64,000 bases of DNA from Methylobacterium sp. SyP6R (GTDB taxonomy: Bacteria; Pseudomonadota; Alphaproteobacteria; Rhizobiales; Beijerinckiaceae), in NCBI RefSeq assembly GCF_019216885.1, contig NZ_JAAQRC020000002.1, positions 507,001-571,000 of the forward strand. The letters are read 5' to 3'. Position numbers and translations under genes: made by a program. The notes beneath the pieces were generated by a model that saw only the letters and a list, made by a program, of their open reading frames with translations, was not told where the DNA came from and did no database searches. Position 1 is the first letter of the stretch, and each line of letters begins with the position of its first letter. Of this stretch, positions 1-64,000 are shown one piece after another.

Positions 1-50
1 CCATCCTTCGAGGACCGGCGGCGAGAGCCGGTCGGCAAAGGAGGAAACCG

Positions 51-1412
51 ATGAATCTCTCCACCCTGCTCCTTGCCCGCGCAGCGTCCGGCCGCCCGGT
101 CCGCGTCGGCCTGATCGGCGCCGGCAAGTTCGGCTCGATGGTGCTGGCCCAGGCCCAGCGCATCGAGGGTATGCACGTCGTCGCCGTCGCCGACCTCGAT
201 GTGGGCCGCGCCCGCGCCTCGCTCGCCCGCGTCGGCTGGCCGGAGGAGCGTTACGCCGCGACCTCGATGGGAGATGCGGTCAAGAGCGGCCGCACCTTCG
301 TCACCGACGATGCCGGCGCGCTCAGTGCCTGCGACGAGATCGAGTGCATCATCGAGGCGACCGGCCACCCGATCGCCGGCATCCGCCACGCCATCCAGGC
401 GATCGATGCCCGCAAGCACGTCGTCATGGTCAACGTCGAGGCCGACGTGCTGTGCGGCCCGCTGCTCGCCGAGCGGGCGCGCCGCCAGGGCGTGGTCTAC
501 TCGATGGCCTACGGCGACCAGCCCGCGATCATCTGCGAGCTCGTCGACTGGGCCCGCTCCTGCGGCTTCGAGCTGACCTCGGCCGGCAAGGGCATGAACT
601 TCGAGCCGCGCTACCGCTACTCGACCCCCGACACGGTGTGGGGCTTCTTCGGCTGGTCCGAGGAGGAGGTGAGACAAGGCGACTTCAACCCGAAGATGTA
701 CAACTCGTTCACCGACGGCACCAAGGCGGCGATCGAGATGGCGGCGGTGGCCAACGGCACCGGGCTCGACTGCCCCGACGACGGCCTCGCCTTCCCGCCG
801 ACCGGCCTGCACGACCTCGCCCGGGTCTTCCGGCCGGTGAGCGACGGCGGGCGGTTGCCCCGCAGCGGCCTCGTCGACATCGCGGCGAGCCAGGAGCCGG
901 ACGGGCGCGAGGTGTTCAACAACATCCGCTACGGCGTGTTCGTGACCTTCAAGGCGACGAGCGAGTATACCAGGGCCTGCTTCAAGCAGTACGGCCTGCT
1001 GACCGATCCGTCCGGCTGGTACGGCTCGATGTGGCGGCCGTTCCACATGATCGGGCTCGAGACCAGCGTCAGCGTGCTCTCGGCGGTGTTGCGCGGCGAG
1101 CCGACCGGCTGCTCGAAGGAATTCCGCGGCGATGCGGTCGCCACCGCCAAGCGCGACCTGCAGCCCGGCGAGATGCTCGACGGTGAAGGCGGCTACGCGG
1201 TCTGGGCCAACGCGATTCCCGCCTCGAGGAGCCTGGCGCTCGGCGCCCTGCCGATCGGGCTCGCCCACAACGTCAAGCTCAAGCGCCCGGTGGCCCGCGA
1301 CACGATCGTGAGCGTCGACGACGTGGAACTCGTCAACGACCTCGACGTGGTGGCGCTGCGCCGTCAGATGGAGGACACGACCCGGCAGATGGCGGCACCG
1401 AAGGCGGCCTGA
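51..1412 (+). CDS. NAD(P)-dependent oxidoreductase with C-terminal SAF domain (COG4091, homoserine-dehydrogenase-like)
   Basis: A 453-residue protein with an N-terminal Rossmann fold: the glycine motif GLIGAGKFG lies near residues 20-28 and an acidic strand end (VAVADLD) follows. The C-terminal part (after about residue 350) resembles the SAF module seen in COG4091 'predicted homoserine dehydrogenases'. A strong ribosome binding site (AAAGGAGG, 5 nt before ATG) fixes the start. Two genes follow on the same strand, a small ABM-domain protein and a hydroxyisobutyrate-dehydrogenase-type enzyme, suggesting a catabolic cluster for a sugar acid or hydroxy acid. The substrate cannot be told from sequence; homoserine metabolism itself is unlikely because the usual catalytic domain is replaced. 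Confidence 0.82.
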   Translation: MNLSTLLLARAASGRPVRVGLIGAGKFGSMVLAQAQRIEGMHVVAVADLDVGRARASLARVGWPEERYAATSMGDAVKSGRTFVTDDAGALSACDEIECIIEATGHPIAGIRHAIQAIDARKHVVMVNVEADVLCGPLLAERARRQGVVYSMAYGDQPAIICELVDWARSCGFELTSAGKGMNFEPRYRYSTPDTVWGFFGWSEEEVRQGDFNPKMYNSFTDGTKAAIEMAAVANGTGLDCPDDGLAFPPTGLHDLARVFRPVSDGGRLPRSGLVDIAASQEPDGREVFNNIRYGVFVTFKATSEYTRACFKQYGLLTDPSGWYGSMWRPFHMIGLETSVSVLSAVLRGEPTGCSKEFRGDAVATAKRDLQPGEMLDGEGGYAVWANAIPASRSLALGALPIGLAHNVKLKRPVARDTIVSVDDVELVNDLDVVALRRQMEDTTRQMAAPKAA

Positions 1413-1461
1413 CGCGAGACGGGCGGCGCCGGCCGGTCGGCGCCGCTCCCCGCTCGTCCAA

Positions 1462-1521
1462 ATCTACCCCTGCAAGATCTACCCCTGCAAGATCTATCCT
1501 TGCAAGATCTACCCCTGCAAG
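1462..1521. repeat. 4 x 15-bp tandem repeat upstream of the ABM gene
   Basis: Four head-to-tail copies of ATCTACCCCTGCAAG fill this 60-bp stretch; the third copy has two substitutions. The array ends 12 bp before the start codon at 1534, so it occupies the leader of the next gene. No ribosome-binding sequence lies within the unit. Confidence 0.95.
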
Positions 1522-1533
1522 CCGAGTCCAGCC

Positions 1534-1860
1534 ATGCCGTCCTCACCCCGGCCCTTCGTGGTCATCGCCGAGTTCCGGGTGAAGCCCGGCTGCCTCGACG
1601 CCTTCCTCGCCCTTGCCCGGGACGATGCCCGCGCCTCGGTGGCGCACGAACCGGGCTGCCGCGCCTTCGATGTCGCGGTCGACGAGAGCGACACCCTCAC
1701 GGTGGTGTTCTACGAGGTCTACGACGGCCGCGCCGCCTTCGACGCGCATCTCGAGACCCCGCACCTCGCCCGGTTCCGGGCCGGCTTCCCGGCCCTGATC
1801 GAGGAGGAGCGCCCGGTGCGCTTCCTCACCCGCACGTCGAGCGGAACGGATGCCCCGTGA
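1534..1860 (+). CDS. Antibiotic biosynthesis monooxygenase (ABM) domain protein
   Basis: A 108-residue single-domain protein of the dimeric alpha/beta ABM family (YgiN-like quinol monooxygenases and small dimeric barrels). Visible family features are an initial strand 'VVIAEFRVKPG', a central 'HEPGCRAFDVA' and a C-terminal 'HLETPHLARF' helix. Its TGA stop overlaps the ATG of the next dehydrogenase gene by one base (TGATG), indicating translational coupling. A 15-bp tandem array lies immediately upstream. Its role in the cluster is unknown; ABM proteins adjoining dehydrogenases often detoxify or modify reactive intermediates, which is inference here. Confidence 0.8.
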   Translation: MPSSPRPFVVIAEFRVKPGCLDAFLALARDDARASVAHEPGCRAFDVAVDESDTLTVVFYEVYDGRAAFDAHLETPHLARFRAGFPALIEEERPVRFLTRTSSGTDAP

Positions 1861-2747
1861 TGGCACCGCTGACGGTCGGCTTCCTCGGTACCGGTATCAT
1901 GGGCGGCCCGATGGCGCGCCACCTGTGCCGGGCCGGACACGCCGTGCGCGCCTGGAATCGCTCGCCCGGCAAGGCCGCCGCGCTCGCGCAGGCGGGGGCG
2001 AGCATCGCGGCCGATCCGCGCGCAGCTTCGCGCGGCGCCGACGCGGTGATCTGCATGCTGAGTTCCGGTCCGGTCTGCGACGAGATCCTGCTCGGCCCGG
2101 ACGGTGCGCTCTCCGCGATGCCGCATGGCAGCCTGCTCGTGGTGACGAGTTCGATCCCCGTCGAGACGGCGCAACGCCAGGCCGCGGCCGCAGCGCAGGC
2201 CGGTCTCCATTACCTCGACGCACCGGTCTCGGGTGGTGAGCGGGGTGCGATCGCCGGCTCGCTGGCGATCATGGCCGGTGGAAGCCCGGAGGCGTTCAGG
2301 CGGGCCGAGCCGCTTCTCGCCGCGATGGGGCGCCCGACCCATGTCGGCCCGGCGGGCTGCGGACAGCTGGCCAAGCTTGCAAATCAGGCCATCGTCGCCT
2401 CGACGATTCTGACGGTGGCGGAAGCGATCACGTTCGTCGAGCGCGGCGGCGCCGATCCGGCAAAGGTCCGCGAGGCGCTCCTCGGTGGCTTCGCCGACTC
2501 GACGATCCTCAAGCAGCACGCCCTGCGGATGATCGAACGCGATTTCGCGCCCGGTGGCCCTGCGAAGTACCAGGTCAAGGACACCGGAACGGCGCTCGCC
2601 CATGCCGCGACGCTCGGTCTGACGCTTCCCGTCCTGTCCCTCGTCGATCAGGTCTTTTCAGACATGGTCGCGCACGGCGACGGCGATCTCGACCACAGCG
2701 CCGTCCTCCGCGAGCTTCACCGCCGCAACGGCCTGCCTCTTCCATAG
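1860..2747 (+). CDS. NAD(P)-dependent beta-hydroxyacid dehydrogenase (3-hydroxyisobutyrate / tartronate-semialdehyde reductase family)
   Basis: A 295-residue beta-hydroxyacid dehydrogenase. The N-terminal Rossmann motif GFLGTGIMGGPMA is close to the family signature, followed by the substrate motif 'DAPVSGG' (about residues 120-126) and the catalytic region 'GQLAKLANQ' with its lysine. The length matches GarR/MmsB-type enzymes (about 290-300). The start is the ATG overlapping the ABM stop. The family reduces or oxidises small beta-hydroxy acids such as tartronate semialdehyde, 3-hydroxyisobutyrate or succinate semialdehyde; which one is not resolvable here. Context suggests the same pathway as the COG4091 gene at 51-1412. 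Confidence 0.87.
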   Translation: MAPLTVGFLGTGIMGGPMARHLCRAGHAVRAWNRSPGKAAALAQAGASIAADPRAASRGADAVICMLSSGPVCDEILLGPDGALSAMPHGSLLVVTSSIPVETAQRQAAAAAQAGLHYLDAPVSGGERGAIAGSLAIMAGGSPEAFRRAEPLLAAMGRPTHVGPAGCGQLAKLANQAIVASTILTVAEAITFVERGGADPAKVREALLGGFADSTILKQHALRMIERDFAPGGPAKYQVKDTGTALAHAATLGLTLPVLSLVDQVFSDMVAHGDGDLDHSAVLRELHRRNGLPLP

Positions 2748-2928
2748 GCGGCGCCACGGATTGTGAACCATCGGCGGGCACCGAGAACGCTTTCGCGTGA
2801 GGTGTGTTTGCCATGCCGAGAACCCGTCCCCCGTACCCGGCGGAGTATCGCCGCCAGACGGCCGAGGTGCTCCGCGCCGGGGGGCGGTTGCCCTGAATCA
2901 AGCCCTTCCGCGAGCGGCATCCCGACCG

Positions 2929-4047
2929 TCACGGCGCCTCGCCGCCCTGACCCGGGGCGAACCGTTCCGCCACGGTCACGGGACTGCGCCGATCGCGGCG
3001 CCACGCGCTCGGGGTCGTGCCGGTCCAGCGCCGGAAGGCATGCGTGAAGGCCGCGGGCTCGGAGAATTCGAGGGCCGACGCGATCTCGGCCAGGCCGAGA
3101 TCGGTATCCGCCAGCAGCTGCCTCGCGACGGCGAGGCGGGTCTCGTTCGCCACCGAGCGGTAGCAGGTCCCCGCGGCCTTCAGGCGCCGGCTCAGCGTCC
3201 GCCGGTGCACCGCCATCGTCTCCGCGGCCTGCTGCGCGCTGAGCCGCCCGCGGATCAGGGTCGACCTCAGGTGGCGGCGCAGTACCTCCGTGAGGTCGCC
3301 GCCCTCGAACCGGCGCAGGCGCCGCTCGGCGATCCGGCGCAGGACGGGGTTCGCGCCGCCGATCCGGCGGTCGAGGAGTGTTGCCGGAAACACCAGCGCG
3401 GCGATTTCCTGCTCGAACCGCACGGGAGCGCGGAAGAACTCGGCGTAGGGCTTCGCGTCCGGCGGCTGCCGGCGCGGTACCAGCACCTCGTCGGGCGCCC
3501 AGTCCGCATCCTGGAGCGCGCGCATGACTGTCGTCAGGGCGGTGAGCGCCCGCTCGCAATGCAGCGCGATGCCGTCCGCATCCGGTTCGTAGGGCGCGTA
3601 GCTCGCGATGGCGACCGAGCCGCTGACCCCGACATCGACGACGGCGCCGCGGTCGAAGAGCCCCTGGTGCCGCTCGAGGGTCCGCAGGGCATCGCCGAGC
3701 GTGTCCGAATGCCTCATCAGCAGGCCGAGCTCGCCGAGCGAGGCCAGGCTCGTGCGCTGGCCGGCCAGGAGCCCGATATGGGGACAGCCGCTCCGGTGCT
3801 CGGCGACGGCCATCAGGCGGCCGAGCGCGGCGAACGAGATCGGATCGGCAGGCCCGGGGCCGAACGGATCGATGCCGCTCTGTGCCAGCGCCCGATCCGG
3901 TTCGATCCCGAGCGCGGCCAGGGTCTCGCAGACCGCCTCGACGGCGCTGCCGGAGACGAAGCCGACGGCCATCGGCGGCCGTTGGGTGCCGTCGCCTTCG
4001 GCCTCCCGTGGCGATCGCTCGCGGCCGGCGGAGAGCGACGTCGTCAT
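2929..4047 (-). CDS. AraC-family transcriptional regulator (arabinose-binding-like sensor + HTH_18)
   Basis: A 372-residue regulator. The N-terminal about 240 residues match the 'Arabinose_bd' (PF12625)-type sensor found in OruR/ArgR-like AraC proteins; the C-terminal about 90 residues are a double helix-turn-helix ('SAQQAAETMAVHRRTLSRRL' and 'LAEIASALEFSEPAAFTHAF'). The ATG at 4047 is preferred over the upstream in-frame ATG at 4077 because GGGAGG lies 7 nt upstream. That ribosome-binding site is part of a 15-bp tandem repeat. It converges on the dehydrogenase cluster and may control it, but this is only positional inference. Confidence 0.87.
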   Translation of the reverse strand: MTTSLSAGRERSPREAEGDGTQRPPMAVGFVSGSAVEAVCETLAALGIEPDRALAQSGIDPFGPGPADPISFAALGRLMAVAEHRSGCPHIGLLAGQRTSLASLGELGLLMRHSDTLGDALRTLERHQGLFDRGAVVDVGVSGSVAIASYAPYEPDADGIALHCERALTALTTVMRALQDADWAPDEVLVPRRQPPDAKPYAEFFRAPVRFEQEIAALVFPATLLDRRIGGANPVLRRIAERRLRRFEGGDLTEVLRRHLRSTLIRGRLSAQQAAETMAVHRRTLSRRLKAAGTCYRSVANETRLAVARQLLADTDLGLAEIASALEFSEPAAFTHAFRRWTGTTPSAWRRDRRSPVTVAERFAPGQGGEAP

Positions 4048-4054
4048 GCTCGTT

Positions 4055-4121
4055 CCTCCCAAATCCTTGCCTCCCAAATCCTCGCCTCCCGAAGCCTTGC
4101 CTCCCGAAGCCTTGCCTCCCG
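4055..4121. repeat. 4.5 x 15-bp tandem repeat carrying repeated Shine-Dalgarno sequences in the araC-type gene leader
   Basis: On the minus strand the unit reads CAAGGATTTGGGAGG (two copies, one base changed) or CAAGGCTTCGGGAGG (two copies) plus a partial copy. Each unit ends in GGGAGG, and the copy nearest the gene provides the ribosome-binding site at ideal 7-nt spacing from the ATG at 4047. Copy-number change would alter the leader length and the number of spare ribosome-binding sites. Confidence 0.93.
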
Positions 4122-4125
4122 ACCG

Positions 4126-5136
4126 TCCCGCCGTGTGCCGGATCCGATCGCGGTCGCCGCCATGCCGGCCGGCACGATCGACGAGGCGTCCCGTCGCCGG
4201 CGCCCGAAATCGGCGGACTATCAGGGTGTGATGTATGCCTATTCTTTCAAATCGAGCCTCTGTTATAGAATAAAATGAATATTATGGTTTGATGGTCGTT
4301 TAAATTTGTTATATATTCAAATAATATGGACTGTAATTACTGTAAGACGATTGCGATATCATGGCGAGTGCATGTCACGATCGTGGTCGCCGATGCCTGT
4401 GCCCGTGCGTGCGGATGCTGCGCGGCTCGTGCCATCGGTTGTCTCGGCGAGGATGCGAGCGACGGCCTGCCTGCTCCTCGATGCCGAAACGGTAGCCGAC
4501 ACGGCACAATCGGCGTTGACATGGATCAAGAACTATCTGGCTCAGGCGCGGCTATCCGCAGCAAGGATGTGCGATAAAGTCGTGTCATTGCAAGAAAATG
4601 TACAAGGTATTGTTGTTTTGTAGTCTGGAAGTGGATCCGATGCCCGCTGAAACTGCGACCGCTGGCGGGGCGAGGCCTGCCTCGCCTTGTATTCCGCCGA
4701 CTGCGATGCCTCGGGGCGAGAGTCTGGCGCGAGGGTGCCGAAGCCGGGCGGGGATCGGACGCCGTGCCACGCTCGCGGCAGGCAACCCGCCCGATGATCC
4801 TGGCCGATGTCCTCTCGTGCTTGATCGAGGGTCGCGCTCTGCTTCGGATCGCAGTCGGCCGCGCGGTGCATTCTGACGTGCAAGACTTCTTCGCCGACAA
4901 AGAATTCGCCGCCGATGAAGCGCCGCCGTCGCGAGCGATGAAGCGATGATACGGCCTCATCCCGGCCAACCCGAGGCACAGATCACGGTTCGGCTGTGTC
5001 TCGTAGTCTTGTTGCTTTGCGATATTGCGGGCATGCGGTCGAAATTTTCCGTTCCCCGGCCCCGTTGTCTCGACAGATCAAGCGCGTTGCCGGCGACCCG
5101 CCACAATACTCGCGACCGTCCGATCGACCGGATGGC
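4126..5136. other. Intergenic region, about 1 kb, no convincing gene
   Basis: This stretch includes a markedly AT-rich segment (about 4230-4345, very low GC against the surroundings) and then returns to moderate GC. Short open frames exist on both strands (for example 4306-4623 plus and 4542-4979 minus), but their translations are arginine-rich and show no recognisable domain, and none has a ribosome-binding site that stands out. It may hold promoters for the flanking divergent genes, decayed genes or a small RNA; nothing more specific is visible. Confidence 0.6.
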
Positions 5137-5154
5137 ATGACGAGGGAGAGCACG

Positions 5155-5556
5155 ATGCTGTCATGGACGTGGCGCAGGATCGGGCGCAGGACGCGCCTGA
5201 CTGCCGGACTCGGATTGGCGCTGGCGAGCGGCCTTGCCTGCGCGGCTGCGTCGGCTCAGCCGCTGGTGGTGCGCGTCAACCCGCAACTCGCTCAAGGCGG
5301 CGTGCTGATGTCCGGCGGCACGCCCGGCACGATCGACACCCTGTTCGATTCGGGGCCCCGCTACTCCGAGCCGAGCGGCGTGCGCGTCGGGCGCGGGAGC
5401 GTGATTCCCGACTGGCTCGAACTCGGGTCGTTCCAGAACGTCTCGATCCCCGGCCTGAACCCGGTCGGATATTACGGCTACTACATCTCGCCGGACGATC
5501 ACGCCGTGGTGGTCGATCTCGGTTCCCGCAGGGTCATGCGCGTCATCAACCATTGA
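5155..5556 (+). CDS. Exported DUF1236-like protein
   Basis: A 133-residue protein with an N-terminal arginine-rich region and hydrophobic stretch ending 'ACAAASAQP' (signal peptide, cleavage near residue 37). The C-terminal end 'YYISPDDHAVVVDLGSRRVM' resembles the DUF1236 motif of small secreted alphaproteobacterial proteins. The start at 5155 is chosen over the in-frame ATG at 5137 because GAGGGAG lies 7-8 nt upstream. Function of DUF1236 proteins is unknown; a periplasmic or surface location is expected. Confidence 0.72.
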   Translation: MLSWTWRRIGRRTRLTAGLGLALASGLACAAASAQPLVVRVNPQLAQGGVLMSGGTPGTIDTLFDSGPRYSEPSGVRVGRGSVIPDWLELGSFQNVSIPGLNPVGYYGYYISPDDHAVVVDLGSRRVMRVINH

Positions 5557-5795
5557 ACGAGCCCGGCCGTCGCGCCGGACGAGCCTTTTCGCGGGCCGCG
5601 CATCGGCCGGAAAGGCGAGACATCCGGCGCGGCACCCGATCGATCGAGGCGGCCTCGTTCGCGGCCGGATCGAGGGGATTCGCGATCGTGCGATCTCCTC
5701 CTCCGCGCCGCTGCGAGACGATTCGGACAACGGACGCCCGAGCCGTCGGCGGCCGCCTTCTTCCCGCGTCCGACACCGCCCATCAGGAGGCAACG

Positions 5796-6368
5796 ATGCA
5801 CAAGAGCATGAACGGGATCGCCATCGCGATCGTCGTGACGGGATCCTTGACGGGATCTTGGACGGGATCTTGGACGGGATCTCGGACGGGATCCTGGGCC
5901 GGATCGTCCGCGGCCCGGGCCGCGGACGTGTCGACGACCGGCGCGATCGGCGAGAACGGAACCCTGAGCCAAACCAACTTCAAGGTCCTGACCGATGCCC
6001 GGATCGGCGTCGTGAAGGCCGTGCTCCAGCTGACGCCGGAGCAGCAGCGCTACTGGCCGGCCGTCGAGGAGGCGATCCGCGCCCGTGCGGAGGGGCGGTA
6101 TCACCGGCTGTCCACCGTGGTCGGGCACCTGCAGCAGCGGGGTGACGTCGATCCGGTCGCCCTGATGCGGGCGCGCGCCGACTCGCTCGGCCAGCGCTCG
6201 GCCGAGCTCAAGCGGCTCGCCGATGCATGGCAGCCCCTCTACCAGGCCCTCGGCCCGGACCAGAAGGAGCGGATGCGGCTGGTCGCGGCCCGGATCATCG
6301 GCGGGGTGCGCGAGGTGGTCGAGACTCGCCGGCGGGAGATGATCGAGGACGAGGACGACGAGGGCTGA
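5796..6368 (+). CDS. Periplasmic LTXXQ/Spy-like protein with repeat-expanded signal peptide
   Basis: A 190-residue protein with signal sequence followed by a helical domain containing 'LQLTPEQQRYWPAVEEAI' (the LTxxQ motif) and a second helical block 'LTDARIGVVKAVL...LYQALGPDQKERM'. This layout is typical of LTXXQ-motif proteins distantly related to the periplasmic chaperones Spy and CpxP. The ribosome-binding site CAGGAGG is 6 nt before the ATG. The signal-peptide core is unusual: five tandem 12-bp units encode repeated TGSW-like tetrapeptides between about residues 15 and 34, replacing most of the normal hydrophobic run. Confidence 0.78.
   Translation: MHKSMNGIAIAIVVTGSLTGSWTGSWTGSRTGSWAGSSAARAADVSTTGAIGENGTLSQTNFKVLTDARIGVVKAVLQLTPEQQRYWPAVEEAIRARAEGRYHRLSTVVGHLQQRGDVDPVALMRARADSLGQRSAELKRLADAWQPLYQALGPDQKERMRLVAARIIGGVREVVETRRREMIEDEDDEG
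5838..5897. repeat. 5 x 12-bp in-frame tandem repeat inside a signal peptide
   Basis: Five copies of ACGGGATCTTGG with one or two substitutions each, in frame within the LTXXQ protein's signal region and encoding repeated T-G-S-(L/W/R) units. A degenerate sixth half-unit follows. Confidence 0.93.
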
Positions 6369-6489
6369 GCCTCGGCCGCGCCGAACCGGGCGACCTGTTG
6401 CGATGACGATCCGCGGGGAATCCCGCACGCGGGACACCTTGCGGATCGCTGCGATCGTCATCGGTCGGGATGCCCTCCCGCGGGACTGT

Positions 6490-6918
6490 TCAGTATGCGA
6501 GCCGTGCCCGGCGGTAGGGAGCCGGAGCCTCCCGCCACGGCGCCGCGACGACCGTGCGGGGCACGGGAGGCGCGGGATCGAACGGCATCACCGACGCGCC
6601 GAAGGCGATGAAGCCGGCGGCGGCGCGCACGTCGTCGGGCTGGTGCGGGTCGCGCGAGATGAGATCCGCCTTCCGGAACAGGCGCATGTTGCAGAAGCGG
6701 GACGGAAGGCCGCCCGCCGGCGTGCAGGCGTCGTGCTGCGCGCAGGCCGCGTCGAGCGCGTCGACCGGCGGGAGCGGGAACCGGTTTCCCAGGCCGCAAT
6801 AGTTGCCATGCACGAGGAGAGACGGATCTCCCCCGTGCCCGTTCGATTGCGCCTGCGCGCAGGACAAACAGGACAGCCCGGCCGTGGCGAACAGCAGAAT
6901 CGCGATCGGTGTGTGCAT
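6490..6918 (-). CDS. Secreted phospholipase A2-like protein
   Basis: A 142-residue protein with a clear signal peptide (MHTPIAILLFATAGLSCLSC, cleavage after the AQA near residue 23). The mature part has 'NYCGLGN' (residues 39-45) and 'VDALDAACAQHDAC' (52-65), which matches the Ca-binding loop (YCGxG) and the D-x-x-C-x-x-HD-x-C active-site helix of phospholipase A2-fold enzymes. His62-Asp63 would be the catalytic dyad and Cys41/59/65 disulfide partners. The family hydrolyses the sn-2 ester of phospholipids. Activity is inferred from motifs only; the Ca loop is shorter than in animal enzymes. Confidence 0.68.
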   Translation of the reverse strand: MHTPIAILLFATAGLSCLSCAQAQSNGHGGDPSLLVHGNYCGLGNRFPLPPVDALDAACAQHDACTPAGGLPSRFCNMRLFRKADLISRDPHQPDDVRAAAGFIAFGASVMPFDPAPPVPRTVVAAPWREAPAPYRRARLAY

Positions 6919-7096
6919 GAATGTCGCTCCGGCACTGGAGCATCGTCCGATGCCGTGGATGCCGGTTCGTCGGACGATGCCGCAAACTCGGGAAACCCTC
7001 CCCGTCGTTCCGGGGCCGCGAAAGCGGAACCCGGGATGACGGGGAGACGTGTCGGCCTCTGCGCCGGATCATCGGCGCGACCCGTCAAGCGGGCTC

Positions 7097-7492
7097 TCAA
7101 TACGGTTGGCACCGGCTCGTATAGGCGTCCCAGTACCGGTAGGGGCCGCATCCGGCGCGGGTCGCGCCGTAATAGCCTGCCGCGGCCGCGGCCCCGGCGG
7201 CGCCGACCGCGAGCCCGTAGGGCCGGTAGCCGTACCGGCCGTAGCCGTAGCCGTAGCGACCGTATCCACCCCGGTAGCCGTAGCCCCCGCGATAGCCGTA
7301 GCCGCCCCGGTAACCGGCCACGCGTCCGCCCCGGTAGCCGGCCGCACCCCGATACCCGCCGCCCCGATACCCGCCGCCATGAAAGCCGCCGCCATGAAAG
7401 CCGCCGCCATGGAAGCCGCCACCGCGCGCCTCGGCGGCGGTCGCGAGGAGCAGTGCGGCCAGGGAGGATGCCGCGATCATGAAGCGTCTCAT
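7097..7492 (-). CDS. Secreted Gly/Tyr/Arg-rich repeat protein
   Basis: A 131-residue protein with a signal peptide (MRRFMIAASSLAALLLATAA) and a mature region made of GGGFH(G), GGGYR and RGGYGY repeats, followed by a short alanine-rich hydrophobic patch and a C-terminal Cys pair ('AGCGPYRYWDAYTSRCQPY'). The Cys arrangement recalls GCG_CRPN-type proteins, here at the end rather than the start. The ribosome-binding site AAGGAG precedes the ATG at 7492. Homologues are common in Methylobacterium and Bradyrhizobium with no assigned function; a cell-surface or matrix role is speculative. Confidence 0.75.
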   Translation of the reverse strand: MRRFMIAASSLAALLLATAAEARGGGFHGGGFHGGGFHGGGYRGGGYRGAAGYRGGRVAGYRGGYGYRGGYGYRGGYGRYGYGYGRYGYRPYGLAVGAAGAAAAAGYYGATRAGCGPYRYWDAYTSRCQPY

Positions 7493-7653
7493 CGGTTCGT
7501 CTCCTTCCTCGTGTCCGGATGGTGGTCGCCCGTCCGGCGGCGCGGGCCGTGGGCCGTCGGCGCCGGCTCCGTCGGACGGTAGCGTCGGGACCTTGCGCAT
7601 GCTTGATCGGACGGGCCGCGATCGGGGCCGCAGGGCGATGTCCCGCCGGGCGG

Positions 7654-8004
7654 TTACCGCCGGCCTCGCCCGCCGACGCCGCGCCCGCCGTAATGGCCGA
7701 CCCGGTACCCGTAGCCGCCGCGGCCGCCATACGCACGGCCGCCATAGGCGCGACCGGCATAAGCGCGCCCCCCGTAGACGCGCCCGCCATAGACCCGCCG
7801 GCCGTAGGCGCCGCGATAGGCGTAGCCGCCCCTGTAGTAGCCCGGCGCGCCGTAGTATCCGCCGGCGTTCGGCCGACAATAGCCGTAGACGTTGCGGTGG
7901 AATCCCGGGCCGCATCCCTGGGCGGCCTGCGCCGGCGCGGCACCGAATCCGAGCCATGCCCCGAAGAGGAGCGCGGCTATGGCAGTCGGAATGGATGTTT
8001 TCAT
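7654..8004 (-). CDS. GCG_CRPN-type secreted Gly/Tyr-rich repeat protein
   Basis: A 116-residue protein with a signal peptide ending at 'APAQAAQ' near residue 28, then the diagnostic 'GCGPGFHRNVYGYCRPN' block (about residues 30-46), then Tyr/Gly/Arg repeats of the type (R)VYGG/AYGG. This is the 'GCG_CRPN prefix-to-repeats' arrangement. An exact FNR/FixK-type dyad (8064-8077) lies 60 bp upstream, suggesting oxygen-responsive expression. It forms a tandem pair with the gene at 7097-7492. Function unknown. Confidence 0.75.
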   Translation of the reverse strand: MKTSIPTAIAALLFGAWLGFGAAPAQAAQGCGPGFHRNVYGYCRPNAGGYYGAPGYYRGGYAYRGAYGRRVYGGRVYGGRAYAGRAYGGRAYGGRGGYGYRVGHYGGRGVGGRGRR

Positions 8005-8063
8005 GACCGTGCCTCCCTGTCTCGGTCGTCGGTCGAGTTCACTGCGATCTCGCCGAGCCGCCC

Positions 8064-8077
8064 TTGATCGAGATCAA
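8064..8077. promoter_or_regulatory. FixK/FNR-type box TTGATCGAGATCAA
   Basis: This is a perfect dyad (TTGAT-CGAG-ATCAA) matching the FixK consensus TTG(A/C)-N6-(T/G)CAA. A class II promoter (box centred at -41.5) would start transcription near 8029 on the minus strand, about 25 nt before the gene starting at 8004. The rest of the gap (8005-8354) contains no gene. Confidence 0.65.
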
Positions 8078-8354
8078 GCTTCGCATCGCCGATCGCCGCG
8101 ATGGATCGTGCGCTGTCGCGACCCCGCAACGCGATCGGCAGGGCGCGTGACGGTCGCACCCGATCGAATGGCATTGTCAATATCACTGACGGACGCCGCA
8201 GATCGATTGCAATATAGGATGCCAAGAGTTAGCGTCATACAGCACAGAAAGTCGAAAACCGCTGGCGATGTGACGGTCTTGCGCCGTCGATCGCCACGAT
8301 TTCATTGATGGACTCCGCGGCCGCCACCCGGCCCGGCGCAGCATCGATCCGACC

Positions 8355-8582
8355 ATGGCCGATGACGGATTCTACGAGATCAGGATCATGACGGGAGCCG
8401 CGGGAGCGATCCTGCGCGCTGCCACCGAGCGCGCGGTGGCCACCAAGGCCGAGACCCTGATCCGCCGGGCCCATTCCCGCGGCGCCGCCATCGCGGTCGC
8501 GGTGATCGGCCGCGACGGCGAGGCCGTCCGCCGCCTCGAACTCTACCTCGCGGATGTCGTCTCCGACGTCGAACGCGCCTGA
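8355..8582 (+). CDS. Small hypothetical protein
   Basis: A 75-residue, mostly helical, soluble protein (MADDGFYEIRIMTG..., ending LYLADVVSDVERA). No domain recognised. Codon use fits the local coding pattern and no competing frame is better, but no strong ribosome-binding site precedes the ATG. It is transcribed divergently from the GCG_CRPN gene and shares the intergenic FixK-like box. Moderate confidence that it is a real gene. Confidence 0.5.
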   Translation: MADDGFYEIRIMTGAAGAILRAATERAVATKAETLIRRAHSRGAAIAVAVIGRDGEAVRRLELYLADVVSDVERA

Positions 8583-8720
8583 TCGCGGCCCTGCCTGGAT
8601 CCGACCCCGCCGCTTCGGCCCGCGCCGATACGCGGGACCGGATTCTGGTTGCCGCTCCAGGTGGTCGATCGTGGCGCATTTTTCTGCGACGAACCGGTAT
8701 CCACTTCGTCGAAAAATGCT

Positions 8721-9179
8721 CTAATACCAGTATGCCCGACGATAATAGACGCGAGGATATCCCCATCGGTAGCCTGTGCGCCAATAGGACCGTCTGTAAC
8801 CGTAGCGATAGACGGGATACGCATAATATCCAGGCCCGCCGTATCCTCTCCAATAGACGCGACGATAGGGGCGATAATATCCTGGATAGGAGTAGTAGGC
8901 CGGATAATAGGCCGGGTATCCATACCAGTACGGGTTGAGCGGAGCGGTGGCCGCCGCCGCGAGGCCCACGGCGCCGCCCACGATGGCCCCCGCCGCCAAG
9001 GCGCCGCCCCAGGCAGGCCCCCATCCGTACCAATAGACGGATTCCGTGATCGACCGGCCGGCGATCTGCTCGCCGGACACGACCGGGAACGGTCCGGCAC
9101 CGGCCGGCGCGCCGGAGCCCAGCGCGATCGCAGATCCGAGCGCCCCAGCGGCCACCATTCGTCGCATGTCGAGGATCAT
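8721..9179 (-). CDS. Exported Tyr-rich protein with glycine-zipper-like hydrophobic segment
   Basis: A 152-residue protein: signal peptide ('MRRMVAAGALGSAIALGSGA'), a hydrophobic Ala/Gly segment ('GGALAAGAIVGGAVGLAAAA', about residues 56-75) and a C-terminal half in which tyrosine is very frequent ('YWYGYPAYYPAYYSYPGYY'). The start at 9179 is supported by GGGAGG 7 nt upstream; an in-frame ATG at 9233 lacks one. It is the third small secreted Tyr-rich protein in 2 kb. The coding strand here has lower GC than its neighbours because of the TAT/TAC codons. Function unknown. Confidence 0.7.
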   Translation of the reverse strand: MILDMRRMVAAGALGSAIALGSGAPAGAGPFPVVSGEQIAGRSITESVYWYGWGPAWGGALAAGAIVGGAVGLAAAATAPLNPYWYGYPAYYPAYYSYPGYYRPYRRVYWRGYGGPGYYAYPVYRYGYRRSYWRTGYRWGYPRVYYRRAYWY

Positions 9180-9758
9180 GAGTAGCCTCCCGGTTTCCGG
9201 CTTCGGTCTTTTTTCAGGCGCGCAATTCGCCATCGAAATATCGGTCTTGAAATATCTTTAGGTATTTATAAAATACTGTCCAATCGGACAAAATTTGACA
9301 ATTCGACTGATCGTCATTCGATGTATTCGATGTCATGCACGCTTCGATCTTGAGAAATCGATCGGATTGGAGCACGCCTCGCAGGCAGAGGCTTGATCGA
9401 ACAGGACAATCTCGCGCGCAGTCTTCCTGCGGCACGGATGATCCGGTCGAATCGCTCGCGATGGTGCGAAGGCCCGGCAGGACTTGTCCATCCGGTCTTG
9501 GCCATCCGGTCTTTCCCATGCGGTCTTGGCCGATCGACCTTGCCGTCCTGCCGGCCCAGTCGCCGGGCCAACCCCGAAGACTGCCGCCTGCCGCATCGTC
9601 CAAGCGCGCTCGGATCAAGCGCGCCCGGAACATGTCCCCTCGGATCAAGTCGGCGAGGCGCGTCCGGGCCAGTCTGGGCCATCTGCGCCGCTCCGTCTGG
9701 CGCCGGGGTCGCGGCCGAGAAAGCCGCGCGATGCGGCCGGTGAGCCGGAGGCGAGCTG
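9180..9758. other. Intergenic region with AT-rich segment and degenerate tandem repeats
   Basis: The first about 130 bp (9190-9320) are AT-rich. Further along are three copies of a 14-bp unit, CCATCCGGTCTTGG (9488-9529, copies 2 and 3 diverged), and imperfect repeats containing CGGATCAAG around 9610-9650. No gene is supported. Confidence 0.6.
9488..9529. repeat. 3 x 14-bp tandem repeat
   Basis: Three head-to-tail 14-bp units (CCATCCGGTCTTGG, CCATCCGGTCTTTC, CCATGCGGTCTTGG) in the region upstream of the TAXI-type gene. No coding sequence overlaps. Confidence 0.85.
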
Positions 9759-11183
9759 ATGATGGACGAGGCAAGTCTCATCCCCGCCGATCCCGATCGG
9801 GTGGGGGCCGATCACCCCGATCCCGATCGCCCCGATCCCGTCGTGCCGCCGCGGCGGGGATGGGGCCGCACGATCGCGGTGATCGGGGTGCTGCTCGTGG
9901 CGGCGGCCGGGTTCGGGCTCGCCCATGTCTGGTCGCCCCACGCCGATCTGCGCATCACCACGGGCCCGCCCGGCAGCGCGGCCTATCGCTTCATCACGGC
10001 CTTCGCGTCGGTCTCGAAGGTCCAGCACCCCCGCGTCGCCCTGCAACTGGTGCAGGTGGACGGCCTCGCAGGCAGCGCCAAGGCGCTGGAGGAGCGGCAA
10101 ACCGATCTCGCGATCCTGCGCAGCGACGCGGCCCCGCCCGCCAATGCCCAGACCATCGTGATCCTGCGCCGGGACGTGGTCGCCTTCGTCCTGCCGCCCC
10201 ACAGCCCCGTCGGCGCGGTCGCGAACCTGGCCGGCCGGACGGTCGGCATCCCCTCCGGCCCGCTGCAGGCCGACAATGCCCGGATCCTCGACACCGTGCT
10301 GAGCTTCTTCAACGTCCCCGCGAAGGAGGTCGGACGGGTGTTCATGCCGCTCGACGACCTCGCCCAGGCCGTGAGCCACAAGAAGCTGGCCGCCATCCTG
10401 GCGGTCGGCCCGATCGCCCCGGGCGAGGCCGTCGACGCGGTCGCCGCGGTCGCGCGCGCGACCAGGGGGACGCCGGGCCTCCTCGCCCTCGACGAGGCGG
10501 AGGCCATCGGCAAGCGCTTCCCGGGCTTCGAGTCGATCGACGTGCCCGCCGGGGCGCTCCGGGCGAGACCGGCCACGCCGAGCGACACCACCACCACCCT
10601 CGCGGTCACCTACCGCTTCGCCGCGTCGGAACTGATGCCCAACGTGGTCGCGGCCGCGATCGCACGCTCGATCCTGACCACGAAGGCCAAGCTCGTGGCG
10701 GTCACGCCGCTCGCCGCCCAGATCGAGGCGCCCGATCCCGACGACAAGAGCCCGATCCTGCCGCTCCACCCGGGCGTCGCCGCCTATCTCAGCAACGGGG
10801 ACGAGAGCTTCTTCGATCAAGCGCAGCAATATTTCTACGTCGGCGGCCTGGTCGTCAGCCTCGCCGGCTCGCTGTTTGCCGCATTGTCGAGCTACTGGAC
10901 GAGGCGGCGGTCGGCCCAGGATTGGCGGCCGATCCAGCGGCTGGTCGCGATCGCCGACGAGGCGCCGCGGGCCGCAGGCCCCGAACTGGCGGTGCTGGAG
11001 AGCGAGTTCCGGGCTCTCGTCTCGTCCGTCCTGGGCCGCTCGCCCGGCGCCGCGGATACCGACCGGCTGTCGGCCTTCTCGACGGCGCTCGCGCATGCCC
11101 GGCACGCCCTGGACAGCCGGCGCGCCGTCCTCGGCCCCGAGGCCCCCTCCCGGCCGGCCGCGACCCCGGCCCGGTCCGGGTGA
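9759..11183 (+). CDS. Membrane-anchored TAXI-family solute-binding protein
   Basis: A 474-residue protein. A short Asp/Pro-rich cytoplasmic tail precedes a transmembrane anchor (about residues 36-58), followed by a periplasmic TAXI/TRAP-type binding domain ('LRITTGPPGSAAYRFITAF', 'RQTDLAILRSDAA') and a second membrane segment near residues 365-385, then a cytoplasmic helical tail. TAXI receptors normally deliver substrate to a TRAP DctQM permease; none is adjacent, and the anchored architecture suggests a sensing or alternative role. GGAGG lies 7 nt before the first of two consecutive ATGs. Family assignment is good; substrate unknown. Confidence 0.82.
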   Translation: MMDEASLIPADPDRVGADHPDPDRPDPVVPPRRGWGRTIAVIGVLLVAAAGFGLAHVWSPHADLRITTGPPGSAAYRFITAFASVSKVQHPRVALQLVQVDGLAGSAKALEERQTDLAILRSDAAPPANAQTIVILRRDVVAFVLPPHSPVGAVANLAGRTVGIPSGPLQADNARILDTVLSFFNVPAKEVGRVFMPLDDLAQAVSHKKLAAILAVGPIAPGEAVDAVAAVARATRGTPGLLALDEAEAIGKRFPGFESIDVPAGALRARPATPSDTTTTLAVTYRFAASELMPNVVAAAIARSILTTKAKLVAVTPLAAQIEAPDPDDKSPILPLHPGVAAYLSNGDESFFDQAQQYFYVGGLVVSLAGSLFAALSSYWTRRRSAQDWRPIQRLVAIADEAPRAAGPELAVLESEFRALVSSVLGRSPGAADTDRLSAFSTALAHARHALDSRRAVLGPEAPSRPAATPARSG

Positions 11184-11229
11184 CCCGATTCCGGGTGACA
11201 TGGCGAGGATGTCCGGTCGACGCGGCCTG

Positions 11230-11874
11230 TCACGTCCGCGCCGGGGGAGCGTCGGGGCCCGTCGCCGCCGCATCCGCCCGCCGCCCGGCTGGTTCCAGGA
11301 GGAGCGCGCGCAGCCTCGCCCCGCCGGTCGCGCGGTCGATCTCCCGGTAGGTGAAGTAGGGGATCAGGGCCACGAACATCACCCAGGCGAAGGAGGCGAA
11401 GCCGCGCGGGCCGCCCGCCATCTCGGGCAGGACGGCGCGCGGCGCCTTCCCGTGCCAGGCCCCGACCAGCAGCTCCTCGAGCACGTAGGCGGCCATCAGG
11501 ACTGCCGTGAACAGGAGCGAGCGGTACAGGATCGCGTAGACGAGCGGCCCTTCCCCGAGGCGCCGGCCCACGGTCAGCGAGCCGAGCTTCGCCGCCTCGG
11601 CGATCAGCATGAACTTGGCCAGGACGAGGGCGTTGATCAGCCCGAGCGCGTAGAAATGATAGCTTGGGAAATGCGGGACGTCCTGGTCGGCCCTCGCGTA
11701 GATGTTGACGCTGAACAGGATCAGGGTGCCGAAGATGACCAGGAGATAGGTGGCAAAGCCCAGGTAGCGCCCGGCCTCGCGGGCGGCCCGTTGCGCCAGG
11801 GTCGGCCTCGGCGGGCCGGCACCGGCACGGTCCTGCGGATCGAGGGCGGCCTGTCGGGGGGATGTGGCGGGCAT
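11230..11874 (-). CDS. Hypothetical four-TM inner-membrane protein
   Basis: A 214-residue protein with four predicted membrane helices: 'YLGFATYLLVIFGTLILFSV', 'YALGLINALVLAKFMLIAEA', 'AILYRSLLFTAVLMAAYVLE' and 'FASFAWVMFVALIPYFTY'. Both termini are Pro/Ala/Arg-rich and likely cytoplasmic. It follows the DUF892 and ABC-membrane genes on the same strand, probably in one transcription unit beginning near 13.7 kb. Similar proteins of unknown function occur in Rhizobiales stress clusters. No catalytic motif is visible. Confidence 0.72.
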   Translation of the reverse strand: MPATSPRQAALDPQDRAGAGPPRPTLAQRAAREAGRYLGFATYLLVIFGTLILFSVNIYARADQDVPHFPSYHFYALGLINALVLAKFMLIAEAAKLGSLTVGRRLGEGPLVYAILYRSLLFTAVLMAAYVLEELLVGAWHGKAPRAVLPEMAGGPRGFASFAWVMFVALIPYFTYREIDRATGGARLRALLLEPAGRRADAAATGPDAPPART

Positions 11875-12014
11875 GGCGTGAATCTCCGGAGGTCCCGTCT
11901 CCTCGCGCGGCTTCCGGGCCTCGGCCTGCGCCGGCCCGCATGGACGAGCCCGATCCCCGCCCATGATCGAAGGCCCCGCGCCGAGAGCACGGCGCGGGGC
12001 CTCGCCGGTCGGGC

Positions 12015-12518
12015 TCAGGCCGCGAGCTTGACCGCGTGCTTGCTCTCGATGGTGCGGCGGATCAGGCGGCCGGTCCGCTCGATGAAGGCCATCTTGTCGG
12101 CCAGGCAGCTTTCCAGCAGGACGCCGACGCCGAAATGCCCGCTCACGTCGGCCATGGCGATCAGGGCCCGGTACTCGGCGATGCGCAGGTGCATCAGGTG
12201 GTTGGCCTTGACGAGGATGAACAGCGCCTTGGCCGCCGGTGCCTGGATCTCGGAGAGCTCGCGCCGGAAGTCCTCCATGAAGACCTCCTGCAGCCTTCCA
12301 TTGGCGGTGATCGGCTTCTCGCCGATCAGCTCGAAGCAGCGGTCGAGCGACTTGATGATCTTGTCCTGGATGAAGGCGCGCGACTGCAGCGCTTCCTGGA
12401 TGGCCGGATCCTGTGCGACCTGGCTCAGCTCGTCGTAGACCTTCGTCGCCCGCTCGGCATGGTGCCGCGCGTCGCTCAGCATCCGCACGAAGAGTTCCCT
12501 TGGTGTCTTGACCGGCAT
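12015..12518 (-). CDS. DUF892 (YciF-like) ferritin-fold protein
   Basis: A 167-residue all-helical protein. The N-terminal 'RELFVRMLSDARHHAERATKV' and the repeated helix-hairpin layout match the DUF892/YciF family, which adopts a ferritin-like four-helix bundle and is induced by stress in enterobacteria. Typical family length is about 165. It is preceded by a clear leader and lies 63 bp downstream of the ABC-membrane gene, likely co-transcribed. Metal binding is not certain: the carboxylate ligands are not unambiguous by eye. Confidence 0.78.
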   Translation of the reverse strand: MPVKTPRELFVRMLSDARHHAERATKVYDELSQVAQDPAIQEALQSRAFIQDKIIKSLDRCFELIGEKPITANGRLQEVFMEDFRRELSEIQAPAAKALFILVKANHLMHLRIAEYRALIAMADVSGHFGVGVLLESCLADKMAFIERTGRLIRRTIESKHAVKLAA

Positions 12519-12581
12519 TGTAACCTCCGAAGACGACCTCCACAGACGGCCCGGCTTTCGATCCGGGCGCCACCCTGGAGG

Positions 12582-13649
12582 CTAGGTCGCTTCGCGGCGG
12601 TTCGCTTGATCGGAGGTGACACGTCCGAGTGGTCCCGTGGCGAGCGGCCCTTCGGCGGGGCCCGCCGTCGCCCGGGCGATCAGGTCGTATTTCGTGCGCG
12701 TCACGCTCACGTCCCGGAACCAGCCGACGAGGTCGCCCCACGGGTCGTTCATGTGGGCGAGGCCCGACACGAAGGCCACCACCGTGCCGAGCTCCGCCCC
12801 GCCCGTCGCGACGGCGTAGCCGCCGACCGCCAGGATGCCGGCGACGCCGAGGTGGTAGGACAGGTTCATCAGGAAGTTCATCGAAAACTTGTAGCCGAAG
12901 ATGCCCATGTTCAGGCGGAACACGCCGTCGAGGCGGTCCAGCTCCGCCGGCGTCGGTCCCGGCAGCGCCGCCGGCCGTTCGACCAGCCCGCCGCTGATCC
13001 GGCGCAGCAGCCCGACCCGGGTGGCGACGCGGCGGTTGATCGCCCGCTGCATCAGCGGCACGAAGACGAGCTGGGGCGAGAACACCGCGAGCGTCACCAG
13101 GGCCATCGGCGGATGGAGGAGCGCCAGGTAGGTCAGCGTGGAGACGAGCACGCCCGCCTGCAGCAGCGGCTCCGACAGGCACACGCCGACGAAGCTGCCG
13201 ACCGGCTCGGCCTCGTCGAGCACCATCGCGATCTCGATGCCCCGATCCGGGCCGGAGGCGGCATGGACATCCGCCATGATCGCGGCGCGCAGGCGCCGGA
13301 CGGCGCGCTCGCCGACGAAGCCGCGGCCGAGATTGAGCGCGAGCTTGAGCCCGCCGAGGCCGGCCGCGGCCAGCACGTAGAGCAGGGCGAGGCCGAGGAG
13401 CGGGCGCGGATCGGCGCCGCGCACGGCGAGGCCCACCGCGCGGCGCTGGAGCTCGATCGGGGCGAGGCCCGCCAGGAACACCGCGACGGCGAGCAGCGCC
13501 AGCCCGGCCTGCGCGAGCGCGCTCTCCCGCCAGATGAAGGCGAGGAGACTGGGCGCCGTGCGGCGCGGGGCGGGGGAGGCGGTGTCGGACGGCTCCGGCC
13601 GCCGGGTCCGGGAGAGGTCGGCCAAGTCCGTATGCAGGCTCGTCGGCAT
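12582..13649 (-). CDS. ABC-transporter-type membrane domain protein lacking an ATPase domain
   Basis: A 355-residue protein with about six membrane helices typical of an ABC exporter transmembrane domain (type I), e.g. 'AQAGLALLAVAVFLAGLAPIE', 'LLGLALLYVLAAAGLGGLKL' and 'HLGVAGILAVGGYAVATGGA'. The sequence stops where the nucleotide-binding domain would begin: no Walker A, signature or Walker B motif is present and none is in the next frame. It starts a minus-strand operon with DUF892 and the four-TM protein, with a FixK-type box about 100 bp upstream (13751-13764). Either a separate ATPase is used or the domain serves a non-transport role. Confidence 0.8.
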   Translation of the reverse strand: MPTSLHTDLADLSRTRRPEPSDTASPAPRRTAPSLLAFIWRESALAQAGLALLAVAVFLAGLAPIELQRRAVGLAVRGADPRPLLGLALLYVLAAAGLGGLKLALNLGRGFVGERAVRRLRAAIMADVHAASGPDRGIEIAMVLDEAEPVGSFVGVCLSEPLLQAGVLVSTLTYLALLHPPMALVTLAVFSPQLVFVPLMQRAINRRVATRVGLLRRISGGLVERPAALPGPTPAELDRLDGVFRLNMGIFGYKFSMNFLMNLSYHLGVAGILAVGGYAVATGGAELGTVVAFVSGLAHMNDPWGDLVGWFRDVSVTRTKYDLIARATAGPAEGPLATGPLGRVTSDQANRREAT

Positions 13650-13750
13650 GCGTCGTCCCCGATGCCGTCGCCCCCGGGAGCGAGGACGAACCCTCGGCGA
13701 GAGCCGCCCCCGGCGAGTGCTCGTCTACCCGTCGGCGGCCCGCCGCCGCC

Positions 13751-13764
13751 TTGAGGCGGATCAA
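13751..13764. promoter_or_regulatory. FixK-type box TTGAGGCGGATCAA (divergent promoter region)
   Basis: This is an exact match to TTG(A/C)-N6-(T/G)CAA. It lies between the minus-strand ABC-membrane gene (start 13649) and the plus-strand universal stress protein gene (start 13874), and overlaps the first copy of a 10-bp tandem repeat. Confidence 0.65.
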
Positions 13765-13791
13765 GATCGGCCAAGATCGGCCAAGATCGGC
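13762..13791. repeat. 3 x 10-bp tandem repeat between two FixK-type boxes
   Basis: Three perfect copies of CAAGATCGGC. The first copy includes the 3' half-site of the box at 13751-13764. The repeat sets the distance between the two boxes (13751 and 13801). Confidence 0.92.
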
Positions 13792-13800
13792 AACCCCGGC

Positions 13801-13814
13801 TTGCGCTGCATCAA
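13801..13814. promoter_or_regulatory. FixK-type box TTGCGCTGCATCAA before the universal stress protein gene
   Basis: This matches TTG(A/C)-N6-(T/G)CAA using the C variant. If it works as a class II activator site, transcription would begin near 13849, giving a leader of about 25 nt before the GTG at 13874. Confidence 0.6.
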
Positions 13815-13873
13815 GGTGGCGACGCCCGATCGGGCCGATCCTGGGCGCGCCTCATCCAGCGGGAGCAGCAGCC

Positions 13874-14689
13874 GTGATCAAGGATCTGACGATCGTCGTC
13901 GACGGGGTGGGCCGGCGCGCCGCGCCGTACGGAATCAGGCTCGCGGCGCAGTTCGAGGCCTGCATCTCCGCCGTGAGCGTCCTGCCGCTCGTGCCGTTCC
14001 AGACCTTCGCGCAGGCCGAAATCCGCTACGACCTGGTCGTGGCCGCCGAGCAGGATGCCCGCGAGCAGGCCGATGCGGCGGTCGCGGCCGTGGCCGCCGC
14101 GGCCCAGGCCGCGGGCCTGTCCTGCGAGACGAGCGCGATCTGCACCTCGGCCCCGCTCGCGCCGCGGCGCCTCGCCGAGTTCGTCCACCTGAGCGACCTC
14201 GCGGTGATCGAGCAGGCCGACGACACCGCGCCCAAGCCCGCGGACGCCTATCTGGACGACCTCCTGTTCCAGGGCGCGCGCCCGGTGCTGGTGGTGCCCT
14301 ACATCCACGAGGCGCCGCCCCGGCTCGCCTGCGCGGTGGTGGCCTGGGACGGCAGCGCGCCCGCGGCGCGCGCCCTGAGCGACGCGATCCCGATCCTGCG
14401 CCGCACCGCCCGGGTCGAACTCGTCGGCGTGACCGACGAGCCGGTGCCGGAGGCGACGCGCTGGCGGGCGATCCGCCATCTCGCCCGGCACGGGATCGAG
14501 GCCACGGTCCACACGATCCCCGGCGGGGTGCCGGTGGCCGAGGCCCTGCTCTCGCACTGCGCCGATCGCGGGGCCGATCTCCTGGTGATGGGCGCCTACG
14601 GCCATTCGCGCCTGCGCGAGGCGATCCTCGGCGGGACCAGCCGGACGATTCTCGCCTCGATGACGGTCCCGGTGCTGATGTCGCGCTGA
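13874..14689 (+). CDS. Universal stress protein (UspA family, tandem domains)
   Basis: A 271-residue protein made of two Usp-like halves. The second half has the ATP-binding signature 'GADLLVMGAYGHSRLREAILGG...' with C-terminal 'MTVPVLMSR', as in UspA-fold proteins that bind ATP; the first half is degenerate. The start is a GTG at 13874 with GGGAG about 9 nt upstream; the frame is open further upstream but lacks support. Proteins of this size are induced under hypoxia and stress in alphaproteobacteria. Two FixK-type boxes upstream support oxygen control. Confidence 0.88.
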   Translation: MIKDLTIVVDGVGRRAAPYGIRLAAQFEACISAVSVLPLVPFQTFAQAEIRYDLVVAAEQDAREQADAAVAAVAAAAQAAGLSCETSAICTSAPLAPRRLAEFVHLSDLAVIEQADDTAPKPADAYLDDLLFQGARPVLVVPYIHEAPPRLACAVVAWDGSAPAARALSDAIPILRRTARVELVGVTDEPVPEATRWRAIRHLARHGIEATVHTIPGGVPVAEALLSHCADRGADLLVMGAYGHSRLREAILGGTSRTILASMTVPVLMSR

Positions 14690-14708
14690 CGGGCCGTCCC
14701 GGTCGCCT

Positions 14709-14722
14709 TTGATGCACCTCAA
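14709..14722. promoter_or_regulatory. FixK-type box TTGATGCACCTCAA before hsp20
   Basis: An exact TTGA-N6-TCAA match. It is centred 83 bp before the Hsp20 start; a class II site would give a leader of about 42 nt. Confidence 0.6.
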
Positions 14723-14798
14723 CGCGGGCGCGTCGCGATGGTGGCCTCCTCCGATTCTGCCGGCCGTGCCCCGGCCGGCCTCGAACAGGGAGACCGCC

Positions 14799-15290
14799 AT
14801 GAATCTCAAATCCCTCCTCGCCTTCAACCGGGGCGACGACGCGGCGGAGCGGGCGCTGCCGGCCACGTTCCCGTTCCAGCGCGAGATCGACCGGATGCTG
14901 GGCGACGTCTGGTCCGGCAAGGTCCTGTCGGGCATGCCCGCCTTCCTCCAGGCCGGGCCGTTCCCGCGGATGGATGTGGTCGAGCGCGCCGACCACGTCG
15001 AGGTGACGGCCGAGCTGCCGGGCCTCGAGCGCGCCGACGTCCATATCGAGCTCGCCGACGACCTGCTCCTCATCCGCGGCGAGAAGCGCCAGGAGACGGA
15101 GGAGACGAACGGCGCCCGCAAGGTGACCGAGCGCAGCTACGGCGCCTTCTCGCGCACGATCGAGCTGCCGCCCGGAACCAGGCCGGAGGAGATCGACGCC
15201 CGGATGGACAAGGGTGTCCTGACCCTGAAGCTGCCGAAGCCCAAGACCGCCGCCGTCACCCCGAAGGCGATCGAGATCAAGGCGGCGTGA
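14799..15290 (+). CDS. Hsp20-family small heat-shock protein
   Basis: A 163-residue protein with a central alpha-crystallin domain (about residues 50-150): 'PRMDVVERADHVEVTAELPG', 'LLLIRGEKRQE', 'YGAFSRTIELPPG' and the beta-strand signature 'MDKGVLTLKLPK'. The C-terminal tail 'VTPKAIEIKAA' carries the short Ile-x-Ile-type anchor seen in oligomeric sHsps. It acts as an ATP-independent holdase for unfolding proteins in the cytoplasm. A FixK-type box is upstream, and the gene sits between USP and the CBS/phasin/ADH operon, so it probably belongs to a low-oxygen stress set rather than a simple heat-shock operon. Confidence 0.93.
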   Translation: MNLKSLLAFNRGDDAAERALPATFPFQREIDRMLGDVWSGKVLSGMPAFLQAGPFPRMDVVERADHVEVTAELPGLERADVHIELADDLLLIRGEKRQETEETNGARKVTERSYGAFSRTIELPPGTRPEEIDARMDKGVLTLKLPKPKTAAVTPKAIEIKAA

Positions 15291-15312
15291 GGCCGGACAT
15301 CCGCGGCGGCGC

Positions 15313-16293
15313 TCACGGCACGAGCACCGCCGCTCCCTCGATCCCGGCCCGGTGCGCCGCGATGGCCGCCTCGGCTTGCATCAGGCGGAACACCCGGGTC
15401 CGGGTCGTGATCCCGGCCCGCGGTGCCAGGGCGAAGAAGTCCTTCGCATCCGCCCGCGTCAGGTTCGCCACCGAGAGGATCCGGCGCTCGCCCCAGAGCA
15501 GCGCGTAGGGGAAGGACGGGATGTCGCTCATGTGGATCCCGCCGCAGACCACGCTGCCGCCCTTGCGCACGGCCTTGAGCGCCGTCGGCACGAGGGCGCC
15601 GTCGGGCGCGAAGATCAGCGCGGCGTCGAGCGGGACCGGCGGCGGGGCATCCGAATCCCCGGCCCAGGCCGCGCCGAGGTCGCGGGCGAAGTCTTGCGCC
15701 TTGCGGTCGCCCGGCCGGGTGAAGGCGTGGACGACGCGGCCCTGGTGGCGGCAGATCTGGGCGACGATGTGCGCCGCCGCGCCGAAGCCGTAGAGGCCGA
15801 TCGCCGCCGCCTCGCCCGCCATCCGCAGGGTGCGCCAGCCGATCAGCCCGGCGCAGAGGAGCGGCGCCGTCGCGACCGGGTCGATGCCGTCGCCCAACGG
15901 GATGGTGTAGGCGGCCTCGGCCAGGACGTGGGAGGCGAACCCCCCGTCGCGGGTATAGCCGGTGAAGCCGGCTGCCTCGCACAGGTTCTCGCGGCCCGCC
16001 GCGCAATAGGCGCAATGTCCGCAGGTATGGCCGAGCCAGGGCAGGCCGACCCGGGCGCCGATCGCGGGCCCGGCCGTGCCGGCGCCCGCGGCCTCGACCC
16101 GGCCGACGATCTCGTGGCCGGGCACGATCGGCAGGCGGAGGTCCGGCAGGTCCCCGTCGATGACGTGGAGATCGGTGCGGCAGACCGCGCAGGCCTCGAC
16201 CCGGATGCGGACCTCGCCCGGACCCGGCACCGGATCGGGCCGGGTCTCGCGGACCAGCGGGCCGCCGATCCGGTGCAGGACCATCGCGTCCAT
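15313..16293 (-). CDS. Zinc-dependent alcohol dehydrogenase
   Basis: A 326-residue medium-chain dehydrogenase/reductase. Catalytic zinc ligands are visible as 'CAVCRTDLH' (Cys near residue 38) and 'GHEIVGRV' (His-Glu near 60); the structural zinc lobe is 'CGHCAYCAAGRENLC' (four Cys). The nucleotide-binding motif is 'GLYGFGAAAHI'. It matches AdhA/AdhP-like enzymes in the 320-345 residue range. It is the third gene of a minus-strand unit CBS-BON / phasin / ADH with short gaps, presumably driven from the FixK-like site at 17594. A role in redox balance under low oxygen (aldehyde reduction) is inference. Confidence 0.9.
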   Translation of the reverse strand: MDAMVLHRIGGPLVRETRPDPVPGPGEVRIRVEACAVCRTDLHVIDGDLPDLRLPIVPGHEIVGRVEAAGAGTAGPAIGARVGLPWLGHTCGHCAYCAAGRENLCEAAGFTGYTRDGGFASHVLAEAAYTIPLGDGIDPVATAPLLCAGLIGWRTLRMAGEAAAIGLYGFGAAAHIVAQICRHQGRVVHAFTRPGDRKAQDFARDLGAAWAGDSDAPPPVPLDAALIFAPDGALVPTALKAVRKGGSVVCGGIHMSDIPSFPYALLWGERRILSVANLTRADAKDFFALAPRAGITTRTRVFRLMQAEAAIAAHRAGIEGAAVLVP

Positions 16294-16322
16294 TGTTTCG
16301 GCCTCTCCGGCACTCGCGCGGC

Positions 16323-16670
16323 TCAGGCCGTGACGGACCGGGCCGCCTTGCCGGATTCGGGCACGGCGGTGTCGACCACGTCGCGGGAGAGCGTGTCCGC
16401 CTCGCGCTGGTAGTCGGTGAGCGTCTTCATCACGAAGTCCGCCTGGAGCTTGAGCGTCTCGGCGGGCGAGCCGCAGCGGCCGAGCGCCGCGACGTGCTCG
16501 GCCTGCGCCTGGAGGCGCCGGCTGCCGAAGCTCAGGATCTCGGCGGTGAGCCGCAGCGGCAGGTCGACGCCGAGGCTGCGCCAGAGCTTGGATTCGGTGG
16601 TCAGCAGAGCGGACATGTCGCCGAAGCCGGCGAGCCGGGGCGTCTCGCTGCCCATAGTTCTGGATGCCAT
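16323..16670 (-). CDS. Phasin-family protein
   Basis: A 115-residue amphipathic helical protein with no signal sequence. 'LWRSLGVDLPLRLTAEILSF', 'AQAEHVAALGRC' and 'ADFVMKTLTDYQREADTLSR' fit the phasin_2 family, small proteins coating polyhydroxyalkanoate granules and often co-induced with stress genes. GGAG lies 8 nt before the ATG at 16670. It lies 79 bp after the CBS-BON gene and 29 bp before ADH in the same transcription unit. Confidence 0.82.
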   Translation of the reverse strand: MASRTMGSETPRLAGFGDMSALLTTESKLWRSLGVDLPLRLTAEILSFGSRRLQAQAEHVAALGRCGSPAETLKLQADFVMKTLTDYQREADTLSRDVVDTAVPESGKAARSVTA

Positions 16671-16749
16671 GGTGATCTCCTGGTCGCGTCGCGTCCGGGG
16701 TGGACGTCCTGCCGCGCGGGGTGGACGCTGGGAACGCCGCACGGGTTTG

Positions 16750-17502
16750 TCAGGCGGCGCGCACGCCGCCATCCGGTCCGTCGCCCGGCGGCGGATCGGC
16801 GCCGTTCGTCCGGGCATCGATGGAGGCCAGCCCGTCGCGGACCATCTGCACCCCGGACACCGACTCGGCCGCCGCCCGGATCGCGGCGCGCTGGCGCTCG
16901 CCGACCAGCGTCCCGTGCAGGGTGACCGTGCCGTCCACCACCGCGACGGAGATCCGGCCTGCGGGGAAAAGGCCCGTCTCGGCGATGGCCGCTTCGACGG
17001 TGGCGCGGATCTCGGCATCGCTCCGGGCGGATGGGCTCGGCGTCGTCGCGCGGGATCGCCCGAGGGCCGCATGCAGGGCCCGCAGGAGATCGGCCCGGGC
17101 GACGATCCCGGCGAGCCGTCCCTGCGCGACGACCGGCAGGCGCCGGATGCGGTGGCGCGCCATCAGCGCGGCGGCCTCGGCGAGCGTCGCCTCGGGCGAG
17201 ACGGTGACGAGGGCGCGGGTCATCACGTCGGAGACGCCCCGCCCGTGCTCCCGGGCATAGGTCTCGGCCAGGCGGCCCGGATCGACGATGTACTGGATCC
17301 AGCCGGGCTGCGGCGGGGCGGTGTCGAGTTCGCGGCGCCTCAGGAAGTCGCCCTCGCTGACGAGGCCGACGAGGGCGCCGGCGCGATCGAGGACGGGCAG
17401 GCCGCTGACCCGCCGCTCCAGCATCAGGGCGATGGCCGCCTCGATCGCAGCATCGTCCTGCACGGTCGCGACCTCGCGGGTCATCACGTCACGCACGATC
17501 AT
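16750..17502 (-). CDS. CBS-pair and BON-domain protein
   Basis: A 250-residue protein. Two CBS motifs are evident: 'IVRDVMTREVATVQDDAAIE' to 'GLVSEGDF' and 'VSDVMTRALVTVSPEATLAE' to 'GIVARADLL', forming an adenine-nucleotide-binding Bateman module. The last about 80 residues are a BON domain ('DAEIRATVEAAIAE...VVDGTVTLHGTLVGERQRAAI'). This combination is common in alphaproteobacterial stress proteins. The ATG at 17502 is chosen over a GTG one codon upstream because GGAGG is then 5 nt away. First gene of a unit with phasin and ADH. Confidence 0.88.
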   Translation of the reverse strand: MIVRDVMTREVATVQDDAAIEAAIALMLERRVSGLPVLDRAGALVGLVSEGDFLRRRELDTAPPQPGWIQYIVDPGRLAETYAREHGRGVSDVMTRALVTVSPEATLAEAAALMARHRIRRLPVVAQGRLAGIVARADLLRALHAALGRSRATTPSPSARSDAEIRATVEAAIAETGLFPAGRISVAVVDGTVTLHGTLVGERQRAAIRAAAESVSGVQMVRDGLASIDARTNGADPPPGDGPDGGVRAA

Positions 17503-17593
17503 CACGGCCTCCGCTCACGGCCTCCGGGGCGTTGCGCCGATCGGCTCCCGAGCGGCGTCGCCCCGTACTCTGGACGGGCCGGGCTGACGGGCC

Positions 17594-17607
17594 TTGATCT
17601 GGATCAG
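17594..17607. promoter_or_regulatory. FixK/FNR-like site TTGATCTGGATCAG
   Basis: This has one mismatch to the dyad TTGAT-N4-ATCAA (final A to G). It lies 92 bp upstream of the CBS-BON start; a class II site would start transcription near 17559. Confidence 0.5.
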
Positions 17608-17638
17608 GGTCCACCGGCCCCGGCGCCCGGCCGTCCGG

Positions 17639-19753
17639 CTACTCGGCGATCACGGCACGGGGCTCGGCCCGGTAGGCGTCGGCCTGCCTCTGCCCGTGGG
17701 GGGCGCCCGGCTTGGTGCCCGGCATGATCTCGAAGCGCGGATCGAACGCGACCATCGTGGCGGCGAGCTGCGCCAGGATCCCGGCATCGCCCTCGACCCG
17801 CGCGGTCCCGTCGGCGATCTGCGCCTCCAGGGTCCTTTCGCCGGTCATCGTCCGCTCGAGCTCGGCCCGGTCGATGGTGAGCGTCAGGTCCGGATTCTCG
17901 GCCTGGAAGCCCGCGATGTTGGTGAGCGTCGCGTTCTCCATCTCGATCACGAACCGTTCGCCGTTGTCCGGCGTGACGAGGTTGATCGTGAAGCGCAGTC
18001 CCTCCGCCTTGCGGCTGTCCATGCGGATGCCGAGGAAGTTCAGGAACAGCTCGGTCGTCATCGCCCGCACCACGTCGGGGCTGCTCGAATTCGCGGTCGC
18101 GCCCTCGGGGATGCCGGAGCGCAGCTCGTAGGCGCCGGAGAGGAAGCTGTTGCGCAGGCCGGGATTCTCCTGCTGATAGCCGATCTGCTCGAAGATGTCG
18201 GCGAGCAGTTCCTTGGCGGCTCGGTTGTGCGGCTCGGCCTGGATCAGCGTGTTCACGATCTCCTGGGCCAGGCGATACTTCCCCTCCTCGTGCAGGCGCC
18301 GGCCGCGGGCGAGGATCGCGCCCGCCCCGCCCATCATCTCGACGTAGAGCGGTGCGCTCTCGGAGGCCGGCAGCGGGATCAGCGTCGCCGGGTTGCAGTC
18401 CCAGAAGCCGAGATAGCGCTGGATCACCCCGCGGCTGTTGTGCTCCGGCGAGCCGTGATAGCCGCGGCAATGCCAGGTCTGCTGCAGGCTTTTCGGCAAG
18501 GCGTAGACAGTGTGGATCTCGTTGATCGTCACGCCCTGGTTTGCCAAGTGGAGCACCTGGTTGTTCATGTGGGCGTAGAGGTCGCGCTGCGCCCGCAGGA
18601 CCTCCTGGATCCGCGCGTTGCCCCAGCGCGGCCAATGGTGGGAGGCAAACATCACCTCGGCTTCGCGGCCGAAGCGGTAGAGCGCCTCGTTGATGTATTT
18701 CGACCAGTTGAGCGGATCGCGCACCGGCGCGCCCCGCAGGGTGTAGATGTTGTGCAGGGAGGCGATGACGTTCTCCGCCATCCAGAGCGCCTTCATGTCC
18801 GGCAGGTAGGTGTTCATCTCGCGGGGCGCTTCGGTGTCCGGCGTGTTCTGGAAGACCATCCGGACACCGTCGACCTCGAATTCCTCGATCGGCTTCTCGA
18901 CGTGGCGCGTCGGGGCGATCAGCCCGCTCGCCCCGGCCGAGACGCGCTGGCCGAGCCCCTGCCCGACATAGCCGTGCGGGCCGGACGGCAGGAGCAGCCC
19001 GTACTGGTAGAACAGGCGCCGGTTCATGGCGTTGCCGGCATAGACGTTCTCCGCCACGGTGTGGGCGAGGAAGCCCGCGGGCGCGATCACCGGCACCTTG
19101 CCGGAGCGCACGTCCTCCTCGTCGACCACGCCGCGCACGCCGCCCCAATGGTCGCCGTGGGTGTGGGAATAGATCACCGCCGAGACCGGCCGCCCCTCGC
19201 CGACATGCTCCTGGAACAGCGCGAGGGCGGCCCGCGCCGTTTCCCGGCTGACGAGCGGATCGAACACGATCCACCCGGTCCGGCCGCGCACGAAGGTGAG
19301 GTCGGAAAGATCGAAGCCGCGCACCTGGTAGATGCCCGGAATCACCTCGTAGAGCCCGTAATTGTTGTTGAGCCGCGAGATCCTGAGCAGGGACGGATGG
19401 ATGGTGTCGAACGCGTCCTCTTCGTCGAGGAACCGGAACGGCCGCATGTCCCAGGCCAGATGACCGGCATCGGCCGGGATCGTCATCGCGGTCATCGGGG
19501 CGATCAGCCCCCTGCGCTGCTCCGCGAAGTCCCGCTCGTCCGAGAAGGGGAGGGTGGACCGCGCCCGCCGCAGCACCTCCCGGGTGAAGGCGGAGGGCGG
19601 CTTGCCCTGCGGGTGGAAATGGTCGGCGAAGGCCGGGACGGTCCGCTCGTCCCCCGCCCGAGGGGCGCCCTCGCCCCAGACGGCGCTGCCGGCGAGGGAG
19701 AAGGCGGCCCCCGCGCCCGGCAGCGCCTTGATGAACGCGCGTCTCGTCGACAT
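17639..19753 (-). CDS. Tat-exported alkyl/aryl sulfatase of the metallo-beta-lactamase type (SdsA/BDS1-like)
   Basis: A 704-residue enzyme. The N-terminus carries a twin-arginine signal ('TRRAFIKALPGAGAAFSLAG'). The MBL fold follows with the zinc motif 'HTHGDH' at residues 197-202 and further ligands near 'APAGFLAHTVAENVYAGNAM' and 'FQNTPDTEAPREMNTYLPD'. A central alkyl-sulfatase dimerisation domain and a C-terminal SCP2-like domain ('MTTELFLNFLGIRM...FVIEMENATL') complete the class III sulfatase layout. It cleaves primary or secondary alkyl sulfates, releasing sulfate in the periplasm. 14-bp direct repeats and a palindromic interspersed repeat lie upstream. Confidence 0.92.
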   Translation of the reverse strand: MSTRRAFIKALPGAGAAFSLAGSAVWGEGAPRAGDERTVPAFADHFHPQGKPPSAFTREVLRRARSTLPFSDERDFAEQRRGLIAPMTAMTIPADAGHLAWDMRPFRFLDEEDAFDTIHPSLLRISRLNNNYGLYEVIPGIYQVRGFDLSDLTFVRGRTGWIVFDPLVSRETARAALALFQEHVGEGRPVSAVIYSHTHGDHWGGVRGVVDEEDVRSGKVPVIAPAGFLAHTVAENVYAGNAMNRRLFYQYGLLLPSGPHGYVGQGLGQRVSAGASGLIAPTRHVEKPIEEFEVDGVRMVFQNTPDTEAPREMNTYLPDMKALWMAENVIASLHNIYTLRGAPVRDPLNWSKYINEALYRFGREAEVMFASHHWPRWGNARIQEVLRAQRDLYAHMNNQVLHLANQGVTINEIHTVYALPKSLQQTWHCRGYHGSPEHNSRGVIQRYLGFWDCNPATLIPLPASESAPLYVEMMGGAGAILARGRRLHEEGKYRLAQEIVNTLIQAEPHNRAAKELLADIFEQIGYQQENPGLRNSFLSGAYELRSGIPEGATANSSSPDVVRAMTTELFLNFLGIRMDSRKAEGLRFTINLVTPDNGERFVIEMENATLTNIAGFQAENPDLTLTIDRAELERTMTGERTLEAQIADGTARVEGDAGILAQLAATMVAFDPRFEIMPGTKPGAPHGQRQADAYRAEPRAVIAE

Positions 19754-19818
19754 CGGCTCGCTCCGTTCCGGGCGGGTCGAGCCGGAAGGCCCGGCTCGGT
19801 CGGCGCAAAGGCAATCGC

Positions 19819-19846
19819 GCCAAGTCTTTGGTGCCAAGTCTTTAGT
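19819..19846. repeat. 2 x 14-bp direct repeat upstream of the MBL sulfatase gene
   Basis: Two tandem copies of GCCAAGTCTTTGGT (one substitution), with a further GCCAAGTC at 28-bp phase (about 19861). It lies 65 bp upstream of the start at 19753. Confidence 0.8.
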
Positions 19847-19918
19847 GACGAATCGCAAGTGCCAAGTCGTCGGCACCCACGGTCCTCGCCGGGGCGGATC
19901 ATCCGAGGGGCCCACCTC

Positions 19919-20060
19919 TCCCACCCGCGACCTCATCTGAGGTGTTGGTCGATCGAAGATCGGCTGACCTCGAAGGAGGGCTCCAGGGATCGCCGAGACT
20001 TCTGGATCCCTCCTTCGAGGCTCCTTTCAGTCGCACCTCAGGATGAGGTTGCGGGTGGGA
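19919..20060. repeat. Interspersed palindromic repeat, copy A
   Basis: An approximately 142-bp element whose ends are inverted (TCCCACCCGCGACCTCAT at one end, ATGAGGTTGCGGGTGGGA at the other) and whose interior contains further inverted blocks (CGAAGGAGGG / CCCTCCTTCG). It is closely related to copies at 46228-46370 and 54156-54301. It lies between the MBL sulfatase and a small Tat-type gene. Confidence 0.85.
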
Positions 20061-20131
20061 CGGAGGATCACCGCGGCCTTCTTGCACCTCATGTACCGTA
20101 GTCGGCGCCGGATACTCGTCCGTGCAAACCA

Positions 20132-20404
20132 TCAACGCCAGGTGCAGACCCGGCGCCCGCCCCGCCACCAGCAGACGCGGCGCCGCCGCCGTGGGGCCAC
20201 GATGACGGCCTGGGCCTTCTGCACGAGCGGGTCGTCGTTCGGCCCGCCGACCTGCCCCAGGCTCGCCATCCCAACGCTCGGCATCGCGGCTTCGGCGGTT
20301 CGCGCCGCGACGGCGAGCCCGGCCGCCGCCACGGCGGCGGACGAGAAGCCCGCCAGGACGGCACGACGCGACAGCGTTTCCCGGGTTCCCTTCATCGATC
20401 CCAT
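20132..20404 (-). CDS. Small exported protein with Tat-like signal
   Basis: A 90-residue protein: twin-arginine signal ('ETLSRRAVLAGFSSAAVAAA', cleavage near 'AEA'), then a short mature region ending in a strongly basic tail ('APRRRRRVCWWRGGRRVCTW'). The ATG at 20404 is chosen because GGGAG sits 8 nt upstream; two other in-frame ATGs are possible. It lies 61 bp downstream of the HdeD-like gene on the same strand. Function unknown. Confidence 0.68.
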   Translation of the reverse strand: MGSMKGTRETLSRRAVLAGFSSAAVAAAGLAVAARTAEAAMPSVGMASLGQVGGPNDDPLVQKAQAVIVAPRRRRRVCWWRGGRRVCTWR

Positions 20405-20465
20405 GGCCTTCACTCCCTGGTTGGACTGCATGTCGAACCCGCATGGCGGCGCCACCGGGGCCGTC

Positions 20466-21053
20466 TCACCGCGAGAGGGCCGGCGCGGCCTGTGCCTCGC
20501 CGAACAGGCCGACCCCGAGCCAGGACAGGCCGGTGCCCAGGAGGTCGCAGGAGACGAACAGCCCGATCGCCCACAGGCCGGAATACGGCCACTGCCCGAT
20601 GATGGCGGCGCCCAGCAGCACCGAGAGCACGGAGAACAGGATCACGGCGGCGCGGGACGTCCGCATCTCGTGGGCGGCGGCCCAGATCGCCCGCGCCACG
20701 CCCGAGGCGATCAGGGTTGCCCCGAGAACGAGCGTGAGGGCGAGCGAGGCCTCGAGGGGCCGGAAGACCGCGTAGAGCCCGCCGATGAGATACATCAGGC
20801 CGGCCAGGAAGCGCCCGATGCGGGAGCTGAGCGCTTCCGCCTCGTCGGACCGCGCGAGGGCTTCGACGATCTCGACGATGCCGGCGACGAGCAACAGGAT
20901 GCCGAACCACAGCGTGCTGGCGATCGTCAGCGTCGTGACCATGAACAGGCCCGCGGCACCGAGGAGCAGCAAGGCGCAGCCGATCGCGATGAACCATCCA
21001 CGGTCGCGCCCCGCGCCGAGCGGCGACCGATCGAAGATTGCCGAACCGCTCAT
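20466..21053 (-). CDS. HdeD-family (DUF308) membrane protein
   Basis: A 195-residue protein of six hydrophobic helices in three hairpins ('GWFIAIGCALLLLGAAGLFM', 'LWFGILLLVAGIVEIVEAL', 'AGLMYLIGGLYAVFRPLEAS', 'LTLVLGATLIASGVARAIWA' and two more), the DUF308/HdeD pattern of acid-resistance membrane proteins. Family function is poorly defined beyond acid-stress association. An FNR/FixK dyad lies 85 bp upstream (21138-21151), and a class II start would give a leader of about 50 nt. Confidence 0.87.
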   Translation of the reverse strand: MSGSAIFDRSPLGAGRDRGWFIAIGCALLLLGAAGLFMVTTLTIASTLWFGILLLVAGIVEIVEALARSDEAEALSSRIGRFLAGLMYLIGGLYAVFRPLEASLALTLVLGATLIASGVARAIWAAAHEMRTSRAAVILFSVLSVLLGAAIIGQWPYSGLWAIGLFVSCDLLGTGLSWLGVGLFGEAQAAPALSR

Positions 21054-21137
21054 CTGTCGCCTCCATCTTCAGTTGTGAGCGAGAGTCGATAGTGTCGAAA
21101 TGGTCGGGATTGTGTGGGCGATATTGACGGTATGGCG

Positions 21138-21151
21138 TTGATGTGGATCAA
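21138..21151. promoter_or_regulatory. FNR/FixK-type box TTGATGTGGATCAA between hdeD-like and mscS-like genes
   Basis: A perfect dyad (TTGAT-GTGG-ATCAA) located between divergent genes. Spacing fits the minus-strand HdeD-like gene well (predicted leader about 50 nt); for the plus-strand MscS-like gene the predicted start of transcription (about 21186) would leave only 8 nt before the ATG at 21194. Confidence 0.62.
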
Positions 21152-21193
21152 TATGAAGTATTCCGCCGGGCGCGGTACGATCCCGCCGCTCGG

Positions 21194-23191
21194 ATGGCCG
21201 AGGGGCTCGTCGGAGACGGGACATCCCCTGCCGTGTTCGATCGCCGCCGCCCGCGCCCGACCTGCCCCCGGCTTCCGGCCTCGGCTTCCCTTGTCCTCAT
21301 CCTCATGACCGTGGAGGGCCGCGCGGCGTCCACGCATGCCGACTGGTCCGAGGCGGTGGTCGAGCCGGTCGACCGGGCCGTGGCGGCGTTCTCCGGCGGG
21401 CTGCGGGCGCGGCTCGACCAGATGATGGCGGCCGGCACCGATCTCGACCTCGTCCGCTCCACCCTCGCCGCCGCCGACTGGTCGCCGATGCCGCTCCTGG
21501 CCGGGATCGCGGCCGTGCTGGTCGCGGGCCTCGCGGCATACCGGCTGACGGCCCGCACCCATGGCGACGCCGTCGGGGGAGCGAGCGGGAGGTTTCTCGC
21601 ACGCCGCGTCCTCGCCGCCGCCGCCGCGCTGGCCGCCGGCCTCGTCGCCGCCACCCTCGTCGCCGGGGAGGCGGAGGCCGTCCGTCGCACCTTGCGCGCC
21701 TGGGCCCTCGTCGTCCCGCTCGCCGGGCTCGCCGCGTCGCTGATCCGGGCCGCGATCCTGGAGCGATCCGCCGCCCCGCACCGCAAGCGTCTCGGTCCGC
21801 TGGCGCGGGACCTTACCGTGGCGGTGACCTGGGCGCTCGGCGGCATCGCCCTCCTGAGGACGCTGGCGATCTGGGAGGCCGGCAGCGGCCTGCGCGACCT
21901 CGTCGGGACGGCGTTCGTGGCGCTGCCGACCGCCTGCCTGATCGCGGGCGCCTATCTGCGCTCCGGCCGGCCGCTCGCCGCCGCGCTCGCCGGACCGCGT
22001 CCGCGCAGCGGGGCGCGGCGCCTCCTCGCCCGGTGCTGGCCGGTCGCCGCCGTCGCCGTCGTCGCGGTGACACTCGCGGCCTCGCAGGTGGCGACGACGC
22101 TCGGGCGCCCGCTCCCGCCGCTCGCGACCCTGGTCACGCTGGTCCTCGTGCTGACCTGGCCGCATTGCGACGGGCGGATCGCCGCCTGGGCCGAACGGGG
22201 TTTCCAGGTCGAGACGGTCCCGGCGGCGGCGGTCGCGGCCCGCCGCACCGCCCGGATGGCGCTCGCCGCGGTGATCGGCGCGGCGCTCGCCGCCCTGTGG
22301 GGGGCGCCCGCCGCCCTCGGTCTCGGCATCGCGGTCGGAACGCTCGCCCGGACCCTGATGGAGATCGCCGCCGTCGCGCTCGCCACCGCCTATCTGTGGA
22401 ACGTGATCGGGGTCGCCGCCGGCCGGCTCCTGGCCGGGGAGCGGGGCGCGGGGGCGGAATCCGGGGGCGAGGAGGCCGAGGAGGCGCCGCGGACGCGCCT
22501 CGGCACGGTCCTGCCCCTGCTCGCCGGGGCGGCGAAGGCGGGGCTCGCCGCGCTCGCGGTCCTGTCGGTCCTCCTGGCGCTCGGGATCAACGTCTGGCCC
22601 CTGGTCACCGGGCTGTCGGTGTTCGGCCTCGCCATCGGCTTCGGCTCCCAATCCCTGGTCAAGGACGTGGTGTCGGGCCTGTTCTTCCTTGCCGACGACG
22701 CCTTCCGCCTCGGCGAATACATCGAGACCGCCGGCGCCAAGGGCAGCGTGGAGAAGATCTCGATCCGCTCGGTCTCGCTGCGCCATCCTCGCGGCGCGCT
22801 CGCGACCATCCCCTACGGCCAGATCGGCAAGGTGCAGAACTACAGCCGCGACTGGGTCATCGAGAAGCTGGCCTTCCGGGTCGCCTTCGACACCGACGTC
22901 GAGAAGGTGCGCCGGCTGTTCAAGCAGATCGGCCGGGACCTCGAGGCCGATCCGGAGTTGCGCCCGGATCTGCTGGAGCCGTTCAAGAGCCAGGGCATCG
23001 CCGCGGTCGAGGACGGGACGCTGGTCATCCGGGGCAAGTTCAAGGCCCGCGCCGGGCGGCAATTCGCGATTCGGAAGGCCGTGCTGGCGGCGGTGCAGCG
23101 GGCCTTCCACGACAACGGCATCGTCGCGGTCGCGCATCCGAGCCTGATGCCCGGCACGCGCGGCCCACTGGCAGAGCACGCCGCCCGCTGA
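21194..23191 (+). CDS. MscS-family mechanosensitive channel
   Basis: A 665-residue protein with a possible signal peptide, multiple membrane helices between about residues 90 and 480, and the conserved MscS core: the pore helix and following beta domain 'GLSVFGLAIGFGSQSLVKDV', 'FFLADDAFRLGEYIE', 'IPYGQIGKVQNYSRDWV'. It is much larger than E. coli MscS (286 aa), like YbdG/MscM-type channels with extra helices. It acts as a tension-gated solute release valve. The start is uncertain: ATG 21194 has no clear ribosome-binding site and a GTG at 21232 would also yield a signal-bearing product. Confidence 0.87.
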   Translation: MAEGLVGDGTSPAVFDRRRPRPTCPRLPASASLVLILMTVEGRAASTHADWSEAVVEPVDRAVAAFSGGLRARLDQMMAAGTDLDLVRSTLAAADWSPMPLLAGIAAVLVAGLAAYRLTARTHGDAVGGASGRFLARRVLAAAAALAAGLVAATLVAGEAEAVRRTLRAWALVVPLAGLAASLIRAAILERSAAPHRKRLGPLARDLTVAVTWALGGIALLRTLAIWEAGSGLRDLVGTAFVALPTACLIAGAYLRSGRPLAAALAGPRPRSGARRLLARCWPVAAVAVVAVTLAASQVATTLGRPLPPLATLVTLVLVLTWPHCDGRIAAWAERGFQVETVPAAAVAARRTARMALAAVIGAALAALWGAPAALGLGIAVGTLARTLMEIAAVALATAYLWNVIGVAAGRLLAGERGAGAESGGEEAEEAPRTRLGTVLPLLAGAAKAGLAALAVLSVLLALGINVWPLVTGLSVFGLAIGFGSQSLVKDVVSGLFFLADDAFRLGEYIETAGAKGSVEKISIRSVSLRHPRGALATIPYGQIGKVQNYSRDWVIEKLAFRVAFDTDVEKVRRLFKQIGRDLEADPELRPDLLEPFKSQGIAAVEDGTLVIRGKFKARAGRQFAIRKAVLAAVQRAFHDNGIVAVAHPSLMPGTRGPLAEHAAR

Positions 23192-23232
23192 GCCCTCACT
23201 CCCCGGGCGACGAAACGCCGTGCGGCCCGGCA

Positions 23233-23246
23233 TTGACCTGGCTCAA
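23233..23246. promoter_or_regulatory. FixK-type box TTGACCTGGCTCAA before the aquaporin gene
   Basis: An exact TTGA-N6-TCAA match, centred 118 bp upstream of the aquaporin ATG; a class II site would give a leader of about 77 nt. Confidence 0.62.
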
Positions 23247-23357
23247 ACCGGCCGGGCCGGCGCGCCCCTACGATGCACGACCGCGACGGCCGCGGGCGGC
23301 CCGGCGCCTTCACCGCCGCGCTCCCGCGACCGGCCCACCTGACGGAGGGAGGCCGCC

Positions 23358-24092
23358 ATGGACATCCGCAAATGCACCGCCGAGGCGATCGGCACCTTCT
23401 GGCTCACCTTCGCCGGCTGCGGCAGCGCCGTCATCGCCGCCGCCTTCCCGCAGGTCGGTATCGGGCTCCTCGGCGTCGCGCTCGCCTTCGGTCTCACCGT
23501 CGTCACCATGGCCTACGCGATCGGCCACATCTCGGGCTGCCACCTCAACCCGGCGGTGACGATCGGGCTTGCGGCCGGAGGCCGGTTTCCCGCCCACGAC
23601 ATCGCGCCCTACGTGATCGCGCAGGTTCTCGGCGGCCTCGTCGCGGCGGCTCTGCTCTACGCGATCGCCGCCGGCGCGCCCGGCTTCGACCTCGCCAAGG
23701 GCTTTGCGGCCAACGGCTACGGCGAGCACTCGCCCGGGCAGTATTCCCTGATGTCCTGCCTCCTCGCCGAGGTGGTGCTGACGGCGATGTTCCTGTTCGT
23801 GATCATGGGGGCGACCCACGGCAAGGCGCCGGTGGGCTTTGCGCCCCTGGCGATCGGCCTGTGCCTGACCCTCGTCCACCTCGTCGGCATCCCGATCACC
23901 AACCTGTCGGTCAATCCGGCCCGCAGCACCGGCCCGGCCGTGTTCGTAGGCGGATGGGCGCTGGCGCAGCTGTGGCTGTTCTGGGTCGCGCCGATCGCCG
24001 GCGGGGTCCTGGGCGGCGTCCTCTACCGCGCGATGAGCGAGGAGCCCCCGGTCCAGGTCGCCGGCATGGCACCGCCCGCCCCGGCGGAGTGA
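23358..24092 (+). CDS. aqpZ: Aquaporin Z
   Basis: A 244-residue six-helix channel. Both NPA loops are present ('HLNPAVTIG', Asn64-Pro-Ala; 'SVNPARSTG', Asn186-Pro-Ala), and the selectivity-filter positions His174 and Arg189 match those of E. coli AqpZ, indicating a water-selective rather than glycerol-conducting channel. GGAGG lies upstream of the ATG. It precedes the FGE/arylsulfatase pair on the same strand and has its own FixK-type box. Confidence 0.94.
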
Positions 24093-24152
24093 GCCGGGAT
24101 CGGAACCCCGACGACCCCGACGACCCGATCCGAAGACGCCGAGGAGCGAGCG

Positions 24153-25124
24153 ATGCCGCACGCGATTCCCCTCGACCGCCCCGACGCACCGCCGGCACGG
24201 GACGACATGGTCTTCCTGCCCGGCGGAACCTTCCGCATGGGCTCGGACCGCCACTATCCCGAGGAGGCGCCGGTCCACCGCGTCGCCGTCGACGGGTTCT
24301 GGATCGACCGCACGCCGGTCACGAATGCCCGGTTCCGCGCCTTCGTGCGGGCGACGGGCCACGTGACGCTCGCCGAGCGGGCGCCGCGCGCCGCGGATTA
24401 TCCGGGCGCGCTCCCGCACAAGCTGAAGCCGGGCTCGCTCGTGTTCAAGCCGCCGAAGGGACCGGTCGACCTGCGCAACCCCCTCGCCTGGTGGCGCTTC
24501 CGGCCCGGCGCGCATTGGCGCTGCCCGCTCGGGCCCGGCTCCTCGATCGCCGGCCTCGACGACCATCCGGTGGTGCACGTCGCCTATGCCGATGCCGCGG
24601 CCTACGCGGCCTGGGCCGGCAAGGCGCTGCCGACCGAGGCGGAATGGGAATACGCGGCGCGCGGCGGCCTCGACGGGGCCGAATTCGCCTGGGGCGACAC
24701 GCTCGTGCCGGGCGGGCGGCACCGGGCCAATACCTGGCAGGGCGCCTTCCCGTACGAGAACTCGGCCGAGGACGGCTACGAGCGCACCTCGCCGGTCACC
24801 GCCTTCCCGCCGAACGGCTACGGCCTGCACGACATGATCGGCAACGTCTGGGAGTGGACCGCCGATTTCTTCGTGCCGCGCCACCCCGACGAGGCGCCGG
24901 GCGCCTGCTGCATTCCCCGGAACCCTCGCGGGGGCCGGGAGGACGCGAGCTACGATCCGGGCGAGCCCGCGGGTCCCATCCCGCGCCGGGTGCTCAAGGG
25001 CGGCTCGCATCTCTGCGCGCCGAATTACTGCCGCCGCTACCGCCCGGCGGCGCGCCACCCCCACCCGGTCGATACCTCCACGAGCCATGTCGGCTTCCGC
25101 TGCGTCGAGAGGAGAGGGCCATGA
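24153..25124 (+). CDS. Formylglycine-generating enzyme (sulfatase-modifying factor)
   Basis: A 323-residue SUMF1/FGE-sulfatase-domain protein. Motifs include 'VFLPGGTFRMGSD' (start of the domain), 'LPTEAEWEYAARGG', 'DMIGNVWEWT' and the catalytic block 'GGSHLCAPNYCRRYRPAAR', in which Cys288 and Cys293 correspond to the copper-binding pair of aerobic FGE. It oxidises the Cys in CxPxR/CxAxR of type I sulfatases to formylglycine. Its stop overlaps the ATG of the arylsulfatase (ATGA), so enzyme and client are translationally coupled. The requirement for O2 is notable beside FixK-type boxes. Confidence 0.93.
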   Translation: MPHAIPLDRPDAPPARDDMVFLPGGTFRMGSDRHYPEEAPVHRVAVDGFWIDRTPVTNARFRAFVRATGHVTLAERAPRAADYPGALPHKLKPGSLVFKPPKGPVDLRNPLAWWRFRPGAHWRCPLGPGSSIAGLDDHPVVHVAYADAAAYAAWAGKALPTEAEWEYAARGGLDGAEFAWGDTLVPGGRHRANTWQGAFPYENSAEDGYERTSPVTAFPPNGYGLHDMIGNVWEWTADFFVPRHPDEAPGACCIPRNPRGGREDASYDPGEPAGPIPRRVLKGGSHLCAPNYCRRYRPAARHPHPVDTSTSHVGFRCVERRGP

Positions 25125-26839
25125 CGGAGCAACGACTGACGGAGCAACGACTGACGGAGCAACGACCGGCGGATCCAGGATCGGCAGACGCCGCCCACCG
25201 CGCGGGCGACTCCGACGGGATCCTCGACCGCCGCCGCATCCTGCTCGGCGGGACCGCGCTCGCCGCCGCGATGGCGGGGACCGGGGCCGTGCCGGCGCGA
25301 GCCCAGCAGCCTGCCCCGGCGCCCCAGCCGGCGCCGCTCCGGCCCGCCGGCGCGGGCCGTCCCGTCAACATCCTGGTGATGTTCGGCGACGACGTCGGGC
25401 AGTCGAACATCAGCGCCTACACCTTCGGCCTGGTGGGCTACCGAACGCCCAACATCGACCGGATCGCCCGCGAGGGCATGATCTTCACCGATTACTATGC
25501 CGAGCAGAGCTGCACGGCGGGCCGCTCCACCTTCATCACCGGGCAGGCGACCTTGCGCACCGGCCTGTCGAAGGTCGGCGTGCCCGGCGCGACGGTCGGG
25601 CTGCAGAAGGAGGACGTGACGCTCGCCGAACTGCTCAAGCCGCTCGGCTACGCCACCGGCCAATTCGGCAAGAACCACCTCGGCGACCGCGACGAGTTCC
25701 TGCCGACGAAGCACGGCTTCGACGAGTTCTTCGGCAACCTCTACCACCTCAACGCCGAGGAGGAGCCGGAGCAGCGGACCTATCCGCGCGACCCCGCCTT
25801 CCGCAAGCGGTTCGGGCCGCGCGGCGTGCTGCGCGCCTCGGCCGACGGCCGGATCGAGGATACCGGCCCGCTGACCCGCAAGCGCATGGAGACGATCGAC
25901 GACGAGACCTCGGCGGCGGCGATCGACTTCATGCAGCGGCAGGTGCGGGCGAACACACCCTTCTTCTGCTGGTTCAACGCGACCCGGATGCACTTCCGCA
26001 CCCATGTCGCCGAGAGCCGACGCAGCCCGCCGGGCCTGACCGCGCGCACGGAATACGCCGACGGCATGGTCGAGCATGACGGCCATGTCGGCCGGCTCCT
26101 GAAGGCGCTCGACGAGCTCGGCATCGCGAACGACACCATCGTGCTCTACACGACCGACAACGGCCCGCACCTGAATTCCTGGCCGGACGCGGCGGTCACG
26201 CCGTTCCGGAGCGAGAAGAACACCAACTGGGAGGGGGCCTTCCGGGTGCCCTGCATGATCCGCTGGCCGGGCCGCATCCAGGCGGCGTCGGCCTCGAACG
26301 AGATCGTCAGCGGCCTCGACTGGCTGCCGACCCTGATGGCCGCCGCCGGCGAGCCCGACATCGTCGCCAAGCTCCTGACGGGCTACGGCGTCGGCCCGCG
26401 GACCTTCCGGGTCCATCTCGACGGCTACAACCAGCTTCCCTACCTCACGGGACGGCAGGAGCGCGGGGCGCGCAACTCGTTCTTCTACTTCAACGACGAC
26501 GGCGATCTCGTCGGACTGCGCTACGAGAACTGGAAGCTCGTGTTCGAGGAGCAGCGGGCGCCGGGAACCCTGCGGGTCTGGGCCGAGCCGTTCACCCGCC
26601 TGCGCGTCCCCAAGCTGTTCGACCTGCGGGCCGATCCGTACGAACGCGCCGACGTCACGTCGAACACCTATTACGACTGGTTCCTGTCGCAGCCCTATCT
26701 CGTCTTCGCGGCGCAGGCCGAGGTCGCGAAGTTCCTGGCGACGTTCCGGGACTTCCCGCCGCGCCAGCGCGCCGCGAGCTTCAGCGTCGACCAGATCATC
26801 GAGCAGATGCAGAAGTCGATGGAGGCGTCGGGCCAATGA
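25121..26839 (+). CDS. Type I (formylglycine) arylsulfatase, Tat-exported
   Basis: A 572-residue sulfatase. After an N-terminal leader with three TEQRL repeats comes a Tat-like signal ('LDRRRILLGGTALAAAMAG', cleavage near Ala61). The core has 'NILVMFGDDVG' (metal Asp pair), the modification site 'SCTAGRSTF' (Cys131-x-Ala-x-Arg), 'GQFGKNHLGD' and 'LYTTDNGPHLNSWPD'. The motif is C-x-A-x-R rather than C-x-P-x-R, accepted by many bacterial FGEs. It hydrolyses organic sulfate esters in the periplasm. The ATG overlaps the FGE stop, and the first 40 nt of the gene form a 15-bp tandem repeat. Confidence 0.93.
   Translation: MTEQRLTEQRLTEQRPADPGSADAAHRAGDSDGILDRRRILLGGTALAAAMAGTGAVPARAQQPAPAPQPAPLRPAGAGRPVNILVMFGDDVGQSNISAYTFGLVGYRTPNIDRIAREGMIFTDYYAEQSCTAGRSTFITGQATLRTGLSKVGVPGATVGLQKEDVTLAELLKPLGYATGQFGKNHLGDRDEFLPTKHGFDEFFGNLYHLNAEEEPEQRTYPRDPAFRKRFGPRGVLRASADGRIEDTGPLTRKRMETIDDETSAAAIDFMQRQVRANTPFFCWFNATRMHFRTHVAESRRSPPGLTARTEYADGMVEHDGHVGRLLKALDELGIANDTIVLYTTDNGPHLNSWPDAAVTPFRSEKNTNWEGAFRVPCMIRWPGRIQAASASNEIVSGLDWLPTLMAAAGEPDIVAKLLTGYGVGPRTFRVHLDGYNQLPYLTGRQERGARNSFFYFNDDGDLVGLRYENWKLVFEEQRAPGTLRVWAEPFTRLRVPKLFDLRADPYERADVTSNTYYDWFLSQPYLVFAAQAEVAKFLATFRDFPPRQRAASFSVDQIIEQMQKSMEASGQ
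25122..25162. repeat. 2.7 x 15-bp in-frame tandem repeat at the arylsulfatase start
   Basis: The unit TGACGGAGCAACGAC begins within the start codon and repeats without change, giving TEQRL-TEQRL-TEQR as the first residues after Met. Being 15 bp, copy-number changes keep the frame. Confidence 0.92.
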
Positions 26840-26888
26840 CGCATGGCCGTTCCACCGGCAACGCGGACACGACAGAACGGAGCCGACC

Positions 26889-27119
26889 ATGCGTCTTTCT
26901 CGACGGATCGCAGGACCTGTCCTCGTGGCATCGCTGCTCGCGGTGATGCGGCCGCCGGCCGCGCTCGCCTGGCCCGGTCCCGTGCCCGCCACGGCTCCGG
27001 CGATGCGGGATTCCCATCTCGTCGTCGTCCGGGGCTTCGGCTGGGGCGGCCGCCACCGGGCCCACCGCGAGCGGGGAAACCGTTCGTCGGACCCGGGGCG
27101 GAAGACCGACAAGCGATAG
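26889..27119 (+). CDS. Small exported basic protein
   Basis: A 76-residue protein with a signal peptide ('RRIAGPVLVASLLAVMRPPA', cleavage near 'ALA' at residue 27) and a short Arg/His/Gly-rich mature part. CGGAG lies 7 nt before the ATG, and the gene follows the arylsulfatase by 49 bp. No domain recognised. Similar short secreted proteins are frequent in Methylobacterium genomes. Confidence 0.6.
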   Translation: MRLSRRIAGPVLVASLLAVMRPPAALAWPGPVPATAPAMRDSHLVVVRGFGWGGRHRAHRERGNRSSDPGRKTDKR

Positions 27120-27144
27120 ACCGCGGGGGCCCTCGCCGCGCCCC

Positions 27145-27858
27145 TCACGGCCGGGCGGTCGCGGCGAGATCCCACACGGCGAGGCTCTTGTCGCGCCACC
27201 CGCCGCCGCCTTCCTCGCAGCGCTCGTCCAGGAGCCGCAGCGGCGGTCCCCAGGCGAAGGGCGCGCGCTCGAAATTGAGGGCGCGCCAATCGCCGTCCTC
27301 GCAATCCCGGTTGGCCTGCCACTGCGTGAAGGTCGTCGTGACGAGCCAGCGTGCGCCCGAGCGCCTGAAATTCGCCAGAGCCCCGTCGATGTTCGAGAAA
27401 CTGAGATGAACGAGGCCGTCGCGGCACAGGATGGCATCGGCCTCCGGCAGCGTGTCGCGCGTGATGTCGGCGACGCGGAACTCGAATCCGGGCGGATGTT
27501 CGGTCCTGTTCCGGGCGATCAGGTCGGGCACGATGTCGACCCCGACGTAACGGATCGCGCCGAGATCGACGCCCACGATCCAGCCGGCATCGCCGCACGG
27601 CGCATCGAGCAGGGTCGCGACGCCCAATCCGTCGAGGAGGCCGGGCAGCCCGTCGCGGATCGCCCGCGTGGCACCCGCCTCCGAGCCGAGGCCCGATGCC
27701 GACGTCGCCGCGCCCCAGAGATTGTGGTCGTGGATGAACCGGAACCTGTCCTTCAGCGACAGGGAGGCCAAGGCCTCCCGACTCGCCAGGAACGTCTTAT
27801 GGGCGAGGACGACGGGGCGGCCGTCGTCCGGCAGGCGCGGTCGGTCGTGCGGCATCAT
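27145..27858 (-). CDS. Class I SAM-dependent methyltransferase
   Basis: A 237-residue protein with a methyltransferase fold: 'ATLLDAPCGDAGWIVGVDLG' (motif I; DxPCGDG-type glycine loop), 'YVGVDIVPDLI' (motif II) and 'DAILCRDGLVHLSFSNIDGA' (motif IV and following helix). The C-terminal part has 'RWLVTTTFTQWQANRDCEDG', resembling a family of glycan- or small-molecule methyltransferases. AAGGACG precedes two consecutive ATGs. Substrate unknown. Confidence 0.82.
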   Translation of the reverse strand: MMPHDRPRLPDDGRPVVLAHKTFLASREALASLSLKDRFRFIHDHNLWGAATSASGLGSEAGATRAIRDGLPGLLDGLGVATLLDAPCGDAGWIVGVDLGAIRYVGVDIVPDLIARNRTEHPPGFEFRVADITRDTLPEADAILCRDGLVHLSFSNIDGALANFRRSGARWLVTTTFTQWQANRDCEDGDWRALNFERAPFAWGPPLRLLDERCEEGGGGWRDKSLAVWDLAATARP

Positions 27859-28012
27859 CGCGTCCTTGCGCGTCGGCGGGCCGGCCGGTGGTGACGGAAA
27901 GCCGAAGGCCACGCTCGAACAGGGTGCGCCGGCGGCCGCGCCGATGCGCGCATCGCTCCGGCGAAACGACCCGTTCAGGCGTAGCGGGCCGTGAAGGGTC
28001 GGGTCGCGATCG

Positions 28013-28435
28013 TTACCGCAATCGCGATCCTGCGCCTCGCGACTGACCCAGGCCGTTACTCTTGGCCAGATCGGACCGGGTTTTCGCATAGGCCTCGCAC
28101 ACCATCGGATAATCGGCCGGCAACCCCCATTTCTGCCGGTATTCCTCGGCCGTGAGGCCGCGGCTCGTGAGGTGGCGCTTCAAGGCCTTATACTTCCGGC
28201 CGTCTTCCAGACTGATGATGTAATCGTAGCCCACCGTCTTCCTGATCGCCACGGGCGGCTGCGGGCGGACGGGCTCCGGTTCGGCCGGGGCGCCGAGCTT
28301 GCCGAGCGCCGCATGCGTCGTCGTGATCAGCCCCGGGAGGTCCGCGGCGGGCAGGCTATTCCTCGTCACATAGGACGAAACGATGCTGGCTGCGAGGCTA
28401 ATCAGATCGTATCCAGAAGTGTCGATTTTTGTCAT
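28013..28435 (-). CDS. MucR/Ros-family transcriptional regulator without canonical zinc ligands
   Basis: A 140-residue regulator. The N-terminal half ('LISLAASIVSSYVTRNSLPA...LPGLITTTHAAL') and C-terminal 'DGRKYKALKRHLTSRGLTAE' followed by 'EYRQKWGLP' are diagnostic of MucR/Ros. In Ros the zinc finger uses a Cys in 'CLEDG' and two histidines; here the Cys position is Ser ('IISLEDG') and the second His region reads 'HLTSRG'. Zinc-free Ros homologues are known in Mesorhizobium, so DNA binding may persist. MucR proteins silence AT-rich promoters governing exopolysaccharide, motility and symbiosis genes. Confidence 0.88.
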   Translation of the reverse strand: MTKIDTSGYDLISLAASIVSSYVTRNSLPAADLPGLITTTHAALGKLGAPAEPEPVRPQPPVAIRKTVGYDYIISLEDGRKYKALKRHLTSRGLTAEEYRQKWGLPADYPMVCEAYAKTRSDLAKSNGLGQSRGAGSRLR

Positions 28436-29204
28436 GCGGTATTACGATCCTGCGATTTCTGTCTCGGCATCACTCTTCCATTGGACGAATGCGTGAAAAA
28501 TATCAAATAAAGTCATTCATGCCCTGTGGATTGCGCTCCGGACACGACAAATCCAGGTCGGATGCTGCGGCATGACGATGGCTCTTGCATAGACTTTGGC
28601 GCGGTCAGACCGGCCTCGCGAAGGATCCCGGGACGAGCCGGCCCGTCCAGCGCGCGGGCGACGCTGTCGAACGACACGGAGGCGAGCGCCGAGGGCCGGC
28701 GATGTTGCCGTCTTTTCTCGCGGCATCTGGCGCATGCGGCACGGCTTGCGGTCGAGCAAGGGAGATGGAGTGTCCCGGCTCTTCGCGGGCGGTGTCCGCA
28801 GGGGAATCCAACCGAGCCCGTGCTTGCATGTCGCGCCGCACGCGATGCATCGATCCCGCCTGTACCTCTGCTATGCCGGATCGCGGCCGACGTCCCCAAG
28901 GTCAATGCAGCGGACGGGATTCCTCTCTGCAGTCCTTCATGTCACCAAGACAATGCCGCCTCCGCTCCGCCGGGCTTGCTCTGCAGAGAGGTGCCATCTC
29001 GATCAATATACTCCAATTTAGTATCCGCGGGCATGCGTGGGCCGGACTGCTCCGGTCAAGCAGCGAATCGCCCGTGAAACGGTGACGCGGCTGGAGACAC
29101 CCCGGGCGGGAACCGCGCCGCTATCAAATGATAGCCACAGGCAGGGCGCGCGAAGCGATAATGCGCGAGAGAGCGAGCCTGGAGCCTCGCTTCCGGACTG
29201 AGCG
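28436..29204. other. Intergenic region upstream of fixL, about 770 bp, no convincing gene
   Basis: It begins with an AT-rich stretch (28480-28525), probably the mucR-type promoter region. Frames of 130-180 codons are open on both strands between 28510 and 29085, but their products are low-complexity with many Arg/Cys residues and show no domain. An inverted CTATCA/TGATAG (about 29121-29132) lies about 75 bp before fixL. Confidence 0.55.
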
Positions 29205-30761
29205 ATGATCGACCCGGTGACCGCAGCGCCTGTGGATCCAGGCGGCACCGACCTTCTCAGTGCCGACGAGCTTCGGCGGACCCTCGACGAGGTCGGCGTC
29301 TGCATCTGGTCGCTGGACGTGTCGCGGGGCCCGATCACGGTCTCGCCGGCCTGTGCCCGCCTCTTCGGCGTCCCGTCCGACCGTCTGACGACGTTCGCGG
29401 CGACCCAGGACCTCGTGCACCCCGACGACCGGCCCATGAGGGCCGAGGCGATCCGGCGCGCCCTGGCGGAGGGCGGCGCCTACGAGATCGTCTATCGCGT
29501 CGTGCGGCCCGACGGCGAGTGTTGCTGGTTGCGCTCGCGGGGCCAGGTGCACCTCGACGCCGACGGAAAACCGGTCCGGCACCGCGGCATCATCGTCAGC
29601 ATCGACGAGCGGAAGCGGGTCGAGGCCGACCTGCGGGCCCGCGAGGCCCATCTGCGTTCCATTCTCGACACCGTGCCGGACGCGATGGTGGTCATCGACG
29701 AGGCCGGCCTGATCCACTCCTTCAGCGCCGCCGCCGAGCGCCTGTTCGGCTACGCGGCCGGCGAGGCGATCGGGCAGAACGTCCGGATCCTCATGCCCGA
29801 GCCGATGGGGTCCGAGCACGACGACTGCCTCGCCCGCTACCGCCGCACGGGGGAGCGCCGCATCATCGGCACCACCCGGGTGGTGACGGGGCGCCGGCGC
29901 GACGGCTCGACCTTCCCGATGGAGCTCGCCGTCGGGGAGATGCGCTCGGGGACGCAGGTCTTCTTCACCGGCTTCGTCGACGACCTGACCGAGTACCAGC
30001 GGATCCAGGCCCGCCTGCAGGAACTCCAGTCCGAACTGGTCCACGTCTCGCGCCTGAGCGCGATGGGCGAGATGGCCTCGACGCTCGCCCACGAGCTCAA
30101 CCAGCCGCTCGGCGCCATCACCAACTACACCAAGGGGTGCCGCCGCCTCCTCGCCCATTCCGATTCCGGCTCCGTCGCCACGGCGGTCGAGGTCCTCGAC
30201 AAGGTCGCCGAGCAGGCGCTGCGGGCCGGCCAGATCATCCGCCGCCTGCGCGACTTCGTGGCGCGGGGCGAGACCGAGCGCCGCGTCGAGCCGGTCGCGC
30301 GGCTGATCGAGGATGCCTGCGCGCTCGCCATGGTGGGCGCCCGCGAGCAGGGGGTTGCCTTGCGCCTCGCCCTCGACCGGCGGGCCGGCTCGGTCCTGGC
30401 CGACCGGGTGCAGATCCAGCAGGTGCTGGTCAACCTGATCCGCAACGCCCGCGAGGCCGTGGCGCAGGGGCCCCGCCGCGAACTCGGCATCGCCGCGCGG
30501 CGCCTCGCGCCCGACAGGGTCGAGATCGCCGTCTCGGATACGGGGCCCGGCATCGCCGAGGACGTGGCCGGGCGCCTGTTCCAGCCCTTCGTCACCACCA
30601 AGCCCGGCGGCATGGGCGTCGGCCTCTCGATCTGCCGCACCATCACCGAGGCGCATGGCGGGCGACTGGAGGTCGAGCGCAGCGCGTCCGGCGGCGCCAC
30701 TTTCCGGCTGATCCTTCCGGCCGACCATGCCGGCGACGCGCGACGGGGATCGGGGCCATGA
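29205..30761 (+). CDS. fixL: Oxygen sensor histidine kinase FixL
   Basis: A 518-residue soluble kinase with two PAS domains (about residues 20-140 and 148-265), a HisKA domain and a HATPase. The second PAS is the heme domain: His205 in 'SEHDD' and Arg225 in 'IIGTTRVV' occupy the positions of His200 and Arg220 of Bradyrhizobium FixL with the same 20-residue spacing. The phospho-acceptor is His296 in 'LAHELNQP'. Linker '[20 protein letters not shown]' is near-identical to known FixL. The kinase is active when heme is deoxy and phosphorylates FixJ. No membrane helices, as in the Bradyrhizobium type. Its stop overlaps fixJ. Confidence 0.95.
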
Positions 30762-30826
30762 CGATTGACCCCATGACGATTGATCCCAAGACGGCCGACC
30801 CCAAGACGGCCGACCCCAAGACGGCC
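30758..30826. repeat. About 4.6 x 15-bp in-frame tandem repeat at the fixJ start codon
   Basis: Units begin at the ATG: ATGACGATTGACCCC, a near copy, then AAGACGGCCGACCCC twice and a partial copy. They encode (M/K)T(I/A)DP five times, an approximately 20-residue N-terminal extension not found in typical FixJ. Confidence 0.92.
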
Positions 30827-31435
30827 GACCTGGTGCACGTCGTCGACGACGATCCCGCCATGCGGGATTCGCTCGCCTTCCTGCTCGACACCGCCGGTTA
30901 CGCCGTGCGCCTCTACGCGACCGGCCTCGAACTGCTCGACCGGCTCGCGCGGTTCGCAGCGCCGGTCTCGGGCTGCGTCCTGACCGACATCCGCATGCCC
31001 GGCATCGACGGGCTGACCCTGCTCCGCCGCCTGCGCGAGGCCGGGAACCGACTGCCGGTGATCGTGATGACCGGCCACGGCGACGTTCCGCTCGCCGTCG
31101 AGGCGATGAAGCGCGGCGCGCGCGACTTCATCGAGAAGCCGTTCGACGACGAGGTGCTCCTGCGGGCCCTGCGCGCCGCCCTGGCTCCCGATCCGCCGGC
31201 CGCCGGCTCCGACCCGGCGGTGCAGGACTTCCTGCGGCGGGTCGCGACGCTCAGCGAGCGCGAGCGCCAGGTCCTCGACCGCCTGGTCGCCGGCGCGACC
31301 AGCAAGGAGATCGGCCGCGCCCTCGCCATCAGCCCGCGCACCGTCGAGATCTACCGGGCCAAGCTGATGGCCAAGACGCAGGCCGCCACCCTCCAGGACC
31401 TGGTGCGCCGGGCGGTGCTGGCCGGCCTCGCCTGA
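30758..31435 (+). CDS. fixJ: Response regulator FixJ with repeat-extended N-terminus
   Basis: A 225-residue regulator: receiver domain with acidic pocket '[11 protein letters not shown]' and phospho-acceptor Asp77 in 'LTDIRMPG', conserved '[19 protein letters not shown]' and Lys in 'EKPFDD', then a LuxR-type HTH ('[21 protein letters not shown]'). FixJ normally has its Asp at 54; the shift of 23 is due to a 15-bp-repeat-encoded extension. The ATG overlaps the fixL stop (ATGA). Phosphorylated FixJ activates fixK-type promoters under low oxygen. Confidence 0.95.
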
Positions 31436-31440
31436 GCCGC

Positions 31441-31454
31441 TTGAGGCAGGTCAA
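31441..31454. promoter_or_regulatory. FixK-type box TTGAGGCAGGTCAA before the lone receiver gene
   Basis: An exact TTGA-N6-TCAA match placed directly after the fixJ stop codon and 69 bp before the next start; a class II site would give a leader of about 34 nt. It allows the downstream receiver gene to be controlled by FixK, as in a feedback loop. Confidence 0.65.
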
Positions 31455-31522
31455 GGCGGGCGGCCTCCGGGCGTCCGAGGGTCGGATCACGCATCCGAGC
31501 CTCGTTCGCCACGGGGGGCCCC

Positions 31523-31945
31523 ATGCCGAGCGCCATGCCGAGCCCCATCTCGACCCCTGCGCCGCGCCTCTCTCCCATCTACGTCGTCGACGACGATCCG
31601 GCGATCCTGCACTCGACCCGCTTCCTGTTCGAGTGCGAGGGGCACCGCGTCGAGACCTTCGCCAGCGGGCCCGAGCTCCTGTCGGCCTTCCCCGGACCGT
31701 GCCCGCTCTGCGTGCTGCTCGACCAGGTGATGCCGGGGATGGACGGGCTCGAGGTCTGCCGGCGCCTGCGGCTCCTCGATGCCGCCGTGCCGGTGATCCT
31801 GATCACCGGTCATCCCGACCCGCGCATCCGGGCCCGGGCCCGGGATGCCGGCGTGCCGCTCATCGACAAGCCGCTCGCCTTCGAGGCCTTCGTCGGCCTC
31901 CTCGCGGCCGGCCGCATCGCACCGGACCCTCACGGCCATGCATGA
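31523..31945 (+). CDS. Stand-alone receiver domain protein (FixJ-like receiver)
   Basis: A 140-residue protein consisting of one receiver domain: 'IYVVDDDPAILHS', Asp67 in 'VLLDQVMPGMDG', 'VILITGHPD' and Lys in 'LIDKPLAFEAF'. No output domain. Receiver-only proteins beside FixLJ can act as phosphate sinks or antikinases (like FixT in function, though FixT is not a true phospho-receiver). The start at 31523 is weakly supported; an internal ATG at 31535 is possible. A FixK-type box upstream would make it part of a negative feedback circuit; that is inference. Confidence 0.86.
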   Translation: MPSAMPSPISTPAPRLSPIYVVDDDPAILHSTRFLFECEGHRVETFASGPELLSAFPGPCPLCVLLDQVMPGMDGLEVCRRLRLLDAAVPVILITGHPDPRIRARARDAGVPLIDKPLAFEAFVGLLAAGRIAPDPHGHA

Positions 31946-32100
31946 CGGCGCTCGGCCCGCCCCGACCGGGCAGCCCGCCGCGGGACTTCGCGGGCGCGGC
32001 GGCTTTTCGCGGAGCGGCCCAGAGCGAGCCTCGGGAGGGCAGGGCGCGCTTTCCCCGTTCCGGCTGGAGGCCGAGCCTGACGGGCCCCACGTCCGGTGCC

Positions 32101-32114
32101 TTGATCCAGCGCAA
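32101..32114. promoter_or_regulatory. Possible FixK-type site TTGATCCAGCGCAA at the edge of the 14-bp array
   Basis: It fits the looser consensus TTGA-N6-GCAA. No intact gene follows for several hundred bases, so function is doubtful; the 3' half-site is the first bases of the tandem array. Confidence 0.3.
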
Positions 32115-32516
32115 GTGATTCTTGGCAAGTGATTCTTGGCAAGTGATTCTTGGCAAGTGATTCTTGGCAAGTGATTCTTGGCAAGTGATTCTTGGCAAGT
32201 GATTCTTGGCAAGTGATTCTTGGCAAGTGATTCTTGGCAAGTGATTCTTGGCAAGTGATTCTTGGCAAGTGATTCTTGGCAAGTGATTCTTGGCAAGTGA
32301 TTCTTGGCAAGTGATTCTTGGCAAGTGATTCTTGGCAAGTGATTCTTGGCAAGTGATTCTTGGCAAGTGATTCTTGGCAAGTGATTCTTGGCAAGTGATT
32401 CTTGGCAAGTGATTCTTGGCAAGTGATTCTTGGCAAGTGATTCTTGGCAAGTGATTCTTGGCAAGTGATTCTTGGCAAGTGATTCTTGGCAAGTGATTCT
32501 TGGCAAGTGATTCTTG
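32111..32516. repeat. Perfect 29 x 14-bp tandem array
   Basis: Twenty-nine uninterrupted, identical copies of GCAAGTGATTCTTG fill 406 bp. Each junction creates the near-palindrome CTTGGCAAG. The unit is far lower in GC than the surroundings. Because 14 is not a multiple of 3, the array reads through all frames; the minus strand is open and would encode 14-residue peptide repeats, but no gene context supports translation. Downstream lies only a broken hybrid kinase gene. Confidence 0.97.
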
Positions 32517-32639
32517 GCGAGACGAGGCCGTAGGCGATGCAGACCGGCCGGGCGGGCAGCACGTAGACCCGGAGCAGGATCTGAAGGGCGCCTGCCCCCT
32601 CGACCCGGGCCGCATCGTCGAGCGCGCGGGACGGACTTG

Positions 32640-33226
32640 AAGGTCCGGCGCGGCAGGACGATGCCGAAGGCCGATTGCGGCCGCTCGGAGAGCTCGGCCG
32701 GCGTCGCGCTCCGATCGGTCCCGGGGCGGGGCACCTGCGTGACGCTGGGCAACCTCCCGGTGGTGCGGGCGCCGGTCCTCGACGGCGAGTGTGGCGCCGG
32801 CTCGACCCGCCCGCCGCCGTCCGCGGCCTGCGGGTGCTGCTGATCGAGGACGACGAGGCGGTGCTGACCGCGACCGCCAGCCTGCTGCGCAGATGGGGCT
32901 GCGAGGTCCAGGCCGAGCCGGGCATTCCCGCGTCCATCGCCGCCGTGGACCTCCTCGTCGCCGATTTCGACCTCGGCAACGGCGTCACCGGGGCCGAATG
33001 CATCGCGGCGGTGCGGCGGCTGGCCGGGCACGAGGTTCCCGTGGTGGTCATCAGCGGCCACGACGAGGCGCGGGTGCGCGAGGAGCGGGGCGCGCCGGAC
33101 ATGCCGATCCTGTCGAAGCCCGTCCGTCCGGCCGAGCTGCGCTCCGTCGTCGTCGCGAAGAGCATCGTGGCCAAGAGCATTCTGATCAGGGGCACGGCCG
33201 TAGGAGCCGGCTCCCCGGCCGCATGA
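32640..33226 (+). pseudogene. Remnant of a hybrid histidine kinase (HATPase end + receiver)
   Basis: Around 32690-32760 one frame encodes 'GVALRSVPGRGTCVTLGNLP', the G2 end of a HATPase domain. From about 32829 another frame encodes a receiver domain ('LRVLLIEDDEAVLTATASLL', 'VDLLVADFDLGNG', 'VVVISGHDEA', 'PILSKPVRPAEL') to a stop at 33226. The two parts need a frameshift between about 32770 and 32820 to join, and the kinase core and N-terminus are missing upstream, where the 14-bp array lies. The receiver may still be translated from an internal start (for example near 32675), but the gene as a whole is broken. A 15-bp duplication (encoding VAKSI twice) lies near the end. Confidence 0.75.
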
Positions 33227-33952
33227 CGCGGGCGTGCGGCCACCGCCTCCCGGATTCCGATTGCGTCTCCAGCCACGAAAGGATCGCGGCCTTGTTCTCA
33301 CGTCTCAAGAGACGGGCGGACGGAATTGCGCTCACCTCTCTCGCCGCCGCCCTCGCCGACCCGGTCAACCGGGCCATGGGCGGCACCCTGTTCAATCTGC
33401 GGCTCGATCTCCTCGATGCCACCGACTGCAACGTGCGGTCCCTGACGGCCCGCCTGACCCGTCCGGAGGGGAACGTCGACGTGTCGTTGCTCGTGAGCCA
33501 GGACGGCGCCCGGCAACCCGGCGTGCTGCTGCAGGTCGTCGAGGGGCGCGCGATGAAGACGGGCCAGGTCGTCGTGGACGCCAAGGCGATGGGCGACGGC
33601 CTCGCGTCGTTCGGCCATGTCGCCCTCGACGGGATCCAGTTCGAGACCGACAGCGCCACCCTGAAGCCGGAATCCGATCCGACGCTCGCCCAGATGGCCG
33701 CTCTGCTCACGCGGGATGCGGCCCGGCAGGTCTACATCGTCGGCCATACCGACGCGTCGGGGACGCTCGATCACAACCTCACGCTGTCCCAGGCGCGCGC
33801 CGCCGCCGTCGCGAAGGCCTTGACCGGCCGGTTCGGCATCGATCCCGGCCGCCTCAATGCCAGGGGCCGTCGGCCCCTACGCCCCGGTCGCCGGCAACGC
33901 CACCGAGGCCGGCCGGGCCAGGAACCGCCGGCTGGAGCTGGTCGAGAAGTAG
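33223..33952 (+). pseudogene. OmpA-family protein with a +1 frameshift near the C-terminus
   Basis: The frame starting at an ATG overlapping the preceding stop (ATGA at 33223) encodes an OmpA-like peptidoglycan-binding domain: 'LDGIQFETDSATLKPESDPT', 'QVYIVGHTDASGTLDHNLTL', 'SQARAAAVAKAL' and 'IDPGRLNARG'. After 'NARG' (about 33867) the frame runs into unrelated Arg/Pro sequence, while the +1 frame continues exactly as expected: 'VGPYAPVAGNATEAGRARNR' to a stop at 33952. One extra base in the GGGGCC run (33863-33868) explains this. No signal peptide is visible at the N-terminus either, so the 5' end may be altered as well. Confidence 0.78.
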
Positions 33953-34069
33953 GCGCGAGGGGAGACGCCAAGCGTACTACGGGGCCGACATCCTTCGATC
34001 CTGCGCCCGACGATGAGATCCCCGTCTCAGGACGGCGGCCGGAGGAGACCGGCGATGGTGCCGGTGCCG

Positions 34070-35134
34070 TTACCGCGCCTCGCCGGGCGGAGGGGCGGGG
34101 AGCACGGTGGTGTAGTTGGCCGGAACCCAGCCGAACCGTCCGTCCTCGGCCCGGATGTGGCCGAGACCCGGGAACGAGATGTGGGCGGCGGCGATCCAGG
34201 CGCCGGTGCGGGCCGCCTCCGAGAACAGCGCCTCGCGCCGCCCCTCGGCGCCCGCACCGTCGCTGTCGTAGGTCACCGTGACCTGCGGATCGGGGAACTG
34301 GATCGGCGCCACGTGGACGATGTCGCCCCAGACCAGGAGCGTCTCGCCCCCGCTCGACACCCGGTAGGAGCTGTGCCCCGGCGTGTGCCCCGGGGTGGCG
34401 ATCGCCACGAAGCCCGGCAGGATTTCACCGTCGCCGTCGAACGGCACCAGCCGTCCGGCGTCGCGGTAGGGCTCGAGCGCGGCCTGGGCGCCCTTGAACA
34501 TCGGCAGGAGGAACGGGGGTGCTGCCGCCTCGTTGCCCGGGTTCAGCCAGTAATCGGCATCGCGGCGGCTGACACGGATCGTCGCGTTCGGAAAGACGGC
34601 CCTCCCGTCATGCATGATCCCGCCGACATGGTCCGCGTGCAGATGGGTCAGCAGCACCTCGTCGACCGCCTCCGGGGCGTAGCCGGCGGCGCGCAGGTTC
34701 GCCACGAGCTTGCCGCAGCAGGCACCGTAGAGGTCGCCCGCGCCCGCATCGATCAGCACGAGCCGCGACCCGGTATTGACCAGGAACGCGTTGATCGAGC
34801 CCTCGAAGGGCAGCGCGAGGAAGTCTCGCGCGAGCCGGCTCTCCGCCTCGCCCGGCCGGACCTCGGAGAGGAGGGCGCGCGGGCCGGCGCCGTCGCGGGG
34901 GCGCTGGAGCACGGTCGGGATCGGAAAGGTGTGGGTGCCGTCGAGGAGGGCCGTCACCTCGAAGCGCCCGAGCATCATGCGGTAGAAGCCCGGCGCCTGC
35001 CGCGCCACCTGGGGCGCCGTCGCGCGCGCGTCGCCGGACGGTCCCGCCAGGACCAGCCCGAGGGCCAGGGCGCAGGCGCCGCCGAGGCGCCGGAGGATGC
35101 CGGCCGCGGCACCGCCTTCGTCCGGCCCGGTCAC
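34070..35134 (-). CDS. Secreted MBL-fold metallohydrolase
   Basis: A 354-residue enzyme with a signal peptide ('LRRLGGACALALGLVLAGPS', cleavage near 'ARA') and an MBL core: 'NTGSRLVLIDAGAG', zinc motif 'LLTHLHADHVGG', 'IATPGHTPGHSSY' and 'VWGDIVHVAPIQF'. It resembles quorum-quenching-like and glyoxalase-II-like hydrolases of the AHL-lactonase/MPH group (methyl parathion hydrolase-type arrangement), but substrate is undetermined. The start is a GTG at 35134 overlapping the stop of the CMD gene (GTGA) with GGGGGAG upstream, so the two are translationally coupled. Confidence 0.85.
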   Translation of the reverse strand: MTGPDEGGAAAGILRRLGGACALALGLVLAGPSGDARATAPQVARQAPGFYRMMLGRFEVTALLDGTHTFPIPTVLQRPRDGAGPRALLSEVRPGEAESRLARDFLALPFEGSINAFLVNTGSRLVLIDAGAGDLYGACCGKLVANLRAAGYAPEAVDEVLLTHLHADHVGGIMHDGRAVFPNATIRVSRRDADYWLNPGNEAAAPPFLLPMFKGAQAALEPYRDAGRLVPFDGDGEILPGFVAIATPGHTPGHSSYRVSSGGETLLVWGDIVHVAPIQFPDPQVTVTYDSDGAGAEGRREALFSEAARTGAWIAAAHISFPGLGHIRAEDGRFGWVPANYTTVLPAPPPGEAR

Positions 35135-35724
35135 GGCCGCTCCCCCGTTCCGGCCGGCTCGTCCCCGGGGACGGGGATCGCGAAGCCGTTCAGGGTCACC
35201 GAGACGAAGCAGTAATGGCCGACGAGATAGATCAGTTCGTTGGCGCCCGCCTGGCCGAACAGCGCCACGGCGCGCCGGTAGGTCGGTTCCGGCAGGACCC
35301 CACCCCCGGTGAGCGCCCGGGCGACGTCGAACGCCGTCGCCTCCTCGTCGGTAAGGTCCGGCGGCCGCTCGCCCGCGGCCAGGGTCGCGAGGCGCTGGTC
35401 GCCCATGGCGTGGCGGGCCTGCGCAACCGCCCCGTGCGCGTAGATCTCGTAGGCGGCACCGAACCGCGCGCCGACCGCCAGGATGGCGACCTGCCGCGCC
35501 GCGTCGGGCAGGATCTGGAACGCCGTCATCGCCCGGGTGACCGTCCAGAATGCCGCGCCCACCTCGGGCTGGTGCAGCCACGCGTTCCAGGGCCCGAGGA
35601 GCGCACCGTCGTTCCGCATGGTGGTGAAGAGATCGTACTTGGCGGCGACGCCCGACCTCATGTCGTCGTAGAGCGGGCGCTGCCTGTCAGTCAGGTCCGC
35701 GGAAGCGATCGGGGGGAGGCGCAT
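35131..35724 (-). CDS. Carboxymuconolactone decarboxylase (CMD/AhpD-like) family protein
   Basis: A 197-residue helical protein. 'EVGAAFWTVTRAMTAFQILP', 'RQVAILAVGARFGAAYEIYA', 'HGAVAQARHAMGD' and 'ANELIYLVGHYCFVSVTLNG' fit the CMD family; the redox CxxC of AhpD is absent, so an AhpD-type peroxidase reductase role is unlikely. The ATG at 35724 (GGAG 9 nt upstream) is preferred to the ATG at 35751. It is coupled to the MBL hydrolase downstream, suggesting joint degradation of a small organic substrate. Confidence 0.82.
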   Translation of the reverse strand: MRLPPIASADLTDRQRPLYDDMRSGVAAKYDLFTTMRNDGALLGPWNAWLHQPEVGAAFWTVTRAMTAFQILPDAARQVAILAVGARFGAAYEIYAHGAVAQARHAMGDQRLATLAAGERPPDLTDEEATAFDVARALTGGGVLPEPTYRRAVALFGQAGANELIYLVGHYCFVSVTLNGFAIPVPGDEPAGTGERP

Positions 35725-35751
35725 CCGGGGATTCTCCTCATCGGCCGCCAT

Positions 35752-36228
35752 GGGCGCGACCGTCCCGGCGGCTTAACGTGGTGGCTCCGGGCCGGCTTGT
35801 ACGGGATCGCCCTCGATTGGACGTTCGGAGCGGCGCGGAGGCCGCGGAACGTCGATGCCGGCGACGCCCGAACCGTATCGCGGCCCTCGCCACGCCGGCC
35901 CTCTCCGGCTCGACGGCGTCGTCGACTCCATGCCCGGTCGGCTCGACCGGAACGGTGATTGACAGTCCACCCAAATGAGCGAAGCATGGAAGGTGCTCAG
36001 TTCACAGCGGCGTCATCGACGGGTGCCGGGTGGCTGTGCATGGCGATACTTCGGCTGGACGATCGCCGGCCTCGACACGCGCTCGGCGTGAGCGGAGATG
36101 CGGCACCACCGGGTGTGCGTCCGCGCCCGGTCGCACGGCGATGCTCCGGGTCCCCGATCGTTCCGCAGGGTCTCCGACGACCCGGCCCTCCGCCGCGTCG
36201 GACGAGGCTCCGGGGTCCCGCGCAGGTC
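35752..36228. other. Intergenic region between divergent genes, no gene seen
   Basis: About 480 bp between the CMD gene and the cyclase gene. Open frames here are extensions or shadows without recognisable domains. The promoters of the two divergent units must lie here, but no clear operator or FixK-type box is visible. Confidence 0.5.
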
Positions 36229-37959
36229 ATGGTGATGTCCAGGGCTGATCCGCGCCGCTCGCTGTTCGCGAAGTACTTCGCCGTCCTGTTCGCGGCGGTG
36301 GCATTGCCGCTCTTCGCGAGCGGCGGCCTGGAGGCGTGGTTCGGCTATCGCGACCGGCGCGACCAGCTGCATGCGCTGCTCGCCCTGGAGGCGCGCGACG
36401 CCGCCTTCCGCATCCAGGGCTTCCTCGACCTCATCCGCGGCCAGCTCGGCTGGATGGTGCAGCTGCCCTGGCCCGCCGCCGTCGAGGACAGCCAGCGTCT
36501 CGATGCGCTACGCCTGCTGCGGCAGGTGCCGGCGGTCGCGGAGCTCACCCTCGTCGACGGGGACGGCCGCGAGCGGCTGCAGGTGTCGCGGGTCAGCCTC
36601 AACCGCACCGGGAGCGGCGCCGACCGCTCGGCCGACCCGGCCGTGGCGGGCGCCCGGACGGCCAAAGCCTGGTACGGGCCGGTGACCTACCACCGCGGCT
36701 CCGAGCCGTTCATGACGGTGGCGGTGGCGGGCAACCGCGCCTCGATCGGCGTCGCGGTGGCGGAGATCAACCTCAAGCTGATCCGGGAGGTGATCTCGGG
36801 GATTCGCGTCGGCGAGACCGGGCAGGCCTTCGTCCTCGACGGGCCGGGCCGGCTCGTCGCCCATCCCGACCTCAGCCTCGTGCTGCGGGGCGCCGACGAT
36901 CCCGCGTCGCGCCGCCTGGCGAGCCTGCGCACGGTCGCACGCAGCGCCGGGGGCATCGCGACGGGCGTGGAGGCCGGCGGGCGCCGCGTCGTCGCCGCGA
37001 CGGCGATGGTCCCGGGCGTCGACTGGACGGTGGTGGTGATGCAGCCTGTCGCCGAGGCGTTCGAGCCGATCTCCCGGGCACTCCTGCGCACCGGCGCGCT
37101 GATCCTCCTCGGCATCGCCTTCGCGGCGTCCCTCGCCTACGGGCTGGCCCGGCGGATGACCGGGCCGATCCGGCTGCTCGAGCACGGCACGGAACGGATC
37201 GGCGCCGGGGATTTCGGGCACCGCATCGCGATCGGCTCGGCGGACGAGCTCGGCCGGCTCGCCGCGCGGTTCAACGCGATGGCGGGCGAGCTCGCGCTGT
37301 CGCAGGAGCGGCAGGAGCGCATCGGGCGTCTGCGCCGCTTCCTCGCTCCGCAGGTGGCCGAGCTCGTCGACCGCTGCGGCGACGACGGCGTGCTCGACGG
37401 GCGCCGGGTCGCGGTCGCGGTGATCTTCGGCGACCTGCGCGGCTTCACGGCGTTCTCGGCCCGCTCGCCCCCGGAGACGGTGATCGAGGTGCTCGACACG
37501 CTCTTTGCGGCCTTAGGGAGCGCGATCACCGCGCATGGCGGCACCCTGGTCTCCTTCACCGGCGACGGTCTGATGGCGCTGGTGAACGCGCCGGTGCCGG
37601 CGCCGGACCCGGCTTTCACGGCGGTGCAGCTCGCGATCGCCATGCAGGATGCGGTCCGGCCGCTCGCCGCGACCTGGACGGCGAGGGGCTACGGCATCGG
37701 GTTCGGGATCGGCGCCGCGATGGGGCCCGCGACCGTCGGGCGGATCGGCTACGAAGGCCGCTCCGACTACACGGCGGTCGGGCCGGTGGTGAACCTGGCG
37801 GCCCGCCTCTGCGCCGCGGCGGCGGATGCCCAGATCCTGATCGACGCGGCCCTGGCCGAGGCCGTGCGCGGCCGCTGCGCCGTCACGGCGCTGGGCGCGC
37901 TGCCGCTGAAGGGCCTGGCCGGTGAGGTGCCGGTCTTCGGCGTCGCGTGCGGCGCCTGA
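36229..37959 (+). CDS. Membrane-bound adenylate/guanylate cyclase with dCache sensor and HAMP
   Basis: A 576-residue class III cyclase. A transmembrane helix (about residues 14-32) leads into a dCache-type periplasmic sensor ('FMTVAVAGNRASIGVAVAEI', 'GQAFVLDGPGRLVAHPD', 'VVVMQPVAEAF'), a second helix, a HAMP domain ('RRMTGPIRLLEHGTERIGAG') and a C-terminal catalytic domain with the metal site 'VIFGDLRGFTAFS' and 'SFTGDGLMALVNAP', and 'GRIGYEGRSDYTAVGPVVN'. Asp in both metal positions is retained, so activity is plausible. The start among ATGs at 36229/36235 is uncertain. It faces an ABC-type binding protein gene on the opposite strand with a gap of 7 bp. Confidence 0.9.
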   Translation: MVMSRADPRRSLFAKYFAVLFAAVALPLFASGGLEAWFGYRDRRDQLHALLALEARDAAFRIQGFLDLIRGQLGWMVQLPWPAAVEDSQRLDALRLLRQVPAVAELTLVDGDGRERLQVSRVSLNRTGSGADRSADPAVAGARTAKAWYGPVTYHRGSEPFMTVAVAGNRASIGVAVAEINLKLIREVISGIRVGETGQAFVLDGPGRLVAHPDLSLVLRGADDPASRRLASLRTVARSAGGIATGVEAGGRRVVAATAMVPGVDWTVVVMQPVAEAFEPISRALLRTGALILLGIAFAASLAYGLARRMTGPIRLLEHGTERIGAGDFGHRIAIGSADELGRLAARFNAMAGELALSQERQERIGRLRRFLAPQVAELVDRCGDDGVLDGRRVAVAVIFGDLRGFTAFSARSPPETVIEVLDTLFAALGSAITAHGGTLVSFTGDGLMALVNAPVPAPDPAFTAVQLAIAMQDAVRPLAATWTARGYGIGFGIGAAMGPATVGRIGYEGRSDYTAVGPVVNLAARLCAAAADAQILIDAALAEAVRGRCAVTALGALPLKGLAGEVPVFGVACGA

Positions 37960-37966
37960 CGGTGGA

Positions 37967-38992
37967 TCATTCGATGACGGTGTCGGCGCTGCCGAGGAGC
38001 CCGGGCGGGACGGTCACGCCGAGGGCGGCGGCGGCCTGGAGGTTGACGAACAGCTCGACCTTCGTGACGAGCTGCACCGGCAGGTCGGACGGCCGCTCGC
38101 CCTTGAGGACCCGGCCGGCATAGAGCCCGGCCAGCCGGTGCGTCTGCGTGAAGTCGCCGCCATAGCTCATCAGGCCGCCCGCGAGGGGGAAATCCCGCGT
38201 CTGCGTGACCGCCGGTACGGCGTGCCGGCGGGCGAGGGCGGCGAGCCGCCGGCTGCGCAGCGCGAAATAGGGATCGGAGGTGAAGACGAGTCCCGCGGGC
38301 CGTAAACCCGCCGCCCCGGCGAAGACCGGCTCGAACTCCGCCTCGCTGCCGATCGGCGAGGTCCGGAGCCGCACGCCGAGGGTCTCGGCGGCCTCGTGCA
38401 GGGATCGCAGCTGCCCGGGCGCGGTCGGGCTCGTCGGATTGTAGGCGACCGCCATCGTGGCGGCGGACGGCACGGCCTCGTGCAGGAATTCCAGCCGCTT
38501 GCGCGACACCTCCACGCTCAGGCTGGACACGCCCGTGACGTTGCCGCGGGGGCGCGCCAGATCCTGAACGACCCCGAGCGCGACGGGGTCGCCGCCCATC
38601 TCGAACACGATCGGGATCGTCGCGGTGGCGGCCTTCGCGGCGAGTGCGGTCGGCGCCCCGCCGGGCGCGGCGAGGACCGCGACCCGGCGCGCAACCAGGT
38701 CCCGCGCGAGCCCGGGTAGCCGCTCGTAGTGCCCGTCCGCCCAGCGGAAATCGATCGCGACGTCGCGTCCCTCGACGAAGCCCGCCTCGGCCAGGCCTTC
38801 GCGGAAGGCGGCGAGCCGGCTCGCGAAGGGCTCGGGCGATTCGGGGCCGAGATAGCCGACGACCGGCAAGGCCGGCTGCCCGCCGGCCGCGCCCGGAAGG
38901 GCGAGCGCGGTCGCGAGCCCGGCGATCACGTCCCGTCGGTTCGCCTGCCGGAACAGGAGGCCTCTCCTGTCGAACGGCCGTTGCGGCGTCAT
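37967..38992 (-). CDS. ABC transporter substrate-binding protein (COG2984, TrpX-like)
   Basis: A 341-residue periplasmic binding protein. A Tat-like leader ('RRDVIAGLATALALPGAAGG') precedes an ABC_sub_bind domain: 'LPVVGYLGPESPEPFASRLA', 'FREGLAEAGFVEGRDVAIDF', 'IPIVFEMGGDPVALGVV', 'PRGNVTGVSSLS'. Such proteins are abundant in Bradyrhizobium and Methylobacterium and commonly lie beside class III cyclase genes without a permease, as here. It may bind a ligand for the neighbouring dCache cyclase; that is inferred from context, not sequence. Confidence 0.88.
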   Translation of the reverse strand: MTPQRPFDRRGLLFRQANRRDVIAGLATALALPGAAGGQPALPVVGYLGPESPEPFASRLAAFREGLAEAGFVEGRDVAIDFRWADGHYERLPGLARDLVARRVAVLAAPGGAPTALAAKAATATIPIVFEMGGDPVALGVVQDLARPRGNVTGVSSLSVEVSRKRLEFLHEAVPSAATMAVAYNPTSPTAPGQLRSLHEAAETLGVRLRTSPIGSEAEFEPVFAGAAGLRPAGLVFTSDPYFALRSRRLAALARRHAVPAVTQTRDFPLAGGLMSYGGDFTQTHRLAGLYAGRVLKGERPSDLPVQLVTKVELFVNLQAAAALGVTVPPGLLGSADTVIE

Positions 38993-39323
38993 CGCAGGAC
39001 ATCCGAGGAGTTTCGATCTCGAGGCCGGAGCATAGCGGCAATGGCTCGGGGATGCGATCGGAATCGCTGCCGATCGGGGAGGGGATCACCGTCGGCACGC
39101 CGTCGAAGGCCCAGGTCGGACCGGCGCTCACTCGGGGCGCTCACTCGGAGAGACGACGAGCCATCCTGTCGATCGGGGGGCGAGCGGGCATTCCAGGCCG
39201 TGCCGTCGGGCGGCCCCCGCAACCTGGCGCCGGTGCCCGAACCCGCGGCGGCCCCCATCCGGCCGCGCGACCGTGGCCGGGACGCACTACCTCGCTGAGG
39301 CCCGGAGCGGCTACATCACGGCT

Positions 39324-39584
39324 ATGCTCTGCGTCCTCAAGCACGTCCTGATCGAGTACGGCCCCGACTGCGACGCGCATATCGATGCGGCGGTGCGTGC
39401 CATCCTGGAGGCCTTCCCCGAGGCCTCGCTCGAGGTGGCCCAGGGCCTGCTCGACGATGATCTCCTGATCGAAGCGCGCATCCCGCTGCGCCGTGCGCAC
39501 GAATGGCCGGCCGTGAGCCGCATCGCGCATGCGGTGCAATTCGACAGCCGCGACGTGCCGGATCCGGAGATGTCGATCGAATAG
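39324..39584 (+). CDS. Small hypothetical protein
   Basis: An 86-residue protein (MLCVLKHVLIEYGPDCDAHI...) with a helical N-terminal half and acidic C-terminus. No domain recognised and no strong ribosome-binding site. The ATG at 39324 is preferred to a GTG at 39273 because the longer form adds an unconvincing leader. The following region (39585-39868) is partly AT-rich. Confidence 0.5.
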   Translation: MLCVLKHVLIEYGPDCDAHIDAAVRAILEAFPEASLEVAQGLLDDDLLIEARIPLRRAHEWPAVSRIAHAVQFDSRDVPDPEMSIE

Positions 39585-39868
39585 ACGTTGATAAGTTGAA
39601 TCAATGCAGAATTTCGACTGCACTATCTAACCGTTAGGCAATAAGAAACTTAGCATACGTTATTTGTCTTGCGCAGGCAGATTTGTCGAAATGGCGCGAT
39701 CCTGGCTTTGCTCGTGAGGCGAGGTCATGGGAGTGTTTTCGAGCGTGCGGCCTCGGGCCCGGCGCATTCGGGAGACCGGTGGCGAGGACCTGCCGGGGAT
39801 TTCGGGGAGCCCTCGGCACGGCGCGCATGGTCGAGGACGCGGCACGCAACGCCGGCTCCGAGGTGCCG

Positions 39869-40354
39869 ATGGAACCCGCCCGCAGGATCGAGAGTCCGTC
39901 ACGGCATGCGTCATGGGCCCGGCTCTCGCGGTCGCTCCGCTCTACTGCGATCGGCCTGGGGCTCGCAGTCGCGGCCGGGCCGGCGACGGCGGGCCTCTCG
40001 GGCTACCAGGGAGCCTGGGTTCTGGCCGGGCGCGACTGCGCCGAGGTCTACGCCTCCGCCGGGCGAAGCCTGTCGTTCCGCAAGCCGATCGACCTCTTCG
40101 CCCCCGCCTTCATCGTCTCCGGCCAGCGCCTGAAGACGCCGATGGCCTCGTGCCGCATCAAGGCGGTCCGGACCGTGCAGGGCCGCGACCATCTCGACCT
40201 CGACTGTGCGAATGCCGTCGCCGTCAACGACGTCAAGGTCATCATGGCGGCCACGCCCGACGGAAACTTGACGCGGTACTACAGCGACGAGGATCCGACG
40301 GGCATCGCGTATCGGCGCTGTTCGGCGCAGGCAAGCCGGACTTCCGCAAAGTAA
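39869..40354 (+). CDS. Exported hypothetical protein
   Basis: A 161-residue protein with a long basic N-region and a signal core ('SLRSTAIGLGLAVAAGPATA', cleavage near residue 43). The mature part has four cysteines ('AGRDCAEVYAS', 'PMASCRIKAVR', 'DLDCANAVAV', 'YRRCSAQAS'), consistent with two disulfides in the periplasm. GAGGTG lies 4 nt before the chosen ATG; upstream in-frame ATGs exist (39827, 39683). No domain assigned. Confidence 0.62.
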   Translation: MEPARRIESPSRHASWARLSRSLRSTAIGLGLAVAAGPATAGLSGYQGAWVLAGRDCAEVYASAGRSLSFRKPIDLFAPAFIVSGQRLKTPMASCRIKAVRTVQGRDHLDLDCANAVAVNDVKVIMAATPDGNLTRYYSDEDPTGIAYRRCSAQASRTSAK

Positions 40355-40485
40355 AGGGCGTGGCGTCGCAAGGCCTCGCCCGCCCCGCTCGCCCCCTGGA
40401 AGGATGGTCCCAGGGGGCGCTCGCCCTTGCCGCCAGGCGATCGGGGGCTGGGAGGCTCGGTCGACCGGCGCCGCGTCCGGCGCGG

Positions 40486-41394
40486 TCAGTACGTGCCGAA
40501 CTTGTAGTTCAGGGCGGCGCGCACCACGCCGAACCCGTTATCGTTGCGGTTGCCGTTGGCGAGCAGCAGGACCGTGTTCGTCGGCGCGTTGTAGCCGACA
40601 GCTCCGAGCCCGACGGCGGTGTTGTTGCGCCGGTCGTTGCTGATGTTCACGTACATGCCCTCGACGCGGGCGGTCCAGGTGTTGGTGAAGGCGTATTCGA
40701 CGCCGCCGCCGACCGTGTAGCCGGTCCGGATGTTGCTGGTGCAGTTCAGCAGGCCGTTCCCGCAGATGCCTTTGTCGAGGCTGCCCTCGCCGTAGGCGAG
40801 GCCGCCCGTGACGTAGACGAGGGTGCGGTCGATGGCGTAGCCGAGCCGGCCCCGGAACGTGCCGTACCAGTCGAGCGTCCCGAGTACGCCGCGCGGAACG
40901 AGGATCGTTCCCGGCGGCAATCCGGGGCCGGTCGCCGTGATGAAGAACGGAGCCGCCGGAACGCCCCCGAATCCGCGCCGGCCGTTGTTTCCGGCAAGCC
41001 CCTGGATGTCGGCCTCGGCACCCACGACGAAGCTGCCGACCTGCCAGTTGTAGCCGATCTGCCCGCCGCCGGCGAAGCCGCTCGTGGTGGTGTTGCCGTT
41101 CCGCACGCCGGCGCCGGCCGGGACCAGGAAGGTGCCGGAGGTTGCCGCGAAGGCCGGCCCTGCCGCCGCGAAGGTACCCACGGGAGCGACGGCGGCGACG
41201 GCAGCGGTACGGTTCTCTTGCGACGAGAACGCCCCACCCGCATTGACGCCGACGTAGAACCCCGTCCAGGAGAAGATCGGGACCGGGATCGGCGCCGGCG
41301 GAGGGGCCTGGGGCGGCAAGTCGGCAGCAAATACAGCACCTGAAGCTGCGAGTACCACCGTCGATGTCAGTAGAGCATTCTTTAACATTTGCAT
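40486..41394 (-). CDS. Outer-membrane beta-barrel protein (Omp25/31-type)
   Basis: A 302-residue outer-membrane protein: signal peptide ('LLTSTVVLAASGAVFAADLP'), Pro-rich linker ('PPQAPPPAPIPVPI'), then 'FSWTGFYVGVNAGGAFSS', 'GFAGGGQIGYNWQVGSFVVG', 'GTFRGRLGYAIDRTLVYVTG', 'GYTVGGGVEYAFTNTWTARV' and the terminal strand 'RAALNYKFGTY' ending in an aromatic residue as required for BAM insertion. These are hallmarks of the rhizobial Omp25/31 family. An extra Asn/Ala-rich loop lies at about residues 60-95. The start may be ATG 41394 or 41388. Confidence 0.9.
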   Translation of the reverse strand: MQMLKNALLTSTVVLAASGAVFAADLPPQAPPPAPIPVPIFSWTGFYVGVNAGGAFSSQENRTAAVAAVAPVGTFAAAGPAFAATSGTFLVPAGAGVRNGNTTTSGFAGGGQIGYNWQVGSFVVGAEADIQGLAGNNGRRGFGGVPAAPFFITATGPGLPPGTILVPRGVLGTLDWYGTFRGRLGYAIDRTLVYVTGGLAYGEGSLDKGICGNGLLNCTSNIRTGYTVGGGVEYAFTNTWTARVEGMYVNISNDRRNNTAVGLGAVGYNAPTNTVLLLANGNRNDNGFGVVRAALNYKFGTY

Positions 41395-41734
41395 ACACCT
41401 CCGTTTCAGGTCCGATACGGTCGGACCGATGGCGCATGAGGCTTCTGCCGTGGATAGCTTTGCAAGTGCAATTTGGCAACAGTGTTCGATGTGTTGATGG
41501 ATATTGATGCAGAAACGATGGTTTTAGCGGTTACATTCAAGTTTTTTATCATATGATGTTTGACGGACGATGGAGCTTGCTATCGGGCGAGATTGCGGCC
41601 CGGTCCATGAAGCCGGCTGCCGCCGTGCGGCGGCGCACCGCCCCGCTGTCCCGTTCGATCAAGCCGGCCCGGCGCGACTCGCCACACTGTCGAGCCGCCC
41701 TCCGCATGAGGACGGCCCTGCGGCGAGGGCGATC
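41395..41734. other. Divergent intergenic region, AT-rich in part
   Basis: About 340 bp separating the Omp25-type gene from the RND genes. The segment 41480-41560 is AT-rich and likely carries promoter elements for both directions. The upstream extension of the membrane fusion protein frame (from 41570) lacks signal-peptide logic and is not taken as coding. Confidence 0.5.
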
Positions 41735-42898
41735 ATGCATCAAGGTTCAGGTCACCGTCCGGCGGGTCCCCGTCTCCTCGGTCCCGGCCTCGTCCCGGCG
41801 CTGGTCCCGGCGCTGGTCCTGGCGCTCGTCGTCGCGCCCGCCGCCCGCTCCGAGCCCGATCCCGCCGCCCTGACCGTCGGCACCGTCGCTGCCCAGCACA
41901 AGGCCATCGACAAGCCCCTCGACTTCGTCGGCCGGATCGAGGCGCCGGCCCGCGTCGAGGTGCGGGCCCGGGTCGTCGGCTACCTCGACGCCGTCCTGTT
42001 CAAGGAGGGCGAGGTCGTGCGGGAGGGCATGCCGCTCTATCGTATCGAGCCCGACCTGTTCGAGGCCGCGGTGAAGCAGGCCGAGGGCGCGCTGGAGCGC
42101 AGCCGCGCCGCCGAGACCCTGGCGGCGATCCAGCTCCAGAGGGCCCAGGACCTCCTCGACCGCAATTCCGGCACGGTGGTCGCCCGCGACCAGGCCCGCG
42201 CCGCCCTCGACCAGGCGAAGGGCGCCGTCACGGGCGACGACGCCACCCTGAGGACCGCGCGGATCAACCTCGGCTACACGAGGATCGCGGCTCCCGTCGC
42301 CGGCCGGATCGGCCGGACCAGCGTGACCAAGGGCAACGTGGTCGGCCCCGACAGCGGCGTGCTGACGACCATCGTCAGCCAGGATCCGATGTTCGTCACC
42401 TTCCCGGTGAGCCAGCGCGAGTTCCTGCGGATGCGCCAGGGCGGTCCGATGCCGGAGCGCAGCCGGATCGCCGTGCGGGTCCGCTTCCAGGACGGCACGA
42501 CCTACGACCAGGTCGGGCGCATCAACTTCGTCGACATCAGCGTCGACCGCACCACCGACACGGTGCCGGTGCGTGCCGGCCTGCCGAACCCGGCGGGCGC
42601 CCTGCGGGACGGGCAGCTCGTCCAGGTCGCGCTCCAGACCGGGACGCCCGAGGAGAAGGTGGTGGTGCCGCAAGGCGCGCTCATCGCCGACCAGGGCGGC
42701 GTCTACGTCTTCGTGGTCGAGGATGGCCGCGCGGTGGTCCGGCGGGTGAGCGTGGCGTCGGGCGGCAGCGGCGGGGAGGCGGTGATCGAGTCCGGCCTCT
42801 CTGGCGGCGAGCGCGTCATCGTCGAGGGGCTGCAGCGCGTGCGCCCCGGCATCCCGGTGCTGTCGGTGCCGGCCGGGCAAGTCACGGGTAGAACCTGA
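41735..42898 (+). CDS. RND efflux periplasmic adaptor (membrane fusion protein)
   Basis: A 387-residue adaptor. The signal region holds the hydrophobic repeat 'LVPALVPALVLALVVAPAAR'. The body shows the expected order: barrel-sandwich hybrid first half ('VEVRARVVGYLDAVLFKEGE'), coiled-coil hairpin (about residues 95-165), second half ('YTRIAAPVAGRIGRTSVTKG'), beta-barrel and membrane-proximal domain ending 'GLQRVRPGIPVLSVP'. It links an RND pump to an outer-membrane channel. GAGGG lies 6 nt upstream of ATG 41735. The inner-membrane pump gene follows after 18 bp; no outer-membrane channel gene is next to it. Confidence 0.92.
   Translation: MHQGSGHRPAGPRLLGPGLVPALVPALVLALVVAPAARSEPDPAALTVGTVAAQHKAIDKPLDFVGRIEAPARVEVRARVVGYLDAVLFKEGEVVREGMPLYRIEPDLFEAAVKQAEGALERSRAAETLAAIQLQRAQDLLDRNSGTVVARDQARAALDQAKGAVTGDDATLRTARINLGYTRIAAPVAGRIGRTSVTKGNVVGPDSGVLTTIVSQDPMFVTFPVSQREFLRMRQGGPMPERSRIAVRVRFQDGTTYDQVGRINFVDISVDRTTDTVPVRAGLPNPAGALRDGQLVQVALQTGTPEEKVVVPQGALIADQGGVYVFVVEDGRAVVRRVSVASGGSGGEAVIESGLSGGERVIVEGLQRVRPGIPVLSVPAGQVTGRT
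41789..41824. repeat. 3 x 12-bp in-frame repeat in the adaptor's signal peptide
   Basis: Three 12-bp units of the form CTGGTCCCGGCG (one or two substitutions) encode repeated LVPA tetrapeptides in the hydrophobic core of the signal sequence. Confidence 0.85.
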
Positions 42899-42916
42899 CC
42901 GGAAGGACCTGATCCG

Positions 42917-45900
42917 ATGCTCTCCGCGATCTTCGTCGACCGGCCGCGCCTGGCGGTGGTGATCGCCATCGTCACGGCGATCGCCGGCGGGCTCGCTTTG
43001 CTGGCGATCCCGGTGGCGCAGTATCCCGACATCGTGCCGCCCCAGGTCTCGGTGACGACGACCTATCCGGGCGCCGCCGCCGACGTGGTCGAATCGACCG
43101 TGGCGCAGCCGATCGAGTCGCAGGTCGTCGGCGTCGACAAGATGATCTACATGAAGAGCGTGAGCGGCAACGACGGCAGCTACACGCTCACCGCCTCGTT
43201 CGAGCTCGGCACCGATCCCGACATCAACGCTGTCAACGTCAACAACCGGGTCCAGATCGCGCTGGCGAAGCTCCCCGAGGACGTGCGCAAGCAGGGCGTC
43301 ACGGTCAAGAAGAAGTCTTCGGCCCTGCTCGGCGTGCTGGCGGTCTACTCGCCGAAGGCGATCCAGGATCCGCTGTTCATCTCGAACTACGTCACCATCA
43401 ACCTGCTCGACCGGATCCGCAGCACGCCGGGCGTGGGCGACGCGACCCTGTGGGGACCGCAGGACTACGCGATGCGGGCCTGGATCCGCACCGACCAGCT
43501 CACCGGTCTCAACCTGACCACCGGCGACGTCATCGGGGCGATCAAGGCGCAGAACGTCCAGGCGCCGGTCGGCCGCATCGGCGCCCGGCCGATCTCGGAC
43601 GAGCAGCAGCTCCAGCTCAGCATCCAGACGCAGGGGCGGCTCACCTCGCCCGAGCAGTTCCGCAACATCATCCTGCGCACCAACCCGGACGGGTCGCTCC
43701 TGCGCCTCGGCGACGTCGCGAGGGTCGAGCTCGGCGCGGCGAGCCTCGACCGCGAGACCCGGCTCAACGGCAGCCCGGCCACCGTCATCGCGATCTACCA
43801 GTCGCCCGGCGCCAATGCGATCGCGACGCTCAAGGAGGTCACCGCGAGGGTCTCGGCCCTGGCCAAGGCCTTTCCCGAGGGCCTCGAATGGAAGGTCACC
43901 TACGATCCCACCGCCTTCATCACCGAGACGGTGCACGAGGTGCAGAAGACCCTGGTCGAGGCCTTCGTCCTCGTAGTGATTGTGGTGTTACTGTTCCTGG
44001 GCAGCCTGCGGGCGACCCTGATCCCGACGATCGCCGTGCCCGTGAGCCTGATCGGCACCTTCATCGCCCTGAAGGCGATCGGCTACTCGGCGAACTCTGT
44101 CTCGCTGCTCGCCCTGGTGCTCGCCATCGGCATCGTGGTCGACGACGCCATCGTGGTGGTCGAGAACGTCGAGCGGGTGATGGAGGAGCATCCCGAACTC
44201 TCGCCCCGCGAGGCGACGAAGCGCGCCATGGCGGAGATCACCGCGCCGATCGTCGCCATCACCCTGGTGCTGCTCTCGGTCTTCGTGCCGGTCGCCTTCG
44301 TGCCGGGCATCTCGGGCGAGCTGTTTCGCCAGTTCGCGGTCGCGGTCGCGGTCTCGATGCTGCTCTCGGCGATCAACGCGCTCACCCTCTCGCCCGCGCT
44401 CTGCGGCGTGCTCCTGCGGCCCCATCACGGGCCGCGGCGCGGCATCATGGGCTTCGTCATGCGGAGCATCGACGCCGTGCGCGACGGCTACGGCGCGGCG
44501 GTCGCCCGCATCGTGCGCCTGTCGGTCCTCGGCCTCGTCGTCACCCTCGCGGCGGCCTGGGGCATTGTGCAGTTGGCGCGGATCACCCCCACGGGGTTCC
44601 TGCCGGAGGACGACCAGGGCGCCTTCTTCGTCGTGGTGCAATTGCCCGAGGGCGCCGCGGTGGGCCGCACCGCCGACGTCGCGGCCAGCGCCGAGGCGAT
44701 CCTGCGCGAGGAGCATGCGGTGGCCGACGTGACCACCGTGGTCGGCCTCAACTTCATCGACAACTACTCGCAGAGCAGCGCCGCCTTCATGGTCGTGACG
44801 CTCAAGGGGTTCGAGGAGCGAAAAGGCGCGGGCGACGGCGCCGCCGCGCTGATCGCCCGGCTCGGCCAGCGTTTCCGCGAGATCCCGGGCGGCCTCGTCG
44901 TGCCGCTCAGCCCCCCGCCGATCATCGGGCTCGGCACCGGCGGCGGCTTCGCCTACGTGCTGGAGGACCTGCGCGGCGGCGATCCGCGCGAACTCGCCCA
45001 GGTGCTGCGCGGCCTCATCGTCGCGGCCAACCAGGAGCCGAAGCTCAGCCGCGTGTTCAGCACCTTCTCGGCGACGAACCCGTCCGTCCTCCTCGATATC
45101 GACCGCAACAAGGTCCAGATCCTCGGCGTCTCCCTCGACAGCGTGTTCCAGGCGCTTCAGGCCTCGCTCGGCGGCTACTACGTCAACGACATCAACCTGT
45201 TCGGCCGGACATGGCAGGTCCAGGTCCAGGCCGAGGCGACCGATCGCCAGAGGATCGACGACATCTATCGCATCAACGTGCGCAACAAGGACGGCGAGAT
45301 GGTGCCCCTGCGCAGCCTCGCCGAGGTGCGCATCGTCGTCGGACCGCCCGCGCTCATCCGCTACAACAACCTGCGCGCCGTGACGGTGCAGGGCGGGCCG
45401 GCCCCGGGCGTCTCGTCGGGCCAGGCGCTCGCCGCCATGGAGGCGGTCGCGGCCCGCACCCTGCCGTCGGGCTTCGGGGCTGAATGGACCGACACCGCCT
45501 TCCAGGAGAAGCGCGCCGAGGGCAAGACCGCGATCATCCTCGCCTTCGCGGTTCTGTTCGCCTTCCTGTTCCTGGTCGGGCTCTACGAGAGCTGGACGAT
45601 CCCCGTGCCGGTGCTGCTCTCGGTGACCGTCGGCATCGTCGGCGCCTACGCGGCGATGGTCTGGGGCGGGCTCACCCTCGACCTCTACGCCCAGATCGGC
45701 ATGGTGGTGCTGATCGGACTGGCTGCCAAGAACGGCATCCTCATCGTCGAGTTCGCCAAGGAGCAGCGCGAGCACGGCGTGCCGCTGCGCGAGGCCGCCA
45801 CCGAGGGGGCGCGGCTGCGGTTCCGGCCGGTGATGATGACCTCCTTCGCCTTCATCCTCGGCCTCCTGCCCCTCGTCGTCGCCACCGGCGCCTCGCAGCT

Positions 45901-46111
45901 CGCCCGCAAGAACGTCGGCACCCCGGTCTTCGGCGGCATGATCGCCGCCTCCTTCCTCGGCATCTTCGTGATCCCGCCGCTCTACGTCGTGTTCCAGAGC
46001 CTGCGCGAGCGGGCCTGGCGGCTCCTCGGCGGCAGGACGACGGAGCCGTCGCCGCCGAAGGAGCCGGAGGGCGCCCCGGGGCACACGCCGGAGCACCTGC
46101 CCGCGGAATAG
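42917..46111 (+). CDS. RND-family multidrug efflux pump (AcrB/MexB type, HAE1)
   Basis: A 1064-residue inner-membrane pump with two homologous halves, twelve membrane helices and large periplasmic domains. Family motifs: N-terminal '[20 protein letters not shown]', '[19 protein letters not shown]', proton-relay '[20 protein letters not shown]' (the Asp pair in TM4), '[20 protein letters not shown]' and '[20 protein letters not shown]' in the second half. Length (about 1040-1060) is typical. It exports drugs or lipophilic compounds using the proton gradient with the adaptor upstream. The C-terminal tail is Pro/Glu-rich. Confidence 0.95.
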
Positions 46112-46124
46112 GGGAGGACCCGCC

Positions 46125-46202
46125 ATGGACGAGACCGACCCGGGCCTGCTGGCGGAGGTGCCCGATGATTATCATGAAAGTATTTTGAGAAGGGTTTTAT
46201 AA
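46125..46202 (+). pseudogene. 25-codon ORF after the RND pump gene, probable 5' stub of a lost gene
   Basis: An ATG with GGGGAGG 6 nt upstream, 13 bp after the RND stop, opens a frame of only 25 codons (MDETDPGLLAEVPDD...) that ends in an abruptly AT-rich sequence. The strong translation signal and the sudden change in composition at about 46165 suggest the start of a third operon gene whose body was deleted, near the interspersed repeat at 46228. A genuine micropeptide cannot be excluded. Confidence 0.4.
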
Positions 46203-46227
46203 TCAAAACTTGACGCAAATGGTACTT

Positions 46228-46370
46228 TCCTGCCCTCATACCTCATCCTGAGGTGCGACCGAAGGGAGCCTCGAAGGAGGCTCCAGAAATCTCGGCGCTC
46301 TCTGGAACCCTCCTTCGAGGTCAGTCGATCTTCGATCGACTAACACCTCAGGAGGAGGTCGAGGGTGGGA
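46228..46370. repeat. Interspersed palindromic repeat, copy B (overlaps the 3' end of atpC)
   Basis: About 143 bp, related to copies A and C: 'CCTCATCCTGAGGTGCG', 'CGAAGGAGGCTCC', 'CCCTCCTTCGAGGTCAGTCG', 'ATCTTCGATCGACT' and terminal GAGGGTGGGA. It supplies the last about 45 codons of the atpC reading frame on the minus strand. Confidence 0.85.
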
Positions 46371-46889
46371 AAGATCTCGTCGATCAGTCAAACAGATCTG
46401 ATCCATTGTCCGGAAGAATTCATCCGGAAAATGGATCGCCAGCCCGTGCGGCGCGTGAGCGAAGCCGCAGCGGCCTGACAGTCCGAGGCTCGCCCCGATC
46501 TCCTCCAGCCGCCCGATCGAGACGTCGCAGCGCGCCTGGTGGTCGAGATCCGCCGAGCTGTCGCGCTCCAGGCGGATCTCCTCGATCTCGGCCGCGATCC
46601 GGTCGGCGGTCATCTCCTCGACCGCCGTCACGCGCTCCGCCAGGATCGTGACCCGCGTCGCCCCGCCCTCGGCCGCGATCTCGGCGAGGCCGCCGCTGAC
46701 ATAGGCCCGGCGGCCGGTCCCGGTCGCGTCGGTGGCGAAGACGATCCCGGCATGGAGCAGGGTGACGAGGGGCACGTGGCCGGGAAGGACCGTCATCTCG
46801 CCGTCGGCGCCCGGCAGCAGCACCGACCGGACCTCGCCCGAGAACACGATCCGCTCGGGCGACACGAGTTCCGCGACAAGACCTGCCAT
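46236..46889 (-). CDS. atpC: Orphan F-type ATPase epsilon subunit with repeat-derived C-terminal extension
   Basis: The first about 137 residues match an ATP synthase epsilon chain: 'VSPERIVFSGEVRSVLLPGA', 'GEMTVLPGHVPLVTLLHAG', 'AYVSGGLAEIAAEGG', 'VTILAERVTAVEEMTADR' and a C-terminal helical hairpin. The frame then continues for about 80 residues; the last about 45 are encoded by the interspersed repeat. Normal epsilon ends near 135-140. No other ATPase subunit gene flanks it, although such a gene would be expected beside atpD in an alternative (N-type) ATPase operon. It begins 10 bp after the fabI remnant. Probably non-functional or relictual. Confidence 0.7.
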   Translation of the reverse strand: MAGLVAELVSPERIVFSGEVRSVLLPGADGEMTVLPGHVPLVTLLHAGIVFATDATGTGRRAYVSGGLAEIAAEGGATRVTILAERVTAVEEMTADRIAAEIEEIRLERDSSADLDHQARCDVSIGRLEEIGASLGLSGRCGFAHAPHGLAIHFPDEFFRTMDQICLTDRRDLSHPRPPPEVLVDRRSTDLEGGFQRAPRFLEPPSRLPSVAPQDEV

Positions 46890-46899
46890 GCTCCCCCCC

Positions 46900-47260
46900 T
46901 CACGCCATGATGCCGAGGCCGCCGTCGACGTAGACGGTCGAGCCGGTGAGACGGGCGGCGTAGGGCGTCGTCAGGAAGGCGGCGGTGAGGCCGACATCGT
47001 CGATGTCGACGAGTTCGCCGATCGGCGCGCGCTGGATCGCCTCGTTGAGGAGAAGGTCGAAATTCTTGAGGCCCGAGGCGGCGCGCGTCTTGAGGGGGCC
47101 GGGCGACACGGCGTGGACGCGGATACCGCGGTCGCCGAGCTCGTAGGCGAGGTAGCGCACGGCGCTCTCCAAAGCCGCCTTGACCGGCCCCATCAGGTTG
47201 TAGTTCGGCACGACCTTGGTGGCGCCGTGGTACCTCATGGTCAGGAGCGTGCCGCGATCG
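46900..47260 (-). pseudogene. fabI: 5'-truncated enoyl-ACP reductase (fabI C-terminal half)
   Basis: The frame encodes the C-terminal portion of a FabI-type short-chain dehydrogenase: 'GTLLTMRYHGATKVVPNYNL' with the catalytic Tyr-x6-Lys ('NYNLMGPVK'), 'GIRVHAVSPGPLKTRAASGL', 'ELVDIDDVGLTAAFL' and 'TGSTVYVDGGLG'. The first about 145 residues, including the NAD-binding Rossmann glycines, are missing. Homology begins exactly where the DUF3141 frame ends (about 47240-47260), so a deletion has fused the two loci. A short protein from the ATG at 47238 (112 aa) is possible but would lack the cofactor site. Confidence 0.82.
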
Positions 47261-48758
47261 TCATGCCGTAGAGCCCGGGCGGCAGGTGCTCGATATAGTC
47301 GAGGAGATCGACGATCCGCGCATGCTCGCGCCGGGCGACGCTGCCCGAGACGAAGATGCCGGGATGCCCGATGCTCTGGTGCATCAGCCCGACGATGACC
47401 TGCCCGTTCGCCTTCAGCCCCGCGGTGGTGGGATAGAGGTCGGCGACCCAGTTGAAGTCCTGCTGCGGCGGGGTGATGGTGTCGCCGAGCGAGGCGAACA
47501 GGATGATCGGCGAGCGGATCGCCCGCAGGTCGAAGGCCCGGCCCTCGGCCCATTCGGCGCGGCCTGCGGCCAGCCGGTTGCCGACGAAGAGGTTGTCGAC
47601 GATCCAGCGGATTTCTTCCCGATTCATCAGGAAGTACCCACCCCACCAGCGCTCGAACTCCAGGTAGCGCGGCGGCTCGGTGTCGATCTTCGAGAACAGT
47701 GTGTAGGATTTCCCGAAAAAGGTATTGGCGGGGTCGAGGGATTCGAAGTCGTCGACGAGGTGGGCGCCGTCGAAGACGCCGCCGCCGAGATCGCTGGCAA
47801 GCAAAGCCGTCCAGCTTCCGCCGAGCATGCCGCCGGCGTAGCGCATCGGGTTCTCGGCGTCGTTGCCGGCCCAGTAGGACATCGGCGCGCCGTTCACCAC
47901 GATCGGCCCGACGCTCCCGGGATCGAGGGCGCCCACCAGCATCGCCGCCCAGCCGCCCTGGCAATTGCCGACGATGACGGGCCTGCCGCAGGTCGGATGG
48001 CGTTCGCGCACGAGGCGCACGAAGGCGGCTTCCGCCTGCGCCACGTCCGCCAGGGTCTGGCCCGGGACCGGATCGGGAAAGAAGATCGCCACGTAGACCG
48101 GATGGCCGGCGCGCATCGCCACCCCGACCTCGGAATCCGGCTTGAAGCCGCCGATGCCGGGCCCGTGCCCGGCGCGCGGGTCGATGATGAGGTAGGGGCG
48201 CTTCTCCTCGTCGGCCGGGCTGTCGGCCGGCAGCAGGATCCGCGCCAGGGCGTAGTTCGCCGGCCGCTCGAAGCGGCGGGCATCGGCCACGATCTCGTAG
48301 GGAAAGGCGAGGAGCGGCGGCTTGCCGGCCGCCTCGTGCACGAGCCAGTCGTTGCCGCGCTGCCGGAGCGTGTCCCTGAACAAGAGCGAGCGCTGGGCGA
48401 AGTCGGTCCAGTAGGTGACGGCGTCGCCGGCGGCCCGGACCGGATTCGTCGGCCGCGCGTGCTCCGGCCAGGCGCCGCCGGCCTTCTGCCAGGCGCCGCC
48501 AGCCTTCTGCCAGGCGCCGCCAGCCTTCTGCCAGGCGCCGCCAGCCTTCTGCCAGGCGCCGCCGGCTTTCTGCCAGGCGCTGCAGGCCTCCAGCCAAACG
48601 CCGCCGGCGTCCTGCATCGCGTCGAGATACGCACCGAGCGCCGCGGTGCAGCGGTCCCGGTAGATCTCGGCGAAGCGGGCCTGGAGCCGGAGGAGGGAGG
48701 CCGGGCCGTTGGTCGCCGCATCCTGCCGGGAGTCGTTGCCTGTCGCGGGCTGTGTCAT
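47241..48758 (-). CDS. DUF3141 protein, 3'-truncated by fusion to fabI
   Basis: A 505-residue protein. The N-terminal about 110 residues are helical and phasin-like with an AWQKAGG heptad repeat; the rest is an alpha/beta-hydrolase-like DUF3141 region with 'GHGPGIGGFKPDSEVGVAMR' and the nucleophile-elbow-like 'VIVGNCQGGWAAMLVGA', 'GNDAENPMRYAGGMLGG'. It ends just after 'IEHLPPGLYGMTI', within the domain; family members are usually about 750-800 residues. The 3' part has been lost together with the 5' half of fabI. GGAG lies 8 nt before the ATG. DUF3141 genes typically accompany pta-ack in PHA/acetate clusters. Confidence 0.82.
   Translation of the reverse strand: MTQPATGNDSRQDAATNGPASLLRLQARFAEIYRDRCTAALGAYLDAMQDAGGVWLEACSAWQKAGGAWQKAGGAWQKAGGAWQKAGGAWQKAGGAWPEHARPTNPVRAAGDAVTYWTDFAQRSLLFRDTLRQRGNDWLVHEAAGKPPLLAFPYEIVADARRFERPANYALARILLPADSPADEEKRPYLIIDPRAGHGPGIGGFKPDSEVGVAMRAGHPVYVAIFFPDPVPGQTLADVAQAEAAFVRLVRERHPTCGRPVIVGNCQGGWAAMLVGALDPGSVGPIVVNGAPMSYWAGNDAENPMRYAGGMLGGSWTALLASDLGGGVFDGAHLVDDFESLDPANTFFGKSYTLFSKIDTEPPRYLEFERWWGGYFLMNREEIRWIVDNLFVGNRLAAGRAEWAEGRAFDLRAIRSPIILFASLGDTITPPQQDFNWVADLYPTTAGLKANGQVIVGLMHQSIGHPGIFVSGSVARREHARIVDLLDYIEHLPPGLYGMTIAARS
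48468..48614. repeat. 21-bp in-frame tandem repeat (5 conserved + 2 diverged copies) in DUF3141
   Basis: On the plus strand the unit is CCAGGCGCCGCCAGCCTTCTG. Five near-identical copies encode the heptad AWQKAGG on the minus strand; two further copies (48573-48614) have drifted. The period of seven residues suits an amphipathic helix. Confidence 0.92.
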
Positions 48759-48782
48759 GAGAGCATCTCCAGTGCCCGCGGC

Positions 48783-49289
48783 TCAGGCCTGAGCGGCCTT
48801 CCAGGTGAGGAAGAAGCCGATGTCGCCCGGCATGCCGTCCGGCCAGTCGACGACCATCGCCCTGAGGCCGTAGCCGGCGGGGTGCAGGCGGTCGCGCCAG
48901 AGTTCGTAGGCCTGCCGCGGACGGCCGGTCAGGGTCTCGGCCCAGCCGGCCTCGCCGTTGTTGATCGCCCGGCCCTTGTCGCTGCACATCAGGTTCGGGA
49001 AGCGCATCACGAGCAGTTCCTTCTGGCCCTGCTCGGCGGCGATGCGCAGCTTGTGCAGCAGGGCCTGCATGATCTCGCCGACCTTTTCCGGCGTGACCGC
49101 GACGGGCTCGGCGAGCTGCTTGGCCAGTTCCGCCCGCGCCTTGCCGGCCCGGTCCTGCCCCTCGATCTCCTTCATGGCCCGGGCGGCGCGCATGCGGGCC
49201 GAGTAGGCGGCGAGATCGTCGGCCGACATGAAGGGCTCGTTGCCGATCGCGGCGGGCTTCGCGTCGGGATGGGTCGTCAGCGCCTCCAT
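48783..49289 (-). CDS. Conserved hypothetical protein of the pta-ack-DUF3141 cluster
   Basis: A 168-residue soluble protein. Helical N-terminal half ('SADDLAAYSARMRAARAMKE', 'AELAKQLAEPVAVTPEKVGE') and a C-terminal half with 'QGQKELLVMRFPNLMCSDKG' and 'YGLRAMVVDWPDGMPGDIGF'. No catalytic motif recognised. It lies between acetate kinase (16 bp gap) and DUF3141 (24 bp gap) on the same strand, so it is almost certainly co-transcribed. Confidence 0.78.
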   Translation of the reverse strand: MEALTTHPDAKPAAIGNEPFMSADDLAAYSARMRAARAMKEIEGQDRAGKARAELAKQLAEPVAVTPEKVGEIMQALLHKLRIAAEQGQKELLVMRFPNLMCSDKGRAINNGEAGWAETLTGRPRQAYELWRDRLHPAGYGLRAMVVDWPDGMPGDIGFFLTWKAAQA

Positions 49290-49305
49290 GACATCCTCCT
49301 TGGTC

Positions 49306-50508
49306 TCAGGGCACCGTCAGGCGCGCATCGTCGAGCACCTCGTGCATCCCGCTGGCGATCGTCGCCTCCTCGTCGGTCGGGACGACGTAGGCCTGGGGGC
49401 CGGAGCCGGCGCTGATCCGGGAAGCGCCCGCCGCGTTCGCGGCCGCGTCGAGCCGGAATCCGGCCCAGGCGGCGCCCCGCAGCACCTCGGCCCGGGTCGC
49501 GGCGTCGTTCTCGCCGATGCCGCCGGTGAAGACGAGGCCGTCGATCCCGCCGAGCGCCGCGACGAGCGAGCCGAGCTCGCGCCCGATGCGGTAGACGAAG
49601 AGGTCGATGGCCATCCGCGCACGCCGGTCCTCGGCGGCGCGGGCGCGCAGCACCCGCATGTCGTTCGACAGGCCGGAGACGCCGAGCAACCCTGAGCGGG
49701 TGTAGAGCAGGTGCTCCGCCGCCTGGACGTCGAGCTGCATCTCCCGCATGAGGTAGAACACCACGCCCGGATCGAGGCTGCCGCAGCGGGTGCCCATCGG
49801 CAGCCCGTCGAGGGCCGAGAAGCCCATCGTGGTGGCGACGCTGCGACCGCCCGCCAGCGCGCACAGGCTCGCGCCGCTGCCGAGATGGGCCACGACCACC
49901 CGGCCCTCCGCGAGGCCGGGCGCGCAGGCGGCGAGCTGCCCGGCGACGAAGGCATAGGACAGGCCGTGGAAGCCGTAGCGGCGCACGCCCCGGTCGGTGA
50001 TCTCGGCCGGCAGCGCGAAGAGCTGCGCGACCTCCGGCTGGCCGCGGTGGAAGGCGGTGTCGAAGCACGCCACCTGCGGCAGGTCCGGAAACAGCCGCCG
50101 CAGGATGCGGACCGGCGCGAGGTTGTGCGGCTGGTGCAGGGGCGCGAGCGGGACGAGGCGTTCCAGCGCCGCCAGCACCGCGTCGTCGATCCGCACGGGC
50201 GCGGCGTAATCCGCGCCGCCATGCACGACCCGATGCCCGACCGCCGCCAGCCGGTGCCCGCTCCGATGCTCCCGCAGCCACGCGGCGACGTGGAGAAGGG
50301 CCTCCTCGTGACCGAATTCGCCCGCCCCGAACCGCTCCTCGGCGACGACCGCGCCGGTCCGATCGTGCACGACCATGTGCGCCGCGCCGCCGAGCCCCTC
50401 GAAGAGGCCGCGGGAGAGGCGGTGCGGCACGCCGTCCCCTCCCGGCTCGAACACCTGGAACTTGAGGCTCGACGAGCCCGCATTCAGCACGAGGTAGGCC
50501 GGGATCAT
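49306..50508 (-). CDS. ackA: Acetate kinase
   Basis: A 400-residue ASKHA-fold kinase. Signatures: 'YLVLNAGSSSLKFQVFE' (N-terminal phosphate motif), 'AVGHRVVHGGADY', 'ACFDTAFHRGQPEVAQLFAL', 'RYGFHGLSYAFVA', 'VVVAHLGSGASLCAL' (phosphate 2) and 'GLVFTGGIGENDAATRAEVL' (adenosine). It interconverts acetyl phosphate + ADP and acetate + ATP. The ATG overlaps the phosphotransacetylase stop (ATGA), so the pair is translationally coupled and allows substrate-level ATP formation when oxygen is short. Confidence 0.95.
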   Translation of the reverse strand: MIPAYLVLNAGSSSLKFQVFEPGGDGVPHRLSRGLFEGLGGAAHMVVHDRTGAVVAEERFGAGEFGHEEALLHVAAWLREHRSGHRLAAVGHRVVHGGADYAAPVRIDDAVLAALERLVPLAPLHQPHNLAPVRILRRLFPDLPQVACFDTAFHRGQPEVAQLFALPAEITDRGVRRYGFHGLSYAFVAGQLAACAPGLAEGRVVVAHLGSGASLCALAGGRSVATTMGFSALDGLPMGTRCGSLDPGVVFYLMREMQLDVQAAEHLLYTRSGLLGVSGLSNDMRVLRARAAEDRRARMAIDLFVYRIGRELGSLVAALGGIDGLVFTGGIGENDAATRAEVLRGAAWAGFRLDAAANAAGASRISAGSGPQAYVVPTDEEATIASGMHEVLDDARLTVP

Positions 50509-51464
50509 CCCTGGACCCCCGGCCGCGGTGTTTCGGCGCGACGGCCCGCGGCGAACAGCGAGGCGACGGCGCAGGAGGCGAGCCGCGTCAGGCGCGAATC
50601 GGCCCGGCTCGTCAGGATGATCGGCACCCGGGCGCCGAGCACGATCCCGGCGGCGTCCGCGTCGGCAAGGAAGGTCAGGCTCTTGGCCAGCATGTTGGCG
50701 GCTTCGAGATCCGGCACCACCAGCACGTTGGCGCGGCCGGCGACCGGCGACTGGATCTGCTTGATCGCCGCCGCGCCGCGATCGATGGCGTTGTCGAGGG
50801 CGAGCGGCCCGTCGAGGACCGCCCCGGTGATCTGGCCGCGATCGGCCATCTTGCACAACGCGGCGGCATCGAGGGTCGAGGGGACCTTCGGGTTGACCGT
50901 CTCCATCGCCGACACGATCGCGACCCGCACCACCTCGATCCCGAAGGAATGGGCGAGGTCGATGGCGTTCTGGACGATGTCGCGCTTCTCCTCGAGCGTC
51001 GGGGCGATGTTGATCGCGGCATCGGTGACGATGAGGGGATCGTCGTGGCCCGGCACGTCCATCACGAAGCAGTGGCTCAGGCGGCGCTCCGTCCGCAGCC
51101 CACCCTCGCGCCGCACTACCGCGCCCATCAGCTCATCGGTGTGGAGGCTGCCCTTCATCAGCGCGCCGGCCTCTCCGGCCCTCACCAGCGCCACCGCCCT
51201 GTCGGCGGAATCGTGGCTATGGGCCGATTCGACGATGCGGAACGCCGCCAGATCCCGCCCGCAGGCCGCCGCCGCGATCCTCGGCCGGGGCCCGACCAGG
51301 ACCGGGGTGATCAGCCCGAGATCCGCCGCCTCCAGCGCGGCGCCGAGCGAGGCCTCGTCGCAAGGGTGCGCGACCGCGACCGTGAGGCGGGGCCGCGCCT
51401 GCGCGGCGGCGATCAGACGGTCGTACTTCTCGTGCCGGCGGCGGGCCGGGGCCTCCTGGGTCAT
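50505..51464 (-). CDS. pta: Phosphate acetyl/butyryltransferase
   Basis: A 319-residue PTA_PTB-family enzyme of the short type, lacking the regulatory N-terminal domains of long Pta. Visible features: 'EAADLGLITPVLVGPRPRIA', 'AGALMKGSLHTDELM', 'SHCFVMDVPGHDDPLIVTDA' and 'AAINIAPTLEEKRDIVQNAI', 'LALDNAIDRGAAAIKQIQSP'. It exchanges phosphate for CoA on acetyl-CoA (or butyryl-CoA). The ATG at 51464 with GGGGGAG upstream is preferred to a longer form at 51506. A FixK-type box lies about 230 bp upstream. Confidence 0.92.
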   Translation of the reverse strand: MTQEAPARRRHEKYDRLIAAAQARPRLTVAVAHPCDEASLGAALEAADLGLITPVLVGPRPRIAAAACGRDLAAFRIVESAHSHDSADRAVALVRAGEAGALMKGSLHTDELMGAVVRREGGLRTERRLSHCFVMDVPGHDDPLIVTDAAINIAPTLEEKRDIVQNAIDLAHSFGIEVVRVAIVSAMETVNPKVPSTLDAAALCKMADRGQITGAVLDGPLALDNAIDRGAAAIKQIQSPVAGRANVLVVPDLEAANMLAKSLTFLADADAAGIVLGARVPIILTSRADSRLTRLASCAVASLFAAGRRAETPRPGVQG

Positions 51465-51871
51465 CGGGCGCTCCCCCGGGTTGGGCGGGCCCGGACCCGC
51501 CGGCAATGTCGCAGGGACCGCGCCCGACCGCTTGATCGGGTGGGACGCGGACCGGCCTCGTGCCGGACGAGCCCGCGCCTCCCGGCGCGACAGGTCGTAC
51601 GCGTCGCTGCCATGTGGTCCTCTCGTGACGTCCCGGAGCGCGGCTCGACCCCGAGGCGCAACGGGACGTCAGGATGCGGGGCGAGGCGAACGGCGCGTTG
51701 ACCTGCCTCAAGGACGTGGGCGGTCCTGCATCCAGGATGCGGGACGAGGACACGTCGCGGCGTCGAGGCGTGACGCGTGCAGGTGTCAAATCCCGATCAG
51801 CGTGTTGCTGCTCAGGCGCCATCGAGATGGACAAGACCGTATCCTGCTCCGACCGGGAATCCGGACCGACG
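51465..51871. other. Divergent intergenic region with FixK-type box
   Basis: About 400 bp between pta (minus) and the AI-2E family gene (plus). It contains TTGACCTGCCTCAA at 51698-51711. No other gene is supported; the upstream extension of the AI-2E frame (from 51674) would begin within the box and is unlikely to be translated. Confidence 0.55.
51698..51711. promoter_or_regulatory. FixK-type box TTGACCTGCCTCAA between pta and the AI-2E permease gene
   Basis: An exact TTGA-N6-TCAA match. It could serve either direction; predicted leaders (about 126 nt rightward, about 199 nt leftward) are longer than for the other boxes. Confidence 0.55.
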
Positions 51872-52930
51872 ATGTCTTTCGATGCCGCCCTGCGCATCGG
51901 CCTCGCCGCGGCGCTCGTCTATGCCTGCGCCCGCATCCTGTCGCCGCTCGCGGAGATCCTGCTCTGGTCGGCGATCCTGGCCGTCATGCTGTACCCGCTG
52001 CATCGCCGCCTCCTCGTCGGCGTCGGCGAGCGCGGCTCGGCCGCCCTGATCGGGGTCGTCGGCATCGCCGTCATGCTGGCGGCGACGATCCTGGTCGTGA
52101 CGTCGCTCGGATCGTCCCTCGTCGCATTCGTCTCGGACCTGCGCGACCAGCGGCTGACCCTACCCCCGCCGCCCGCCCGCCTCGCCGACCTGCCGCTGGT
52201 CGGCGGGAGGCTGACGGAGGCCTGGGCGCTCGCCGCCGCCAACGCGCCGGGGGCTCTCGCGCGCTACGGCCCGATGCTGCGCAAGCCGGCGGCCTGGCTC
52301 CTGTCGGCCGCCCGTCGCCTGGCGGCCGGCGAGGTGTCGTTCGTCCTGTCCTTCGCCATCGCGGCGATCCTCGTCGGGTACGGCAAGGGGGCGGCCGCGT
52401 TCACCCGGCAGGTCCTGGTCCGCGCCACCGGCAGCCCGGCCCGGGGCGCCGCGCTCGCGGCGCTGGCCGTCGAGACCATCCGCGGCGTGGCGCTGGGCAT
52501 CGTCGGCGTGGCGGTGCTCCAGTCCCTGCTGCTCGGAGCCGGCTTCTTCGTCATCGGCCTCCCGGCCGCCGGCCTGTGGACCCTCGCCACGCTGCTCCTC
52601 TGCATCGTCCAGGTGCCGGTCGTCGTCCTGACCCTGCCGGTGATCGGGTACGTCTTCGCCACCGCCGACGCGCTGCCGGCGCTCGTCTTCGCGATCTGGA
52701 CCATCGGCGCCGGACTGAGCGACAACGTTCTCAAGCCGCTCGTGCTCGGCCGCGGCCTCGACGTCCCGATGCCCGTCATCCTGGCGGGCGTCGTCGGCGG
52801 CGTGATCGCCCATGGCCTGCTCGGCCTGTTCATCGGCCCGGTCGTCCTGGCGACGGGGTATGTGCTGCTGGTCGGATGGGTGAGGCGCATCCCGGTCGAT
52901 GCGCCGCCCGTCGGTGATGCGGCGGCGTGA
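51872..52930 (+). CDS. AI-2E family transporter (PerM/TqsA-like)
   Basis: A 352-residue membrane protein with about seven to eight helices: 'IGLAAALVYACARILSPLAE', 'ILLWSAILAVMLYPLHRRLL', 'GVVGIAVMLAATILVVTSLG' and, in the C-terminal half, 'IVQVPVVVLTLPVIGYVFAT', 'IWTIGAGLSDNVLKPLVLGR', 'PMPVILAGVVGGVIAHGLLG'. The motif 'DNVLKPLVLGRG' is diagnostic of the AI-2E/UPF0118 family. Members export AI-2 or act as Na+/H+ antiporters; the role here is unknown. ATG 51827 is an alternative start. Confidence 0.88.
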   Translation: MSFDAALRIGLAAALVYACARILSPLAEILLWSAILAVMLYPLHRRLLVGVGERGSAALIGVVGIAVMLAATILVVTSLGSSLVAFVSDLRDQRLTLPPPPARLADLPLVGGRLTEAWALAAANAPGALARYGPMLRKPAAWLLSAARRLAAGEVSFVLSFAIAAILVGYGKGAAAFTRQVLVRATGSPARGAALAALAVETIRGVALGIVGVAVLQSLLLGAGFFVIGLPAAGLWTLATLLLCIVQVPVVVLTLPVIGYVFATADALPALVFAIWTIGAGLSDNVLKPLVLGRGLDVPMPVILAGVVGGVIAHGLLGLFIGPVVLATGYVLLVGWVRRIPVDAPPVGDAAA

Positions 52931-52962
52931 CGGAGCCGGACCCGCCGCCCCGCCTTCCTGCA

Positions 52963-53805
52963 TCAGAACATCCCGCGAAAGGCGCGGCGCACCCGTTCGC
53001 GCTCCAGCCGTCCGCCACGGAGATGGGGCCGGAGGAGCTTGTGCAGCGCGTCCATGGCGAGGCCGTATTCCGCCCGGCACAGTCGGGCGCGCGAACGCGG
53101 CAGGGCGCCGCTCGCGACGAGATCCCCGAAGGTGCGGCGGTCGGCCCCGTAGGCGAGGCAGAGCAGGCCGTAGAGACGCTGGAGCGCGAGGCTGTGATCG
53201 TCGGCGAGTACCGCCGGCTCGGCCCTTTCCTCGGCCGCCAGACTCCGGAACAGGCGCGCGATGCCGTCGACGGCGTGCCGGGCCTGCCCGGGCGGCAATT
53301 CGAGCAGCACGAGCGCCGCGAACTGGTCGGCGGCATCCTCCTCCCGGCCGAGCACCGGCACTTCGAGCAGGTGGAACAGGGCATGCCCGGTCTCGTGCAG
53401 GAAGGCCTGGGCGACGAGGCCGAAGACCGCGTCCTGCCGCTCCGCCCCTGTCCGGACCGGCGGCGGCGACACCCGATCCTTCACCTCCCGGACATACTCG
53501 TAACAGACCGTGACGGTGCGGGTCTCGGGCTCGTACCACGCATCGGCGGCGCCGCGGCATGCCGCGAACCGGAAGGTCAGCGACCGCGGCAGGCGCAAGC
53601 CCGCGGCCACCTCCCGCAGGCCTTCGAGGACGCGATGCGACTTGACGGAGCGGTAGATCGCGAGCGACTCCGCCTTGAGGGGACGGTCGTAGAAGACCCT
53701 GACCGGAGCACCAGGCGACGGGCTTCGTCGATGAGACTCGCCGCGGCTCGGTCCGGCGCCGAGGAGCAGCGTCGAGGCGATGATGATCGCAAGAGCGCAC
53801 CGCAT
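52963..53805 (-). CDS. DUF4344-type exported metallopeptidase
   Basis: A 280-residue protein with a signal peptide ('RCALAIIIASTLLLGAGPSR') and a zinc-protease-like motif 'AFLHETGHALFHLLEVPVLG' (HExxH variant HETGH, with Glu and two His). 'RTVTVCYEYVREVKDRVSPP' upstream and 'REEDAADQFAALVLLEL' downstream match DUF4344 putative metallopeptidases; the second Glu-Asp motif likely provides the third zinc ligand. The ATG at 53805 is preferred to the longer frame at 53898, which lacks signal logic. It probably acts in the periplasm. Confidence 0.82.
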   Translation of the reverse strand: MRCALAIIIASTLLLGAGPSRGESHRRSPSPGAPVRVFYDRPLKAESLAIYRSVKSHRVLEGLREVAAGLRLPRSLTFRFAACRGAADAWYEPETRTVTVCYEYVREVKDRVSPPPVRTGAERQDAVFGLVAQAFLHETGHALFHLLEVPVLGREEDAADQFAALVLLELPPGQARHAVDGIARLFRSLAAEERAEPAVLADDHSLALQRLYGLLCLAYGADRRTFGDLVASGALPRSRARLCRAEYGLAMDALHKLLRPHLRGGRLERERVRRAFRGMF

Positions 53806-54155
53806 TCCTCCGCCCCGGAATCTTGCAGAGTCGAGGTCGTGCGACGCCAGGGCCGCCGTGGAAAAGCCCGCCGGTCGGGGCCACGGGACGGGCCCCATGG
53901 GCGGATGTCGCTCTCCTGAAGCCGGGAACGGCTCGTCTCACGGCCGATGCCGAGCGACGGGGCAAATGAGCCCGAGCAAGCGAGCCCGACCGAGAATGAT
54001 CGCTGCCGCGGCGCGTGCTTGATCGAACGAGACGTGGCCCGGAATGCCCCGCAAGCAACCGGCGGTCCGGACGAAGGCGTCGTGCCTGACGCCTCGGTTC
54101 CGGATGGCGTTGGAGCCTGTTTGACCCACGAAGAGAAAATCGTGAGTGGCTTTCC

Positions 54156-54301
54156 TATCCTGACCGGGACCTCATCCTGAGGTACGAGCGGATGCGAGCC
54201 TCGAAGGTGGGCTCCGGAAGTCTCGGCGATCTCTGGATCCCTCCTTCGAGGTCAGTCGATCTTCAATCGACTGACCTCGAAGGATGTGGTTGTGAGTGGG
54301 A
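54156..54301. repeat. Interspersed palindromic repeat, copy C
   Basis: About 146 bp: 'GACCTCATCCTGAGGTACG', 'CTCGAAGGTGGGCTCC', 'CCCTCCTTCGAGGTCAGTCG', 'ATCTTCAATCGACTGACC' and terminal GTGAGTGGGA. It shares its internal block with copies A and B. It lies in the 630-bp gene-free gap between the DUF4344 gene and the ABC importer; 53806-54155 shows nothing else. Confidence 0.83.
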
Positions 54302-54336
54302 TGGAGTCCTGCGATCGGATCAAACAGGCTCTTATA

Positions 54337-54372
54337 CGGTTTCCGATTGATCGCTTCGCGATGCGGAAACCG
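54337..54372. repeat. Stem-loop CGGTTTCCG ... CGGAAACCG
   Basis: A 9-bp perfect inverted repeat with an 18-base loop that itself contains CGCTTCGCG. It directly follows repeat copy C and precedes the hairpin at the end of the ABC ATPase gene. Confidence 0.7.
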
Positions 54373-54400
54373 GCTTCGCTCAGGCGCCGCGCGGGCTGAT

Positions 54401-54438
54401 GATACGGCGTCCGGAAGGAATCTTCCGGACGCCGTATC
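54401..54438 (-). terminator. Long perfect hairpin overlapping the ABC ATPase stop codon
   Basis: A 17-bp perfect inverted repeat (GATACGGCGTCCGGAAG / CTTCCGGACGCCGTATC) with a 4-base loop. Its distal arm overlaps the stop codon (54437-54439) of the minus-strand ABC ATPase gene. There is no T-run on the minus-strand side, so it is more likely a REP-like or mRNA-stabilising hairpin than a classical terminator. Confidence 0.55.
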
Positions 54439-55234
54439 AGACCGCCGCCTTGTGAAAATGGCTGAGGAAGGCCTTGGTGGCGGCTTGCCGCGGATCCTCG
54501 ATCACCTGCCGGGCCGGCCCTTCCTCGACGACGAAGCCGTCGCGCATGAACACGCAGGTGTCGGCGACGTCGCGCGCGAACGCGATCTCGTGCGTCACGA
54601 GCACCATGGTCATGCCCTCCGAGGCCAGCTGCCGGACGACCTGCAGGACTTCCCCGACGAGCTCGGGATCGAGCGCCGAGGTCGCCTCGTCGAAGAGCAT
54701 GACCTCCGGCTTCATCGCCAGCGCCCGGGCGATGGCGACCCGCTGCTTCTGCCCGCCCGACAGCCGGTCGGGATGGACGTCGGCCTTCTCCCGCAGGCCC
54801 ACCTTGTCCAGGAGCCGGAGCGCCAGCTCCCGCGTCTCGTCCCGGCCCCTGCCGAGCACCGTGACGGGTCCCTCCATGACGTTGCGGAGGACGGACATGT
54901 GGGAGAACAGGTTGAAGTTCTGGAAGACCATGCCGACCGTCGACCGGAAGGCGGCGAGGTCCTTGTCCCGCGGCATCCGGTGATCCTTGCCTTGGGGATC
55001 CTTGCCGAAGCGCATCGCGTGCGTGCCGATCCGGATCGTTCCCTCGTCCGGGATGGTGAGGAGGTTCAGGCAGCGCAGGAGGGTCGACTTGCCCGATCCG
55101 CTCGGGCCGATCAGCGACAGCACCCCGCCCTTCGGCACGCTCAAGGAAATGTCCTTGAGCACGGACACCGTCCCGAACGACTTTCTGACGTGCGCCACCT
55201 CGATCATCGTCGTCTCCGGCATAGTCCGCTCCAT
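54437..55234 (-). CDS. Polar amino acid ABC transporter ATP-binding protein
   Basis: A 265-residue ATPase of the GlnQ/HisP type. Walker A 'LIGPSGSGKSTLLRCLNLL', Q-loop 'GMVFQNFNLFSHMSVLRNVM', signature 'HPDRLSGGQKQRVAIARALA', Walker B 'EVMLFDEATSALDPELVGEV' and switch His 'VLVTHEIAFARDVAD'. An insertion (about residues 75-95, 'RFGKDPQGKDHRMPRDKDL') is seen in some opine/histidine-type ATPases. GGAGG 5 nt before the ATG at 55234. Last gene of the SBP-racemase-permease-ATPase unit. Confidence 0.93.
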   Translation of the reverse strand: MERTMPETTMIEVAHVRKSFGTVSVLKDISLSVPKGGVLSLIGPSGSGKSTLLRCLNLLTIPDEGTIRIGTHAMRFGKDPQGKDHRMPRDKDLAAFRSTVGMVFQNFNLFSHMSVLRNVMEGPVTVLGRGRDETRELALRLLDKVGLREKADVHPDRLSGGQKQRVAIARALAMKPEVMLFDEATSALDPELVGEVLQVVRQLASEGMTMVLVTHEIAFARDVADTCVFMRDGFVVEEGPARQVIEDPRQAATKAFLSHFHKAAV

Positions 55235-55269
55235 CGTCGCCTCCACCGTCGCTTCCTGGCATCCCGTGC

Positions 55270-55929
55270 TCACCGTGCGAGCCTGTTTTCGAGGCTGTGC
55301 GCGAAGGTCGTGAGAGGAAACAGGATCGCGAAGTAAATGATCGCGATCATCGTATAGACTTCGAGCGGCTTGTAGGTGGCCGAGGTGATCAGCTGGCCCT
55401 GGTAGAGAAGATCGGGCACCGCGAGCACGGAGAGAAGCGAAGTGTTCTTCAGCTGGAGTACGACCTGGTTGACAAGCGGCGGGATCATCCGCTTGAGCGC
55501 CTGCGGCAGGACGATGCGCCGGAGCAGGGCACCGCGGCGCATGCCGAGCGCCCGTCCCGCGTCCCACTGGCCGATATCGATCGAGGCGATGCCGCCGCGG
55601 ATGATCTCGGCGAAGAACGACGCGCCGTAGAGCGTCAGGGCGATGAAGGCGGCGGTCGCGGGCTTCAGCTCGACGCCGATCAGGATCGGCAGGGCGTAGT
55701 AGATCCAGACCAGCTGCACCAGCACCGGGGTGCAGCGGAAGATCTCGATGAAGGCCATGAGCGGGATCGTCACCGCCTTCACGTTGCCCAGGCGGGCGAC
55801 GGCGATCAGGCCGCCGACGGCGAAGCCGGCGATCGCCGTGACGATGGTGAAGCCGATCGTGTACAAGGCGCCGATCGCAATCAGGCCCTTGTATTGCAGC
55901 AGGAACGAAAAGTCCCACTCGTAATTCAT
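55270..55929 (-). CDS. Polar amino acid ABC transporter permease
   Basis: A 219-residue permease with about five helices and the EAA loop 'DAGRALGMRRGALLRRIVLP' followed by 'QALKRMIPPLVNQVVLQLKN', standard for His/Glu/Gln-type permeases (HisM/GlnP). Only one permease gene is present, so a homodimer is expected. It lies between the racemase and ATPase genes with gaps of 18 and 35 bp. Confidence 0.93.
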   Translation of the reverse strand: MNYEWDFSFLLQYKGLIAIGALYTIGFTIVTAIAGFAVGGLIAVARLGNVKAVTIPLMAFIEIFRCTPVLVQLVWIYYALPILIGVELKPATAAFIALTLYGASFFAEIIRGGIASIDIGQWDAGRALGMRRGALLRRIVLPQALKRMIPPLVNQVVLQLKNTSLLSVLAVPDLLYQGQLITSATYKPLEVYTMIAIIYFAILFPLTTFAHSLENRLAR

Positions 55930-55947
55930 GGTCGTCTCCGGTCCGCC

Positions 55948-56640
55948 TTACGGGTAGCGTGTTTGCAGAAGGCCCGAGTGAAACCAGCGGCCCAGGGTAA
56001 TGATGTCGAAGACCGGAACGGCGAAGCGCTCGGCGACGGCTCTCGAGAACGGCGGGAGGTTGGTGCATTCCATCAGGATCGCGCCGACATCCCCCCGCCC
56101 GACCAGGCGCCCGGCGGCCTCCAGCACGTCGCGCGCCAACGCCTCCGCATCGTAAGGCGCCTCCCGCTCGATCACTCCGCGCAGCGCCCCGTTCGCGGGC
56201 AAGCCCACGACCGGCGTCGCGGGATCGGCACCGACCTCGACGAAATGCGCGTCGGTGAGCGCCTCGGCGTCGTAGGTCACGATTCCGGTCCGCTTGGCCC
56301 GGGGAAGGCAGCGGTCGATCAGGGGAAGCTGCATCAGGCTCGAGGTCGCGAGCGGCAGCGACATCCGGGCGGCGAGAGAGCGCTGCCGGGCGGCCAGGAA
56401 GCCGCACGACGTGATGATGCCGATGGCGCCCCGCGCCCGCAGCCGCTCCCCCGCCTCGACGAAGGCCTCGGCCAGGTCGGCATCCTGCCCGCCCACGACC
56501 CGGCGCGCGGTGGCGCCGCGGACGGTCTCGAACAGGACCGGGAAGGGCCAGCTCGCCGCGTGCCCGACATCGCCGGGCGGGCGCTCGAACCGTGTGTCGA
56601 GCATGATGATGCCCAAGGGCGGGGTGGGGTCGGGGGGCAT
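55948..56640 (-). CDS. Aspartate/glutamate racemase family protein
   Basis: A 230-residue protein. Two cysteines typical of cofactor-independent racemases occur in 'GIITSCGFLAARQ' and 'AILMECTNLPPFSRAVAERF', in line with the two-Cys mechanism of Asp/Glu and hydantoin racemases. The fold pattern ('LGIIMLDTRFERPPGD', 'RTGIVTYDAEALTDAHF') resembles the AroM/Asp-Glu-hydantoin racemase group. Its place inside an amino-acid importer operon suggests conversion of an imported D- or L-amino acid. ATG 56640 is favoured over a TTG start at 56673. Confidence 0.82.
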   Translation of the reverse strand: MPPDPTPPLGIIMLDTRFERPPGDVGHAASWPFPVLFETVRGATARRVVGGQDADLAEAFVEAGERLRARGAIGIITSCGFLAARQRSLAARMSLPLATSSLMQLPLIDRCLPRAKRTGIVTYDAEALTDAHFVEVGADPATPVVGLPANGALRGVIEREAPYDAEALARDVLEAAGRLVGRGDVGAILMECTNLPPFSRAVAERFAVPVFDIITLGRWFHSGLLQTRYP

Positions 56641-56722
56641 GCGGCGAAACCTGTGGGCCTGGCCCGGGGACAAGTCCCGGGCCGCGGCGAGGACCGCGGG
56701 GGCTCCCGCGGCGGCGGCTGCG

Positions 56723-57571
56723 TCAGAACGAGATCTCGGCCGGGATGTCGTCGGGCTTGACGCCGACCAGTTCCAGGCTGGACGTGATCCAGCCCTTCAT
56801 GGCGCCGAGCCCGCGATTGTATTCGAGCCAGTTGTCGACGAAGGTCCGGAACCGCGGATCGGGATCGGCCCGCACGCCGGCACAGGTCGGCTGTGCGCTC
56901 AAGGGGGTGGGGACGATGATTCGGCCCACCTTCGGGTTCTTCTTCACGGTCACGAGCGAGAGCAGCGCGACCTGGATGACGCAATCGGCCCGGTTGGACT
57001 GCACCGACAGCATGGCGTCGTCCGGGGTCTTCAGCGCGACCAGCGTGGCGTTCGGGATGACGCGCCGGGCGAACAGGTCGTGGGTCGAGCCGATGTCGAC
57101 GGCGACGCGGACCTCCGGCTTGTTGAGGTCGGCCCAGGTCTTCGGCTCGAAGCCGGGCTTGGCGATGATGGTGAAGGTGTTCAGCATGATCGGCCGCGTG
57201 AACTCGACCGTGAGCGCCCGCGACGGGGTCGGCGACAGGCCGAACATGATGTCGATCTTGTTCGCCTGGAGGTCGAGCACCGCGTTGCCCCAGGTGGTCT
57301 CGGCGATCTCGACCTCGGCATCCATCGCCTTGGCGAGATCCTGCGCCATGCTGATGCAGAAGCCCGACCACTCGCCGGACGCGATGTCCTTCTTGTAGTA
57401 CGGCTCGGTGCCGACGATGCCGGCGATCCGGAGCTTCTTGGTGCGCCGGATGCGCTGGAAGGTGTTCTCGCCGGCCGGAGCCGTCTGGGCCTGGGCGGTG
57501 CCGATCGGGGAGAGGGCGGCCCCGAGCGCGCCGGCGCCGAGAAACGATGCGATGTCCCTGCGTGATACCAT
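56723..57571 (-). CDS. Polar amino acid ABC transporter substrate-binding protein
   Basis: A 282-residue periplasmic binding protein (SBP_bac_3). Tat-like signal ('SRRDIASFLGAGALGAALSP') then 'KKLRIAGIVGTEPYYKKDIA', 'GFCISMAQDLAKAMDAEVEI', 'ANKIDIMFGLSPTPSRALTV' and the hinge 'VRVAVDIGSTHDLFARRVIP'. First gene of the operon with racemase, permease and ATPase; substrate is probably an acidic or polar amino acid, inferred from the racemase neighbour. Confidence 0.92.
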   Translation of the reverse strand: MVSRRDIASFLGAGALGAALSPIGTAQAQTAPAGENTFQRIRRTKKLRIAGIVGTEPYYKKDIASGEWSGFCISMAQDLAKAMDAEVEIAETTWGNAVLDLQANKIDIMFGLSPTPSRALTVEFTRPIMLNTFTIIAKPGFEPKTWADLNKPEVRVAVDIGSTHDLFARRVIPNATLVALKTPDDAMLSVQSNRADCVIQVALLSLVTVKKNPKVGRIIVPTPLSAQPTCAGVRADPDPRFRTFVDNWLEYNRGLGAMKGWITSSLELVGVKPDDIPAEISF

Positions 57572-57701
57572 GACGGTGGCCCTCTCCTCGATAGCTTGGC
57601 GGTTCCTTAGTACCTTAGACCGCTGGGCGGGAGTCCTGTCTGTAGACGGCTTTCGACTTCGGGCCCGTGCGGCGCGGTGATGCCGGACCTCGACGCGGCG
57701 C

Positions 57702-59294
57702 TCACCCGGATCGTCCGCCGAGGGCGACGCGCCGCGTGATCCGCAGGGCGTCGAGGAAGACCTCGTCGTGGCTGACGACCAGAAGCGCGCCGTCATAGCC
57801 GGCAAGGCCGGATTCGAGGGCCTCGACGGCCTCGAGGTCGAGGTGGTTGGTCGGTTCGTCGAGGAGCAGGAGTTGCGGCGGCGCCACATGGCCCAGAAGG
57901 CAGGCCAAAGCGGCCCGGACCTGCTGGCCGCCGCTGAGCGCCGAGACCGGACGGTCGGCGGCCTTCGCCCGGAACTGGAACCGCGCCAGGGCCGCCCGGC
58001 ATCCGTTCGCGTCCTCCCCCGGGTTGAGACGCGCGAAGTTCTCCGCCACCGTCCTGTCGTGGGCGAGCAGCGTGAGGCGCTGGTCGAGCAGGGCGGCGCG
58101 TACGCCGACCGACACCCGCCCCGACCAGGGGGCGAGGCGGCCCGCGACGAGATCGAGCAGGGTCGACTTGCCCGAACCGTTGCGTCCACCGAGCGCGACG
58201 CGCTCCGGCCCGGTGATCGCCAGCGACACCTCCTGCAGGACCGGCCGTCCCGGCCGATACCCGACCGTGACGTCCTCGACCGTGAGGACGCGCCGGTCGG
58301 CGTGAAGCCCGCTCGGCGGAACGGCGACGGCGAGGGGCTTTTCCGACGCGACCCGGTCCCGGCTCCGCGCCAGCTCGGCCTCGGCGGTGAGGTGCTGGCG
58401 CTCGGCCAGGCGCGCAAGGCCGCCGGCGGTCCGCTCGGCATTGTCCCGGCGGCCGCCGACGAGGATGCGGGGTAGGTCGCCCCGCGCCCCGCGGCGCTGC
58501 CCAGCCGCGTCGCGGCGTTGCTGGCGCTCGACCGTCGCTTGCGTCCGCCGGGCCAGGTCCGCGGCCCGTTTCTCGGCCAGCGCGAGGTCATGCTCGGCCG
58601 CGGCGAGGCGCAGGGCCTTCGCGTGCCGGTAGGCGTCGAAATTGCCCCGGTAGAGGTTCGCCCCCGCCGGCTCGATCTCCACGATGGCGTCCATCGCCTC
58701 GAGCAGGGACCGGTCGTGGCTGACCACGACCGCGCCGCCGCGCCAGCCCTGCAGCATCTCGTGCACCGCCTGCCGCCCTTGGCGGTCGAGGTCGTTGGTC
58801 GGTTCGTCGAGGAGCAGGAAATCGGGCCGCGAAAACATCGCCGCCGCCAGCGCGGCCCGGGCGCGCTGCCCGCCGGAGAGGTGACGGAGCGGCGTGTCGG
58901 GCTCCGCCGCAACGCCCATCCGCTCCAGGGCCTCCGTCAGGCGCTCCGCGAGCGTCCAGTCGGCCTCGGCGAGGTCCTCGGCCGTGGCGGAGCCGCTCTC
59001 GGCGCGGCGGAGCAGCGCCAGGCCCGCCGCCGCGCCGAACAGATCGGCGACGGTGTCGTCGGGAGGAAGGCGTGCGAACTGGCGCAGCAGCGCGACCGAC
59101 CCGTGGACGACGAGACTGCCGCCCGCCGGCCGCAGCCGGCCGGCCAGGAGGCCCAGGAGGGTCGTCTTGCCGGCCCCGTTGCGGCCGACGATGCCGGTCC
59201 GCTCCTGCCCGAAGCTGGCGGAAATGTCGGTGAGGACGGGGCGCCCGTCAGGCGCGGACCACGTGACGTTCAGGAGGGAGAGCTGTGCTGGCAT
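57702..59294 (-). CDS. ABC-F family ATPase
   Basis: A 530-residue protein with two ATP-binding domains and no membrane segments. First: Walker A 'GIVGRNGAGKTTLLGLLAG', signature 'LRHLSGGQRARAALAAAMFS', Walker B 'PDFLLLDEPTNDLDRQGRQA'. Second: 'VALGGRNGSGKSTLLDLVAG', 'VSALSGGQQVRAALACLLG' and 'LLLLDEPTNHLDLEAVEALE'. The inter-domain linker (about residues 225-320) is Arg/Ala-rich. ABC-F proteins act on the ribosome (translation factors or antibiotic protection). ATG 59294 is preferred over 59318. No adjoining antibiotic locus clarifies the role. Confidence 0.9.
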   Translation of the reverse strand: MPAQLSLLNVTWSAPDGRPVLTDISASFGQERTGIVGRNGAGKTTLLGLLAGRLRPAGGSLVVHGSVALLRQFARLPPDDTVADLFGAAAGLALLRRAESGSATAEDLAEADWTLAERLTEALERMGVAAEPDTPLRHLSGGQRARAALAAAMFSRPDFLLLDEPTNDLDRQGRQAVHEMLQGWRGGAVVVSHDRSLLEAMDAIVEIEPAGANLYRGNFDAYRHAKALRLAAAEHDLALAEKRAADLARRTQATVERQQRRDAAGQRRGARGDLPRILVGGRRDNAERTAGGLARLAERQHLTAEAELARSRDRVASEKPLAVAVPPSGLHADRRVLTVEDVTVGYRPGRPVLQEVSLAITGPERVALGGRNGSGKSTLLDLVAGRLAPWSGRVSVGVRAALLDQRLTLLAHDRTVAENFARLNPGEDANGCRAALARFQFRAKAADRPVSALSGGQQVRAALACLLGHVAPPQLLLLDEPTNHLDLEAVEALESGLAGYDGALLVVSHDEVFLDALRITRRVALGGRSG

Positions 59295-59495
59295 GCGACG
59301 AGAGGATCCTGGCGGCAAGGCGGGTCGGCATTGCAGTCAGGTTCAGTCTCATCGGCGTCGCTGCTCCGGTCGGGCGCCTTCGATAGTCCCGGACGGGAGC
59401 GGGGGCAAGGTCTGTCGAGTACGGGATGATTTTCGGATTTTTCTCGGATGCCGATCGCTCCCGGTTTTCAGGGAGTGTTTGATCGATCGAGTGCT

Positions 59496-59610
59496 TCCTC
59501 CCGTTTGCGACATCATCCTGAGGTGGGATGGTAGGATGGTCCCACACGTCTCAAGTCTTGAGCAGAAAATCCTATTCAAGCAGGTTCTCAGGATGAGGTC
59601 GAGGGTGGGA
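59496..59610. repeat. Interspersed palindromic repeat, diverged copy D
   Basis: About 115 bp. It keeps the outer inverted ends (CATCATCCTGAGGTGGGA / CTCAGGATGAGGTCGAGG, terminal GGGTGGGA), but the central block found in A-C is replaced by unrelated sequence with its own inverted CTCAAG...CTTGAG. It lies in the 425-bp gap between the ABC-F and CHASE2-cyclase genes. Confidence 0.75.
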
Positions 59611-59720
59611 GGGGCGTGGCCGTAGATGAGCCGCAAGCGCAGCCCCACCTCCGCGACGCCGGAGCGATGGTGGGGTAGCACCACCTCGGCTCCGATCCCG
59701 GGGGCGATCCGTGATCCGGA

Positions 59721-61616
59721 TCACACAGGGTTCCGGCCCCCATCCCGCCGCCCGGCGGGCGGTGGGCCGCGCCCCAGCCACACGGCGAGCCCCTGCGCGC
59801 GGCCGCGGATCGCCGTCGGGTGCGGCCCGTCGAAGGTCTCGCCGGGCGCGCCGATGCCGGCAGCACCCAGGAGGTCGCCGCTGACCGCGAGGCGGACGCC
59901 GGCCTGAGAGGCGACCGCGAGCAGGCGGCTCGCGACGTTGACCGTGTCGCCGATCGCCGTGATCTGCTGGTTGGTGTCGCTGCCTAGGCGCGAGAGGATC
60001 ACCGGGCCGTAATGCCCGCCGATCCGCACGTCGAGGGCGCGCCCGGCGCCGGCCAGCTCGGGCTCGTGCCCGATCCACGCGGCGGTGCGCCCGACGAGAT
60101 CGCCCGCCGCCGCGACGGCTCGGGCGCCCGCGGCGGGATCGGGATCGAGCGCGCCGAACACCACCATCGCGCCGTCGCCCATGAAGTTGACGACGAGGCC
60201 GCCGTGCCGGGCGGAGGTCTCGTCGACGAGGTCGTGGAACGCCTTGAGCACCGCGCGGGTGCGGACCGGCCCGAGGCGCTCGCTCTGGCGGGTGAAGCCG
60301 GTGAGGTCGATGAACAGGACCGGGATGTCCCGCGCCACCGGCTCGGCCAGGTAGGCCGGATCCCAGGCGAGGCGGTCCGCCAGGGCGGCGGGCTGCAGCC
60401 GGCGCAACGCCGCCTCCGAGCGCGCCAGGGCGGCGGCCCGGCGGCGGTCCAGGATCTGCCGGGCGACCGCGCAGGGCAGTACCGGGAGCCCGGCCGCCGC
60501 GAGCGGCAGGGCGGCGCTCCACCACACGCCCCCGGCAAAGGCGACGGCGCCCGCCGCCAGCCATCCCGCCAGGAGGAGGAGCACGAGGACGATCGCCGGA
60601 CCGGGCGGAGCGAGCGCGATCAGGAGCGCCGCCGCGGCCGCGAGGACGACGGCGGCGGCGGCGTCGAGCCGCCGCACGCCGATGTCGCGGGTGAGCCCGC
60701 CTCCCATGATCAGGTGGTCGATGCCGGTCGCCAGGAGTTCGACGCCCGGCATCACGGGGTCGAAGGCGGTGGCGAAGGTATCGCTGCCGCCGAGCGCCGT
60801 GACGCCGACCACGACGATGCGGTCGGTCAGCGCCGAGGGCGGGACCGTGCCGTCGAGGAGGCCGGCGGCGCTCACCGTCGGGATCGTGCGCTGCGGTCCG
60901 TAGGGGCGCAGCGGCAGGTGACGGCCGAGGTCGAGCGGGACGGTCGTGGTGCCGATCCGCACGGCGTCCGGGCCCACGACCGGATCGTTGCGGCTCGCCA
61001 GGGCGGCGGCGCGCAGCACGAAGGCGGCGGCGACGTCCTCCCCCGTCCGCACCACGAGGGGCAGGTGGCGCGGGACGCCGGCCGCATCCTCCGACACGTT
61101 GACGAGACCCGAGGCTGCCGCGCGGCCGATCTCGGGAACCGGCCGGTGCAGGGCGGCGGCGACCGGGATGCCGTCCTCGCTCGCGCCGCCCTCGAAGACG
61201 GCCGCCGCGGCCAGGACCGCCGGCACCGCGGCCAGCGCGGTGCCGAGCGCCCGGTCCGCCTCCGGCTGGCGGCCGGCTTCCAGGAACAGGACGTCCACCG
61301 CGAGCGCCCGCGGGCGCGACGCGGCGATGGTCTCGACGATCCGCGTCATCGCCGCGCGCGGGACCGGGAACCCGCCCTCGCGCCGCACCGTCTCGTCGTC
61401 GATGGCGACGATCACGACGTCGGCCGGCGGCCGGCGCGGTCCGGCGAGCCGCAGGCGCAGGTCCGTCAGGGCCGATTCGATCCGGTCGAGGGGTGTCGCG
61501 CGGCCGGCGAGGTGGAGATGGGCGAGCCAGCCGCTCCAGCCGAGGGCGGCGGCGAGCGCGATCAGGGCGAAGCGCCGGTCCAGCCGGCGGCGCGGTCCGG
61601 GCGCGGCCTGCGGCAT
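59721..61616 (-). CDS. CHASE2-domain adenylate/guanylate cyclase
   Basis: A 631-residue membrane cyclase. N-terminal helix (about 15-36), large extracytoplasmic CHASE2 domain ('DVVIVAIDDETVRREGGFPV', 'RALAVDVLFLEAG', 'DRIVVVGVTALGGSDTFAT'), three closely spaced membrane helices (about 320-400) and a class III catalytic domain with 'IPVLFIDLTGFTRQSERLG', 'FMGDGAMVVFGA' and 'SRLGSDTNQQITAIGDTVNV'. The two metal Asp residues are present. It is followed upstream on the same strand by a FecR-domain protein gene, a pairing typical of CHASE2 cyclases. Confidence 0.92.
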   Translation of the reverse strand: MPQAAPGPRRRLDRRFALIALAAALGWSGWLAHLHLAGRATPLDRIESALTDLRLRLAGPRRPPADVVIVAIDDETVRREGGFPVPRAAMTRIVETIAASRPRALAVDVLFLEAGRQPEADRALGTALAAVPAVLAAAAVFEGGASEDGIPVAAALHRPVPEIGRAAASGLVNVSEDAAGVPRHLPLVVRTGEDVAAAFVLRAAALASRNDPVVGPDAVRIGTTTVPLDLGRHLPLRPYGPQRTIPTVSAAGLLDGTVPPSALTDRIVVVGVTALGGSDTFATAFDPVMPGVELLATGIDHLIMGGGLTRDIGVRRLDAAAAVVLAAAAALLIALAPPGPAIVLVLLLLAGWLAAGAVAFAGGVWWSAALPLAAAGLPVLPCAVARQILDRRRAAALARSEAALRRLQPAALADRLAWDPAYLAEPVARDIPVLFIDLTGFTRQSERLGPVRTRAVLKAFHDLVDETSARHGGLVVNFMGDGAMVVFGALDPDPAAGARAVAAAGDLVGRTAAWIGHEPELAGAGRALDVRIGGHYGPVILSRLGSDTNQQITAIGDTVNVASRLLAVASQAGVRLAVSGDLLGAAGIGAPGETFDGPHPTAIRGRAQGLAVWLGRGPPPAGRRDGGRNPV

Positions 61617-61631
61617 CGGGCCGACGATCCT

Positions 61632-62153
61632 TCAGCGCCCGAAGCGTTCGAGGAGCGCCCTGACCCGCTCCTGCGGCCAGCGCCGCACCGCGAGCGGGCT
61701 CCGGTCCATGTCGACGTCGACGCCCTCGCCCGGTCCGAGCGTGACCGCATCGTCCGCGCCGCGCCGCCGCGCGACGACGACGCGTCCCTGCTGCACGAAG
61801 ACCGAGGTCCGCCCGGTGGTCACGTCGACGGCGTAGACGGTGCCGCGCACCGAGGCGATCGCATGGGGCGTGAGGATCTGGAAGCCCTCCCGGCGCACCC
61901 GCGGGCCCGGCGGCAGCGTGACGAGGACGGAGCGGCCGCCGATCTCGGCGCCCTCCAGGTGTCCGTCGCCGTCGCGGTCGATCGGCCGCAGCCCGCTGCC
62001 CTGCTCGGTCTCGAGCACCAGCCCGTCGCTGCAGCGAAGGACGCGCAAGGGCGGATCGAACCGCGTCTCCTCGGTGCAGGGCGACTGGGCCGCGGCTTTT
62101 CCCGCGGCGAGGGTGAAGGCGAGGGCGCTCGCCGCACGGGCCATCGGTCTCAT
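61632..62153 (-). CDS. FecR-domain periplasmic protein
   Basis: A 173-residue protein with a signal peptide ('ARAASALAFTLAAGKAAAQS') and a FecR-like domain ('RVRREGFQILTPHAIASVRG', 'TVYAVDVTTGRTSVFVQQGR', 'VTLGPGEGVDVDMD'). FecR domains next to CHASE2 cyclases are a recurrent pair and presumably act as periplasmic partner or ligand of the CHASE2 sensor. It is not near any sigma-factor gene, so a role in iron signalling is unlikely. The gap to the cyclase gene is 15 bp. Confidence 0.87.
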   Translation of the reverse strand: MRPMARAASALAFTLAAGKAAAQSPCTEETRFDPPLRVLRCSDGLVLETEQGSGLRPIDRDGDGHLEGAEIGGRSVLVTLPPGPRVRREGFQILTPHAIASVRGTVYAVDVTTGRTSVFVQQGRVVVARRRGADDAVTLGPGEGVDVDMDRSPLAVRRWPQERVRALLERFGR

Positions 62154-62272
62154 GCGGGGACGCTCCTTGCTCGGACCCTGCGACGGCTCGCCGAGGGCAG
62201 CCGCCCGGCGGCGCTCACGTCGCCTCCCGGGCTCTCCACGCCCGGGCTTTATGGGCGTGCTTCAAGCTCTAA

Positions 62273-62302
62273 CGCAAGCGAGACATCCGCAAGCGAGACG
62301 TC
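62273..62302. repeat. 2 x 15-bp tandem repeat at the 3' end of the monooxygenase gene
   Basis: CGCAAGCGAGACATC followed by CGCAAGCGAGACGTC, reaching the stop codon (62301-62303, minus strand) of the FAD monooxygenase gene. Confidence 0.85.
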
Positions 62303-63767
62303 AGTCGGCCCTTGCGAGCGCCTGCAGGTACCTTTCCGCCTCGTCCCAGGCGCCGCCTGCCGCCGACAGGCCGACATAGCCGTCGGGCCGGACGACCAGG
62401 AGGCCGGACGCGTCGGGGGGCGAGCGCGGCGCCGGCTCCAGGAGGCCGGGGTAGCGCGCCGTCAGCGCCGCCCCACGTTCCGCGTCGGCGGCGTAGAGGA
62501 CGAAACGAGGGGCGCCGCCGGCGCCCGGCGGTTTTCCGCCATAGGCCTCCGGTTCGAAGCGCGCGCCGGCGCCCGGCCCGACCGACAGGGGCGAGCCCGC
62601 ATAGGCGATCTCGATCTCGCTCATCGTCGTCGCCATCCTGTCGCGGACCGCATGGAAACCGAGCAGGAAGCGCAGCGCGAGGTTGCGCGCGGCCTGGGCC
62701 GCCGGGTTCGCCAGCGTCGCCATGTCGGTGAGCCGGCCGGCATTGCGCAGCACCATGTCTCCCACCGCGCTGCGCTCGGGGCTGTAGCTGTCGAGCAGGC
62801 GAGGATCCGCCTCGCCGCGCTGCACCATCGCCAGTTTCCAGGCGAGGTTCACCGCGTCCTGCATGCCGGTATTCATGCCCTGGCCGCCGGCGGGGCTGTG
62901 AATATGCGCAGCATCCCCGGCCAGCACGACGCGCCCGCGCCGATACTCGGCCACCTTGCGCTCGTTGATGCGGAAATGCGTCAGCCAGACCGGATCGGCG
63001 GCGCGAAAGCCGCCGCCGGCCCGCCGGTCGATGAGGGCCTGCACGTCGGCTAGGGTGGGATCGGGGCGCGGATGCGCCGCGTCCGTCGGGCCCAAGGTGG
63101 CGACGACGCGGGCGCGCCGGCCCGGGATCGGGAAGACCACGAAGGGGCCGTCGCGGTGCAGGTAGGTCGCGATCTCGTCCGGCGGCGGTGCCCCCGGACC
63201 GTCGAGGCGCACGTCGGCGAGGAGCCAGTCGTCGCCCTGCGCCGCGCCCGCAAACGTGAGGCCGAGCCCGTGCCGCACCGCGCTGTGCGCCCCGTCGCAG
63301 CCGATCAGCCACGGCGTCCTCACGCTCTCCTCGCGTCCGTCGGCGTGACGCAGACGCGCCTCGATCCCGTCCTCCGCCGCGTGGAAGCCGACCAGTTCCA
63401 CCTGCCGCTCGACCGTGACGCCGAACGACCGCAGATGCGCCGCGAGGAGCCGCTCGGTGTCCCGCTGCGGGATCATCAGGGCGAAGTTGTAGGCGCTCGC
63501 GATGCCCTCGAACCGGGGAGAGCCGAGGATTGTCTCGCCGCTGCGGATCGAGGCGCCGGGCGCCCGCAGGCCGGCCGCGAGGAAGGCCCCGGTGCAGCCC
63601 ATCCGATCCATGAGTTCGAGCGTGCGCGACCAGACCACCAGGGCCTTCGAGGTCTCGGTGGCGTGGGGCGCGCGGTCGATCAGGCGCACGCCGATGCCGT
63701 AGCGCGCCAGTTCGGCCGCCATGGTCAGGCCGACGGGTCCGGCGCCGACGATGAGAATGTCCGTCAT
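62301..63767 (-). CDS. FAD-dependent aromatic monooxygenase (PheA/TfdB family)
   Basis: A 488-residue flavoprotein hydroxylase. N-terminal dinucleotide motif 'DILIVGAGPVGLTMAAELAR', middle DG motif 'LIGCDGAHSAVRHGLGLTFA', and GD motif 'RGRVVLAGDAAHIHSPAGGQ' followed by 'GMNTGMQDAVNLAWKLAMV'. The C-terminal about 100 residues have a thioredoxin-like module ('RFVLYAADAERGAALTARYP...LLVVRPDGYVGLSA') as in phenol hydroxylase-type enzymes. It uses NAD(P)H and O2 to hydroxylate an aromatic substrate. ATG 63767 (GGAGG-like CCTC complement upstream) is preferred over 63806. Confidence 0.9.
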   Translation of the reverse strand: MTDILIVGAGPVGLTMAAELARYGIGVRLIDRAPHATETSKALVVWSRTLELMDRMGCTGAFLAAGLRAPGASIRSGETILGSPRFEGIASAYNFALMIPQRDTERLLAAHLRSFGVTVERQVELVGFHAAEDGIEARLRHADGREESVRTPWLIGCDGAHSAVRHGLGLTFAGAAQGDDWLLADVRLDGPGAPPPDEIATYLHRDGPFVVFPIPGRRARVVATLGPTDAAHPRPDPTLADVQALIDRRAGGGFRAADPVWLTHFRINERKVAEYRRGRVVLAGDAAHIHSPAGGQGMNTGMQDAVNLAWKLAMVQRGEADPRLLDSYSPERSAVGDMVLRNAGRLTDMATLANPAAQAARNLALRFLLGFHAVRDRMATTMSEIEIAYAGSPLSVGPGAGARFEPEAYGGKPPGAGGAPRFVLYAADAERGAALTARYPGLLEPAPRSPPDASGLLVVRPDGYVGLSAAGGAWDEAERYLQALARAD

Positions 63768-63982
63768 GGGGCCTCCTCTCCTGGGTCTGGGGCGATCGAG
63801 CGCCACGTTGCCGGCGGGGCCTCGAGAGCCCTCTGGGTCGTAGTCGGGCTCGTTTCCGCGGACGATACCTCATCCGCTGCCTGGGGAGCCCTGTATTCCG
63901 CAGAATTGGCCTGCGCTTTGGAAGGGAGCAAAGGAGCGGGATTATTTCCCGAACATTCGAACAACGGAGCGTCCTGCCTCTT

Positions 63983-64000
63983 CACTTAATCCTGAGGTGG
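63983..64000. repeat. Partial fifth copy of the interspersed palindromic repeat at the window edge
   Basis: The last bases (AATCCTGAGGTGG) match the outer end of the CTCATCCTGAGG-type element; the copy runs off the window. The rest of the 3' stretch (63768-63982) shows no gene. Confidence 0.5.

Follow-up and report, generated by a model that had tools for sequence, protein, structure and literature searches.

Genes and boxes at the fixLJ locus

The window, a 64-kb stretch of the 743-kb contig C2, was described in an initial annotation as largely one oxygen-limitation regulon, with FixK/FNR boxes preceding stress and membrane genes. Profile matches agreed with its gene names: Usp, DUF892, ADH, phasin, CBS-BON, DUF308 (HdeD-like), MscS, MIP, FGE and sulfatase, and likewise AckA, Pta, AI-2E, Hsp20, GCG_CRPN, FixL and FixJ. 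All eight of the exact boxes it listed (8064, 13751, 13801, 14709, 21138, 23233, 31441 and 51698) are present, and 17594 is indeed a one-mismatch site, TTGATCTGGATCAG. Four further TTGM-N6-KCAA sites were found at 2888, 4516, 28746 and 32101. Strict boxes match TTGA-N6-TCAA; boxes are given without strand. They were compared by the conservation of promoters across orthologous loci.

The strict box at 8064..8077, which differs by one base in DB0501, is upstream of a GCG_CRPN-type secreted protein gene (7654..8004, minus strand; NF047412). The strict box at 4516..4529, TTGACATGGATCAA, was unlisted by the initial annotation and is outside the aligned island. An ABC-transporter-type membrane protein gene (12582..13649, minus strand) has no Pfam match; its M. 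nodulans relative is annotated as an ABC transporter ATP-binding protein. The DUF892 gene (12015..12518, minus strand; Pfam) is 63 bp behind it, and has its own box in DB0501 but none in this genome. Between the ABC-type gene and a universal stress protein gene, usp (13874..14689, plus strand; PF00582), the pattern matches a strict box at 13751..13764, and a second, half-type box is at 13801..13814 in the same promoter region. A strict box occurs at loci of the ABC-type gene in 10 of 12 orthologues and in none of 15 paralogues.

The strict box at 14709..14722, upstream of hsp20 (14799..15290, plus strand; PF00011), is identical in DB0501, M. tarhaniae C117 and 6HR-1. The CBS-BON, phasin and ADH genes (15313..17502, minus strand; profile matches) now have the degenerate one-mismatch box, 17594..17607, upstream. 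This is the same place as DB0501 box C76:177679, which is there upstream of a usp gene whose counterpart stays on the chromosome, C1.

A strict box at 21138..21151, between the DUF308 (HdeD-like) gene (20466..21053, minus strand; profile match) and the MscS-type channel gene (21305..23191, plus strand; profile match), is identical in 4 of 6 MscS loci. The case is weaker for the aquaporin box (23233..23246), as a strict box is found in only 4 of 30 orthologous loci; TACGAT lies 22 nt past it. The aquaporin, FGE-type and sulfatase genes (23358..26839, plus strand; profile matches) form a possible operon, judged from common strand and spacing. The strict box at 51698..51711 is between the pta and AI-2E genes. 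Any strict box within 500 bp was found at 5 of 30 Pta loci and there was none in a 92%-identical orthologue, so pta-ackA/AI-2E, also named as a target, is a weak candidate.

The fixL gene (29205..30761, plus strand) encodes PAS, HisKA and HATPase domains, and its product scores 687.6 bits with NCBIfam, under the model cut-off of 850. The heme ligand His205, predicted previously, was confirmed in the FixL sequence. Arg225 follows 20 residues beyond, a spacing like that of FixL proteins. The fixJ gene (30758..31435, plus strand; NF006900, 271.9 bits against a cut-off of 255) overlaps fixL. The heme-PAS and kinase domains, His205 and the adjacent FixJ argue for a FixLJ two-component pair; a second FixLJ pair is on the chromosome. 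Between fixJ and a lone receiver gene (31535..31945, or 31523-31945 in a longer frame; plus strand; PF00072) the pattern matches a strict box at 31441..31454. Of 49 loci where a receiver follows fixJ, 38 have a strict or half-type box there. The half-type box TTGATCCAGCGCAA (32101..32114) lies where collinearity with DB0501 ends. No counterpart of box 28746 was present in DB0501 and M. tarhaniae C117.

Enrichment of the boxes and promoter geometry

The window contains 12 TTGM-N6-KCAA sites, compared with a mean of 0.75, and a maximum of 4, in 100 dinucleotide shuffles. None of the 12 is inside a gene, according to two simple gene calls and a curated gene list. The 13.8 kb of intergenic DNA in the window holds 8 strict sites. 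With a first-order Markov model fitted per segment, the mean was 0.058 and the maximum 2 in 1000 runs; thus, boxes are commoner in this DNA than composition predicts. On C2, where three 5-kb stretches read N, 8 of 13 strict sites fall in the window. Per 100 kb, the window has 12.5 of them and the rest of C2 has 0.74 (Poisson P 4e-8, for a region picked post hoc). The whole genome has 47 strict sites, compared with 19 for a mirrored control. The 34 sites off C2 are on C1 (32), C3 (1) and C5 (1). Of these 34, 18 are intergenic and 16 coding. Across 80 FixL neighbourhoods in relatives (1.42 Mb) there were 195 strict boxes, whereas nine permuted palindromes gave 0-9 each.

It is extremely improbable that chance or base composition produced the cluster. 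Box 28746 is unsupported, box 51698 is weak, and the coding sites off C2 also fit such an origin. They are outweighed by the shuffles, the Markov model, the permuted palindromes and conservation. Chance clustering was discarded because the shuffle, C2 density, FixL-neighbourhood and Markov tests were all against it.

For 232 nonredundant boxes, pooled from related loci, TANNNT occurred 21-22 nt past the box in 27 cases, compared with a mean of 2.09 per position. This spacing of a −10-like hexamer is, as an average, consistent with class II FNR/FixK geometry. Few single boxes of the window have a good −10-like hexamer at the expected distance; in most it is missing. As a positive control, a strict box was found 104 nt upstream of chromosomal ccoN. 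Taken together, enrichment, intergenic placement, pooled class II geometry and several conserved boxes support a FixK/FNR-type regulon. The proposed oxygen-limitation regulon is thus partly supported, by its boxes, their clustering, the FixLJ linkage and several conserved sites, and is weaker at the pta-ackA/AI-2E and aquaporin boxes.

Chromosomal fixK and candidate regulators

FixK had been reported absent from the window. This is true of the window itself; a fixK-type gene exists on the chromosome at C1:3381752-3382456. What is new here is that fixK appears not to be missing but to lie inside a second, complementary fragment of the same island. The gene has 84-86% identity to the gene adjoining fixLJ in three relatives, and its closest NCBIfam model is FixK (228.6 bits; cut-off 300). 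Upstream is a FixJ-like site with the core TCCGTA, changed with respect to TACGTA. Since the FixJ-site pattern has 2 matches genome-wide and 5 for a reversed control, it is the place of this site that speaks for it. Genome-wide enrichment of FixJ-like sites was dropped on the same counts. The changed core is not peculiar to this genome, as 5 of 6 bases agree in four other regions as well. Nor is a box upstream of fixK, because a half-type box lies between −238 and −248 in 5 of 30 other fixK upstream regions.

The window, on the repB-bearing contig C2, probably contains most of a FixLJ-FixK stress island for low oxygen, with a cascade that includes the C1 fixK. Falling oxygen would cause heme-FixL to phosphorylate FixJ, and FixJ would activate chromosomal fixK via its TACGTA-N4-YCCTTA-type site. 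Binding of FixK, possibly together with an FNR-type protein, to the TTGA-N6-TCAA boxes on both contigs would then bring in RNA polymerase from a position near −41. The predicted induced set comprises the usp, hsp20, CBS-BON, phasin, ADH, HdeD-like, MscS, aquaporin and lone-receiver genes.

Besides two FixK-like proteins, C1 encodes one of FNR type; the closest NCBIfam scores of all three fall under curated cut-offs. The second FixLJ, the second FixK-like protein and the FNR-type protein therefore leave several candidate regulators for the boxes. FixK and FNR-type regulators are indistinguishable from these sites, and FnrN and FixK sites are described as not distinguishable in PMC4999443. The main regulator acting at the boxes might thus be either the FNR-type Fe-S protein encoded in the C1:5698260 region or the second FixK-like protein adjoining it, with the FixLJ linkage being historical. 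The FNR-type frame has a C-X2-C-X7-C motif, and two strict boxes separate its gene from that of the second FixK-like protein. We consider this unlikely, given that fixK adjoins fixLJ in most relatives having this FixL, and that fixK has the FixJ-like site.

Two-replicon layout and comparison with known systems

The blocks of the intact DB0501 island map alternately to C1 and C2, without overlap and with their order kept. At three joints, a gene without its old neighbourhood is now beside or behind another FixK-type box. These are CBS-phasin-ADH, now behind box 17594; DUF892, which follows the ABC-type gene and its box 13751; and fixK, beside the usp box C1:3381598. The last placement may have added autoregulation.

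Such complementary, order-keeping fragments would fit duplication of the island followed by reciprocal loss. It is plausible, if tentative, that the cascade was copied to a megaplasmid and sorted by reciprocal loss with the regulon kept, so that the FixLJ of C2 and the fixK of C1 tie plasmid to chromosome. A somewhat doubtful alternative is that the layout arose from several moves of segments between replicons, or by exchange with other strains. No overlapping copies are left, trees do not separate C1 and C2 genes by descent, and M. tarhaniae has islands gained from outside, all of which such moves would accommodate. Conversely, blocks interleaved in kept order on both contigs would need several ordered moves.

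The two islands of M. tarhaniae were dropped as a direct intermediate of the split, because the C117 copy groups with 6HR-1. In ten genomes searched for an empty site of the C1 fragment, the best matches to its two flanks are on different contigs, or ~0.5 Mb apart in G036. Plasmid records with some match numbered 91, and none covered 80% of the query. Several alignment ends fall at FixK boxes. However, a conserved box is a natural stop of intergenic alignments, and we make no claim that boxes are recombination points.

The sequences support a FixLJ-linked FixK/FNR regulon in Methylobacterium reaching past respiration to stress and membrane genes, in an apparent case of one regulatory cascade divided between chromosome and megaplasmid. 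If so, how replicons depend on each other and what becomes of a regulon once duplicated could be tested in culturable laboratory strains. No described Methylobacterium FixK island was found in the literature searched, a set outside which most subscription journals fall.

FixT, a single receiver belonging to the FixLJ regulon, is a feedback inhibitor of FixL (PMC7078487). Here a lone receiver with a box follows fixJ, and any FixT-like role for it is putative. A conserved FixK regulon has been predicted for a Rhizobiales group that includes Methylobacterium (PMC2908626). The text of that source has no occurrence of aquaporin, and in the part available a replicon split is not mentioned. In Bradyrhizobium diazoefficiens, PMC6515984 reports that low oxygen induces Usp, CBS-domain, Hsp20, alcohol dehydrogenase and response-regulator proteins, several of them marked as direct FixK2 targets. 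Mechanosensitive channel and aquaporin have 0 occurrences in the main text of that paper. The FixLJ-FixK2 system thus has a like set of Usp, CBS, Hsp20, ADH and response-regulator genes, whereas here the fixK-type gene and this FixLJ are on separate replicons.

Enrichment of the boxes in the window

We searched the window for exact matches to TTG(A/C)-N6-(T/G)CAA, the loose box. There were 12, compared with a mean of 0.75 and a maximum of 4 in shuffled sequences. All eight exact sites of the initial annotation are among them and four are additional (2888, 4516, 28746 and 32101). The single near match, at 17594, was confirmed and reads TTGATCTGGATCAG. The strict box, TTGA-N6-TCAA, accounts for eight of the 12. 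The boxes had been placed in promoter positions, and none of the 12 lay inside a gene according to two simple gene calls and a curated list. Intergenic DNA of the window contained eight strict sites versus 0.058 expected from a Markov model.

The window corresponds to C2:507001-571000. The 7.5 Mb genome, in six contigs, contains 228 loose sites versus 166 with a mirrored control. For strict sites the numbers are 47 and 19. The 47 are divided between the chromosome contig C1 (32), the 743-kb contig C2 that holds the window (13), C3 (one) and C5 (one). The window has 8 of the 13 strict sites on C2, a density of 12.5 versus 0.74 per 100 kb elsewhere on that contig (P 4e-8; Poisson, for a stretch chosen after the fact). 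It also has 12 of the 39 loose sites on C2 (P 1.5e-5). Three 5-kb runs of the C2 sequence are N. Strict density on C1 was 0.79 per 100 kb in 19 sampled stretches, one chosen for its CRP-type genes. Of the 34 strict sites outside C2, a simple gene call like those used for the window put 16 within genes.

Promoter geometry and conservation

The top matches to the window FixL are from Methylobacterium. We took the best 80 of at least 571 confirmed FixL loci. The 80 loci (1.42 Mb) contained 195 strict boxes, and nine permuted palindromes occurred 0 to 9 times each. We then took 232 nonredundant strict boxes, from the 80 loci, the window and the island stretches, and counted hexamers on both sides. 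The sequence TANNNT started 21 nt past the box in 17 cases and 22 nt past it in 10 (mean per position 2.09). No TANNNT peak at 21-22 nt was seen with four control palindromes, for which the nonredundant sites numbered 6 to 37. Taking the hexamer as the −10 element would put the box centres near −41 on average. Within the window, only boxes 23233 and 21138 have 4/6 TATAAT bases toward a neighbouring plus-strand gene (TACGAT in both cases, with gaps of 22 and 24). Half-type boxes have a stereotyped sequence, with TTGCGCTGGATCAA making up 47 of 148 nonredundant TTGC-N6-TCAA sites in the same material, versus 17.6 expected under independent columns.

Orthologue promoters (500 bp upstream, up to 30 loci per gene) were collected from 99 genus genomes. 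The box between the ABC-type gene and usp was present at 10/12 loci with at least 49% identity and 0/15 with 35% or less; three loci were not scorable. Boxes were found at 4/6 MscS, 4/30 aquaporin and 5/30 Pta loci, and the closest Pta orthologue has none. Nine permuted patterns, pooled, matched 5 (ABC-type), 0 (MscS), 3 (aquaporin) and 1 (Pta) times. A second SyP6R aquaporin copy is 89% identical to that of the window, and a box scan of the 20-kb stretch containing it found none.

The island of the relative DB0501 has counterparts of boxes 8064 (one base changed), 13751, 14709, 21138 and 31441, and positional counterparts of 17594 and 32101. Boxes 13751, 14709, 21138 and 31441 also occur in M. 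tarhaniae contig C117. In 6HR-1 they are 14709, 21138, 31441 and, with one base changed, 13751. Neither DB0501 nor C117 has a counterpart of box 28746, although in several other relatives a strict box lies ~200-270 nt upstream of fixL. Sites 2888 and 4516 are outside the aligned island. A lone receiver follows fixJ at 49 of 78 scorable loci, with a strict or half-type box there in 38 of the 49. M. currus plasmid NZ_CP089298.1 also has fixL-fixJ-receiver (2427-5043), and a strict box, at 2859, separates fixJ from the receiver. Another lone receiver (stretch L064, 9802-10295), between FNR-type and FixK-like genes, also has a strict box ahead. As a positive control, chromosomal ccoN (TIGR00780, 751.3 bits, cut-off 583.15) has a strict box 104 nt upstream.

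Complementary island blocks on two contigs

We aligned the genome to DB0501 C76:164104-203737. Three blocks are on C1: 164104-166514, including fixK; 177737-181966 (usp, P-type ATPase, CBS-BON 1); and 189015-193133 (kinase-like and cation ATPase genes). Three are on C2: 167912-177655 (receiver, fixJ, fixL, MucR, MscS, HdeD-like, alkyl sulfatase); 182010-186836 (CBS-BON 2, phasin, ADH, hsp20, usp, ABC-type); and 193372-203737 (DUF892 to AcrB). The C1 and C2 blocks have zero overlap. Order is kept inside blocks with two exceptions that lie elsewhere in the window, the HlyD-AcrB end and one piece of 0.37 kb. One 189-bp DB0501 match to C1 is beyond the island range, and the 74% match between the DB0501 and window ackA genes is paralogous. 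The window and C1:3330001-3430000 align at four places, over 65 to 123 bp; no match of 500 bp was found between this C1 region and C2. C2 is taken for a megaplasmid because one of its frames is RepB-like, sharing 42% identity with its counterpart on an M. currus plasmid.

The simplest reading of the two-contig layout would be island duplication followed by reciprocal loss. The trees neither prove nor exclude this, since the C1 genes and the C2 genes show similar identity to those of DB0501 (86-92%) and the second M. tarhaniae island groups with 6HR-1. M. tarhaniae has two FixLJ-FixK islands in one genome (C117 and C458), one near that of 6HR-1, and genome G052 has two FixL-FixK pairs.

At three joints a gene now has another FixK-type box beside or ahead of it. 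CBS-phasin-ADH on C2 is behind a box whose DB0501 counterpart stands before a usp gene, and that usp gene is the one retained on C1. The C1 usp box (3381598) is ~150 nt upstream of fixK. In DB0501 a separate box (C76:193310) belongs to DUF892; in the window this gene follows the ABC-type gene at a distance of 63 bp, and no box lies in that gap. A perfect 14-bp tandem repeat (32111-32518, 29.1 copies) begins at the end of box 32101-32114, where DB0501 collinearity ends; the doubled unit was not found in the other loci compared. The stretch 46900-48758 looks like a deletion joint, because the C-terminal part of an enoyl-ACP-reductase-like gene (profile from 128) is directly next to a DUF3141 gene matching only 1-387 of 582.

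fixK and its candidate regulators

The initial annotation reported FixK to be missing. It is indeed outside the window, but a fixK-type gene is present on C1. All 17 CRP-type HTH matches above the Pfam cut-off are on C1, and the product of C1:3381752-3382456 is 84-86% identical to that of the fixLJ-neighbouring gene of M. tarhaniae, DB0501 and 6HR-1. In the genus sample, counting SyP6R, FixK was found at 1e-50 in 35/99 genomes and FixL at 1e-150 in 42/99. FixL of at least 67% identity occurs in 33 genomes, 27 of which, counted by eye, have FixK within 11 kb on the same contig. The exceptions are SyP6R, two genomes with no FixK listed (G096, G082) and three with FixK on another contig, some at contig ends (G047, G071, G098).

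At the sequence level, the enrichment of the boxes and the conservation of several of them support the proposed FixLJ-linked oxygen-limitation regulon. SyP6R has three FixK/FNR-type proteins and two FixLJ pairs, which are candidates for box binding and for driving fixK, respectively. The second pair (L308 14975-17111, i.e. C1:909975-912111, and L332 2112-3743; about 64 and 61% identical) is ~10 kb from ccoN, the promoter of which has a strict box.

Upstream of fixK, an exact TACGTA precedes a YCC(T/G)TA motif in 20 of 31 regions. SyP6R has TCCGTA instead, and four other regions are also one base off. Genome-wide, the FixJ-like pattern had two matches with up to two mismatches, that at fixK being the better. 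Since the reversed control gave five, the putative FixJ site at fixK draws its support only from position. By family knowledge, low oxygen would act through FixL on FixJ, FixJ would act on fixK in trans, and FixK, at the boxes, would act on RNA polymerase. In PMC4999443, fixK is described as the main FixJ target, via an 18-bp palindrome, and every fixLJ genome of that study also had fixK.
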